Shown piece by piece: positions 1-64,000 of a stretch of 64,000 bases of DNA. The notes beneath the pieces were generated by a model. That model was given only the letters and a program-made list of their open reading frames with translations. It made no database searches and was not told the origin of the DNA. Both the position numbers and the translations under genes were made by a program. The DNA is from Cavenderia fasciculata (Eukaryota > Evosea > Eumycetozoa > Acytosteliales > Cavenderiaceae): contig NW_004457642.1 of NCBI RefSeq assembly GCF_000203815.1, forward strand, positions 186,001 through 250,000, given 5' to 3'. Each line of letters opens with the position of its first letter. The first letter of the stretch is position 1.

Positions 1-3000
1 TCGATAAACTATGTGATTCCACCTCCATTTGGTTTGACCATTGCCGGAACAGTCAATGAGTTTACATTTTCAACAAATGGTTTGACTAGTCCTTTTGTAA
101 CAGGGTTTGTCTCTCAACAAGACACCAATGAAAGAGAATCTACAACAATGACAAATCCATTTGCAATGCAAGGTAAATAATAATAATAATAATAATAATA
201 ATTTAACAAACAAACATGATTTGATTATTTATTAATTTATTTATTTTTATATTTAGATACACAAATACCAATTATAAATGGATTAGAATATAAGAAAATA
301 TCAACATATAGTTATCTTTTGATTTTATATTTGGATGATGGTTATGATGGTTCTGGAATCAATAGATTACTCTATCTTGGAATGTATCACGGTAGAAATA
401 CACTTGTTAGTGGTAACTTTACAAAGGGTGTATTTGTATTTGAATATCAAGAAACTATGCCAGTCGCCATCTACACAGACTCAAATCCATTGACAGTTAT
501 AGATGCTGCATGGAATCAATTTGAAACAAACTATGGTGTATTTAATATTCATAATTCACTTTCATTGATTAGACCATCACCTTTATTAGAATGTGTGTTG
601 TAAAAAAAACAAAAAAAAAAAAGAAATTGATTGATTATTAATATTAATATTAATTAATTTTTATTTATTTATTTTTTGTAGCATATGTAACAGCTGAAAA
701 TTTTACACATTTTGAATTTATACCAAATCAAGTTGATACTTCGGTTGGTGAAAAAGAGGTATCTCTTTTATTCAACCTTACACATAATATTGATGGATCT
801 TTTAGTAGACAAAAGGATATCTATTGTACTTTTGTTTTATCAACCTTTACTTCGAACCTTCCACTCAACTTTAGGTTTTTAAACATTACCGTCAAATCAT
901 ACTATCATCCATTGGATCAATTGTTTAGATGTGATTTTACAGTCCCACAATACACCAACAATATGACTGTCTATTATTCATTCGATCCTACCACCTTTAC
1001 CACCATCCAACCTTCAATCGTCGAAAAGTTTGGTTCAAAAGCAAATCTTTTAATTACTTCAAATAATTGTATGTATTAAACAAATAATATTAAACTTGTT
1101 AAATCTTTATTTATTTAATTTAATTTAATTTTAATTTTAACTTTAATTTAGCAATGGATTATTTACCACCATATTTTGAAAAGGTAGAGATTCCAACAAC
1201 TACAACAGGTCAGATTGTTTACAAGTTTACCATTATTGATGGTTATCATGGTTTTGATAATGGATCGATCGAGTTGATGACTAGTATGAACCCGTTGGTT
1301 TATACAACCATTTATTTGAACAATTTGACCATTACAACGGGTGATATATACAATGGAACACATGAATTTACAATCAACGTAGACCCAAGTAAATGCACCA
1401 AAGACTTTACAGTTACAGTTGGAAAGGTTTTGTTGTATGATCGTGGTGGATGGATGTCAAGCTCCAAGGTGTATTTGGGAGACTATGATATGGGTTCCAA
1501 TAATCCAGATCACTATTTCAACCCGTTCTTTTATATTGCCGACCAAGCATTTATTGCAACCTCTGTAGTTTGTACCTCTGGTAGTATCGACACTAGTTTC
1601 CCAACAATTGTAGAGTTTAGTTCTTCTAGAACGACGATGGATGTTGGATCAAATGATAGAAATGTTTCGTTTGGTTTGGTTGTCAGTGACGTTTCTGGTG
1701 TCGATGGATACCCAACCGTATATTTAGTGGGTAATCAAGGTGAATGGTTGGCTGTAGAACCTTCAATCAAAGCACCAACCATGTTCAACTATACTGCTAC
1801 AGTTCCACATGGATTCGGTGTCAATGGTATCATATTCTCAGTGTATGGGTTAAAAGACAATGTTCAGAATCTTGGTGGATACTCTAATTTGGAGCTTCAG
1901 AATGCTGGATTCTCGTACATGATCAACACTACCTACTCGACAGACATTCCATCGATCTACAGTGTGTCCAACTTGTACAGCTATCCATCCAACGTATCGG
2001 TTGCAAGCGACGATGAAATTATTACGATTCGTGGAAGAGGGTTTGGTCTAGACTCACAGCAACTCATGGCATTTATTGAATATCCCGACGGCGTAATGAG
2101 ACATACTGTCACATTTGTATACCACATTGTTGCCTTTGTCCGTTACAACCCAAGAAGAGCTCTTCCAAATGTACCAGTAATCGTTTCATTGACCCTTGGC
2201 ACCAACACACATGATCTCTCAGTCATGCCTATTACCTTGCCACCACAAGTCTACTTTCCAACCAATACAACCCCACCATTCATTCCCAAACCAACACCTT
2301 GTTCACCATCATCGTCATCGACAGTGAATTGCACTGGTAATGGTCAGTGTACATTTGATGGATGTATCTGCAACGCTGGGTGGTCAGGGTTCTATTGCGA
2401 GTCAACAGTCATCAACACCGATGAACCAACATTCAATCAAACCTCACCGATTGTTGACATTATTGTAAATGATACAAAAAGTCATACAATTATTAAATCA
2501 ATTATTTCAGTGGTTGCAATCAGAGAGTTGACAATGGATGAAACGGTATTCATAGAGTACAGACCAAAGAATTGGACATTAAATATTACAACACCAACCA
2601 CCGATAATAATAATAGTATTATCATGAATTATCAAACACAGTTACAAGACATTTCAACCATTGTCAATGTAACAATTGAATGGTTTTCAAAGGATAGTCA
2701 AGTTGTATTTGCCAATCAAACCATCAGTATTCCAGCAACAAGTACAAAGGTATCGATTGGATTATCATCCTACCCATTCTATTCATCAACCAATACATTA
2801 CAAGTTGTTATGAAGACATCGATTGAAGCTGAATACGAATCAGAATGTTCAAGAAAAGAGTATGGTGGTGGATCAACAAAAGACATGGAGTGGATGAAAT
2901 TGGGAATCGATGACAAAACACTTTGGGGTCAATTCATTAAAAGAGGAATTATCGACAGTGATAGAATCACATCAATCACAAATGAAATCCTCACAGATTA

Positions 3001-3343
3001 TGTTGACGATATCCCAAGAAAAAGTAATTCATCATTTACAACAACATTTATTGGATTAAATCTTCCACAATATTCAGTATCAGCACAATTGGATCCAAAC
3101 TTTGTTCATTTAATTGATGTCGATAATGATAAAACTGGTGGATCAACCTTGGAATCAATTTGCAAAGCCAAAGACAATGGATTGACAATGGGTCAAATTG
3201 CTGGTATTGTTGTTGGATGTATTGTCGGTGCAGCCATTGCATTTGCATCTGCATTATTCCTAGTACATCGTAGACGTAGACTTGTACATCAACGTATTAT
3301 GGATCAAAAATTAAAAAGAGTTGAACAACAAATAAATAAATAA
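1..3343 (+). CDS. EGF/ComC-type single-pass membrane protein, 5' end outside window
   Basis: Predicted cell-surface protein. Visible exons are 1-172, 257-592, 682-1068 and 1152-3343; they join in one frame to 1028 codons plus stop with GT-AG borders. The early exons encode beta-rich extracellular repeats. In the last exon there is a TIG/IPT-like stretch (about 1945-2230), one EGF-like module (about 2300-2400, pattern CTGNGQC...CICNAGW...C), then a region aligning with the ComC supersandwich domain of the minus-strand array (VVMKTSI against VIFKTTI; later LDPNF against IDPDF). It ends with a glycine/alanine-rich membrane helix (about 3187-3265) and a short tail starting HRRRR. It is a diverged relative of the array genes and closely resembles the gene starting at 61947, sharing its exon phases. 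It has no leucine-rich exons in the part seen. Ligand and role are unknown; an adhesion or signalling receptor is a guess. Confidence 0.85.
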
Positions 3344-3416
3344 ATTAAAATAAATATTAAATAAATTAATTAATTAAATAAAATAAATAAATAGTATTTT
3401 TTTTTAGAATCTCTGA

Positions 3417-3683
3417 TTATTCTTCAGAGTCTTTATTTTCTTGTTTAACATTTTTAATCTTTTCAATATAGGAATATGTCCATAGTTTTGATTGTTTTAG
3501 CTCACATTCATTGCTGTACGAGTAGTCATTGTAGTAGAGTGATTCTGGGAAAGAAAATTTAGAAAAACTTGGGAGGATTTCTCCTAATCCCAAGATACAG
3601 GTAGGTTTCACTTTGACCTTGATCTCCCATCTATTCATTTCTTTGTTTTCTGGGATGCCTATCCATAAGATCTTGTATGCCTC
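3417..3683 (-). pseudogene. Short orphan reading frame, possible 3' exon of a lost gene
   Basis: An open frame ends at 3417 with an acidic/lysine tail (KQENKDSEE) and runs back through IKVKVKPTCILGLGEI to about 3683, where a possible AG acceptor follows a T-rich tract. An internal Met gives 73 residues. I recognise no domain. No upstream exon in the same frame is apparent between 3690 and 3812, which is otherwise A/T-rich spacer. It may be a remnant of a gene cut off by rearrangement, a small real gene, or chance. It lies tail-to-tail with the plus-strand EGF gene. Confidence 0.25.
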
Positions 3684-3812
3684 TTCTTGGGATTGGAACT
3701 GACATTTAAAAAAATAAAAACCTTTAGGGGTGATTTATTTTTCGATATGTGGTGGGAAAAATAAATAATATCTTGGTTACTCCATCATCTAGGTGTGTTT
3801 TATTTTTATGAA

Positions 3813-6515
3813 TTACATAATAGAACAAGAATCGTTATTCTCTACATTTCTTTCTTTCTTTTTTTGAACTTGTAGAGGGGTTTCAATTGATTTTGTTTCT
3901 GGAGGATGATCAACAAAGAATTGTAAGAGACCAAGGTGACCTACCCCAAGAGCCATTTTGAGGATCTTATTGTAATCATTTGGTTCCATCGCCCAAAAGT
4001 GTGCCTTTCTTAGGTGTTTGGGAATGGGGAGCATCTGGAGGTCCTGACCATCATCATCAACGGTCACGTAATTGCCAAAATAAAATAGTTGGATTAGAAA
4101 GATGGCACATTCAGCATCGATCGACATGTCATGAGTGATTGATTCAGTCCTGTTAAAGCGGTATACCAAGAACTCGGTCGAGTCTAATTTGGTGGTGGGG
4201 TCACTGTATTGGGTGATGTATCGTTGAATTAAATACTTGGATATCTTTAAAGAATCTTTTGAATCATGGGTTGGATTTTGGATTTTGATGTTAATTAATG
4301 ACTGGTTGATTTCATTTGCTGAAATTTCATATAGTTTGCTTGATAGGAATCCAGAGACTAATTTGACCAATTCCCAATTTCCACCTGTTATTGCATAGAA
4401 AAATACTCGGTCATCTGGTAAAAGATAGAGCTCATCCACCATGTATTTGAATATTTCTAATTGCCCTTGTTCACAACACTTTTTGAACATTTCCGATGAT
4501 AGAAAAACATACTTGTGGTCGACCAATAATTTGATTAGAGGTAGACTGCTTGTAGTAGAGAATAGTGCGTCAACGTCGATTTTTTTGTTGAGTGAATTAA
4601 AGATGGGAGGTTTGGATCCTAGGATGTAGTGGATAATATTGAATCGATTCTTTTTGATGGCAATGTCAATAAGATTGTCGGAAAATGTAGGATTGATACG
4701 ATCATTTTCACAAAAATATTGAAAGCTGATTAAGAATTGGTCTTGATCAACAGCAGGTAAGTTTATGGGTATTGGTGGGCTCGATTCAAGAATTCTATCC
4801 AACATTAGTTTGGTCTTTATATGGATAGAGAGTGGGAGTTCTTGCATCTGGTATTCAATTTTTGGTGCGACGAGATGCAGTTCAAATAGGAGTATCACCT
4901 GTTGGTACAGATGCAGACCGCAGAGATACTCTATCGTTGGAAAGTCAAGAGTTGTTGGGAGACCATTGGCATGGCCGATTCGTGATTGTGGATAGGTTGC
5001 TGCAGTGTGTTTGATTTCATCCAAGTCTCCTCGAATGGCAACCTCTTTTAGTAGGTCACAATAGTTTGTGATTTGATTATTGGTAGAGGGATAATTTTCA
5101 AGAACAATTGATCTTTTGTTCATGTACATTTTGGAAATCAATCTAGAATCCCATTGGAATTTGATTCTTGGTAGTTTGAGCATTGCATCCAAGATTGTTT
5201 GATTCGATAACACATTATCGGGAAGTTCTCTCATAATCCACTCCATGTCCCAACCCTCTAACATTTTCTGTACTTGATCGTCTACTGGTTCTACAAAGAA
5301 ACTTTGAAAGATTGATAGATGAGCTTTTTGCAACAACATTGGAGATGGGGGAATATTTGGATGTTTTGAGTAGATGTAGAGGATAGCTTCCAAGTGACCG
5401 TTGATTGCTGCATTGGAATAAAGTTCTTGGAGGGTAAATGGGTTGGCCGATGAATGATCTATATAAAAGTCGATCATCTCCAAGCAATCGGTAGAAAAGA
5501 TCATTTTAAATTGGAGATGGAATTCTTTGAGATTATCTCTAGCCAACTGTTGGGTGTCTTTACAGTCTAATTTGATAGCCAGTGACATAATCGCGGGCCA
5601 ATCATAATCTCTGATCAACTTTAATGGTTCGACAAGTCCGATAAAGGTTATCAATTCTTGTTTGTTACGACTACCATAATAGGTTGACCATTCGTTTGAT
5701 GATATATTGATGAATAGATCATCTTTGATTGGTTGACTGTCCCTATTTGTTGCGTCAGCCAGCGACTTGCACTTTACAATAAAGTCGTAAAGTCTATCAA
5801 TAACTATTTTTAGCATTTGGTGTGGGGATGAAGAGGATGGGGATGATGAAAAGGATGATAGAGATGATTGACACCCATAATGTATAATGTTATCAAACCA
5901 ATTCTCTAAAATAGATGTAGAGAGACGAGCTTCATAATGAATGATCAAAAAGTCAAAGCAAACATTATCCATTGCCCACTGTAATGCCTCTGTGTTGCAC
6001 TCCTTGATTGCATCATTCACAATGCAATGAGGAAGGTCAAAAGAAACCAAAGTCTTGATCTTTAGGTCTTTTATATCTTTCCATGTTTGCGATTTGGTGT
6101 GTTGGTAGTAATGGATATACTTTGTGTTGGAGGGGGCCAAGTAAAAGCTGAAAAGAAAAGAGAGTAGTCTGTGGTTGTTTGTGCTCGATGCCTCTTTGAT
6201 GAAATGAGAGACACTCAGTACATCACTATAGTCGTTGCCGTTGTACTCTGCATAGATAGAGGATACATCCAAGTTTGCTAATCGATCAAACTCGGGCATG
6301 AAATGATCGCTCCACCCATATATAATCATCTTCCACAAACTTGAACTGATTTCACGTCCCTTGTTGATCAGTACCTTTTTATTACTTGGTGTGTTTCTTT
6401 TTATCTGTTGGTGTATGTCGAAAACATGATGTTTAAAGATATAGTTTGATAGAAACTTGTTCTTGATGATCACTAATTTAAACAATTCGAAATCTAGTAT
6501 TGTATTCTTCTCCAT
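3813..6515 (-). CDS. Ankyrin-like repeat protein, 900 residues, with C-terminal CaaX-like box
   Basis: Single-exon gene. The N-terminus (LFKLVIIKNKFLSNYIF, then helical hydrophobic blocks) and the body resemble the large dictyostelid family of diverged ankyrin-repeat proteins. Ankyrin-like helix pairs include NAAINGHLEAILYIYSK (about residue 370), CCEQGQLEIFKYMVDE and AITGGNWELVKLVSGF (about 690-730) and ALGVGHLGLLQFFVDH (about 860). A low-complexity serine/proline stretch lies near residue 225. The last residues are a lysine-rich run, an acidic/asparagine spacer and C-S-I-M before TAA. That fits a CaaX prenylation signal, Met in the last place being the form preferred by farnesyltransferase, so membrane anchoring is possible. 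Start chosen at the first Met of the open frame; an A/T-rich, T-poor flank precedes it. Not a copy of the ankyrin-like pair at 6734 and 24237, only the same broad type. Confidence 0.8.
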   Translation of the reverse strand: MEKNTILDFELFKLVIIKNKFLSNYIFKHHVFDIHQQIKRNTPSNKKVLINKGREISSSLWKMIIYGWSDHFMPEFDRLANLDVSSIYAEYNGNDYSDVLSVSHFIKEASSTNNHRLLSFLFSFYLAPSNTKYIHYYQHTKSQTWKDIKDLKIKTLVSFDLPHCIVNDAIKECNTEALQWAMDNVCFDFLIIHYEARLSTSILENWFDNIIHYGCQSSLSSFSSSPSSSSPHQMLKIVIDRLYDFIVKCKSLADATNRDSQPIKDDLFINISSNEWSTYYGSRNKQELITFIGLVEPLKLIRDYDWPAIMSLAIKLDCKDTQQLARDNLKEFHLQFKMIFSTDCLEMIDFYIDHSSANPFTLQELYSNAAINGHLEAILYIYSKHPNIPPSPMLLQKAHLSIFQSFFVEPVDDQVQKMLEGWDMEWIMRELPDNVLSNQTILDAMLKLPRIKFQWDSRLISKMYMNKRSIVLENYPSTNNQITNYCDLLKEVAIRGDLDEIKHTAATYPQSRIGHANGLPTTLDFPTIEYLCGLHLYQQVILLFELHLVAPKIEYQMQELPLSIHIKTKLMLDRILESSPPIPINLPAVDQDQFLISFQYFCENDRINPTFSDNLIDIAIKKNRFNIIHYILGSKPPIFNSLNKKIDVDALFSTTSSLPLIKLLVDHKYVFLSSEMFKKCCEQGQLEIFKYMVDELYLLPDDRVFFYAITGGNWELVKLVSGFLSSKLYEISANEINQSLINIKIQNPTHDSKDSLKISKYLIQRYITQYSDPTTKLDSTEFLVYRFNRTESITHDMSIDAECAIFLIQLFYFGNYVTVDDDGQDLQMLPIPKHLRKAHFWAMEPNDYNKILKMALGVGHLGLLQFFVDHPPETKSIETPLQVQKKKERNVENNDSCSIM

Positions 6516-6733
6516 TCTACTTGATTGATTCTGTACACGTGTTTATGTTCTTTGTATATGTACTGTATTATGTTATAAAGTAAAACATATAACCCTTTGC
6601 AGCTGACTTGAAATTTTGATTCGGCGAAAAATTAAATGGATTATTTATTAATTAATAAATTATATTCTTATTTTGTCTTGTAGTTTGAAATATAATTATT
6701 ACTTGAGATACATAATCAGCTTTAAATTATGAT

Positions 6734-8627
6734 TCAGAGAGATAAAGTAAGATATACATCATCATGGTCATCGTCATAATATTGATCTTCATCATCATCT
6801 GGTTGGTCATCTAAAGATTCAACGTGCTTGATAAATTCTGTTTTAGTGGCAGCTTCCAGGGCAAAGCGGTTGATGGCTTCCAGACAATCTCTTCGGTTTG
6901 GTTGTGTGCAGAGTATAGACCACATGACGTCAAAGAGTTGAATAGATCCTTTCCTGCCGATTGCATAACCACACTCCTCTGTTAATCTTAATGACTCGCT
7001 ATCTGTTCCGTCATAACTACTCTCCGTGTTTTCTATGAAATGGAATCGGTACAATAAAGGTTTCTTGCTATTAATATTCTGTTTGAGTGATGCCATGTGT
7101 TTTAATAGTCGCCATCCACCAAACCCGAGTTGCAAGACATTGTTCCAACGGCTGTAATTTGTTTGGTACATTGGTAGATGACAAAACAAATCCTTTCTAC
7201 CATGTCTTGAAATGAATGTTTCCAACGACGAACACTCTGAATGTCCAATTTCATCGAGAAATTGTCGTACAAATAGATGTAGATCGGGATAACTGTGACA
7301 ACAACAATACATGAGGTCATTGGCTCCCTTTTCGAGTAGCATCTGTGCCATCTTTACATTCCTTACTTGAGTAATTAGATCCACTAGTTTGGATATTTTC
7401 TCACCTTTTGCAATGTTCTTGTCGATTAGGTGTGACGCCAGCTCGATAGCCTCATCATCATCTCTACCCAATATAATACCCAAGTGGACTTCTGCAACTT
7501 TATTGATCAATGAAAGATGTGAGAGCAATCCATATTGGGCTATCAAGCGATCTTGTATTACATTTTGATTTTGGCGATAGTTTGATGATGAATTGCCATG
7601 TATTTTATGAGCGGGCAGGCTCTTCCTGTACAAACATATTACAGTGAGTCCAAACTGAAGGCACATATCCAACTCCATTCTAAGCAGATGTTTATGGATG
7701 AGATTTCTCTGATGATACTCTGCAGGCTGTCTGCCTTCGTTTTCGTATTTGTGGGAATTCCAACTCTTTTTTAGGACATCATTGGCAAAATGGAGTAAGA
7801 GGTGTAGAGATACCAACTCTTGAATCATCAATGGATTTTGATCGACGACTTGAGCAGGGAATCTCTGTTTGATGTCAGTGATGATTTCATTCTCTACGAC
7901 GTGAGCTTGATCCACTGTCGAGCGGATAGATTCCATTCTTTCACCAATATCTATAATAGCTAATAGTTGAGTTGGAATGTTGGACGGCACCTTTCTATAT
8001 CCTCCCAAATGAATCGGAGCCGATGGAAAGTTATTCACCAACCATTTGTATCCCAACGAATGGCTCTCTATTATATCTCTACAATGTCTAACATCATGAT
8101 CGAATATCTCCATATCCATCAAATTTAACATCCATTTCCTTTAACCATTCAAGGATGTGTATTTGATTACGATTTGCTGCTGGAGCAAACAAACTCTTTA
8201 AACACCCATCCAGTAATGGTGTTGTTCATTTTGTTGGTGAATTGATTTGACAATATCAAGATGTCCTAGTTTACATAGAATATGCATACACTCGATTGTG
8301 TAAATATGATATTTGTATTGTGAGCTGTGTATCATTTCAAATTGATGATGATCAGTCACGTATGACAATAAAACATTCATTGAACGATTATTAAACTCGA
8401 CAGGTATACCACATTTGATCTTATCGATCACCAAACCAAAATAACCATTCTTTAGCATTCCATCAACATCAGTCCAATCATCATATCGATACAACTCTAA
8501 ACAATAGATCATCTCTTCATCACTGTATCCTCGATAGATTGATGTCTCTCTAATCTCCTTTAATATCTTTCTAAGTAATACTATCTTTCTAATTACTTTC
8601 CATATTGTTGTTTCCTCTGTTGTAGTT

Positions 8628-8675
<48 letters not shown>

Positions 8676-8689
8676 ATACTACTATTCAT
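6734..8689 (-). pseudogene. Frame-broken ankyrin-like gene, paralog of the intact gene at 24237-26189
   Basis: Two reading frames (8198-8689 and 6734-8131) together cover the whole length of the 24237-26189 paralog. Near 8190-8205 this copy has 17 bases where the intact copy has 21 between the codons for NEQH and LKS, which brings a TAA into frame. Near 8110-8115 it lacks two more bases (GGAGATATTC against GGAGAGATATTC), which returns it to the original frame. So a net loss of six bases leaves an out-of-frame island of roughly 25 codons between two long intact parts. Elsewhere the coding sequence is still well kept, with many conserved residues (ETSIYRGYSDEEMIYCLELY identical), so the break is recent, is a sequencing error, or the two halves are used separately. 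The N-terminus carries a long polythreonine tract from a CAA/TTG microsatellite. The C-terminus is acidic but differs from the paralog. Confidence 0.7.
8630..8675. repeat. (GTT)n trinucleotide repeat coding for polythreonine
   Basis: Uninterrupted GTT/TTG triplets on the plus strand read as ACA threonine codons in the minus-strand ankyrin-like copy. About 15 Thr in a row here against about 4 in the paralog at 26160-26175, so the tract has expanded or shrunk since duplication. Confidence 0.9.
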
Positions 8690-8838
8690 ATTGATAAATC
8701 TTGTGAATAATGATCATAAGACCAAATTAATTTGCTAGAAAACCACCCAAGTAAAAAACTCTGGTTTTCCTCTTTAAATAACTTATAAGCTCAAAAAATT
8801 TTGCATGTTTAATGCAAGTCTGTCTATTTTAGTATTAT

Positions 8839-9988
8839 TTGTTCATTATTGAATCTTTTATAGAATTGATGCCACTACAATGTGAGGAAGTTAATGGGGG
8901 GTTTAGAGGACGATCAAATTTAATATGTGACCAAGTAGAAATTATTCCACAAGCTCGTTTCGATGCCTTTTTCCAACAGCTTTCTGAAACTCCAGATCCT
9001 ATTTTGACTGCTCAAGACTGGGGTGAATTGATTAGTGCTATTGGTTGTGTCCCTTATGTTGGAAGTATTCTTGCAACTGGTTTCAGTGTATGTATCACAT
9101 AATTTGAACCAATCAATTATTATCAAACATAAATATATACATATATTAACCTTTTGTTTATATAGATTGTTTGGGGAAAAATCTTCAAGTCTGGTACCAA
9201 TTATTATTTTTCAAATCACTAACAGTCAACCACTCAATATTTATTTAGAACAACCAATGTACAAAGTTTGGCACAAATTTTGCATCAGAGAATACTTCAA
9301 TTCCATAGACTTTGCCTATTGTTATTATTCTTATCCAGTTGCTTATTGTAAGGATTCTCAGTACAGTATCTACAAGCTCAATGTTGGTACATCTGAATTT
9401 ATGAAAGCCTCACATCTTGGATGGGATGAAATTTATGTAAGTACTTTTTATTTTATTCTTTATGATTGTACTACGACTAGTATAATAACACTTTTGGTTC
9501 AATATTTCTATCACTACGACTAGGATACCATTGATGGATACCAAGCACCTTGTTTTGATACCAATTCTTTCATGAAATCAACATTGTGGCAAATTCAAGA
9601 GGAGACTACTTTAGCTCATCCAAGGTCAGACTCCATATCTTGAACAGACGATCTGACACATATCCTTTCAATGTGAAGATTGGTGATACCGATTTTGGAA
9701 TGCTTACCAAGAAATACCTCATCGCTGTTGGAAATACCAAACCAAATTACGAGTACTTGAATACGAGTTTGATTCTAATAGCAAAATTCATCAAAATGAT
9801 TCACAAGTTTACGAGTTGACAGGTACTTTATCAAAATCGGTCAATGTTCTCCCTGTCATTATCACCAATGGATTATACCCAAATAGTAAGTTTATTAAAA
9901 TTATTTCTATGTTTTAATGAATATACTAACATTATTATTGTTCTCTCGTACAGCCTTCCTTGAATCAATTGAAATTGGGATTAAATAA
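8839..9988 (+). pseudogene. Broken multi-exon gene of uncertain family, faint pore-forming-toxin resemblance
   Basis: A plus-strand gene relic. Coding-like blocks separated by GT-AG introns run from an N-terminal block with a hydrophobic Gly/Pro segment (AIGCVPYVGSILATGF) through blocks with an aromatic-rich middle (KASHLGWDEIY) to a short last exon ending in TAA at 9986-9988. The hydrophobic segment faintly recalls the helical N-terminal domain of delta-endotoxin-like proteins, but this is a weak impression and the family is not established. The reading frame is interrupted a few times, so it is treated as a fossil. Much of the coding character survives, which suggests that decay is not ancient. 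A 5' exon upstream of 8839 is possible, since an AG follows a T-rich run just before the coding block. Confidence 0.4.
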
Positions 9989-10098
9989 ATTAACTTTGTT
10001 GTATGTATGTCCGTCCTACCAAAGAAAACTTGGACAATTATCAAGACAAAAAAAATCAAATCGATAATAAAAATAAACTCTATGATTTGTTAATTTAT

Positions 10099-13000
10099 TT
10101 ATTTATTTATTTTATCCAACTTGTACTGCATATCATTATTGAATCTTTTGGCTGTATTTTTCTTTTTAATATATACAATCGATGCTACTGCAACGGCAGC
10201 TAAACAACTGAACCCGACAACGACACCAACAATGATTCTCCATGTATTCGATTTATTGTCACATCCACTATCAGCATTCTTGTCAACTAATAATGGTGTG
10301 AAATCTGGATCGATGATGCTTTCTGATGATTGTGGCATACTAATTCCAATTAATAGAGTTGATTGATCATCTAATGAAGCAGTTTTGTTGACAATCGATG
10401 TTTTAGAGAAAGTTGGTCTTCCATCAGATAATACATAATCGATAAATCTACCTGTGAATTGAATATTATCTTTTACCACACGTAGATATTGAATAGAGTT
10501 GGATAGTTGATCGTAGCTGAGTGTATCAATATTAATATCTTGACAATCAAATTCGATTGATTGGTCATTGTTGATGGTTGTTTTGAAGATGACTCTGAGT
10601 GTTGTCAAGAATGTGTTGAATGTCCAATTACTAATGTTGACTGATAGTTTGATTGAATTGGCATCGATATGAAGTAGTTGTGAACCAAATTGAATGTCTC
10701 TTGGTTGTTGTGAGAATGATATCGTTGCTGTTACTAGTGCTGTTGTATCACTGTTGTTGAGTTGATAGTTGACTGTTGTTGTTTGTGTTTGATTATCCAA
10801 TGTTAATGTTGAATTCCAACTGTTTGTCAATACTTCGTTGATGATATTATCATCAGTGTCTATTTCTTGAATGGCAATCATTTCAAATTGGAAATCAATT
10901 CCATCGATATCAAATGATGTTGTTGGTGATGTTGTATTGGGTGTGTTTGTGTGGTTGCTTGTTTTTGTCAAACAATTATCAATTGAACTATATCCAGTGT
11001 CACAATTACATTTCCCATTGATACATTGACCATGACCATAACAATTAAATGGACATGTTACATCATTACTATCGGATCCTGAACCAGATGACTGTGATGA
11101 AGGTTTAAAATAAATCCAATTATTTCCATTATTTGTTGAATTATCAACAGTCAATCTGACCAAAGCCAAACCATCAGTTGGTTCACTGACCAATGTACAA
11201 TTAATCAATGTTTGTGATTTTGATGTAACTTGACAATCAGTATTATTCAAAGTGATTGATACAATAGTTTGATTGAATGGTCCGAAATCACCATAGATAC
11301 TGATCAATTTTCTATCATTTATATCATATTCTCCTGATTTAAAAATTGGATATTCTAAAAAAAAAATTAATATTAAAATCATTTTTAATTTTTGTAATTA
11401 TCTATACATACTCTGAGAACATTTATCAGAATAATAACCAGTATTACAAATACAAGTTCCATTAATATCACAAGCTCCATTACCTGATGAACAACCACCA
11501 TCGAAAAAGCATAAATTTTGAGGTGTTGTCAAATTGACCATTATTGGGTCAGATAAAAATCCTTCAACCGATACTGTAATATTTGTCAATCCAAAATCAT
11601 AATACCAATTTTTTTTAATGATACATCTTAATACCGAAGATGTATAGTGTGCAGGACTGCAAATGGATTGATCACCATTAAAGTATACCGCAACTTGATC
11701 GAGAGAACTATTCCCGAAAAACCCACTGAACTCATAAATTGAACCAACTTGAGTATAATTATGTAGCAAAGCTATACTAGTTAACAAAACATTTGACGGA
11801 TAAAATGCTTTTGGAAAAAAAAAAAAAGTTAATAAAATATAAATAAATTATTTTTTGTTTGAATTTAATAGTTACATGTCAAGTTAAAAGATGTGTTAAT
11901 ATTGAAATTAGAATTGAATATCTTTAGTTGCCAAATTTGATTTAGTGACATTTCGTATGCAGTGACATTGCAAGTCAATAACTGACCACTCATCAATTGA
12001 CCCACAATAATGCAATCAATTGTGTTGTTCACCTTGACGCTATGGGGAATAAATGTATTGATAAATGTAACCATGATCGATATTTGAACAACCTTGCTTG
12101 GCAATTGTCTAAACTCAACGGTTCCTGGTACCACTGCTATACCAACTTCAAGCACTGTAAAGTTGAAAGTATATTCTGGGTAAAAAGAATCCAATTGAAT
12201 AGAAACATTTTTTGCTGGACCTTCAACAGGTGGGCCATTAGTAATGTACCTATAAATTGAGATGTGTTAAAACTTTCAAGAGCGTAGTAAAATTTCTTTT
12301 AAGGTCACTTGTTTTGATAAATACCCTAACTGTTTGTTTGGAATCATTGGGTATAGACCAAAATCTGACCCAAAGTTTCCGTAGCCTATCCGTTCGCCTC
12401 GAATGATACCGTAACCTTCTATAGTATACACCATCATACTGGTAAAAGTAATATCTAGATAAGAGAGAGAGAATTAAATAAATATTAATTAATAGCATTA
12501 TCAGTTTAAATATATGTATGTGTACATACTGCAAGTAAAAGAGGGGTCTAGAACAATGTCTGTTGAAACATACTGAGTATGTCTTTGGTAGCAAAGAAAA
12601 CATTCAGGTACAACGGTGATACCAGGACACTCTGTAATATGTATTCTATTATTACAAAATGATTCTGGAATGGCAGTTGTTAACCCTGGATTGTTTGATA
12701 TATCCAAATCGATATTATTTGCATTATTAAATGCAGTCCAAGGGATTTCACCTTGAAAATTGTTTCCTGGTAATTCTCTATAAATAAATTAAATAAATAA
12801 ATAAATAAATAAATAAAAAAGAATATAATTTCTTGACATACAATTTTCTAACATTATAAATTGGGATGTTTGGGAAAACAGTGTAATCACTGTTTGCTGA
12901 TGTTAAAGTTTGTAGGGTTTCAGGATATACTAAAAGTGGGAATGTTGTCAATGGAGAAGAATTTGTTACCCTAAAAAAATAAATAAACAAACTATAAGTA

Positions 13001-14387
13001 TCGGCCAGGCTAACTAACCATTAGTTCATGATACATACAAATTTGTAAGATTTTTGAAACCACTTAATAAAGGTGTAATATTGTTTGAGTATCCCAATAC
13101 AGTCCTATATATATAGTTTACGTTTGTGATGAGTGATAATTGATTTAATTAATTAAATGATAATAGGCAAAAGATGATTGATGATATAAACTTACAAATC
13201 AGTAATATAACTTGTATCTATAAAACGTGCAGTTGTTTGAGAGGAACCAGAAAAGACACTAATAAAGTTTGATAAAAGAAATTAATAATGAATGTTTTTT
13301 ACATATTTGCTAATTGTTGCATATATATAAACTTACACCTTATTCAATGACATTACACTTATATCTACAGTCAGTGATTCAGTTGATGTTGATGTTGGAT
13401 AAAGGATGAGCTGGTTCAGCATTGGGAATGATGAACTTGTAAATTCTAGCAAGAGAGATGACATAAGTCTCATACTCAAGGTAAGAGAGCGCAAATTTGG
13501 GTGGGGTGGTGTAAGATCATTGATCACGGCTCCTGTAAATGCAATGTCTAACCTTTCAATCGTATTTCCAAAATCAAAGGTCGCTGGTGGTTGGATGGTC
13601 GATCCTGCAATCATCAGATAATTGAGAGCCGACAGTCCCGCTTCAATGGGAAAGGTCGTTGGGATTGAAGTAATCGATGTATCCTGATAGATTCTATATA
13701 GATAGAGGAGTCAATCGAATTGAAAAAGTTAGAAGAAGAAGAAGTAAGAAGTCTTTGACACAATCGTCGTGATTTGGTATACATACTCAATCTTTGTCAA
13801 TAAAGGCATATTGCTGAGAAAACTCAAAAGATTGAATGATGGTGTCTTAACTAAAATAGCTACAATGTACAAACTTGTTAGTTGAGGAAATTCCAAGGCA
13901 CTCAATCCTAAACCTGCAGGTGATAAACCAGTACTAGTTGATGGGTAAACATTAAAGTTTCTAGGCAACGAGAAAAAGAGGTGATTATAAGTTTTAAATA
14001 TCATTCGACACAACCTTTTTAGGTATCATATATGATCTTTACATTTTAGTGATATGAGGGACTGAACCTGTCGAACAAGTAAACAACGTTGAACTACAAA
14101 TAGATGTTTGGTCTTCTGCCAACTGACTACCGTATTGTCTAATGATCCATTTTGCAGAGTTTACTATATTGTATACATAGATAGAGAGATAGATATAAAT
14201 GAATGATGGATGATTTGTTAATTGTCATGATCTTTCTTTCTTTTTTTCTTTCTTTGTTGTAATACATACATTCTGCCACAGGCATTACCTGACTTTGTAC
14301 ATGGCTGACTTTACATATTAACAACAATAAAGCACATATAAATAAATGATTCCAATGATCATCATATTTTTTAGTGCTGATTTTCAT
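10099..14387 (-). CDS. Array gene A: LRR-TIG-EGF-TIG-EGF-ComC-like membrane receptor, 1143 residues
   Basis: Twelve exons fit GT-AG borders: 14270-14387, 14043-14163, 13787-13960, 13337-13693, 13196-13258, 13039-13104, 12842-12970, 12530-12777, 12325-12454, 11876-12249, 11412-11807 and 10099-11354. Their sum is 3432 bases, exactly 1144 codons with stop. The protein has a signal peptide (hydrophobic LFICALLLLICKV, cleaved near SQVMP), a leucine-rich region to about residue 425 (pattern LP.L..F....., then IPESFCNNR and a Cys-rich cap PECFLCYQ), a beta-rich block (469-593), TIG-like 1 plus EGF-like 1 (594-725), TIG-like 2 (about 735-815), EGF-like 2 (826-853, CPFNCYGHGQC), a supersandwich-like domain (about 870-1090), a membrane helix (about 1098-1121) and a basic tail KKKNTAKRF. 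Extracellular receptor or adhesin; ligand unknown. No lesion seen. Confidence 0.87.
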
Positions 14388-14827
14388 AATCTGATTATTT
14401 GTTTTTATTTATTTATTATATTTTATCGCTCTTTCTCTGTAGATATAAATATTGTTAATGATCATTTCTATCATTTGGCTTCTAGAAACCAACTAACATG
14501 TGCTATTCAGTGCAAGGATAGAATTTCGTATCTTCAAACTAGTACTCATCAACGTTTCTACTTTAACCAATATCCTGATTTGCTGAAATATCTAAAATGA
14601 TTTCAAAATCTGCAAATATTATAAATAGCCCGTAGATCTTTCAACATAAATTGGTGTCTTGGATAATAATCTTTATTATTAAATGATAATGATATTAAAT
14701 GATATTGTAATTCATTGTGGCATACACAGCATTTTGATGTATTGCAATTAGTATGGTTGATTGATCAGTGGTCGGGGTACGCAAACAGATATTTGTTGGG
14801 CACGACTCCAATAGTTTATTTATTATT
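14388..14827. other. Spacer between array genes A and B
   Basis: A/T-rich intergenic DNA of 440 bases holding the upstream region of A and the 3' flank of B. A GAAATATCTAAAATGATT stretch near 14585, about 195 bases above the A start, resembles the AATATCTTGATT motif upstream of other array genes. Weak open frames here look like chance. Confidence 0.5.
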
Positions 14828-17800
14828 TTACATTGTCGATAGTTTATGTTGCATATTCTTATTGTGTCTTTTAATAATTCTTTTCTTTTTAATCAATATA
14901 ATCGATGCTACTCCTATGGCAACAGCACCTGATACTCCAACAACGACACCAACAATAATTCTCCATGTATTGGATTTACTGTCGCATCCACTATCGCTGC
15001 TCTTGTTATTTAATAATGGTGTGAAATCTGGATCGAGGATGCTTTCTGATGATTGTGGCATACTTATTCCAATAAGTATGGTTGATTGATCATTTGAATC
15101 GTCAGTTTTGTTGACGATTGATGTTCTAGAGAATGTTGGTCTTCCATCTGATAATACATAATCGATAAATCTACCTGTGAATTGAATATTATCTTTTACC
15201 ACACGTAGATATTGAATACTCTCTGACAATTGTTCATACGTCAATGTATCAATATTAACATCTTGACAATCAAATTCGATTGATTGGTCATTGTTGATGG
15301 TTGTTTTGAAGATGACTCTGAGTGTTGTCAAGAATGTGTTGAATGTCCAATTACTAATGTTGACTGATAGTTTGATTGAATTGGCATCGATGTGAAGTAG
15401 TTGTGAACCAAATTGAATGTCTCTTGGTTGTTGTGAGAATGATATCGTTGCTGTTACAAGTGCTGTTGTTGTTGTTGTATCACTGTTGTTGAGTTGATAG
15501 TTGACTGTTGTTGTTTGTGTTTGATTATCTGTCAATATAGTTGAGCTCCAACTGTTTGTCAATACCTCGTTGATGATATTATCATCAGTGTCTATTTCTT
15601 GAATGGCAATCATTTCAAATTGGAAATCAATTCCATCGATATCAAATGATGTTGTTGGTGATGTTGTATTGGGTGTGTTTGTGTGGTTGCTTGTTTTTGT
15701 CAAACAATTATCAATTGAACTATATCCACTATCACATTTACACTTCCCATTGATACATTGACCGTGACCATAACAATTAAATGGATATGTTAATTCACCA
15801 CCACTGCCATCACTGTCAGACCCAGAACCTGATCCCTGTGATTGTGAAGGTTTAAAATAAATCCAATTATTTCCATTATTTGTTGAATTATCAACAGTTA
15901 ATCTAACTAAAGCCAAACCATCAGTTGGTTCACTGACCAATGTACAATTAATCAATGACTGTGATTTATATGTAACTTGACAATCAGTATTATTCAAAGT
16001 GATTGATACAATAGTTTGATTGAATGGTCCGAAATCACCATAAATACTAATCAATTTTCTATCGTTTAAATCATATTCTCCCGATCTAAAAGTAGGATAT
16101 TCTAAAAAAAAAAAAAAATATTAATATATTTATGTTAATTTTTGTAGTAATTAGTCTCTATTATACATACTCTCTGAACATTTATCAGAATAATAACCAG
16201 TATTACAAACACAATTTCCATTTTCATCACACGTACCATGACCCGAACAACCAGTAGTATTACACAAACTTTCAAGTGATGATAGATTGGCAAGTATTGG
16301 AGCTGACCAAAACCCATCGACAGATATAGTAATATTTGTCAAACCAATACCTGACCAATATTTTGTTTGGGTGCATTGTACATTATCTGTGTCTTTAATC
16401 ATCACTGTGCAAATAGATGGGTCACCATTGAAATAAACGACCAGCGTTCCACCTCCATTTCCAAACTCTCCATTAAATATATAGTTTGAACCAACCTTGA
16501 TTAAACTATCATAATAAAACAAGGTTACATTTGATGGATAAAATGCTAAATAGAAATAATATTAATATTAATAAAAAAATCAATGAAATAATGAAATAAA
16601 AATCGATGAGGACGATAGTTACCGGCAATATCTATCAATAAGTCTTGTGAAAAATATCCATTTGAAATGGAAAAGCTGACTATATCATTTCTTTTAAATG
16701 ATAAACCAGTAGTATTACAATTAAAGTAAGTGTTAAGGATAATTGCACCATCTACAATACAATCAATTCGACCATTAATTTTAAAAGTATGAGGAAGATA
16801 TGAATTGAAATTAAAGGCATAGGCCACGAATTGAACGACGCCTGTTGGTAATTGTCTGTACCATGGTGACAACATATCAATGCCGATTTCCAAAACAGTG
16901 AAATTGTATGCATATGATGGGTACATTGCATCCAATGTAAGCTCGATAGTTCTTGGTGGTCCAACTTGCTTTAATGTATCCGTGAACCTTGAAAGTAATT
17001 ACAAGTAGACAATAGATACTGGTAAGTTTTAAACCAATAACTGGGTTTTTTTTATACATACTGTAAATATTTGTTTGGAATGATAGGTCTTAACAAGTAT
17101 CTATTGTTTATAGTATTTCCGTACCCTATAAGACTACCAGTCACGTTGCCTTTTCCCATTACTGTATAAATCATGGTTGAATCCAAAGCAATATCTGAGA
17201 TTGATGAATGTTAATTAAAATTGGTAGCACAAACTACAATATAATATAATCTATTTATATTTGATCAACATACTGCATTGAAAATTAGGACCGGGAATAA
17301 CATCGGTTTGAACGCTTTGAGGACTCAATCGGTAACAAAGGAAACACTCTGGAACAGTTGTAATACTCGGACATCCACTGATAAACAATCGGTTAGAACA
17401 AAATGATTGTGGTACTGAGGTTGTTGTTATTAAAGGATTGTTTTTAACATTAAAAATAATGTTTTTTGTATTATCAAATCTATTCCATGGAATGGTACCT
17501 TGTAACTTGTTGTTTGGGAATTGACTATTAAAAAAAAAAAAACCAATTAATAAATTAAAATAAATATCGATATGTAAACAACATACTAGGATGTAAGTGA
17601 TAATGGTACATTTGGGAATGTAGTTAGGTTTCCGCTTGATGCTTGAATCGTTTTGAGTGAATTGGGATACGCTGACAGGGGGAACTCTGTAAATGAGGCA
17701 GATGTGAATATCCTATAGTTGCAATTGAATTGGTTAGTATATCATCCAGTGGGTTAGAGTAGAGGTGCACCGTTACAGTATACATACAATGTATGTAAAT

Positions 17801-19119
17801 TTGTGAAACTAGTTAGTTGGGTTAAAAGATTTACAGTGTACTGATACGCTGATAATGTCCTGTTATTTGAAAGAAAAAGAAATTAATAAATTAATAAACA
17901 ACAAAGTGGTTGTATAGTTATAACTAATACTTACAATGAAAGGACGGATTGAGGTGCTGAAAAGGATAGATTTACTTTGCTTCCTAGTGTTGCTAAATGA
18001 CTATATTCGACAAGAGTGAGAGAGAGAGAGTTAGTTAATAATTAATTATTAAAAATAGAATATATAGATGATAATTACAAAATGGATATTGGAGCATTGA
18101 TAGCGACGTCCAACAAAATATTGTCGTCATCATAGTTGGGATACAAGGTAAGTGAATATAACTTTGGGAATGTTGCTGCTTCAAACAAAAAGGATTCAGA
18201 GGATGGTAAGATGAATGTAATGTAGAGGTCTTCCAAGTTGGTATGTATAGGTGTGGTGGCACCGATCGATAATCTTCCCATTAGATAAAACTTGACCGTT
18301 TGAACGGTTGGACCAAAATTAAACGAGAGGTTTTGTTGGATCACACTACCCTCTAGACGAAAGGTAGTTAACTTGGGAAGTCCCATTCCAATCACTGTTG
18401 GTATCGTAGTAATTGATCCATCAGATCCGATTCTATTAAAATGAAATGAAATCAATTAATAATAAATATGCTTTTCTGTCTATCTATATATATATATATA
18501 TATATCTGTCAATTTACTTACTCTATGACTTTAAGAGAAATTGAATTAGGACCAAGATAATTTAGAATATTGAGAGACTCTGTCATGATCGTTTCAGCAA
18601 AGATCTTTAACTCTACCAACTCGGGAAAGAAAAACTCTGCTTGTGCGGGATTTGGTAATGCTCCAGTTGTTGTTGATGGGTATCCAACAAGGTTACTATA
18701 TAAAGAGTAAAGAATATCAGTCGTCACGAGTACTAAATGATTCAAATAAATAGATTTTATATAATATAAATATACAATTTCAATACACTTACATGAAGGT
18801 GATATGTTCTTTAGTTGCTGAACATGTAAAGAACCCAGAGTTACAAATAGATGTCTCATCTTGTGGGATAATACTGCCGTATTGTCGAATGATCCATATT
18901 GCAGCGTTTAGATGTTATGTTGAATGATTAGGTCATGGTTGATGATGATATTTAAATGATTATATTTTATATATATACATATTTATATGTATAGTGATGT
19001 ACAAAATAATAATATGAATACTTACACTCTGCAGGAGGCAGCAACTGACACTTAATCTGTGTGAAACATAAAAAAAGAAATAAAATATGAAAAAAATATC
19101 TTTTTTGGTGGTACGCCAT
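14828..19119 (-). CDS. Array gene B: ComC-like membrane receptor with one lost splice acceptor
   Basis: Same 12-exon plan as gene A. The start at 19119 is chosen because it opens a signal peptide (hydrophobic ILFLFLCFTQI) that reads straight into the family motif CQLLPPAEC before a GTAAGT donor; this first exon is very short. Last exon is 14828-16101, the TIG1/EGF1 exon 16171-16545 and the beta-rich exon 16623-16987. EGF-like 2 lies about 15730-15790 and the membrane helix about 14890-14960, followed by KKKRIIKRH and a tail ending STM. All exons are open, but the acceptor of exon 2, AG in every other copy, reads TC here (plus-strand GA at 18911-18912), and no AG lies close upstream. Splicing of this intron may use another site or fail, so B may be functional, mis-spliced or newly dead. 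Confidence 0.75.
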
Positions 19120-19389
19120 CTGTGATTATTATCTCTCTGATTTATTTGTGTATCTATCTAATCGAAAGTATATGGCGATGTAAATAAAGAACTTATGAAC
19201 ATCAAAACACCTTGTTTTGTTGGTTCTTGTTGTTGGATTGTTTTGATAATTAAAATATCTTGATCAATCTTTATAGATCTACGCACTTATTTTATATCTA
19301 GATATGAAAAAATATCAAACATGCGGACATGGCTTTAAAATCTCCCCTCGGTCATCGGTGAAGACAACAAAGATAAATATCTATAACTC

Positions 19390-19475
19390 ATTTATTTAAT
19401 TATTTATTTTTATCCAATTTGTACTGTATATCTTTATTGAACGTTTTGACTGCATTTTTCTTTTTAATCAATATT
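19390..19475 (-). pseudogene. Relic of an A/F-type receptor tail downstream of gene C
   Basis: About 85 bases match the 3' end of genes A and F (coding for a tail like KRFNNDMQYKLDKINK plus the basic stop-transfer run) but lie about 75 bases beyond the stop codon of gene C, which has its own different tail. It is a scar of a former gene end, left by unequal recombination or by replacement of the 3' end of the resident gene. The rest of 19120-19550 is A/T-rich spacer with a TTAAAATATCTTGATC motif at 19249-19265, about 130 bases above the B start. Confidence 0.65.
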
Positions 19476-19550
19476 ACTCTATTGATAAATCGTTATATAT
19501 TGTGGAATTAATAATAATGAATATATTTATTGGTTTTTAATGAATATCCT

Positions 19551-22500
19551 TTAAGACATTTTTGCTAATTTTTGTTGCATATTCTTATTGTGTCTTTTCG
19601 TAACTCTTTTCTTTTTAACCAAAATAATTGATCCCGCTGCAATGGCAACAGCACCAACAACTCCGACAACTACACCAACGACGATCCTCCATGTATTGGA
19701 TTTACTGTCACATCCACTGTCAGCACTCTTGTCGATTAATAATGGTGTGAAATCTGGATCGAGGGAACATGATTGGCATTGTGGCATACTTATTCCAATT
19801 AATATAGTTGATTGTGATTGACCATCTGACGAAGCAGTTTTGTTGATAATCGATGTTCTCGAGAAAGTTGGTCTTCCATCAGATAATACATAATCGATAA
19901 ATCTACCTGTGAATTGAATATTATCTTTCACCACACGTAGATATTGAATAGAGTTGGATAGTTGATCGTAGCTGAGTGTATCAATATTGACATCTTGACA
20001 ATCAAATTCGATTGATTGATCATTGTTGATGGTTGTTTTGAAGATGACTCTGAGTGTTGTCAAGAATGTGTTGAATGTCCAATTACTAATGTTGACTGAT
20101 AGTTTGATTGAATTGGCATCGATATGAAGCTGTTGATTGCCAAATTGAATGTCTCTTGGTTGTTGTGAGAATGATATCGTTGCTGTTACTAGTGATGCTG
20201 TTGTTGTATCACTGTTGTTGAGTTGATAGTTGACTGTTGTTGTTTGTGTTTGATTATCTGTCAATATAGTTGAGCTCCAACTGTTTGTCAATACTTGATT
20301 GATGATATTATCATCAGTGTCTATTTCTTGAATGGCAATCATTTCAAATTGGAAATCAATTCCATCGATATCAAATGATGTTGTTGGTGATTTCGTATTG
20401 GGTGTGTTTGTGTGATTGCTTGTCTTTGTCAAACAATTATCAATTGAACTATATCCAGTATCACATTTACATTTCCCATTGATACATTGACCGTGACCAT
20501 AACAATTAAATGGACATGTTAATTCACCACCACTGCCATCGCTATCTGACCCTGAACCTGATGACTGTGATGAAGGTTTAAAATAAATCCAATTATTTCC
20601 ATTATTTGTTGAATTATCAACAGTCAATCTGACCAAAGCCAAACCATCAGTTGGTTCACTGACCAATGTACAATTAATCAATGACTGTGATTTATATGTA
20701 GCTTGACAAACGGTACTATTCAAAGTGATTGATACAATAGTTTGTTCGAATGGTCCGAAATCACCATAAATACTAATCAATTTTCTATCATTTTTATCGT
20801 ATTCTCCTGATGCAAAAGTAGGGTATTCTAAAAAATAATAAAATTAATATTAATATATTTCCATTATTGATATAATAGTGTGACATTATTTTCTATATAT
20901 ACTCTTTGAACATTGATCAGAATAATAACCAGTATCACAAACACAATTTCCATTAATATTACAGGTACCATGACCCGAACAACCATTATAAGTACACAAA
21001 CTTTCAAGAGTTGTCAAGTTGGCCATCATTGGAGCGGATGGGAAACCTAGGACTGTTAATGTAATATTTGTCAACCCAATACCTGGCCAGTATTTTGCTT
21101 GGGTACATTCAACTTCAGTCGAAGTTTTTACAGTTACAGTGCAAATTGAAGGATCGCCATTAAAATAAACGAGCACCGTATCTAATGTAGTTGTTCCAAA
21201 GGATCCAAAGAATAGATAATTTGAACCAACATTGATTAAACTATCCCATGATATTAATACTACATCGTATGGATATAAATCTAATTATAAAATGAATGGT
21301 TAATATAAACATTTAATAGATTCTTACATTCATCAATTATATGTTGTTGAATAATATATTTACTTGGAATATCAAATTCTTTGTTAAAACTATAATATTG
21401 ATTGGAAACTGTTAATGTGAGATGGTCATTGCTTTTTAGATTTCCATAAACTGTACAACTCATTACACCACCTAGAGTTGGTACGGTTGGGTTAATACAA
21501 TCGATAGTACTATTTAATTTGACAGTGTGTGGCAGATAATTATTTATATAAGTTGTTGTAAAAGAAATAATGGTGGCATATGATGCGACCTGAGAATACG
21601 ATACACCACCAGACAAGTAAATTCCAACTTCTAAAATAGTAAAGTTAAATTGGTAGGCAAATGGATACATTTTATCCAATGAGAATGTAGCATTTCTTTC
21701 TGGACCTGTAGGGATAAACATATCATATAAACTATTTTAAAAAAATAATCAGAAGTAAGTATTTTAATTTTAAAAAAGTACAAAGATAATAATAAAAAGA
21801 TTGATTGATAAATTACCTTAGATGTTTGTTTGGAGTTATTGCAGTTAAATAATATCGACCATTCACCACGTCATCTCTTCCATATCCAATGTTTAATCCA
21901 GTAATGTTTCCCCTCCCAGATACAGTATAAATCATTGTTGTATCAATGGTAATATCTGGAAAGAGTAGATTCAAAATTAATTATTAATTTGGCATATTTG
22001 TTTAAAAAAAACAATGTTTGTTTACATACTGCATTTAAAACCAGCATCGAGGACAATATCAGTTTGAACATATAAAGAATTCTTTTGATAACAAAGGAAA
22101 CATTCAGGTACATTGGTAATCAATGGACACCCTTTAATATACAATCGATTATTACAAAATGATTGTGGAATCGATGTTGACAACGCAGCATTGTTTCTCA
22201 CATCAAGAAGGATATTATTTGCATTTTGGAAATTCGACCATTGAATTCCACCTTGAAACTTGTTATTTGAATATTTTCTATATTTTATATTTGATGGTTT
22301 TCAAAAGAAGATGGTTGGTTTAGTTTGGTAAATATTAATCATGGGGTATTTGTTTTTAGATTACATACAATGAGTTAACATTTTTTAATGGAATGTTTGG
22401 GAATACTGTAAAGTTACTATTGGTAGCTTCCACGGTAGAAAGGGAATCTGGGAATTGGGTTAACGGAAATACAGTTTCTACTGAGCGAGAATAGGTTCTA

Positions 22501-23886
22501 AAAATACCACAGTATTAGTTAGTTTATGATTGGGTTTTATAAATATGTGATATGTGGAAAACACATACAATTCAGTTAATCTTGGAAATGCACTCAATGG
22601 ATGTGAAAAGGTTGTAGCGTATCCTGTCACTGCCCTGTTGTGATTAAAAATAAAATAAATTAGGTTGTTGAAATAATAATAATAATAAAGTAAAAATAAA
22701 CATACAGGGAGGTAACATAGTTGGGATTGGCCAAAGTCGCAGAAACTAATGCATCTTGGGTTATTAAATGACTAAATTAAAAAATAAATAAAATATATTT
22801 GTGTTAGTTTTTTTTGTGTATAGTAGTAGTTACTGTTAGAGACAGGATCGTTTTGATCCTTACAATTTAAAAATAATAGATAAACCACAATCAATAATTA
22901 AACCAGAAGGGGAAGAATCTACATTAAAAGTAAGACTTCGTAAAACTGGGAATTTTGCATCAGAAAAAGTAACCGTTTGGGCAATTGGCGGAATATTCCA
23001 TCGTAATTTTAAATCTTGTAAAAGGGGATGGGCTGGTGTATTCTGATCGATATTAATAGTTCCAATTACAGGAATAGACAATACTACAAATTGAACAAAA
23101 TTAAAAGCTGGGAAGTTATGTTGAAAATAGGTTCCTTCAATGATCAGTGTATCCAACAATGGCATTCCAATTGGGAATCCAACCGGAAGAGATTTGATAG
23201 ATGTATCAGCTTTGATACTTTAAAAAAAAAGATAAATAAATAAATGGTTAGTTTGAAAGAAAAAAGGGAAAGTTATATATAAATATATATATATTATCAC
23301 TCTTTGATTCATACCTAATTGATTGAATCTTGGGCAAATCCTTCAGAAAATTAAGGACATTTAGAGTTTGGGATTTGACGGATCCAATCAAAATATTGAA
23401 TAGTGTCAACTCGGGAAACTCAAATACTTGTGATCCTGATGGTACTGCTCCTATAGTAATTGGATAGTTGGAGGCATCACTAAAAAGTAAAATAACAGTT
23501 GTTAATTTAGGGTCGTGATAATGTATGCAATGATTAAATAAATAAACATTTAGAGATAAACGAGAATAATGTACCTACAATTTAGTGATATGTGGTGTTG
23601 TTCCAGTGCTACAAGTAAAGTAAGCTGAACTACAGATAGATGCTTGATCTTCTTGAACATTCAAACAGTATTGTCTAATCACCCAAACTGCAGATGCCAC
23701 TAGTATTGATAAAATAAATGAAAACGTTATGTTAATACAATACTTTAATTTGAATGAATGAATGTATCTATTACCTTCTTCTGATGGCATTACTTGACAT
23801 TCTGTACATTGAATAACATTGCATACAAGCAATGAAAGAATCAACACCAACAATCTTTCAAAAGTACTCTTAGGTGAGTTTTTCAT
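19551..23886 (-). CDS. Array gene C: ComC-like membrane receptor, apparently intact
   Basis: Follows the gene A plan. Met at 23886 opens a clear signal peptide (LLVLILSLLVCNVI, then ECQVMPSEE); an in-frame Met at 23925 would add 13 residues and is less typical. Leucine-rich exons lie between about 22030 and 23480, the beta-rich exon about 21365-21720, TIG1/EGF1 about 20905-21280 (YFNGDPSIC; CSGHGTCNINGNCVCDTGYY) and the last exon 19551 to about 20826 with TIG2, EGF2, supersandwich-like domain, membrane helix and tail KKKRVTKRH. In place of the usual SSES before DPDFTPLL it has CQSCS, a two-cysteine variant shared with E, I and J. No stop or frame break found. Its N-terminal half is close to D, so C and D are a sister pair. 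Confidence 0.83.
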
Positions 23887-24236
23887 AGCACTGAATCTAT
23901 CTTTATTTACTATTGCGAGAAACACAAGTATAGTATGTATGTATACGTTCTAGTATATGTTATAAACTCTCTTTCTGAATAATAATAATGTTATGAAAAT
24001 ATCATATGAACAAAGAATGACACAGTTTAAAACCCATCAAACTAAAGAATCTAACGAATATGATAATTGTAAAAGATATTTTAATGATTTTTTAATTCTT
24101 ATCTTCTTAAAAAATCCTTGTTGGCGTGAAAAGAACACGATCTTGCGCATGATCGAGACGATGAAAACAGCTTTATTCATATTAACTACGTTATTTTAAA
24201 AAGTGATCCACCGAGGTAAGTTTTGATGAATCATCA
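23887..24236. other. Spacer between gene C start and the ankyrin-like gene
   Basis: 350 bases of A/T-rich sequence between the start of C (minus) and the stop of the ankyrin-like gene (minus). It presumably contains the C promoter. No gene seen; a 68-residue open frame on the plus strand at 23993 has no recognisable features. Confidence 0.45.
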
Positions 24237-26189
24237 TTATCGTTCATCATCATCATCATCACCATCAGATAGATCGTCATCATCATCATCACCATCAGAT
24301 AGATCGTCATCCAAAGAGTTGACATAATCGATAAATTCTATTTTAGGAGAAACTGCACTAAGGGAAAAGTGCTTGATGGCTTCTAGACATTCTCTTCGGT
24401 TTGGTTGAAGGAGTAGTATCGACCACATGACGTCAAAGAGTTGAATAGATCCTTTCCTGCCGATTGCATAACCACATTCCTCTGTCACCCTTACTGATCT
24501 GCTATCTGTTCCGGCATAACTCTTCTCAGTGTCCTCTATGAAATGGTAGTCATACAATAAAGGTTCATTGCTATTATTCTTTTTGAGTGATGCCATGTGT
24601 TTTAATAGTCGCCATCCACCAAACTTGAGTTGCAAGACATTCTCCCATTTGTACAAGTTTTCGTCATTCACTGGAAGATGACAAAACAAATCCTTTCTTG
24701 CATGTCTCGAAAGGAATGTCACCAATGATGAACACTCTGAATGTCCAATTTCATCGAGAAATTGTCGTACCAATGGATGTAGATTTGGATAGCTGTGACA
24801 ACAACAATACTTGAGGTCATTGGCTCCCTTTTCGAGTAGCATACGTGCCATCTTTGCATTCCTTACTTGTACATTCCTAACTATGATTTCAAGATCATAT
24901 ATACTTCCTCGGCCGGCAATGTACTTGTCGATGAGGTGTGAGGCCAGCTCGACACCTTCATCGTCATCTCTACTACACACAGTGCGCAAGTTAAAGACAA
25001 CTTCACTGATCAATGAAAGATGTGAGAACAATGCATATTTGGCTATCGCGTCATCTGGAGTTACTTTTTGATTTTGGAGATACAAGTTGGATGATGGTAT
25101 GTTCGAGCCAGCGTCACTATTGTTTCGACATGGTTTATCGATTTTATTTGACTCGGATATAAAAGAGAGTTCAAACTGAAGACACATATCCAACTCCATT
25201 CTAAGCAGATGTTTATGGATGAGATCTCTCTGTCGAATCTCTGGAACCGGTCTACCTTCGTTGTATGTGTTCCATGTGTCTGATGACTTGACACGATTGG
25301 CGAGGTCGAGCAAAAGGTGTAGAGATACCAACTCTTGTATCATCAATGGATTTTGATCGACCAGTTCAGCAGGGAACCTCATTTTGAGGTCATTGATGAT
25401 TTGATTCTCTGCATGAACCCACCTGACAGTTTCCATGTCTGTTGATTTTACTATTGTTGGTTTGCCAAGCGCCCATCTGATCGACTCCATTCTCTCACCA
25501 ATATCTTTGATTGCCAGTAGTTGGGTTGGATAGTTCGAAGGAACCTTTCTATGATCCTTATCTTCTCCTCCCAATTTAATCGGAGCCAGTGGAAAGTTAT
25601 TCACCAACCATTTGTATCCCAAAGAATCATGGTCGAATATCTCTCCATATCCATCAAATTTAACATCCATTTCCTTTAACCATTCAAGGATGTGTATTTG
25701 ATTGCGATTTGCTGCAGGAGCAAACAAACTCTTTAAATACACCTCTCTGTAGTACTTGTGTTGTTCATTTTGTTGGTGAATTGATTTGACAATATCAAGA
25801 TGTCCTAGTTTACATATAATTTGCATACACTCGATTGTGTAAATTTGATCTTTGTATTGTGAGTTGTGTATCATTTCAAATTGATGATGATCAGTCACAT
25901 GTGACAATAAATCATTCATTGTAAGACTATTAAACTTGACAGGTATACCACATTTGATCTTATCGATCACCAAACCAAAATAACCATTCTTTAGCATTCC
26001 ATCAACATCAGTCCAATCATCATATCGATACAACTCTAAACAATAGATCATCTCTTCATCACTATATCCTCGATAGATTGATGTCTCTCTAATCTCCTTT
26101 AATATCTTTCTGAGTAATACTATATTTCTAATTACGTTCCATATTGTTGTTTCTCTTGTTGTTGTTGTTATACTACTACTACTATTCAT
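24237..26189 (-). CDS. Ankyrin-like protein, intact paralog of the broken gene at 6734-8689
   Basis: Single-exon gene of about 650 residues. Start placed at 26189 (MNSSSS) because the paralog begins at the same point; an in-frame Met at 26234 would add 15 residues. Helical repeat units (CKLGHLDIVKSIHQQ, then NRNQIHILEWLKEM; later RNAKMARMLLEKGAND) fit diverged ankyrin repeats of the dictyostelid type. The C-terminus is a direct repeat of LSDGDDDDD, giving a very acidic end. It interrupts the receptor array between C and D, in the same orientation, and was probably duplicated from or to the 6.7-8.7 kb site. Partner and location unknown. It has no CaaX box, unlike the gene at 3813. Confidence 0.8.
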   Translation of the reverse strand: MNSSSSITTTTRETTIWNVIRNIVLLRKILKEIRETSIYRGYSDEEMIYCLELYRYDDWTDVDGMLKNGYFGLVIDKIKCGIPVKFNSLTMNDLLSHVTDHHQFEMIHNSQYKDQIYTIECMQIICKLGHLDIVKSIHQQNEQHKYYREVYLKSLFAPAANRNQIHILEWLKEMDVKFDGYGEIFDHDSLGYKWLVNNFPLAPIKLGGEDKDHRKVPSNYPTQLLAIKDIGERMESIRWALGKPTIVKSTDMETVRWVHAENQIINDLKMRFPAELVDQNPLMIQELVSLHLLLDLANRVKSSDTWNTYNEGRPVPEIRQRDLIHKHLLRMELDMCLQFELSFISESNKIDKPCRNNSDAGSNIPSSNLYLQNQKVTPDDAIAKYALFSHLSLISEVVFNLRTVCSRDDDEGVELASHLIDKYIAGRGSIYDLEIIVRNVQVRNAKMARMLLEKGANDLKYCCCHSYPNLHPLVRQFLDEIGHSECSSLVTFLSRHARKDLFCHLPVNDENLYKWENVLQLKFGGWRLLKHMASLKKNNSNEPLLYDYHFIEDTEKSYAGTDSRSVRVTEECGYAIGRKGSIQLFDVMWSILLLQPNRRECLEAIKHFSLSAVSPKIEFIDYVNSLDDDLSDGDDDDDDLSDGDDDDDER

Positions 26190-26356
26190 CTTGAATTTAT
26201 ATAAATCTGATGAACAATGATCATGATTATACAAATAAGAACGCTCATTCTTATAGACGTCAAAAAACTTGGATAGAGCGGATTATCACTGATCTTCAAG
26301 TTTATTATTTTTCCTTTTTTATTATTCCCTTTTTTTATTCAAGAATGGATCAGAAG

Positions 26357-29300
26357 TTATTTGTTGATTTTATCTAACTTGTACTGTATATCATTATTGA
26401 ATCTTTTGGTTGCACTTTTCTTTTTATACTAATTTTCAAAAGTCCACTTTTCCAAATTTCTCTGGTGATCTCTATTTTCTACCAGAATCACACTTTGGGA
26501 GAGTAATAGGGTACAACTAGTCCAATGGTACCTATTTCATTTAAATCCAAGAGTGAAAAAAATTCAACCAAAGTCGGAAAATTGAGGAAAATTTTCAACC
26601 AAACTCGGAAATATATATTTCCGACTTTGGTTTTAGAACAGATAATGATTGTTTTCAACCGTTTAAATTGCATATATACATAAAACAGTATATTTTATTA
26701 GGATATGCCGATGGATTTTACTTGATCTCAAAATTTTATCATATGGACGAGGCACTTTTTCTGCCAGTCATTCCCCCATAGTAATTTGGCTTTTTTTCCA
26801 AGTCCACCATAGTCATGAGTCTTTGGCGCCCATAGTAAAACTACTAAATGTTTGACCCAAAAAATATTTTATAGTTTTGTTGTTTTTAAAGATACTATAT
26901 ATATATTCTCTATTATTGTTGTAGTTTATTGTTATATACTTTTGGTCAATGTTTGTACGATTTTTGGTTTTTCAAAAAAAGTACTATTTTGCTACTTTTT
27001 ACCTTTAATTTTAAAATAAACTTAAAAACTCTTGTGGTAGTAGATGTAGCATCATTAGATACACCTTTTGGAATAGTTGAAATTTGTTGACATTAATTTT
27101 TGTTCATAAAAAGTGGCAAATTATTCTTGGTGTTTTTTTTTCAAAAAATTTTAAAGGGTCAATCAATATAATCGATGCAACTCCGATGGCAACAGCACCA
27201 ACAACTCCAACAACAACACCAACAATGATTCTCCATGTATTGGATTTACTGTCACATCCACTGTCAGCATTCTTGTCGATTAATAATGGTGTGAAATCTG
27301 GATCGATGATGCTTTCTGATGATTGTGGCATACTTATTCCAATTAATATAATTGATTGTTGATCATCTAATGAAGCAGTTTTGTTGACAATCGATGTTCT
27401 CGAGAATGTTGGTCTTCCATCAGATAATACATAATCGATAAATCTACCTGTGAATTGAATATTATCTTTTACCACTCTAAGATATTGAATAGAGTTGGAT
27501 AGTTGATCGTAGCTGAGTGTATCAATATTGACATCTTGACAATCAAATTCGATTGATTGGTCATTGTTGATTGTTGTTTTGAAGATGACTCTGAGTGTTG
27601 TCAAGAATGTGTTGAATGTCCAATTACTAATGTTGACTGATAGTTTGATTGAATTGGCATCGATATGAAGCTGTTGTGAACCCAAATTGAATATCTCTTG
27701 GTTGTTGTGAGAATGATATCGTTGCTGTTACTAATGCTGTTGTATCACTGTTGTTGAGTTGATAGTTGACTGTTGTTGTTTGTGTTTGATTATCTGTCAA
27801 TATCGTTGAGCTCCAACTGTTTGTCAATACTTCGTTGATGATATTATTATCGGTGTCTATTTCTTGAATGGCAATCATTTCAAATTGGAAATCAATTCCA
27901 TCGATATCAAATGATGTTGTTGGTGATGTTGTATTGGGTGTGTTTGTGTGATTGCTTGTTTTTGTCAAACAATTATCGATTGAACTATATTCAGTATCAC
28001 ATTTACACTTCCCATTGATACATTGACCATGACCATAACAATTAAATGGACATGTTAATTCACCACCACTGCCATCACTATCCGAACCTGATCCAGAACC
28101 AGATGACTGCGATGAAGGTTTAAAATAAATCCAATTATTTCCATTATTTGTTGAATTATCAACAGTCAATCTGACCAATGCCAAACCATCAGTTGGTTCA
28201 CTGACCAATGTACAATTAATCAATGTTTGTGATTTTGATGTAACTTGACAATCAGTACTATTCAAAGTGATTGATACAATAGTTTGATTGAATGGTCCAA
28301 AATCACCATAGATACTGATCAATCTTCGATCATTTATATCGTATGATCCCGATGCAAAAGTAGGATATTCTACAAAATAAAAATAATTAATATTAATATA
28401 TTTCCATTATTCAACATTTTCTATACATACTCTTTGAACATTGATCAGAATAATAACCAGTATCACAAATACAAATACCATTAATATTACAGGTACCACG
28501 ACCCGAACAACCATTATAAGTACACAAACTTTCAAGAGTTGTCAAGTTGGCCATCATTGGAGCGGATGGGAAACCTAGGACTGTTATTGTTATATTTGTC
28601 AATCCAATACCTGGCCAGTATTTTGCTTGGGTACATTCAACCATGGATGAATTATCCATAGTCATAATATTACAAATAGAAGGATCACCATTAAAGTATA
28701 CTGCCACTTGATCCATTGAGGTTGTTGCAAAGTTACCAGTGAATCTATAGACTGAACCAACATTGATTAAACTATCCCATTTTTCCAATACTACACCGTA
28801 AGGGTATAAAACTATAAAAAGAATGTTAAGTAAATATGGATATATTTTATCAATTATAAGTTGAATATAATTACCAAAAATATAAAATTCTGAATCAAAA
28901 CTATAATATTGATTGGATACTGTTAATTTAAGTTGGTCATTGGATTTCAATAAGTTTCCTTGAACAGTACAACGCAGGTTACCACCTGGAACTGGTATTG
29001 ATGGGTCAGTACAATCGATTGTATTATTTAATTTGACAGTGTGTGGCAGAAAATTATTAATATGAGATACTTGAAAAAAAATAACAATGGTACGAGGAGC
29101 GACTTGACTATACGATACACCACCAAAAAAGTAAACTCCAACTTCTAAAAGTGTAAAGTTAAATTGGTAGGCAGTTGGATAGAATTTATCCAATGAAAAG
29201 GTAGCATTTTTTGGTGGACCTGTTCCAAATGATATATCATATAAACTATTTAATAAATAAAATATTGATTGATGAATAATTAATATTAATATCTTTAATT

Positions 29301-31321
29301 AATATCTTTTTCCTGAAAAGATATGAATGATATGGTTGCTTGATTGATTGATAAATTACCTTAGTTGTTTGTTTGGAGTTATTGAAGATAGATAATATTT
29401 ACCATCAATCATATCTTCTCTTCCATATCCAATGTTTTGTCCGGTAATGTTTCCCCTCCCCAATACAGTATAAATCATTGTTAAATCAAAAGTAATATCT
29501 GGAAATATAATATGAGTAGATTAAAAATTAATTTGATTATTTTTAACTATTAGTGTTATTTGTTTAAAAAACAATGTTTACATACTGCATTTAAAACCAG
29601 CATCGAGGACAATATCAGTTTGAACATATAAAGAATTCTTTTGATAACAAAGGAAACATTCAGGTACATTGGTAATCAATGGACACCCTTTAATATACAA
29701 TCGATTATTACAAAATGATTGCGGTATCGATGTTGACAGTGCAGTATTGTTGGTTACATCGAGAAGGATATTATTTGCATTTTGGAAATTTGACCATTGA
29801 ATTCCACCTTGAAACTTGTTATTTGCATATTGTCTAGTATGTAAATGATTTGGTTGGTTTAGTTAATGAAATAATCAGAGGTTTGGTTTTGTTTGGATGC
29901 ATACAAATAGGTAACATTTTTTAATGGAATGTTTGGGAATACTGTAAAGTTACTATTGGTAGCTGTAATAGCTATCAAGGTACCTGGAAATTGTGTTAGT
30001 GGTAGAGCAGTTGCTGCCGAGTGAGTATATTCTCTAAATAAAACAAACTATGTTTAGTATTGATTTGAAGGAGTGCGTTTTTAAATATTTCAACACATAC
30101 AATCCAACTAATTTTGGAAATGCACTCAATGGAGGTGAAAAGGTTGTAGAATACCCTTTCAATGACCTAAATAAAGAAAATAAATTAGGTTTGGGAATAA
30201 TCACGATTAAAAATAAATATATATATTTTGACGTACAGTGAGGTAATATAGTTGGGACTGGACAAAGATGCATTTACTATTGCATCTTCTGATGATAATT
30301 TGCTAAATAAATAAAAAGATAATTAATACATGTGTTAATTTAAACCTTTATAAAGGGTTCAAAGAATGAATGAAAATAAGTTCTTACAAATTAGCAAGAT
30401 ATGACAAACCGCAATTTATATTTAAACCAGCTGGGGCAGCCTCTACATTAAAAGCAATGGCTTGTAAAACTGGGAATATTTGATCAGAAAGAGAGATCGT
30501 TTGGGCGAGTGGTGGAATAAACAATTGAAGGGACAAAAATTGTAATTTGGGATGGACTGGTGTATTTTGGTCGATCGTCACCGTTCCAAGCACAGGAATG
30601 GACATCTGAACCAATTGGGGAAAATTAAATACAATGTTTTGTTGAAGATAGGTTCCTCCTATCATAAATGAATGCAGCATTGGCATTCCAACTGGGAATC
30701 CATCTGGAAGAAATATAATAGATGTATCATATTTGATACTGTAAATAAAGAAAGGTTAGTTTAGATAGATAGTACGTAAAATGGACTCTTTAGATCTTTC
30801 ATACTCTATGGATTCGAGCATGGGCAAATCCTTTAGAAAATTAAGGATGTTAAGAGATGGAGAACTAACAAATCCAACAATAATACTGATTACAGCTAAC
30901 TCGGGAAATTCAAATATTTGTGATCCTGATGGTGCTTGTCCTGTAGTAATGGGATAAAATGAAACTACACTAATTATGTTTAAATGTTAGGTCATAACTT
31001 TTATGGCATATATACAATGCAGTTACTTACATTTTAATGATATGTGGTGTTGTTCCAGTGCTACAAATAAAGTAACCTGAACTACAGATAGCTGTTTGAT
31101 CTTCTTGAACATTCAAACAGTATTGTCTAATCACCCAAACAGCAGATGCCACTAGTATAAATTATAAAAAATTAATTAATCATTTTTATCACCAAAAAAT
31201 CATGATGTCTCTCAATCTTACCTTCGTCTGGTGGCATTACTTGACATTCTGAATATTGAATAACATTTAATAAAAGTAAAAAGAAGAGAAAATGTATACA
31301 ATTATTATGTGTTTTTGCCAT
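26357..31321 (-). pseudogene. Array gene D: ComC-like receptor, damaged in last exon by frameshift and insertion
   Basis: N-terminal and middle exons are well kept: start at 31321 with signal peptide (FLFFLLLLNVI, ECQVMPPDE), leucine-rich exons about 29585-31150, and TIG1/EGF1 about 28433-28810. The intron between the beta-rich and TIG1 exons (about 28811-28873) happens to be open in frame. In the last exon an extra C near 27681 (CCC where others have CC) shifts the frame inside the supersandwich-like region. Further on, about 734 foreign bases (26427-27160) separate the membrane helix from the original tail, which survives at 26357-26426 as an A-type end (FNNDIQYKLDKINK). If read, the insertion would replace the tail with DPLKFFEKK and stop at 27104. 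One base in the frameshift could be a sequencing error; the insertion is not. One EGF2 position is also changed (CDTEYSS for CDTGYSS). Confidence 0.75.
26427..27160. mobile_element. Insertion of unknown type in the last exon of gene D
   Basis: The boundaries are inferred from the intact paralogs: coding homology stops at about 26426 and resumes at about 27161 at the adjoining base. The insert is A/T-rich with no long open frame. It holds a near-perfect inverted repeat at 26597-26632 (AACCAAACTCGGAAATAT against its reverse with one mismatch) and a further copy of one arm at 26566-26580. Terminal inverted repeats are not convincing (CCACTTTT near both ends in opposite orientation at best), and no clear target duplication is seen. 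It could be a small non-autonomous element or a piece of other genomic DNA. Confidence 0.5.
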
Positions 31322-31555
31322 TATCTTTGTTTGAATTGAGCTAATGATGTTTGTTTAGGAACAAAAGTAAAAAGAAGCAAAAGATCAAAAAAAAAAAAAG
31401 AATCCATTGTTAAAAGATACTATAAGAATCTAGATACCAAACAATCAAGATTATTAAATAACCCGACGATCATTTTTTACTATTTTCAGGTTAATAAGAT
31501 AATCTTGCAATTAATAAATCCTGTGCATCAAATAATAATCTTTATTTATATTAAA
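31322..31555. other. Spacer between array genes D and E
   Basis: 234 bases, A/T-rich. Near 31440 it contains CAATCAAGATTA, the reverse complement of a TCTTGATT core seen upstream of other array genes. Nothing else recognised. Confidence 0.4.
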
Positions 31556-34500
31556 TTAATTCATTTTTGCTAATTTATGTTGCATTTTATCGTTGTATCT
31601 CTTTGTTGTTTGCTTCTTTTTAATCAATATAATGGATGCTACTCCGATGGCAACAGCACCAACAACTCCAACAACAACACAAACAATGATTCTCCATGTA
31701 TCGGATTTACTGTCACATCCATTGTCATTACTCTTGTCGATTAATAATGGTGTGAAATCTGGATCGAGGGAACATGATTGGCATTGTGGCATACTTATTC
31801 CAATTAATATAGTTGATTGTGATTGATCACCTGATTCATCAGTTTTGTTGATAATTGATGTTTTAGAGAATGTTGGTCTTCCATCAGATAATACATAATC
31901 GATAAATCTACCTGTGAATTGAATATTATCTTTTACCACTCGTAGATATTGAATAGAGTTGGATAGTTGATCGTAGCTGAGTGTATCAATATTAACATCT
32001 TGACAATCAAATTCGATTGATTGGTCATTGTTGATGGTTGTTTTGAAGATGACTCTGAGTGTTGTCAAGAATGTGTTGAATGTCCAATTACTAATGTTGA
32101 CTGATAGTTTGATTGAATTGGCATCGATGTGAAGTAGTTGTGAACCAAATTGAATATCTCTTGGTTGTTGTGAGAATGATATCGTTGCTGTTACTAGTGC
32201 TGTTGTATCACTGTTGTTGAGTTGATAGTTGACTGTTGTTGTTTGTGTTTGATTATCTGTCAATATCGTTGCTGTTGTTGTTGTTGTATCACTGTTGTTG
32301 AGTTGATAGTTGACTGTTGTTGTTTGTGTTTGATTATCTAATGATAATGTTGAATTCCAACTGTTTGTCAATACTTGATTGATGATATTATCATCAGTGT
32401 CTATTTCTTGAATGGCAATCATTTCAAATTGGAAATCAATTCCATCGATATCAAATGATGTTGTTGGTGATGTTGTATTGGGTGTGTTTGTGTGATTGCT
32501 TGTCTTTGTCAAACAATTATCGATTGAACTATATCCAGTATCACATTTACATTTCCCATTGATACATTGACCGTGACCATAACAATTAAATGGACATGTT
32601 AATTCATTACTATCTGATCCAGAACCTGATCCCTGTGATGAAGGTTTAAAATAAATCCAATTATTTCCATTATTTGTTGAATTATCAACAGTCAATCTGA
32701 CCAAAGCCAAACCATCAGTTGGTTCACTGACCAATGTACAATTAATCAATGACTGTGATTTATATGTAACTTGACAATCAGTATTATTCAAAGTGATTGA
32801 TACAATAGTTTGATTGAATGGTCCGAAATCACCATAGATACTGATCAATTTTCTATCGTTTAAATCATATTCTCCCGATGCAAAAGTAGGATATTCTAAA
32901 AATAATAATTTTAATTAATTTTTTTCCTTTTCTATTTTTAATTTTTTAATTATCTATACATACTCTGTGAACATTTATCAGAATAATAACCAGTATCACA
33001 AATACAGGTACCGTTTTGATCACAAGTACCATGACCCGAACAACCATTAGAATAAATACATAAACTTTGAACTGATGTTATATTGGCAAATATAGGGGTG
33101 GAGGAGAACCCATTGACAGATATTGTAATATTTGTCAATCCAATACCTGGCCAGAATTTAGTTTGGTTGCATTGCATTAGACCTAAAATAAAAGACCTAA
33201 CATTACAAATGGATGAATCCCCATTAAAGTATACAGCCACTTGATCCATTGTAGCTGATCCAAAACTGCCTGTAAAGTCATAGGCTGAACCAACTTTGAT
33301 AATACTATCCCAATTTGCCAATACCATATTTGATGGATAGTATGCTAATAGAATAGAAAATAAAAAGAATTATTAATAATTATTTCTTTTTTTTTCTCTT
33401 CTCCTCTGTTTTTTTTTTTTTTTTTGAGAAATATATTTATAGTTACATGTCATGTTTACAGTTTTGTCAAGTTGGTATTGGGAATTGGAGACTGCGAAAT
33501 TCCAAGTGTCACCTTGTTTGAATGAATGTCCTGTAATATTGCAATACACAATGGTATTGGTAGTTATCTGACCAACTGGTGAAGTGATACAATCGATTGC
33601 ATTATTTACTTTGATGGTGTGAGTAATAAATGAATTGAGTGCATTGGCAAAAACTTGAAATTGAATAGTCTGTGATGCGAGTTGTTTATATGTTACATCT
33701 CCCTCCATCATTATACCAACTTCCACTGTTGTAAATGTGAACTCGTATTCTGGATAAAAGCTATCCAACCTGATTAAAATAGGTCTTGGTGGTCCAGCTG
33801 GAGATAAATCTTCTACTCTATCAATTATAGTAAAAATAAATAAATAAATAAATAATTACAAACAAATAATAATAATAAAAATGTTTCAACTTACTCTATG
33901 ATTCTGTTTGGAATGACAGGTCTTAAATTGTATTGAAAATCAACCGACATGCTTCCATATCCAATATTTTGTCCATTGATATAACCATATCCAAATATAG
34001 TATAAATATTTGTCGATTGAAATGTAATATCTAGATAGAAAAAAAAAAAAAGAAAAAGGAATAAATATTAAATATTAATAAAAGTTATATTGGTGAGATA
34101 GAGTCTCACGTTCCAATTGATGGTAACATACTGCAAGTAAAACCAGGGTCTAGAACAATGTCTGTGTAAACATTCTCAGTATTCTTTTGGTAACAAAGGA
34201 AACATTCAGGTACAACGGTAATACCTGGACATTGATAGAGATTCAATCTATTATTGCAAAATGATTGTGGAATCGCAGTCACCAAGTCAGTATTGCTAGA
34301 TACATCGAAATATATATTATTGGCATCCTGCAATGCACTCCAAGGAATGTCACCTTGTAGCTTGTTGCCAGCGAGTTGTCTGTGTAGAGTAAGTCGTTGA
34401 TTAATAAAAATGAAATCATTTAAATTATAAAGTGTTGGGTTTTAAACATACATTGTTTTTACATTATTGATTGGAATGTTTGGGAATGCCGTTAACTGTC

Positions 34501-36164
34501 CGACAGTTGAAGAAAATGTTTCAAGTGAATTAGGGTACTGACCTGTAAATGGAAAATTGGTAAATGTAGCAAATTGATAGGTTCTAAATATAAATAAATA
34601 AATATTATTATTATTAGTTTTGGATTCATTCCAATGATGATCAAATAACTATTATTATTCATTATTATTATTACTATTATTATTATATATGATTACATAC
34701 AGAGTAACTATATTTGTAAAACTATCTATTGAAGGATATAGCTTTATTGGTGCACCTTGAAGCCTCCTATAATAAATTTAGAAAATACACATTATTAATA
34801 AAATGACCGAATTTAAAAAAAAAAGAAAGAAAGAAAGAGTGAAAGAAAGTATTTCTATGACTACATACAATAAGGTTATAGATTGAGGATTCAATATATA
34901 TACAACAGAATCAGTTGCAGATTGAGGTGATGAAAGAGTACTGTTAGAAATAATAATATTAGGTTAGTTAGAAGGTTGTTGACAAGAGTATCTGGATCTC
35001 ATCCAATCCAATCGAATCTATTCATTTCTACTTACAAACTTTTAGGATTTGAAACATTACAATAGGTTGTCAATGCTTTTGATGAAATAACAGACAAAAG
35101 AGTGATGTCTTCCAACGCTGGGAATGATTGAGCAGTAAACGATATGGTACGGTCGGTTGCCAAGTATACCCCAATATTTAACTTTTTCAGGTTTGGATGT
35201 ATAGGAGTGGTCTCATCGATGGCGACGTACCCAAACACTTCAAATTGGACACTCTCAATAGCAGGACCAAAATTAAATATAACGTCGTGTTGAAATTTAG
35301 CACCTTGAACCGAAAAGAAAGTTAATAATGGCAAAGAAGGTCCAAAATTTGGAGGCAACATATTAGCGGTTGAATCTGATTTAATACTATAAATATTAAA
35401 GAATGAATATTAGTGTTTATCGATCGGATTGAAAGGTTACATCATAATATGATCACTTAACTTACTCAATAACTCGTAGACTAGTCATACTAGCTGTGAT
35501 GAATTCCAAAATATTTGTGTTTGGCTTTGTAAAAGATATTGAAGCAGTGATTTTCAGATTCACCAACTCTGGGAAATCAAATTGACTCACTCCTGTTGGT
35601 GTTGTAGTAGTTGTAGTTGAATACCCAACTAAATTACTTTTTTTTTTTAAAGAGATAGAGATAGAGAGATAGAGAGAGAGAGAGAGATAGTAGTGTTAGT
35701 GAGATTCGAATCGATTTGTTGCATGTCTCATCAAGTATAGATACAAACATATTAGTGATATGACGAGGTGTTCCTGTTGAACATGTAAAGTAACCTGAAC
35801 TACAAATACTGTTTTCAACTTGTGTAATCGAACTACCATATTTTTGAATGATCCATATCGCAGAGTTTACTATATTGTATATTATTAAAATGTAGATGAG
35901 TAAGTATCAGTTACATGTTTGATTGAGTTGTCTCGTGATACTGATAGATAGATAGACAGATGCAAACATACATTCAGATGCTGGTAGCTGACATTCTACA
36001 TGATCGATTATATTACATATCGTTAAAAGAACAATGAGAATGAAGATCACAACTTGACCGTGGGTTCGAACAATTTCTTTTTTTTTTTTTTTTTGTGTGT
36101 CTATGTATGAGTGTGTGTGTGTGTTTGTAGGATGGATGATAGTGAGTCTAAGTCTATAGTCCAA
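31556..36164 (-). CDS. Array gene E: ComC-like membrane receptor with in-frame internal duplication
   Basis: Gene A plan. The only in-frame Met before the signal segment (VVIFILIVLLTICNII, then ECQLPASEC) is at 36164, giving a long N-terminal stretch with a lysine run from an A-rich tract, unlike siblings; the true start is therefore uncertain. Leucine-rich exons about 34130-35640, beta-rich exon about 33447-33835, TIG1/EGF1 about 32962-33343 and last exon 31556 to about 32896. The supersandwich-like domain carries two copies of NQTQTTTVNYQLNNSDTT from an 81-base tandem duplication, so the domain is 27 residues longer. It has the CQSCS variant before DPDFTPLL. Tail KKKQTTKRYN. No break found. 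Confidence 0.8.
32205..32339. repeat. 81-base-period tandem duplication inside gene E
   Basis: A 54-base block at 32205-32258 recurs identically at 32286-32339, offset 81 bases (27 codons), so the frame is kept. Each copy codes for the NQTQTTTVNYQ...NNSDT segment of the membrane-proximal domain. No other array gene has it. Confidence 0.9.
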
Positions 36165-36340
36165 AGGTTATGTGATCGGAAACCATCCCAAATGATGAAA
36201 TACCGAGATATTTTTCAAAGTTTGTTGAGAGGTGTTGGGATTTTGGAATGAATTCCCGAAACTATTGATCGGGGTTCTCAAACATGCACTCAACCCGAGT
36301 TAAAATTGAAGAATCTGATCATTTTTTGTAATTTATTATT

Positions 36341-36516
36341 CTACATTGTTGAGAGTTTATGTTGCAACAAGTCTTATTGTGTCTTTTAATAATTCTTTTC
36401 TTTTTCATTAATATAATCGATGCTACTGCGATGGCAACAGCACCAACAACTCCAACAACAACAACAACGATTCTCCATCTATTGGATTTACTGTCACATC
36501 CACTATCATTGTATCT
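36341..36516 (-). pseudogene. Relic of a B-type receptor 3' end between genes E and F
   Basis: About 175 bases match the end of gene B (tail, membrane helix and start of the preceding DSGCDSKSNTWR region on the coding strand), but they lie directly beyond the stop of gene F and stop abruptly at about 36516. F has its own complete, A-type end. The relic includes an altered tail and an extra AAC repeat. It is the second such leftover in the array and marks a recombination joint. The neighbouring 36165-36340 is spacer upstream of E. Confidence 0.7.
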
Positions 36517-36533
36517 AGAATTTATGCATTTAT

Positions 36534-39233
36534 TTAATTATTTATTCTATCCAATTTGTACTGCATATCATTATTGAATCGTTTGGCTGTATTTTTCTTT
36601 TTAATCAAGATAATCGATGCTACTCCGATGGCAACAGCACCTGCTACTCCAACTACGACACCAACAATGATTCTCCATGTATTCGATTTACTGTCACATC
36701 CACTGTCAGCACTCTTGTCGATTAATAATGGTGTGAAATCTGGATCGAGGATGCTTTCTGATGATTGTGGCATACTAATTCCAATTAATAGAGCTGATTG
36801 TTGATCATCTAATGAAGCTGTTTTGTTGACGATTGATGTTCTAGAGAATGTTGGTCTTCCATCAGATAATACATAATCGATAAATCTACCTGTGAATTGA
36901 ATATTATCTTTTACCACTCTAAGGTATTGGATGTTGTTGGATAGTTGATCGTAGCTGAGTGTATCAATATTAACATCTTGACAATCAAATTCGATTGATT
37001 GATCATTGTTGATGGTTGTTTTGAAGATGACTCTGAGTGTTGTCAAGAATGTGTTGAATGTCCAATTACTAATGTTGACTGATAGTTTGATTGAATTGGC
37101 ATCGATATGAAGCTGTTGTGAACCAAATTGGATATCTCTTGGTTGTTGTGAGAATGATATCGTTGCTGTTACTAGTGCTGTTGTTGTTATTGTATCACTG
37201 TTGTTGAGTTGATAGTTGACTGTTGTTGTTTGTGTTTGACTATCTATCAATATCGTTGAGATCCAACTGTTTGTTAATACTTGATTGATGATATTATCAT
37301 CAGTGTCTATTTCTTGAATGGCAATCATTTCAAATTGGAAATCAATTCCATCGATATCAAATGATGTTGTTGGTGATGTTGTATTGGGTGTTATAGTATG
37401 ATTGGTTGTCTTTGTCAAACAATTATCAATTGAACTATATCCAGTATCACATTTACATTTCCCATTGATACATTGACCGTGACCATAACAATTAAATGGA
37501 CATGTTAATTCACCACCACTGCCATCGCTATCTGACCCTGAACCTGATGACTGTGATGAAGGTTTAAAATAAATCCAATTATTTCCATTATTTGTTGAAT
37601 TATCAACAGTCAATCTGACCAAAGCCAAACCATCAGTTGGTTCACTGACCAATGTACAATTAATCAATGACTGTGATTTATATGTAGCTTGACAATCAGT
37701 ACTATTCAAAGTGATTGATACAATAGTTTGATTGAATGGTCCGAAATCACCATAGATACTGATCAATTTTCTATCATTTTCATCATACTCTCCCGAACTA
37801 AAAGTTGGATATTCTAAAAATAATAATATTAATATCTTATATTTTTTTTAATTAGTTTTTTTACTTATCTACATACTCTCTGAACATGTATCAGAATAAT
37901 AACCAGTATCACAAATACAATTTCCGTTTTGATTACAAGTTCCATGACCCGAACAACCAGTATCATTACATAAACTTTCAAGTGATGTTAAATCAACAAT
38001 TATTGGAGTTGACATGAAACCATCGACAGATATCGTAATATTTGTCTCACCACCTTGCCAATATTTTGTTTGATTACATTGAATATTTGTAAAACTTTTA
38101 AGTGTAACAATACAAATGGAAGGGTCACCATTAAAGTATATAATAGTTTGGTTCATAGGCCCATTACCATAATTACCAATGAAACCATATCTTGAACCAA
38201 CACTAATAATACTATCATAAAAATTCAATGAAACATCTGTTGGGTAGAATGCTATAATAGAAAAATGAATGGTTAATTAATTATTTAAAAACTAGTTGCT
38301 TTAAATATTATTATTATTGATAGTTACAAGAAATTGTGAGATACTCATGTACAATATAATAAGGGTTTGTAATTGTGTATTTTAAATTGTCACCTTGTTT
38401 AAAAGAATGTCCGGTAACGTTGCAATACAAATAATTACCCTTGCTTACCACACCAGTAATTAAACAATTGATATTATCATTTATAGTGATATTATGTTGG
38501 AGATAGGGATTGATCACTTCGACAAAGACATGAAACTGAACAATACCTGGTGGTATTTGCTCATAATATACACCCAAGTGAGCTGGTATTTTAATACCAA
38601 CTTCAAGTACAGTAAAGTTAAACTTGTACTCTGGGTAATGACCATCCATAACAAGCGTAATATTTCTTGGTGGTCCAACTTCTATCAAAGAGTCTGCAAA
38701 TCTAGATAGAAATAAAATTAACTTAATTAATCATATATATATACAACTTATGAGGAGATGTGATAAATACATCAATTGTTTGTTTGGTATTTCAGCAACT
38801 AAAAGGTATCGATTGTCAAAGGAACCATACCCAATGTTTGTGCCATACAGTGCAGCTTGTCCAAATACAGTGTATAACATGGTTGAATTAAATGTAATAT
38901 CTAAATAAATAAGAATAGATTAAAAAATATTAATATTATTCAATTTAAATTGTATTACAACAACAATAACATACTACATGTGAAACCTGGATCAAGAACT
39001 ATATCAGTTCTAACATAAAATCTATTATTTTGGTAACATTTAAAACATTCTGGTAGATCGGTAATCAATGGACACCCATCGATATACAATCTATTATTAC
39101 AAAATGATTCTGGTACGATGGTTGTTAATCCTGTATTAAATGATACATCCAATAAAATATTATTTGCATTTTGAAAGTTATTCCATGGAATAGCTCCTTG
39201 CAACTGATTTTTATCATATGTACTAATTGAAAA

Positions 39234-39280
<47 letters not shown>

Positions 39281-40879
39281 AGAAAATCTAAAATTATATT
39301 TAGAGATAGATAGGAGACACATACACGCTTTTCAAATTGTTAACTGGTATGTTTGGGAAAGCTACTAAATTTGTTTCAGAAACATCAATCAAGGCCAATG
39401 AATCGGGATACTTTGTTAATTGAAGTGAGCTCAAGGTAGACTGACTCAATTCTCTAAAATGATTCAAAAATAGAGTAAGTAATTATTTTTTAATATGATA
39501 ATATCTCTCTGATGATGATGATAGAGATGAGCAATGAACATACAATGATAGTAAATTTGTAAAATTGATCAATGGAGGTGAGAGAGTTGAATACCCAGAT
39601 GCAAAACTATAAACAAATTAAAATGATATTAATATTTTTTTTGATTTGAGATATTTATAATTGAATTAGATTAATAACATACAGTGAAATAAGGGATTGA
39701 GGATATAGTAGGTTTATATGGACCTCAACTTGAGATGCCACAGTACTTGAATGAAAAGAAAATAAAATAAATAATTAAAAGTTTGTTAAAAAAAAAATAT
39801 ATATATTTCTTCTTCTTCTTTTTCTTTTCTTTCTACAACATACAGTGAAGTAATACTTGACGCGTTACAATGAAGAGCCAATGGCTGACTTCCAAGAACT
39901 GGAGTAATGGTTAGAGTGGTCAGTGCTGGGAACGATTGATTGGTAAATGCAAATGTCTGGGGAATGGCCAACAATTTAGCATTGATGTTTAATTTTGTTA
40001 ATTTGGTATGAACAGGTGTACTTTGATCGACGATAAGAGCTCCAGTAATACCAAACGTGAGCTCGGTAATAGTCGGTCCAAAATTAAACACTAGGTATTG
40101 TTGAAACATGGCACCCTCAACAGAAAAGTAGCTCAACATTGGCAAACTACTCCAAAATCCAGATGGTAGTAATGTTACCTTTGGATCGGATCGTAAACTA
40201 AATAATACAAACACAGAAAAGTAATTAAACAATATATTAATATTTTAATCAAGAGTATACTTGCAACGATTGTAGATTGTAACATACCGGAGCCTTTGTA
40301 GTTTGGGCGAACTCCCCATGATTAAATCCAATATATTAATATCTGCCACGACAGCCTGCATAGCTATGATATCAAGTTCTTCCAACTCTGGGAAATTAAA
40401 TTGACTCAATCCTGAATTTGGGAGACCTGCAACAGCTGTTGTAGGGTATGAAAGCATCACTCTAAAGATAGATAAATAAATGAAATGTTAGTTTTAGTCC
40501 ATTTAATATGATAGATATAAATAAATATAGATACTTACATTTTAGTGATATGAGGAGTAGGTGTTCCTGTCGAACAAGTAAAGTACAATGAACTACAAAT
40601 AGATGTTTGATCTTGTCCAATATTGCAACTGTATTGTCTAATGATCCATATTGCAGAGTTTACTAAATATATGAAAAGAGATCGAGATGAGAGAAAAGTG
40701 ATGATTAGGGAGGGATACAGTAAATCGATCATTAAATATGATCCAACGTAATACATACATTCTGTAGTTGGTAATGATTGACATTCTACTACATGATTGA
40801 TATAATTATTACTACTGATAACAAATAATAGTAAAAGAACTATAAAAGGTCGACAACCAAATAAAGGCCGAACACCCAT
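36534..40879 (-). CDS. Array gene F: ComC-like membrane receptor, apparently intact
   Basis: Gene A plan. Start at 40879 (MGVRPLFGCRP, signal segment FIVLLLLFVISS, then ECQSLPTTEC) is favoured over an in-frame Met at 40930 because that one would add a lysine run coded by a poly-A tract. G begins with the related MGVHLLF. Leucine-rich exons about 38970-40460, beta-rich exon about 38328-38700, TIG1/EGF1 about 37878-38260, last exon 36534 to about 37814. EGF2, supersandwich-like domain and helix are intact; the tail is KKKNTAKRFNNDMQYKLDRINN, almost that of gene A. N-terminal half close to G (IPESFCNNRLYIDGCPLITD identical apart from the first residues), so F and G are a recent pair whose 3' ends differ. 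Confidence 0.83.
39231..39281. repeat. (AAAT)n microsatellite in an intron of gene F
   Basis: About 12 uninterrupted AAAT units directly after a splice acceptor region; a simple length-variable intron tract. Confidence 0.9.
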
Positions 40880-41151
40880 CAGATGATTCTTCTTTTTTTT
40901 TTTTTTTTTTTTTTGAACAACCCAAAACAATTAATTGTTTTGTTATTTATTTGTTTGTATATAAATCTATTGATGGATGATACTATTGATCAATAGTTCG
41001 GACAACCCAATTGGGTTCGGGGATTAATATTAATAATTGGACAACCCATCTTATTTCGGGATTCATTAAATAGATAGATTCCGATGCGGAATCCTCCAAA
41101 ATATCAAAGATCCCAAAACTATCGACCCCGACAATCGGATATTATTCTTTT

Positions 41152-44100
41152 TTAGTTCATTCTAGCGAGTTTATGTTGCATATCTGCATTGTATCTTTTA
41201 GCCACCCTTTTCTTTTGAACCAAAATAATGGATGCCACTGCAATGGCAACAACACCGAATACTCCGACTACGACTCCAACGACGATCCTCCACGTATTTG
41301 ATTTACTGTCACATCCACTATCGCTGCTCTTGTCGATTAATAATGGTGTGAAATCTGGATCGATGATGCTTTCTGATGATTGGGGCATACTAATTCCAAT
41401 TAGCAGAGTTGATTGTTGATCATTTGATGACGAGGCAGTTTTGTTGACGATTGATGTTCTAGAGAATGTTGGTCTTCCATCTGATAATACATAATCGATA
41501 AATCTACCTGTGAATTGAATATTATCTTTCACAACTCGTAGATATTGAATAGAGTTGGATAGTTGATCGTAGCTGAGTGTATCAATATTAACATCTTGAC
41601 AATCAAATTCGATTGATTGGTCATTGTTGATGGTTGTTTTGAAGATGACTCTGAGTGTTGTCAAGAATGTATTGAATGTCCAATTACTAATGTTGACTGA
41701 TAGTTTGATTCAGTTGGCATCGATGTGAAGTAGTTGTGAACCAAATTGAATATCTCTTGGTTGTTGTGAGAATGATATCGTTGCTGTTACAAGTGCTGTT
41801 GTATCACTGTTGTTGAGTTGATAGTTGACTGTGGTTGTTTGTGTTTGATTGTTAACAATTATCGTTGAATTCCAACTGTTTGTCAATACTTCGTTGATGA
41901 TATTATCATCAGTGTCTATTTCTTGAATGGCAATCATTTCAAATTGGAAATCAATTCCATCGATATCAAATGATGTTGTTGGTGATGTTGTATTGGGTGT
42001 GTTTGTGTGATTGCTTGTCTTTGTCAAACAATTATCAATCGAACTGTAACCTGGTTGACACTGACATTTCCCATTGATACATTGACCATGACCATAACAA
42101 TTAAATGGACATGTTAATTCATTACTATCTGATCCTGAATCCGACCCTGAACCTGATCCCTGTGACGAAGGTTTAAAATAAATCCAATTATTTCCATTAT
42201 TTGTTGAATTATCAACAGTCAATCTGACCAATGCCAAACCATCAGTTGGGGTTCACTGACCAATGTACAATTAATCAATGACTGTGATTTATATGTAACT
42301 TGACAATCAGTATTATTCAAAGTGATTGATACAGTAGTTTGATTGAATGGTCCGAAATCACCATAGATACTGATCAATTTTCTATCATTTAAATCATAAG
42401 ATCCTGATCTAAAAGTTGGATATTCTAAAAATAATAATAATAATAATGATATTAATATTTAGAATTATTTTTAATTTAATTTTTTAATTATCTATACATA
42501 CTCTGTAAACATTTATCAGAATAATAACCAGTATCACAAACACAAGTTCCATTAATATCACAAGATCCATGACCCGAACAACCAGTATCATTACATAAAC
42601 TTTGAATTGTTTTCAAATCAACCATAATAGGGTTGGCTGTGAAACCATCAACTGATATTGTAATATTTGTCTCACCACCCTGCCAAAATTTTGTTTGGTC
42701 ACATTGAATATTTGATTGATTTTTAAATGTAACATTACAAATGGAAGGGTCCCCATTAAAGTATATAATAGTTTGGTCCATGGGTCCTGTACCATATTTA
42801 CCCGAGAAATTATATGTTGAACCAACACTTATAATACTATCTCTTGTATCCAATACAACATCTGCTGGATAGAATACTAAAAGATTAAAAATGAATAGAT
42901 AAATAATTAATATTAATTCTTTAATTAATATTAATGAATAGATAAATAATTAATATTAATTCTTTAATTAATATAGAGTGATAAATCTAATTACCTTGGT
43001 AAACTATGATATCCTGTTGAAATGTGTAATAAGGATTTGATATTGTGTATTTCAAAGTGTCACCTTGTTTGAATGAATGTCCTGAAATATTACAATACAA
43101 ATACCCATCTACTATCAAACCGGTGATTACACAATCGATATTATCGTTGATACTGATGGTATGGTCGAGATAGGGATTCATAGTCGCCAAAGACTTCAAT
43201 TGAACAACCTGCGTTGGCAGTTGTACAAAAGTTGTCTGCGTTATTGAAATGCCAATCTCCAGTACTGTGATGTTATACTTGTATTCAGGGTAATTACCAT
43301 CCATAACAAGCGTAATATTTCTTGGTGGTCCAGTTTCTAGTTGATTGTCATAGAACCTAACCAAAAATAAATAATTAATAAATTAATTAAGAAATAAGAG
43401 AAAGCAAGAGGTGTGATGATAAATACCTTAGTTTTTTGTTTGGTATTTCAGGAGTTAAAAGGTATCGATTGTTTACATAATATCCATAACCCAGATTTGT
43501 TCCAAACAAGGTACCGTATCCCAATACAGTGTATAACATGGTTGAATTAAATGTAATATCTTTTTTAGATTAAAATAGAAAAATATTAATAAATATTTAA
43601 TATTATTTAAATTTGCATTTGTATTACAACAACAATAACATACTACATGTGAAACCTGGATCAAGAACTATATCAGTTCTAACATAAAATCTATTATTTT
43701 GGTAACATTTAAAACATTCTGGTAGATCGGTAATCAATGGACACCCATCGATATACAATCTATTATTACAAAATGATTCCGGTACGATGGTTGCTAATCC
43801 TGTATTAAATGATACATCCAATAAAATATTATTTGCATTTTGAAAGTTATTCCATGGAACAGATTCTATCTGATTATGATCCAGTGTTCTTAAAAATAAA
43901 ATAATAAATAAATAAATACTCAATTATATTTAATCGGTTATCGATAGATAGATAGGTCTGGCACATACATGCTTTTCAAATTTCTAATTGGTATATTTGG
44001 GATAGCTGCTAAATTTGTACTAGTAACTTGGATTGCAGAAAAATACTCGGGATATTCTGTGAATGGAAGTGAGCTCAAGGTGGACTGACTCAATGCTCTA

Positions 44101-45521
44101 AATTGAATTTGATTAGTAACCTACTTGTGTCTTTTGTATCTGTCTCTTTAAACATACAATAATGATAATTTTGTAAATTGATCCAATGAAGGTAATAGAG
44201 TTGAGAACCCTGATGCCATGCTATAATTATAACAACCAATTAAAAAATAAGATATCTTTTTAATATTTTGATTTATCAAATAATAATAATAATAATAAAG
44301 TTGTCATTGGGTTACATACAGTGTCATAACGGATTGAGGATATTCAATGTATAAATGAACTTCACTTTGTGATGTTACAACACTTTACGTTTTACAAAAA
44401 AAAAAATCTATTAGAATTATTTCTTCTTTTTCTTTTCTTCTTCCTTTTTCTTATTTTAAATAACTTACAGTGTGTGCATGGTTGATGCGTTACAATACAC
44501 TATTAATGACATACTATTACTTTGGGGAGAAATGGAGAGTGATGTCAGTGCTGGGAACGATTGGTTTGTAAATGTGATTGATTGGGGAACCAACAATTTG
44601 ACATTGATGTTTAATGATGCCAAGTTGGTATGGACAGGTGTACTTTGGTCAATGATAAGAGCTCCTACAATAGCAAACTTGAGGTCGGTAACAGTAGGTC
44701 CGAAATCAAACACAATGTCATGTTGAAAATAAACATTTTCAACAAGAAATGATTTTAACATTGGTAAACTATACCCAAGCCCAGATGGAAGTGATGTTAT
44801 CGATGTATCGGATCGTAAACTATACAATATAGGATGGAATGATTAATAAGCTTGAACCATATCTTGACTTGACTTTATAAACTTACAACAGCTTTTGAAG
44901 TTTGGGAGCGCTACCCTTGATTAAATCCAATATATTAAGAGATGGTGATATGGGAGCCTGCACAGCAATGATATCGATCTCTACCAACTCTGGGAAATCA
45001 AATTGATTCAATCCTGCATTGGGTAAGAGACCAGTAGTCGTTGTAGGGTATGAAAGCATAACTCTGATTAAAAATTAATTTTTAAATGTAAGATATTGTT
45101 AGTTAGTTTGTATCAATGCATTGATTCTGTTACAGTATTCAGCCAGACCCTATATAATTTTAGTCTATACATACATTTTAATAATATGAGGAGTAGGTGA
45201 TGCAGCTGAACAAACAAAGTACAATGAACTACAAATAGATGTTTGATCTTGTGGTAGATCACTACCGTATTGTCTAATGATCCATATTGCAGAGTTTACT
45301 AGTAAAATAAAATGTAATCATCAGATGATAGAGATAAAAAGTTAGTATACATGTAACAATTAAAACAAATACTCTTCAAACTTTGTATACATATACATAC
45401 ATTCTGTCGTTGGTAATGATTGACTTAATGCTACATGATTATTACTACTACTAATACTGATAACGAACAATAGCAAAAGCACTGTGAACCATCGACTAAA
45501 AAATAAAAGGTGAACACCCAT
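41152..45521 (-). pseudogene. Array gene G: ComC-like receptor with a frameshift and an in-frame TGA
   Basis: N-terminal exons look normal: start at 45521 (MGVHLLF, signal segment FTVLLLLFVISI, then SQSLPTTEC), leucine-rich exons about 43640-45060, beta-rich exon about 42994-43370, TIG1/EGF1 about 42502-42880. In the last exon two extra G at about 42247-42250 (TTGGGGTTC for TTGGTTC) shift the frame in TIG-like 2. A TGA at 41710-41712 replaces Ser in the conserved DANSIKLSV segment. Downstream of the TGA the frame stays open to the membrane helix and tail (QKKRVAKRYN). The same TGA is present in gene H. Probably a recent pseudogene; a truncated, secreted product ending in TIG2 is possible. EGF2 has the variant CQCQPGYSS shared with K. 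Confidence 0.75.
42891..42973. repeat. 43-base tandem duplication in an intron of gene G
   Basis: The segment beginning ATGAATAGATAAATAATTAA at 42891 is repeated from 42934 with almost no change. It lies in the intron between the TIG1 and beta-rich exons. Confidence 0.85.
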
Positions 45522-45794
45522 CAGATTATTCTTTTTTTTTTAATTGTACAAATCGATCCTCCCCATTATCTAAGGTAGGTTGATTAAGGAAGGTATAATT
45601 AATTAATTAATTAATTAATTAATGAAATAATCGATTTATTCGTTAATCGGTATCTATCTGGAAATATCTACTTGGGGGTTATAATATAAAATTGAATCAA
45701 TAAAATATCTTACAATCGACAAAATAATCAAGCTAAAAGTCTATATATAGTCAAGATATTATATTAATATTATTAAAAGAAGAAGTTTTTATTA

Positions 45795-48700
45795 TTACTC
45801 ATCCATTCGAGAGAGTTTATGTTGAATATTCTTATTGAATTGTAGAATCATTCTTTTCTTTTTAATCAATATAATAGATGCCACTGCAATGGCAACAGCA
45901 CCAACAACTCCAACAACAACACCAACAATGATTCTCCATGTATTGGATTTGATACATCCACTGTCATTACTCTTGTCGATTAATAATGGTGTGAAATCTG
46001 GATCGAGGATGCTTTCTGATGATTGTGGCATACTAATTCCAATTAATAGAGTTGATTGTTGATCATTTGATGACGAGGCAGTTTTGTTGACAATCGATGT
46101 CTTGGAGAAAGTTGGTCTTCCATCAGATAATACATAATCGATAAATCTACCTGTGAATTGAATATTATCTTTCACAACTCGAAGATATTGAATACTTTCT
46201 GACAATTGTTCATACGTCAATGTATCAATATTAACATCTTGACAATCAAATTCGATTGATTGGTCATTGTTGATGGTTGTTTTGAAGATGACTCTGAGTG
46301 TTGTCAAGAATGTGTTGAATGTCCAATTACTAATGTTGACTGATAGTTTGATTCAGTTGGCATCGATGTGAAGTAGTTGTGAACCAAATTGAATATCTCT
46401 TGGTTGTTGTGAGAATGATATCGTTGCTGTTACAAGTGCTGTTGTATCACTGTTGTTGAGTTGATAGTTGACTGTTGTTGCTTGTGTTCGATTGTTAACA
46501 ATTATCGTTGAATTCCAATTGTTTGTCAATACTTCATTAACAATATTATCATCAGTATCTATTTCTTGAATGGCAATCATTTCAAATTGGAAATCAATTC
46601 CATCGATATCAAATGATGTTGTTGGTGATGTTGTATTGGGTGTTACTGTATGATTGGTTGTTTTTGTCAAACAATTATCAATTGAACTGTATCCAGTATC
46701 ACATTTACATTTCCCATTGATACATTGACCATGACCATAACAATTAAATGGACATGTTAATTCATTACTATCTGATCCTGAATCCGACCCTGAACCTGAT
46801 CCCTGCGATGAAGGTTTAAAATAAATCCAATTATTTCCATTATTTGTTGAATTATCAACAGTCAATTTGACCAAAGCCAAACCATCAGTTGGTTCACTGA
46901 CCAATGTACAATTAATCAATGTTTGTGATTTATATGTAGCTTGACAAACGGTACTATTCAAAGTGATTGATACTGCTAACTGATTGAATGGTCCGAAATC
47001 ACCATAGATACTGATCAATTTTCTATCATTTAAATCATATTCTCCTGATTTAAAAGTAGGATATTCTAAAAAATAATAATTAATTAATTTAATTTTTTAA
47101 TTTAATTTTTTTTAATTCTCTATACATACTCTCTGAACATATAACAGAATAATAACCAGTATCACAAAAACAAGTACCATTTTGATTACATAATCCATGA
47201 CCCGAACAACCAGTATTAAGACATTCACTTTGTGGTATTGTCAAATTGGCAAAGATAACATTTGAAGTGAAACCATAAATTGATACGGTGATAGCCTGCA
47301 TTCCAGATGTCAATGTTTTGGTTTGGACACATTCAACTCTTGTATCATTATACAGAGTGACCCTACAAGCAGATGTATCACCATTAAATGATACAACAAC
47401 ATCTGACATTGTTACAACTCCAAATTGACCATTAAACCCATATCTTGTACCGATGATACTAACATTATCCAAAATGTGCAACTCGACATTTGATGGAAAA
47501 AAAGTCTATTAGATAACATAAAAAAAATGATTAGAAATTAGTTTACAATGATTCAATTGATATATATATATGTATTAATGAGATAGTTACATGGAATGAT
47601 CATATAACGATCAACAGAAGTGTAATGAGCATTTGAAATAGTGTATGTAACATTTTGACCTGGAGAAAATGAGTGGCCAGTGGTATTGCAAAATAATAGA
47701 GAAAAGGGTGCCACAGTACTTGAAATGACACAATCAATGTCATGATTGATTTTGATGGTGTGTGCGAGTGATGGATTGATTAGATTTGGAAAAGAAATAA
47801 ATCTACAAGTCTGATTGGGAAATTGACCAGCGAGTCCCACGGAATCTGTCTGTATTATAATGCCAACTTCTAGTACTGTAAAGTCGTACTTGTACTCTGG
47901 GTAATTGTTATTCAAAGTGAGTGAGACTGTTCTTGCAGGTCCAGATTGTTTCAACATATCATAGTACCTGTTCACAAAAAACAAATGTCTTAGTTGGCAC
48001 AAAAAGAAGAAGAGGAATGACGTGCACGTGAGAATCGTGTCAGATAAACATACCTTAAATGACTGTTTGGAATGATTGCATTCAAAAAACTCGTGCTATC
48101 GAGATTACCGTAACCGATATTAACACCAAACAGATCACCAAATCCACCTACAGTTAGAATAGTGTCATTATAAAATGAGATGGCTGGTAAAAATAGAAAT
48201 AGAAATAGAAATAGAAAAATGGTTAGCTTCTATATTAATATTCTATATTGATATACAACATACGACAAATGAAACTTGGATCAAGAGGAATACTAGTTCT
48301 AAAAACCAATGGATCTTTTTGGTAGCATTTTAAACAGTCTGGTACATTGGTAATGTTGGGACATCCCTCGATAAACAACCTGTTTTTACAAAATGACTGT
48401 GGAACGGTGGTAGTAACTAGTGTTGGGTTGAGTCTTACATCGAGAAGAATGTTTGGTTGTCCGGCGACCAGATTGTTCCAAGGAATATCCTGTAACTTGT
48501 TATCTCGGAAATAACTAAACAACATGTTAATGAGTGTTTCTTTTTTTTTCGCTCGATAGACTAATATTGTACATACAAGAATTGCACATTATTAGTTGGA
48601 ATGTTTGGGAATGTGGTCAAATTGCCAGAGGTGAATGAAATTGATTGCAGGGAATCAGGATACTCTGTAAGTGGAGACTCTGTAAAATTATTCATGTTCA

Positions 48701-50138
48701 GCTGGCTATTATAATTGATTGTTTGTTTATATTAGTCCTTTCATGAGTCAAAAGAATAAGATACCTCTCCCGAGCCATAGTGTACTTACAGATTTCTGAT
48801 ATTAAAAAAGCTGTTGAGTGGAGGTGATATTGTTTCGAATGTCCCTGTTACGACCCTTTGTTTTAAATAATTAAAAGGAATTTTAAATATTAATAAATTA
48901 ATATTCTCTTTCTTTCTTTCTTTCTTTTTACATACAAAGTATTGATAGATTCTGGATAATTAAAGAACAAGCTGCTCTTGATATTGTCTTGGAGGGGTAA
49001 ATAAACACTATAGGATTGATAGATAGATTATATGTTAACACATCATGATGATATAAATATTTGTATATATATATATATACAGGCCGGTACTTACAATTGG
49101 AATGGTTTGGCATCCATCGTTAATGAAAAGGGATGATGATCAGTGGCATAATTAGTCACTACCTCTGTACTAGATGTTTGCAACACTGGGAAGGATTGGT
49201 GTGGGATTGTTAAGGCCAATTGGGTACTTGGCAATCGCAATTGAAGATTAAGTGTGTTCAGCATGGTATGAACGATGCTTGGATCAAACGACACATAACC
49301 ATTAACAGGAATCCTTACCTGTTCAATGACAGGTCCAAAGTTAAATGGTACCATGTCTTGTATGAGATAAGTTCCTTGGATCGTCAAAAATTTTAAAGAT
49401 GGTAATCCGATTGTATATCCCTCTGGGATTAAAGTGACAGATGCATCTGATGTAATTCTAATTTAGCAAAGAGTTAAATAAATAAAAGAATAAGGTTAAT
49501 TAATTTGAATATAGATAATCTCTCGAGTTAAGTATACTCTAACTTACGTGATTTTACTAATGACAGGCATATTAATATTATTGATGAAAGTTAGAATGTT
49601 TTTACTACCCAACTTTACCAATTGTAAAGCCCTAATTTGTATCTCTGCCATCTCTGGGAAATCAAATGCAATCAATGAGGGATCAGGTAACAAACCAGTA
49701 GTCGTTGTATCGTATGTAAACATGTCACTTTTACAAAAAGAGGGATTGTTAGAATTCATTTTCACATCTAAACTCTTTGACTAGTAGATAGATAGATATT
49801 CAACAACATACATTTTAGTGATATGACGAGTAGGTGTTCCCGCCGTTGAACATATAAAGTTACCTGAACTACAAATAGCTGCTTCATTCTCTTGAATCGT
49901 ACTACTGTATTGTCTAATGATCCATATTGCTGAGTTTACTAAATGTGCATTCAATGAAATGATTGAGTAAATAAATAAAGATAACAACAACATTTTGGTT
50001 GATTCATTTAACTAAATGAATGATATACATACACTCTGTCGTTGACAATTGACATTCTACTACATGATTACTGTTAAAAATAAATAATACTAGTATTAAT
50101 ACTAAAATCCTCAAACAAATGAATGATGTTAGATTCCT
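45795..50138 (-). pseudogene. Array gene H: ComC-like receptor lacking a start codon and with an in-frame TGA
   Basis: Exon plan as in A. The first exon aligns with that of I, but the ATG position of I (MKQTSF) reads AGG here (50136-50138), and no other in-frame ATG lies upstream before the A-rich tract. The signal segment (ILVLILVLFIF, ECQLSTTEC) is otherwise preserved. Leucine-rich exons about 48260-49730, beta-rich exon about 47590-47970, TIG1/EGF1 about 47130-47510. The last exon has TGA at 46353-46355 in DANSIKLSV, identical in context to G, then an open frame to the helix and tail KKKRMILQFN. The N-terminal half is closest to I while the nonsense codon is shared with G, so H is mosaic. 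Confidence 0.75.
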
Positions 50139-50290
50139 TTCAACACATATGTAGCTTTTTTTTTTTTTTGGATGTATATTAATCTTTTTTTTCTATTTAT
50201 TTATTTTTGATTACTTGTTAACAATCAAGCAATAAAGTGATGGACAGGATCCAGCCACGAGAAGGACGAGGGTGTGTTTATAATACTATC

Positions 50291-50331
50291 TAAGATATCT
50301 TAGACATAAATCTTGATTCTTTAACCAGTCC
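50291..50331. promoter_or_regulatory. Candidate promoter element upstream of gene H
   Basis: A 12-base palindrome TAAGATATCTTA (50291-50302) is followed by AAATCTTGATT and TTTAACCAG (to 50331), about 150-190 bases above the H coding start. The TCTTGATT...TTTAAACCAGG order recurs upstream of I and J. No transcription factor can be assigned from sequence. The rest of 50139-50461 is A/T-rich spacer. Confidence 0.4.
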
Positions 50332-50461
50332 TCAACGTACGATCTGGGGCAATTGTCCCAATATGCCACAAGGGCTGTAATTACTAGATACTACAAATAA
50401 ATCAAGATATTTATTTCTTTTTTAAAGATTGTATTTTTAACGGAGTGTTCAATTTCTTTAT

Positions 50462-53400
50462 TTATTTGTACTGTAAACTCATTCTAGCGAGTTTTTGTTG
50501 CATATTCTTATTGTGTCTTTTAGTAACTCTTTTCTTTTTAATCAATATAATTGATCCCACTGCGATGGCAACAGCACCGAATACTCCAACAACAACACCA
50601 ACAATGATTCTCCACGTATTGGATTTACTGCACCCACTGTCATCACTCTTGTCGATTAATAATGGTGTGAAATCTGGATCGAGGGAACATGATTGGCATT
50701 GTGGCATACTTATTCCAATTAATATAGTTGATTGTGATTGATCTTCTAATGAAGCAGTTTTGTTGATAATAGATGTCTTGGAGAAAGTTGGTCTTCCATC
50801 AGATAATACATAATCGATAAATCTACCTGTGAATTGAATATTATCTTTTACCACTCGTAGATATTGAATAGAGTTGGATAGTTGATCGTAGCTGAGTGTA
50901 TCAATATTAACATCTTGACAATCAAATTCGATTGATTGGTCATTGTTGATGGTTGTTTTGAAGATGACTCTGAGTGTTGTCAAGAATGTGTTGAATGTCC
51001 AATTACTAATGTTGACTGATAGTTTGATTGAATTGGCATCGATGTGAAGTAGTTGTGAACCAAATTGAATATCTCTTGGTTGTTGTGAGAATGATATCGT
51101 TGCTGTTACTAGTGCTGTTGTATCACTATTGTTGAGTTGATAGTTGACTGTTGTTGTTTGTGTTTGATTATCTAATGATAATGTTGAATTCCAACTGTTT
51201 GTCAATACTTGATTGATGATATTATCATCAGTATCTATTTCTTGAATGGCAATCATTTCAAATTGGAAATCAATTCCATCGATATCAAATGATGTTGTTG
51301 GTGATGTTGTATTGGGTGTGTTTGTGTGATTGCTTGTTTTTGTCAAACAATTATCGATTGAACTATATCCAGTATCACATTTACACTTCCCATTGATACA
51401 TTGACCGTGACCATAACAATTAAATGGACATGTTAATTCACCACCACTGCCATCGCTATCCGACCCAGAACCAGATGACTGTGATGAAGGTTTAAAATAA
51501 ATCCAATTATTTCCATTATTTGTTGAATTATCAACAGTCAATCTGACCAATGCCAAACCATCAGTTGGTTCACTGACCAATGTACAATTAATCAATGTTT
51601 GTGATTTTGATGTAACTTGACAATCAGTACTATTCAAAGTGATTGATACAATAGTTTGATTGAATGGTCCGAAATCACCATAGATACTGATCAATTTTCT
51701 ATCATTTAAATCATAAGATCCTGATCTAAAAGTCGGGTATTCTAAAAAAAATAATAAAAATATTATTAATATATATATTTAAATTTTAATTCTCTGTTTT
51801 AATACATACTCTCTGAGCATTTAACAGAATAATAACCAGTATCACAAATACAAGTTCCATTAATATCACAAGATCCATGACCCGAGCAACCAGTATTCAG
51901 ACATTCACTCTGTGGTGTTGTCAAATTGGCAAAGATTGTATTTGAACTAAAACCATAAATTGATACAGTGATAGCCTTCATTCCGTATTTCAAAGTTTTT
52001 GCTTGTGTACATTCAACTCGTGATTCATTGAGCCAAGTGACACTACAAGCAGATATATCACCATTAAATGATACAACAACATCTGACATTGATGCACTTG
52101 CTCCAAAATAACCATTAAATGCATATCTTGTACCGATGATACTCAAAGTATCTAAAATGTACAACTCGACATTTGATGGGAAATAGTCTATTGAAAAAAA
52201 AAGATTAATATAACATTTAAAATGTACATTGATTCATTGTGGGATAGTTACTTTGGAGGATAAAATAACTATCAACAGAGTAATGAGCATTTGAAACTGT
52301 GAATGTAATATTTTGACCTTGAGCAAAATAGTAGCCAACGGTGTTACAATATAACATACTAGTCGGTGCCAATGTACTTGTAATGACACAATCAATGTCA
52401 TGATTAATTTTGACGGTGTGTGGGAGTGTTGGATTGATTAGATGTATAAAAACATAGAATCTACAAGTCTCTGAGGGAAGTTGTGTGAGTCCCAAGGAAG
52501 AAGCCCCGAGTGAAATGCCAACTTCTAGTACTGAAAAGTCATACTGGTAATCTGGGTAATTGTTATTCAAAGATAGAGTGACTGTTCTTGCAGGTCCAGA
52601 TTGTCCCGACGTATCATAATACCTGAAGAAAAAAAATGTAATTAGAATAATGATATCATTGTGTTTGATCAATAGAAATAGACATACCTTAAACGACTGT
52701 TTGGAATAATAGGGTTCAAAGAAATCCCATTACCCATCATGTTATTGCCAAATCCAATGTTTTCACCAGAAATTTCTCCTAATCCACCCACTGTTAGAAT
52801 AGTTGTGGTATAAAATGAAATGGCTAGAAATAGAAAGTGAGTTAATTAGTGTTAGTTTTATAAATATAGTCAGGTGACCATTAATATATTAATATATTAA
52901 TATTAATACATACGACAAATGAAACTTGGATCAACAACAATATCAGTTTGAATAATGGATGGATCATTTTTGTAACATTTAAAACAATCTGGCAAATTGG
53001 TAATGCTGGGACATCCATTAATTCTCAAACTGTTTTTACAAAATGACTGTGGAATGGTGGTGGTAACTAATGTTGGGTTGTATCTCACATCGAGAATAAT
53101 GTTTGGGTTTCCACTTGTAAAAATGTTCCAAGGAATATCCTGTAACTTGTTATTTTGGAATTGCCTAAATTCATTTTATATTATTAATAATAAAGCCTTA
53201 TTGTTATTTTTGTTGTTGTTGTTGTCGATACATACATTAATTGCACATTCTTGAATGGAATGTTTGGAATTGTGGTTAGATTACCATGAGTTGATGCAAG
53301 TGATTGAAGGGATTCAGGGTACTCTGCAAGTGGAAACTCTGTATAATTAGCCCCGGATATTAGACTAGATTGATTGATTGTCAGTCATTGAAGAGGTAAA

Positions 53401-54863
53401 CTTAAAAAGTAAAGTATAATTCAGCTCGAGCTAGTACTTACAGAGATCTGAGATTAATAAAATCGATCAGTGGAGGTGATATTGTTACCAATGGCCCTAA
53501 GATAGATACTTTAAAAAAAAAAAAAACATTTAATATTAATATTAATTTTCGCTCATTAATCCAATTCGTAATCATTGTTCTTTCTTTCTTTCTTTCTTTC
53601 TTTTTTTCTTTCTTTCTTTCTTTCTAGCTTATACATACAAACCCGCGACAGAGTCTGGATAATTAAATATCAAGTTGCTGCTCTTGGCTAGGAAGGATTG
53701 AAAATTTCTAAATAAGAATAATATAGGATCGATCTGTTAACATCATCATCATATTTTTCATCAACTCTGGCTGTTTAAAAAAAATAAAATAAAGTACTTA
53801 CAAGTCGGTTGGTCTTGCACCTAGGGTTAACGAAAAGGTATGGTCAGTGCTTATTACGATCATACCCAAAGTTTGCAATACTGGGAAGGCTTGGTCTGTG
53901 ATGGTTATGGCTAGGGGACTGGTAAGTTGCATGCTAATGGAGAGTGCATTCAAATTGGTATGAGCGATGGTTGCATCAAACGTCACGGTGCCTTGAATTG
54001 AAAATATCACTTCTTCAACGACCGGTCCAAAGTTAAATGGTATCATGTCTTGTATGACATATACTGATTCGATATGAAAAATTTTTAAAGCTGGTAATGC
54101 TAGTACGAATCCATCTGGGATAAGAGTGACAGATGCATCCGATAGGATTCTAATCATAAATAGGAGGAGGAAGAGGAGGAGGAGGAGAGGAAGTTAATAT
54201 TAACAAAAATAAATAGATTTGTTTGTTAGTTTGTTTGTTTGGTTCAACTTACGAGAGTCTACCAAGAAGAGGCATATTCTTGATTAAATTTAGAATGTTA
54301 GTGTTAGGCAATCTGACATTAAGCAACGCTGTCAATTGTATTTCATCGACCTCTGGGAAATCAAATTCAGTCAACAAGGGATCAGGTACCAGACCAGTCA
54401 TCGCTATATCAAATGTTTGAAAGATACTATATAGTAATGTTAGAATGTGAAATAAATCAAAACAACCTAAACTACTTTGATTTCTGAGCTCGGATACAGA
54501 TAATATAATATTATACAACAACATACATTTTAGTGATATGACGAGGTGTTCCCGTTGAACATATAAAGTTACCTGAACTACAAATAGCTGCTTCATTCTC
54601 TTGAATCGTACTACTGTATTGTCTGATGATCCATATTGCTGAGTTTACTAATGATGATGATTCATAAATAAAGAAATAATAAATGTAATGAATGATGAGC
54701 GAGGGTATGGTGAGTAAATAATAAATGATTTCATTAAATAAATGAGGTACCAATACATACACTCTGTAGTTGACAATTGACATTCTACTACATGGTTACA
54801 GTTAAAAATAAATAATAGCAGTACTGCAATCAACTGAATGAATGATGTTTGTTTCATTGCCAC
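50462..54863 (-). CDS. Array gene I: ComC-like membrane receptor, apparently intact
   Basis: Gene A plan. Start at 54863 (MAMKQTSF) or 54857; the signal segment is LIAVLLLFIF followed by ECQLSTTEC. Leucine-rich exons about 52920-54420 with diverged versions of the family cap (IPQSFCKNSLRINGCP; PDCFKCYK), beta-rich exon about 52250-52625, TIG1/EGF1 about 51810-52185 (SFNGDISAC, a variant shared with H in place of YFNGD.SIC), last exon 50462 to about 51738. CQSCS variant before DPDFTPLL; tail KKKRVTKRHNKN followed by a small extension SLQYK. No break seen. Confidence 0.83.
53580..53625. repeat. (CTTT)n microsatellite in an intron of gene I
   Basis: Two runs of CTTT units separated by a T-rich interruption, within the intron upstream (in gene order) of a leucine-rich exon. 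On the coding strand it is a purine-rich tract. Confidence 0.85.
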
Positions 54864-55022
54864 ACACGTTTTTATTGATTATCTTTTTAACACCCTCTCT
54901 TTTTGTGTGTATATATATGCTTGCAATTATCGAGTGGTCGTCTTCATGAACACTGCAAACGCAGACGACACATCTGTGTTTGAGTCTATGGTATGTAAAT
55001 GGTTTAAAAAATTAAAATCCCG

Positions 55023-55053
55023 TTAAATATCTTGATTTAAACCCACCAGGACC
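55023..55053. promoter_or_regulatory. Candidate promoter element upstream of gene I
   Basis: TTAAATATCTTGATTTAAAC followed by CCACCAGGACC, about 160-190 bases above the I start. Very close to the block upstream of J and related to that of H, while surrounding spacer is dissimilar. Confidence 0.45.
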
Positions 55054-55110
55054 ATCATAGAAAAATAATTATTTATTTAGTTATTTTATTAGTGTTGGCT
55101 CATAGTACTG

Positions 55111-56703
55111 TTAACTCATTCGAGCGAGTTTTTGTTGCATATTCTTATTGAATCGTTTCGTAACTCTTTGGATAATCGATGCCACTACAATTGCAACAGC
55201 ACCGAATACTCCAACAACAACACCAACAATGATTCTCCATGTATTGGATTTGCTGCATCCACTATCATTGCTCTTGTCGATTAGTAATGGTGCGAAATCT
55301 GGATCGAGGGAACATGATTGACATTGTGGCATACTAATTCCAATTAATATAGTTGATTGTTGATCATCTGATGACGAGGCAGATCATTTGATGATGAAGA
55401 AGTTTTGTTGATAATAGATATCTTGGAGAAAGTTGGTCTTCCATCAGATAATACATAATCGATAAATCTACCTGTGAATTGAATATTATCTTTGACTATC
55501 GTAGATATTGAATACTTTATATACCGTTTTTGGTAAAAATATTAATATTAATATTCTCTCTCTCTTTTGAAGTACAATTCCTGGAAAGTTTCCGGATGAT
55601 TAAATATCAAGTTGGTGTTGGTTCGGATAGATCCATAATAACTATAGGAATAGGATAGGTTATATGTTAGCATCATCATCATCATCAACGAAAAACATCA
55701 AGTACTTACAAGCTATATGGTTTTGCATCCATGGTTAAAGAAAAGGTATGATCAGTGTCTAATACATCAATATTAAATCTTTGCAACACTGGGAAGGATT
55801 GTTGTGTGATTGTTATAGCTTGGGGACTTGTCAATCTCATGCTAATTTCGAGTGTGTTTGAATTGGTAGAAACCAAGTTTGGATTAAACGTCAAGGATCC
55901 TTCAATTTTGAATTTCACTTGTTCCATGAGTGGTCCAAAGTTAAACTCCATATCTTGTTGGGCGTAAATTCCTTGGATTGCCAAAAATTTTAAAGATGGA
56001 AATGCAAGTGCAAATCCGTCCGGGATTACATTGATAGATGCATCTGACGTGATTCTAATTAAGCAAGGTTATAAATAAATAAATAAGAAAGATGATGATT
56101 TGATTAATAAAACAATATTTAAGTTAGAATATTGACATTGATCGATTTAGGATTTTCGGCAACTACGATTTGAATTTCCTCCATCTCTTGGAAATCAAGT
56201 GCAGTCAACAAGGGATCACATACCATACCACCAATTGTTGTGTCATATGAAACAAGAATACTAATATATAGGTATAATAATTACAAACAACAAACAAAAG
56301 AGAGAGAGAGCATGTTAGAATGTGAATTTTCAAAACAATCTAAACTTTAGTTACAAAATAACAACATACATTTTAGCGATATGACGAGGTGTTCCCGTTG
56401 AACATATAAAGTTACCTGAACTACAAATAGCTGCTTCATTCTCTTGAATCGTACTACTGTATTGTCTGATGATCCATATTGCTGAGTTTACTATAGTATC
56501 ACATCATACATAACAATATATATAAATGTTAATATTGCAAAGAAAGGTGGTGTTGATCACATTTAATACATAATGATAAAATAAATGAGGTACCAATACA
56601 TACACTCTGCAGTTGACAATTGACATTCTACTACTACATGATTACTGTTAAAAATAAATAATAGCAGTACTGCCATCAACTGAATGAATAATGTTTGTTT
56701 CAT
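55111..56703 (-). pseudogene. Array gene J: ComC-like receptor with its middle deleted
   Basis: The 5' part is present: start at 56703 (MKQTLFIQL, then VECQLSTAEC), exon 2 about 56371-56493, a degraded third exon about 56120-56270, the long leucine-rich exon 55706 to about 56056, and a partial small leucine-rich exon near 55570-55640. The sequence then passes at about 55510-55560 directly into the last part of the final exon (RRPTFS-like segment, helix, tail to 55111). So the remaining leucine-rich exons, both TIG and EGF modules and most of the supersandwich-like domain, about 3 kb, are missing. Near 55380 a short segment is duplicated (GATCAT.TGATGA), and the basic run after the helix is shortened to QRVTKRFN. 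A clear deletion pseudogene whose 5' part is close to I. Confidence 0.85.
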
Positions 56704-56833
56704 TACCACACACCTTATCTTATACTTTACTCACAAATTTTATGTGTGTGGTTAGTTTTCGAGTGGTCGTTCACAACCTCGAGGTTTGAACTGCATCTGT
56801 TGGGTAGGCATTTGAGTCTACAGTGTCGTACAC

Positions 56834-56864
56834 TTTAAATATCTGGATTTTTAAACCAGGAACC
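56834..56864. promoter_or_regulatory. Candidate promoter element upstream of gene J
   Basis: TTTAAATATCTGGATTTTTA followed by AACCAGGAACC, about 130-160 bases above the J start. It matches the blocks upstream of I and H. Retained even though J is a pseudogene, consistent with recent decay. Confidence 0.45.
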
Positions 56865-59760
56865 AACAAAAAAATAATAAAACGAACGAAGGGTTTTGAA
56901 CCATTTATTTATAGTGTATTTTTAATTCATATCTCAACCCATTCTAGCAAGTTTATGTTGTATTTTTGCGTTGTGCCTTAGAACAGTTCTTTTCTTTTTA
57001 ATCAATATAATAGATGCCACTGCAATGGCAACAGCACCAACAACTCCAACAACAACACCAACAATGATTCTCCATGTATTGGATTTACTGTCACATCCAC
57101 TGTCAGCACTCTTGTCGATTAATAATGGTGTGAAATCTGGATCGATGATAGATTCTGATGATTGTGGCATACTAATTCCAATTAATATAGTTGATTGTTG
57201 ATCATCTAATGAAGCAGTTTTGTTGATGATTGATGTCTTGGAGAAAGTTGGTCTTCCATCAGATAATACATAATCGATAAATCTACCTGTGAATTGAATA
57301 TTATCTTTTACCACTCGTAGATATTGAATAGAGTTGGATAGTTGATCGTAGCTGAGTGTATCAATATTAACATCTTGACAATCAAATTCGATTGATTGGT
57401 CATTGTTGATGGTTGTTTTGAAGATGACTCTGAGTGTTGTCAAGAATGTGTTGAATGTCCAATTACTAATGTTGACTGATAGTTTGATTGAATTGGCATC
57501 GATGTGAAGTAGTTGTGAACCAAATTGAATATCTCTTGGTTGTTGTGAGAATGATATCGTTGCTGTTACTAGTGCTGTTGTATCACTGTTGTTGAGTTGA
57601 TAGTTGACTGTTGTTGTTTGTGTTTGATTATCTATCAATATAGTTGAGCTCCAACTGTTTGTCAATACCTCGTTGATGATATTATTATCGGTGTCTATTT
57701 CTTGAATGGCAATCATTTCAAATTGGAAATCAATTCCATCGATATCAAATGATGTTGTTGGTGATGTTGTATTGGGTGTTACTGTATGATTGCTTGTTTT
57801 TGTCAAACAATTATCAATTGAACTATAACCTGGTTGACACTGACATTTCCCATTGATACATTGACCGTGACCATAACAATTAAATGGACATGTTAATTCA
57901 CCACCACTGCCATTACTATCTGACCCTGAACCTGATGACTGTGATGAAGGTTTAAAATAAATCCAATTATTTCCATTATTTGTTGAATTATCACAGTCAA
58001 TCTGACCAATGCCAAACCATCAGTTGGTTCACTGACCAATGTACAATTAATCAATGTTTGTGATTTATATGTAGCTTGACAATCAGTATTATCCAAAGTG
58101 ATTGATACTGCTAACTGATTGAATGGTCCGAAATCACCATAGATACTGATCAATTTTCTATCATTTAAATCATATGATCCCGATTTAAAAATTGGATATT
58201 CTAAAAATTTATAATAATTATGATTAATATATATTTAATTTAATTTTTTAATTTAATTATCTATACATACTCTCTGAACATTTAGCAGTATAATAACCAG
58301 TATCACAAACACAAATTCCATTTGAATTACAAGTTCCATGACCCGAACAACCAGTAGTATTACAAATACTTTGAGGTGATGTCAGATTGGCCGAAACGAT
58401 ATTTGACATGAACCCATCAACCGATACTGTAATATTGGTCAATCCAATTGCTGGCCAAGGTTTGACTTGAATGCATTGAATTGCACCAGAATCATAGGTA
58501 GCTGGGAGACAGATAGTTGGATCCCCATTAAAATAGATAATAGGTTTGGCTATTCCGAAATACCCATTTAATAAATACTTTGATCCAACCATTACCAAAT
58601 TTTCCCACATTGTTAAATACAAATCAACAGGGTATAATTCTATAAAAAATAAAAATGAATAAAAAATATTAAAATCTGTAGAGAGTTATTTTTTTTGTTT
58701 TTTAACATACGTGGGGTTGTAAAACTTTTAGTTAGATTGGTGTAACCATTGCTCAATATATATTGATAGGTTTGAAATGATTTGAAAGGTGTTCCTGTCA
58801 CGTTGCAACTCAAATCAGATGAGCTTGCCACTGTGCTAGAAATGACGCAATCAATATTATTGTTTATAATGACAGCGTGTAAAAGATACCCATTTATAAA
58901 TTGAGTATAGAGTGAGATCTGGTAGACACCAGATGGTATTTGTTGAAAGGTAACTACACCAGGAGCTTGTATACCGACCTCTAAAACATTAAAATCTGCT
59001 GTATATTCTGGATAATTACTATCCAAAGTAAGAGTAACAGTGTTTGGTGGTCCAGTTGGTCTTAAAGTATCAAAATATCTATCGACATAAAAAAATATTT
59101 AAAGAATGAATTAATAATTTTGATTTTAATTTTTTTTCTATTTTTCGTAAACATACCTCAGTTTTTTATTTGGTATGGGAGAATCTAAAACGTATCTACC
59201 CAGAGCCATGTTACCATACCCAATGTTAGTACCTTCTATGAAACCAACTCCTATCGATGTATAAATATTTGTTGAAACAAAAGTAATGTCTTGAAGTGAA
59301 AAATATAAAATATTGTTAAAATTTACTCTTTTTTTTTTTTTTTTATATCTACATACTGCATTTAAAACCAGCATCGAGGACAATATCAGTTTGAACATTC
59401 TCAGTACTCTTTTGATAACAAAGGAAACATTCTGGCACATTGGTAATCAATGGACACCCTTTGATATACAATCTATTTACACAAAATGATTGGGGGATGG
59501 ATGTTGTTAATGCCGGATTGTTTGTGAGATCCAAAAGCATATAAGTTGAATTGATGAAATTGTTCCATGGAATGTCTCCTTTAAGCTTATTATTAACATA
59601 ATGCATGGCCTGCACATTGTTTGCAGGAATATCTGGAAATGTATCGAATTGAAACCCATTGGACACACGAACATATGTCAATGAGTCGGGGTACTCTATG
59701 AGTGGAAACCCTGTCATATTTGAATATTGTAATATCCTAAATATAAAATAATAATAATAT

Positions 59761-59807
59761 AAATAATAAATAATAAATAATAAATAATAAATAATAAATA
59801 ATAAATA
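59761..59807. repeat. (AAATAAT)n seven-base tandem repeat in an intron of gene K
   Basis: About 6-7 near-perfect heptamer units, a length-variable intron tract. Confidence 0.85.
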
Positions 59808-59993
59808 AGAATTTTAATTTTAAACCTATTTGAATATTATTATTTATGTATGATACATACAAAGTGACTAAATTTTTAAATTCACTCAATGGAGGTAAAA
59901 AAGTGGTGGCACTACCAGAGTAATGACTGTGATCAACAAATAATAATATTAAAGATAGTTAGTTAGTTAGTTAGTACCAGTTTTGTTTGGGAA

Positions 59994-60057
<64 letters not shown>
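59994..60057. repeat. (ATT)n microsatellite in an intron of gene K
   Basis: About 21 uninterrupted ATT units between two leucine-rich exons. Confidence 0.95.
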
Positions 60058-61300
60058 TAAACATACACAATAGTAATATTCGATGTATCTGAAAGCAGTA
60101 TATTGACTGGTGAATCCAATGTGATTACCGCTCTATAATATAAAATCGTTGTAGTAGTAGTAGTAGCAGCAGCAGTGGGAGAGAGAGAGAGTTAATATTA
60201 TTATAATTCTAATTATTCTAAAAGGTATACTTTACAGATTTGTGACAGTGGAAGCATAGGACGTGACAGTCATAACATTTGGAGGCGTAGATACGAGATA
60301 GAGACTCAAGCTATCCAATACTGGGAATGACTCTGCTGTAAATGTCAAACTTTGTGCTAAAGCACCACCAATATGAAAGTACACCTTTTTCAATTTAGAG
60401 TGGACTGGTGTATTTGCATCGATTGTAAATCCTCCAGAAATCGAACTCAATGACACCTCTTCTATAGCAGGTCCAAAATCAAAAGTAAATGGTAGAGATA
60501 ACTGACCACTCACAGAGAATAAAGTTAACTTGGGTAACCCTACCATTGGTGGTATAGTTGTAATTGAGAAATCTGAAATGATCCTATAATTTAAAATCAA
60601 AAAATAAAAAAAGAAAAGAAAGAGTTGTAAATATATACTACATACATAGTACTGCTTTGCTTTGCTTTGTTTTGTTTTTGCCTTTACTTGATAGTTTGAA
60701 GATTATCTAGATTCTTGATTAAATTCAGTATATTGAGAGATTCTGTTTTGACTGTAGAGTCCACATTTATGTATAAACTCTCAAGTTCTGGGAATGAAAA
60801 TGTTTGTAATGCTGCATTTGGTGATTGGCCATTGTCTGTTATATCAAAAAGAGACAATAAACTAAATATATATATCAATATATCAATATAGTTTGATTGT
60901 ATTAGTTATTGAACGTGAAATCAACTGACTAGATCTAGATCAGATAGATAGATAGATAGATACAACTACAACAACATACATTTGAGTGATATGACGAGGT
61001 GCTCCCGCTGAACAAGTAAAGTAACCTGAACTACAAATAGCTGCTTCGTTCTCTTGAACCGTACTCTTGTATTGTTGAATGATCCATATTGCTGAGTTTA
61101 CTAAATATAGTGTTTATATAATGATAGAGATTAATATTATGAATGAAATAATGAGAGAATGAAATTATGAGTTAACCCAACAACAACAACAACATACGTT
61201 CATCCACTGGCATAGGTTGACTTGACACTCTATCGATCGCATTCACACAGAGTATGATCACCACACCGATACTTAACAAAAATTTCAGCGCTACTTTCAT

Positions 61301-61946
61301 ATTATTTTTTTTAGTATTATTATTACAAAGGGTGGGTTTAGTACACATATGATCAGAGATCTCTGAACTAGGTCTAAGACATTCTATCGTCTATCGTCGA
61401 CCACAACTGCAACTCTAGTATTAATTTTTATAATTTAAATATCTTCTCGATCTTTAGATTCATTCTTTTGAAAATATCTAGATCTCTGTTTTCATGAACC
61501 GCACAAGCAAAACGAAAAGAATAAATGGTATCTTCTTTGTATATCCAGTCTTTTTCAACTAAATGCGCATGTGTTTCGATACTATCACCTGTTCATCTAT
61601 TGTAGGCTCTATCCCACGGAAGATCAACTTTCGGGTTGATATTTGTGTGATATTTATCTATCAATCTGTTGGTAGATGAAAGGACGATCAATACAATACA
61701 TTATGCCTATTACGAAGGTAGGTAGTGTTCACCATCTCATAGTGGTCGTCATGAGAATCTTCTTCTTATGCTTATTCTTCTTCCTTTTCTTTTCGCATAA
61801 CAGATACTATCTACTCGTATCATATTTGATTGTTGTTTTAAGCGCAATCAAGTTTGTGTAGGTGAGTTCGGTACACCTCCAAATCATTCTTTCAATTTAT
61901 TCCAACGCACTACCAACCAATTAATTAGAAAAAAAAGAAAGAACAC
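61301..61946. promoter_or_regulatory. Divergent intergenic region between array gene K and the plus-strand EGF gene
   Basis: 646 bases between two starts facing away from each other, the only divergent spacer beside the array. It holds a 14-base perfect palindrome TCAGAGATCTCTGA at 61353-61366, TTTAAATATCTTCTCGATC at about 61435-61453 (about 135 bases above K, like the motif of other array genes) and AATATCTAGATCTCTG near 61473-61488. GATC/AGATCT cores are thus repeated. It may serve both genes. A 61-residue hydrophobic open frame at 61676 looks like chance. Confidence 0.45.
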
Positions 61947-63932
61947 ATGATGATACAGAAAATCTTCTTTTTCTTCTTGTTGTTGTTGTTCTTTTCAACA
62001 ACCTTTGTTCAAGGTATTTATCAATCATTTTACAAGTTCTGTATCACAACTTGACACTTTTTTTTCTTTTCTTTTTTTTTTGTTTTTTTTTATTATTTAC
62101 CTATTTGTAGGTTATATTAGTATATATAATGTAACTATCAATGAACAAGGGTATTCTTATTATGTACCAGATAAACAATGTAGAGTTAAATATGTTATGT
62201 TGGTCGATTGTGACTATCCCCAAATTCCAACTTTGACATTGACCAATTCGTCGATCAATGTGGCCAGTAGCCAAGCTGTGCTGATATCAATGTTGAATAA
62301 TGGTGACCGGAAACTATGGATTGTCACGCTCAACTATCCAATCGGACAAACACCTGCAGTACCAGTGACACTCAAAACGGTTCTTGACCCAACCATTGCA
62401 AACTGGGAATTCCCATCCTACTATTGTCCAGACCCCAACAACGATCTCCTTTTCCAAGTGACTCCACCTGAATACCTTCAAGACGGTTTCACCACGAGAT
62501 TCGAGCTGCGTATGATTCCCTTTTACCCCATTCTAGATACTATTCAATGCAATTCCCCTTTTTCTGCCATGATGGTTTGTACAAGTAAAGTATTATTACA
62601 CATTTATTTACCAACCATAATTAATAGTAATTATTTTCTTCTTTTTTATGTTTATTTATTTTATAGCTTTAGTAAATATAAAACAAGATGGGTATTTAGT
62701 AGCATTGTCAACTTTTTATAGGAATAACCAGTCTGGATATACATCACCATTCAACTTGACCTTTGGTGCAACATCAATATTTTCGATTGGTATTCCAATT
62801 GTTCCTCGTTACACTGACGACATTGATGCTATTGATTATGTGGTGATTAGTGGAACAGAGACACAGTCACCAATCGAAGCGTTCCCATTGAATATAATGC
62901 CAGGTTACTTTATTCCGGTTGGTGCCATGTTTGAGATGACAACAACTAATCCAGACAAAACTTTTTTGTTGTCGAGTGCTCTCAACATTCCAATCATTCC
63001 AGTACAAGGAAATAGTGGTGATGGAATGAAATACCTCTATTCAAGAGTCGCAAGTGACATGATCTCAGGTTTACCAATCGCTTCTAATTCCTACCTCCTA
63101 AACTCTAATACCAGTACATCATTCCCATTATTAGATCAATCATCAATATCTATCCACCAATTAAAGAGTATGTTTATATTATATATATATATATCAATTA
63201 GTATTTTTATTTGCTTACTTTTTTAATTATAATTCAAAGCTCCAAACGCACCAACACTTGCAGGAATTGATATTATAGTAGCAGATAATATTATTAGTCA
63301 AGTTGTGGCACTGTCTCAATGCACCTTTCCCCTAAGATTCAAAGTTGGCCAATCTCCTATCTACTCTATACCTCCACCTTTTGGTTTCAGTGTGATTGGA
63401 GGAGTATCAAAAAGATTCACACTTATATATAATGGAGTTGTATCTCAGAATCTTCAAATGACCTTTTACCAACAAAACCCTAATCTTCAAGATTCACTTT
63501 CCAATACTCGAGCGAATCCAAATTCAGGTTCTATCATTATAGGTATTTATTATTGTCGCTAAGATTTGAAATGATCAATCATTCATTTATAAATATTTAT
63601 TTTTTATATTCTTTTAGATTCCTCTCTGCCAACAGTATCAAATATTCAACTCTTAAAGGTATCAACGAATAGTTTTATTGTAACATTGCAACTTGGTGAT
63701 TCATTGTCTGGTGTTGAGAGTTTTGTTTTCAGGAATACATACTATGGATTGAATACCATTGTCAGTGGTACTATTAATGATGGAATGTTTGTATTTGAAC
63801 ATACTGCTCGTAGTACCGATATAAATGCCCTCGAACTGAGGGTGGTTGATCGTTCCTCCAACTTTTTGTACACCCAATATAATACTTTTGGTACCTATGG
63901 TGAACCAATTCCACCAACTCCAATTATTGATT
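61947..63932 (+). CDS. EGF/ComC-type surface protein, 5' part; continues past window
   Basis: Exons 61947-62013, 62111-62584, 62667-63167, 63240-63542 and 63618-63932 join in one frame with GT-AG borders; the gene goes on past 64000. Exon 1 codes for a signal peptide (FFFFLLLLFFSTTFVQG). The next exons give beta-rich extracellular domains rich in Val/Ile/Asn/Thr. The fourth and fifth visible exons align with the first two exons of the gene at 1-3343 (IPPPFGFSVIGG against IPPPFGLTIAGT; Y.GLNTIVSGTINDGMFVFEH against Y.GRNTLVSGNFTKGVFVFEY) and use the same phase-1 junctions. It is therefore a full-length relative expected to end in EGF, supersandwich-like domain and membrane helix. The ATG is favoured by the signal peptide directly after it. 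Confidence 0.82.
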
Positions 63933-64000
63933 GTATGTAATATGAATTTCAAAATTCCAAAGGTTTATTTTACTCATTTTTTATACCTTTTTTTTATTTC

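What the first reader, a model, noticed from the sequence alone, without database searches (positions are those of the whole stretch)
10099..61300. Eleven-gene tandem array of LRR-TIG-EGF-ComC-like surface receptors
Seen: eleven copies, all on the minus strand, sharing a 12-exon plan, signal peptide, leucine-rich region, two TIG-like and two EGF-like modules, membrane-proximal domain, helix and basic tail. About half are intact. Known: TIG-domain Tgr proteins govern kin recognition in Dictyostelium, and ComC-type proteins are developmental surface proteins. Inference: this is a recognition or adhesion repertoire that turns over by birth, death and exchange. Cytoplasmic tails are too short for an enzyme domain, so signalling would need a partner.
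Basis: partly seen in the sequence, partly recalled or inferred. Interest (0 to 1): 0.75.

Follow-up and report, generated by a model that had tools for sequence, protein, structure and literature searches.

The report
Variable-head, shared-base amoeba receptor array
A social amoeba carries a row of eleven related genes for predicted cell-surface proteins; in the ten long copies the predicted outer leucine-rich heads differ widely while the exon next to the membrane is nearly the same, likely kept alike by copying between neighbours, a design that would suit recognising many partners with one common base, and the same pattern appears in all seven such gene rows examined.

Summary
In Cavenderia fasciculata, ten long copies and one deletion remnant lie head to tail on the minus strand (10099-61300) on a 12-exon plan; four are intact as read and two more lack only a start codon or a splice site. 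Models and fold searches give an LRR head; EGF and ComC supersandwich (SSD) domains pass Pfam cut-offs; TIG does not.

Silent divergence is near saturation in exons 1 and 3-10 (pS 0.55-0.67; exon 2, 0.38) but 0.20 in the last exon (TIG-EGF-SSD-TM), with a sharp switch near the end of exon 11 and loss of similarity past the stop. Exon-12 divergence does not follow head divergence; two copies share one stop codon; a sister of copy B on another contig escaped homogenisation. All seven tested ComC arrays show this, and arrays differ from each other: array-confined gene conversion of the membrane-proximal base is the likely cause.

So exchange is real but makes the base alike; heads diverge, without an excess of amino-acid change. 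A recognition role is inferred. The SSD's closest solved fold is GLMP, a transporter's accessory subunit, suggesting a shared membrane partner.

The parts
10099..14387 (-). copy A, intact as read, 12 exons (exon 12 = 11354-10099)
14828..19119 (-). copy B, open, ATG at 19119, but no in-frame acceptor for exon 2 as read; exon 12 = 16101-14828
19551..23886 (-). copy C, intact as read, 12 exons (exon 12 = 20827-19551); NCBI protein P0001
27093..31321 (-). copy D, broken: frameshift in exon 12 near 27680 and tail interrupted near 27145 (end is nominal)
31556..36053 (-). copy E, open frame but no in-frame ATG in exon 1 as read (start is nominal)
36534..40879 (-). copy F, intact as read, ATG at 40879
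41152..45521 (-). copy G, broken in exon 12: frameshift near 42254 and TGA at 41712
45795..50141 (-). copy H, broken: no ATG in exon 1 (start is nominal), out of frame at the exon 10/11 junction, TGA at 46355 shared with G
50462..54857 (-). copy I, intact as read, 12 exons (exon 12 = 51741-50462)
55102..56703 (-). copy J, deletion remnant: signal peptide and early head exons followed by a piece of SSD-TM-tail
56934..61300 (-). copy K, broken by a frameshift in exon 12 near 57994
36373..36525 (-). TM-tail scar without a gene, downstream of F
   Evidence: tblastn E 6e-11
19409..19486 (-). tail scar downstream of C, between C and B
   Evidence: tblastn E 3e-6
26363..26425 (-). tail remnant 0.7 kb beyond the interrupted tail of D
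   Evidence: tblastn E 2e-5; pieces of the DNA between recur on C1

Best explanation
Eleven tandem gene copies (ten long, one remnant) encode predicted single-pass membrane proteins with a predicted LRR head, TIG-like and EGF modules, a ComC supersandwich domain and a short basic tail, in which the membrane-proximal last exon is near-identical between copies, likely through gene conversion confined to the array, while the heads differ, so the array is predicted to show varied recognition heads on one common base. Shown by sequence: the anatomy, the sharp drop in silent divergence near the exon 11/12 junction, its independence from head divergence, its presence in 7 of 7 tested ComC arrays, and the escape of a sister copy on another contig. 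Inferred: gene conversion as the cause; surface display during multicellular development; that different heads bind different cell-surface ligands (kin or prey); and that the common base (SSD plus helix) docks on a shared membrane partner, as GLMP docks on the transporter MFSD1, which would explain both the short tail and the need to keep this exon uniform.
Confidence: 0.6

Rival explanations
1. The heads recognise prey bacteria or parasites rather than kin; the array is an innate-immune or phagocytic receptor set with a common base. (This is a special case of the best explanation, set against a kin role.)
For: The head fold is shared with plant LRR receptors, Toll-like receptors and internalins; tandem TLR1/TLR6 show the same split of a converted C-terminal part and a diverging N-terminal part (PMC2077338, abstract).
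Against: ComC is cited as important for intercellular communication (PMC8865844 passage) and listed among developmentally essential genes (PMC4931340 passage). No test here separates the two.
Confidence: 0.27
2. Conversion is real but carries no recognition meaning: a redundant adhesion family drifts in the heads, and conversion persists only where constraint keeps similarity high.
For: pN/pS about 0.6 in heads with few windows above 1; 4 of 11 copies strictly intact; 71 of 150 scored SSD hits stand alone.
Against: In the spliced models nine of ten long copies have no stop or frameshift in exons 3-11 (H is the exception); tandem arrays are kept in seven places.
Confidence: 0.25
3. Strong constraint on exon 12, not conversion, keeps it alike.
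For: Exon 12 has the lowest mean pN, 0.06.
Against: Silent sites in the same domain are near saturation between arrays (0.49-0.67) and 0.48-0.55 to the C18 relative; exon-12 distances are independent of head distances and show mosaic runs.
Confidence: 0.03
4. The sharing comes from reverse-transcribed mRNA, which would give a 3' bias.
For: The tract lies near the 3' end; intron 11 is less alike than its flanking exons.
Against: Intron 11 is present in all ten long copies and is more alike than the other ten introns (0.58 against 0.29-0.43); similarity is lost in the tail and 3' flank, which a cDNA would usually carry.
Confidence: 0.06
5. Assembly artefact: reads of similar exons were merged or swapped.
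For: Several lesions of D, G, H and K lie in the near-identical exon 12; no reads could be checked.
Against: Copies differ at 4-11% of sites in exon 12, and seven arrays behave alike.
Confidence: 0.05

Closest known systems
ComC family (Pfam PF22933, ComC supersandwich domain) of dictyostelids
   Same: SSD at E about 1e-25 with an EGF module before it and one predicted TM helix after it; relatives P0128 (D. firmibasis) and P0130 (D. cf. discoideum) list EGF models and PF24141, a model also listed for plant LRR receptors
   Different: Many copies here (150 of 150 scored candidates hit; a lower bound), partly in tandem arrays with a homogenised last exon; I found this in none of the papers searched. 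83 of 94 SSD-region hits are C. fasciculata, 11 other dictyostelids (word-limited search)
TgrB1/TgrC1 and the tgr family of Dictyostelium discoideum (PMC12324515: abstract, sections 6 and 8)
   Same: Large, duplicating family of TIG-containing surface genes with recombination and many partial copies; 13 of 25 tgrBC loci had shortened or deleted tgrB
   Different: The parts I read describe no LRR head or SSD, and recombination across the gene length that mixes variants; here exchange mainly homogenises the membrane-proximal exon, and TIG is below the Pfam cut-off
Mammalian TLR1/TLR6 (PMC2077338, abstract)
   Same: Tandem LRR receptors; a C-terminal part including the TM domain is kept alike by gene conversion while N-terminal parts diverge; the authors invoke shared binding partners
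   Different: Two genes with an intracellular TIR domain; here up to eleven genes in an array, no signalling domain, seven arrays
GLMP, accessory subunit of MFSD1 (PMC11252000: passages and section 14; PMC6819133: passages)
   Different: No sequence similarity found; GLMP is lysosomal, and no LRR-TIG-EGF part is known to me in it (recalled)

Membership tests
ComC family (PF22933) | ComC supersandwich domain over Pfam cut-off | tested here: met
   88-92 bits against 24 in A, B, C, I and 78 in E; all ten long copies over cut-off in six frames
ComC family (PF22933) | EGF-like module before the SSD | tested here: met
   EGF_2 33.2 bits (C) and 24.7 bits (I) against 22.1, two stretches each
ComC family (PF22933) | Role in intercellular communication in development | not testable with these tools
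   No expression or mutant data here; developmental RNA-seq of this species exists (PMC5457571, PMC4931340, PMC5097433 passages)
Tgr (tiger) family | TIG/IPT repeats over Pfam cut-off | tested here: not met
   TIG 16-19 bits against 20.9 where reported, none in full copy C; an IPT/TIG domain (3n50_E, 77 columns, 3.4 A, E 0.018) does match the exon-12 model
Tgr (tiger) family | Sequence relation to TgrB1/TgrC1 | not tested
   No Tgr sequence was fetched
LRR receptors | LRR solenoid fold in the head | tested here: met
LRR receptors | Pfam LRR model over cut-off in the head | tested here: not met
   None in full copies C and I
GLMP / NCU-G1 | Supersandwich luminal domain fold | tested here: met
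GLMP / NCU-G1 | Sequence match to the family | tested here: not met
   No PDB profile hit to E 10; no NCU-G1 hit among 16 SSDs to E 5

The most novel reading that the evidence does not exclude
Cavenderia fasciculata uses its ComC arrays as a modular recognition system: each array is a library of variable LRR heads welded to an array-private base that conversion keeps uniform, and the base is a GLMP-like adaptor that plugs every head into one common multi-pass membrane partner, a variable-constant receptor layout made by genome structure alone in an amoeba whose kin-recognition genes are, to my knowledge, unknown.
Probability: 0.2. Interest if true: 0.85.

Novelty: new variant of a known kind. 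Interest (0 to 1): 0.6.

Why it matters
To my knowledge (recalled), kin recognition in social amoebae is worked out mainly for TgrB1/TgrC1 of D. discoideum. Here a distant dictyostelid shows seven gene rows with the split expected of a receptor repertoire: heads that differ and a base that appears to be kept the same. It gives annotated genes to test (such as DFA_09547, DFA_09548, DFA_09552, DFA_09555, DFA_09558), one exon in which to seek a shared partner, and a natural control (the sister of copy B on contig C4). It also resembles TLR1/TLR6 in how tandem LRR receptors keep a common part.

Tried and rejected
Excess amino-acid change in heads: not found (5 of 69 windows with pN>pS in the pairs C-D, F-G, H-I; other pairs are near saturation). 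Pure constraint on exon 12: rejected by between-array silent divergence. cDNA-mediated conversion: disfavoured by intron 11. A clustering of lesions in exon 12 was considered and dropped: five distinct lesions lie there (two in D, one in G, the TGA shared by G and H, one in K) but four lie elsewhere (acceptor of B, start of E, start and exon 10/11 junction of H).

The first protein search gave only C. fasciculata (33 of 33); the profile search gave 40, of which 4 C. fasciculata and most of the rest plant LRR proteins, so it says little on distribution; the SSD-region search gave 94, 11 of them from other dictyostelids. All three are word-limited, so absence elsewhere is not claimed. NCU-G1 in the own genome: no hit, but the control was silent too. 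Foldseek on the whole model lists plexin, contactin and other Ig or IPT proteins with E down to 1.5e-7 but query TM of at most 0.16 in the 50 rows shown, so it is not used as domain proof. Paper searches in whose listings I saw no report of this array or of its conversion. Kibler et al. 2003 on ComC is known to me only through a citing passage and recall.

Rows dropped: J from all pair counts; genes whose models were under 700 aa (one of four in C3, one of six in C5). The array list comes from 150 scored hits of 282 candidates, so further arrays may exist; the C3 block at 863-869 kb (two genes) and the C17:452-461 kb genes were not in the array test. Gene models of the other arrays come from a simple predictor and have errors at their ends.
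Full report
Identity and anatomy. The window is C17:186001-250000 of a 31.0 Mb genome in 21 contigs. Proteins almost identical to the window's copies are annotated in Cavenderia fasciculata (best matches for A, B, C, E, F, G, I are P0006, P0004, P0001, P0003, P0002, P0007, P0005), as EGF-like or hypothetical proteins such as DFA_09547 (A) and DFA_09558 (I). My own gene prediction and spliced alignment give ten long copies with models of 1134-1170 codons and a remnant, J. Each long copy has a signal-peptide exon, exons for the head, further exons up to 11, and a last exon of about 1.27 kb.

State of the copies. A, C, F and I read from ATG to stop with GT-AG introns. B has ATG (19119) but no intron that leads in frame into exon 2; E has no in-frame ATG in exon 1. 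D, G, H and K are broken and J is a remnant. Tail pieces without a gene lie at 36525-36373 and 19486-19409. Another at 26425-26363 lies 0.7 kb beyond the interrupted tail of D, and parts of the DNA between are 90-98% identical to places on contig C1. So birth, death and rearrangement are visible.

Silent divergence along the gene. Over 45 pairs, mean pS is 0.55-0.67 in exons 1 and 3-10, 0.38 in exon 2, 0.49 in exon 11 and 0.20 in exon 12. The change falls in about the last 100 bases of exon 11. Nucleotide identity is 0.56 for exons 1-10, 0.68 for exon 11 and 0.93 (0.894-0.961) for exon 12 up to the SSD end; it falls to 0.81 in the TM-tail and to 0.36-0.45 past the stop. Intron 11 has identity 0.58 against 0.38 for shuffled letters; the other ten introns have 0.29-0.43 against 0.23-0.33.

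Conversion, not just constraint. Exon-12 pS does not follow head pS (Spearman 0.17, p 0.28). The head-sister pairs CD, FG and HI (head pS 0.27, 0.27, 0.35) have exon-12 pS of 0.16, 0.19 and 0.18, while AE and EI, with heads at 0.60 and 0.64, have 0.098 and 0.100. On 68 silent variable codons the summed squared run score is 9879; 500 permutations give 7941 +/- 404 and none reaches it; the longest single run is weaker (p 0.03). G and H share AAC-TGA where the other eight have AAT-TCA. Nearest neighbours change from region to region within exon 12.

The sister on another contig. A gene at C4:551.9-556 kb is closest to B in the head (pN 0.19, pS 0.29; the other nine pS 0.59-0.69), yet its SSD is as far from B (0.36) as from the rest (0.30-0.38), and so is the TIG-EGF part of exon 12 (0.36 against 0.28-0.39). 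B's own exon 12 lies at 0.13-0.22 from the other array members. The C4 gene has one frameshift. A third relative on C18 is at 0.48-0.55 in the SSD. A copy outside the array was thus not homogenised with it.

Other arrays. The ComC_SSD search scored 150 of 282 candidates and all 150 were hits, on 18 contigs, so the count is a lower bound. Seven same-strand clusters of three or more (spacing under 12 kb) hold 45 of the 150; 17 pairs and 71 single hits remain. All seven clusters were tested. In six (window 10 genes, C17b 11, C1 5, C14 6, C3 3 of 4, C5 5 of 6) SSD pS is 0.16, 0.25, 0.19, 0.29, 0.12 and 0.15, against head pS 0.62, 0.69, 0.69, 0.63, 0.47 and 0.61; in the seventh (3 genes) 0.095 against 0.52. 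One representative from each of six arrays gives SSD pS of 0.49-0.67 over 15 pairs. So the base is alike within an array and differs between arrays. C3 departs in that its middle region is also uniform (0.10).

What the heads do. In the three closest pairs pN exceeds pS in 5 of 69 windows. This gives no sign of selection for change, though averaging could hide single sites. Low-divergence patches between distant heads are few: 38 of 2730 windows, 36 of them in exons 2 and 8, the two ends of the LRR head.

Comparison. In D. discoideum and relatives the tgr genes duplicate and recombine, and intact tgrB/C are described as conglomerates (PMC12324515, abstract and sections 6 and 8). TLR1/TLR6 show conversion confined to the C-terminal part of tandem LRR receptors, explained by shared binding partners (PMC2077338, abstract). 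The present case joins these features in a different family. I saw no report of it in the listings.

Verdict. The recognition role remains an inference; the shared-partner idea is the most testable part.

Noticed in passing
24237-26282 (-): A 681-aa open frame with no Pfam hit at E 0.1 sits between copies C and D.
   Followed up: no
1124-3343 (+): A separate gene with DUF7035, DUF7034 and ComC_SSD over cut-off and weak EGF matches flanks the array on the other strand.
   Followed up: partly
3813-6542 (-): A 909-aa open frame with weak ankyrin matches below cut-off lies beside the array.
   Followed up: no
26425-27145: The DNA that interrupts the tail of copy D has pieces 90-98% identical near the start of contig C1 and at C1:1388 kb, as a dispersed repeat would.
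   Followed up: partly
41712 and 46355: Copies G and H share the same stop codon and a neighbouring silent change despite distant heads.
   Followed up: yes
L033 (C4:550501-557500): Full-length sister of copy B with one frameshift; NCBI's protein P0027 holds only its SSD part joined to ankyrin repeats.
   Followed up: yes
NCBI proteins P0019, P0095, P0107, P0121: ComC_SSD proteins named or listed as Nudix, Obg-like ATPase, tetracycline-efflux and DNA polymerase delta; these may be neighbouring genes joined by annotation.
   Followed up: no
exons 2 and 8 of the copies: The two ends of the LRR head have lower silent divergence between some distant pairs than its middle, and K is close to C and D in exon 8.
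   Followed up: partly
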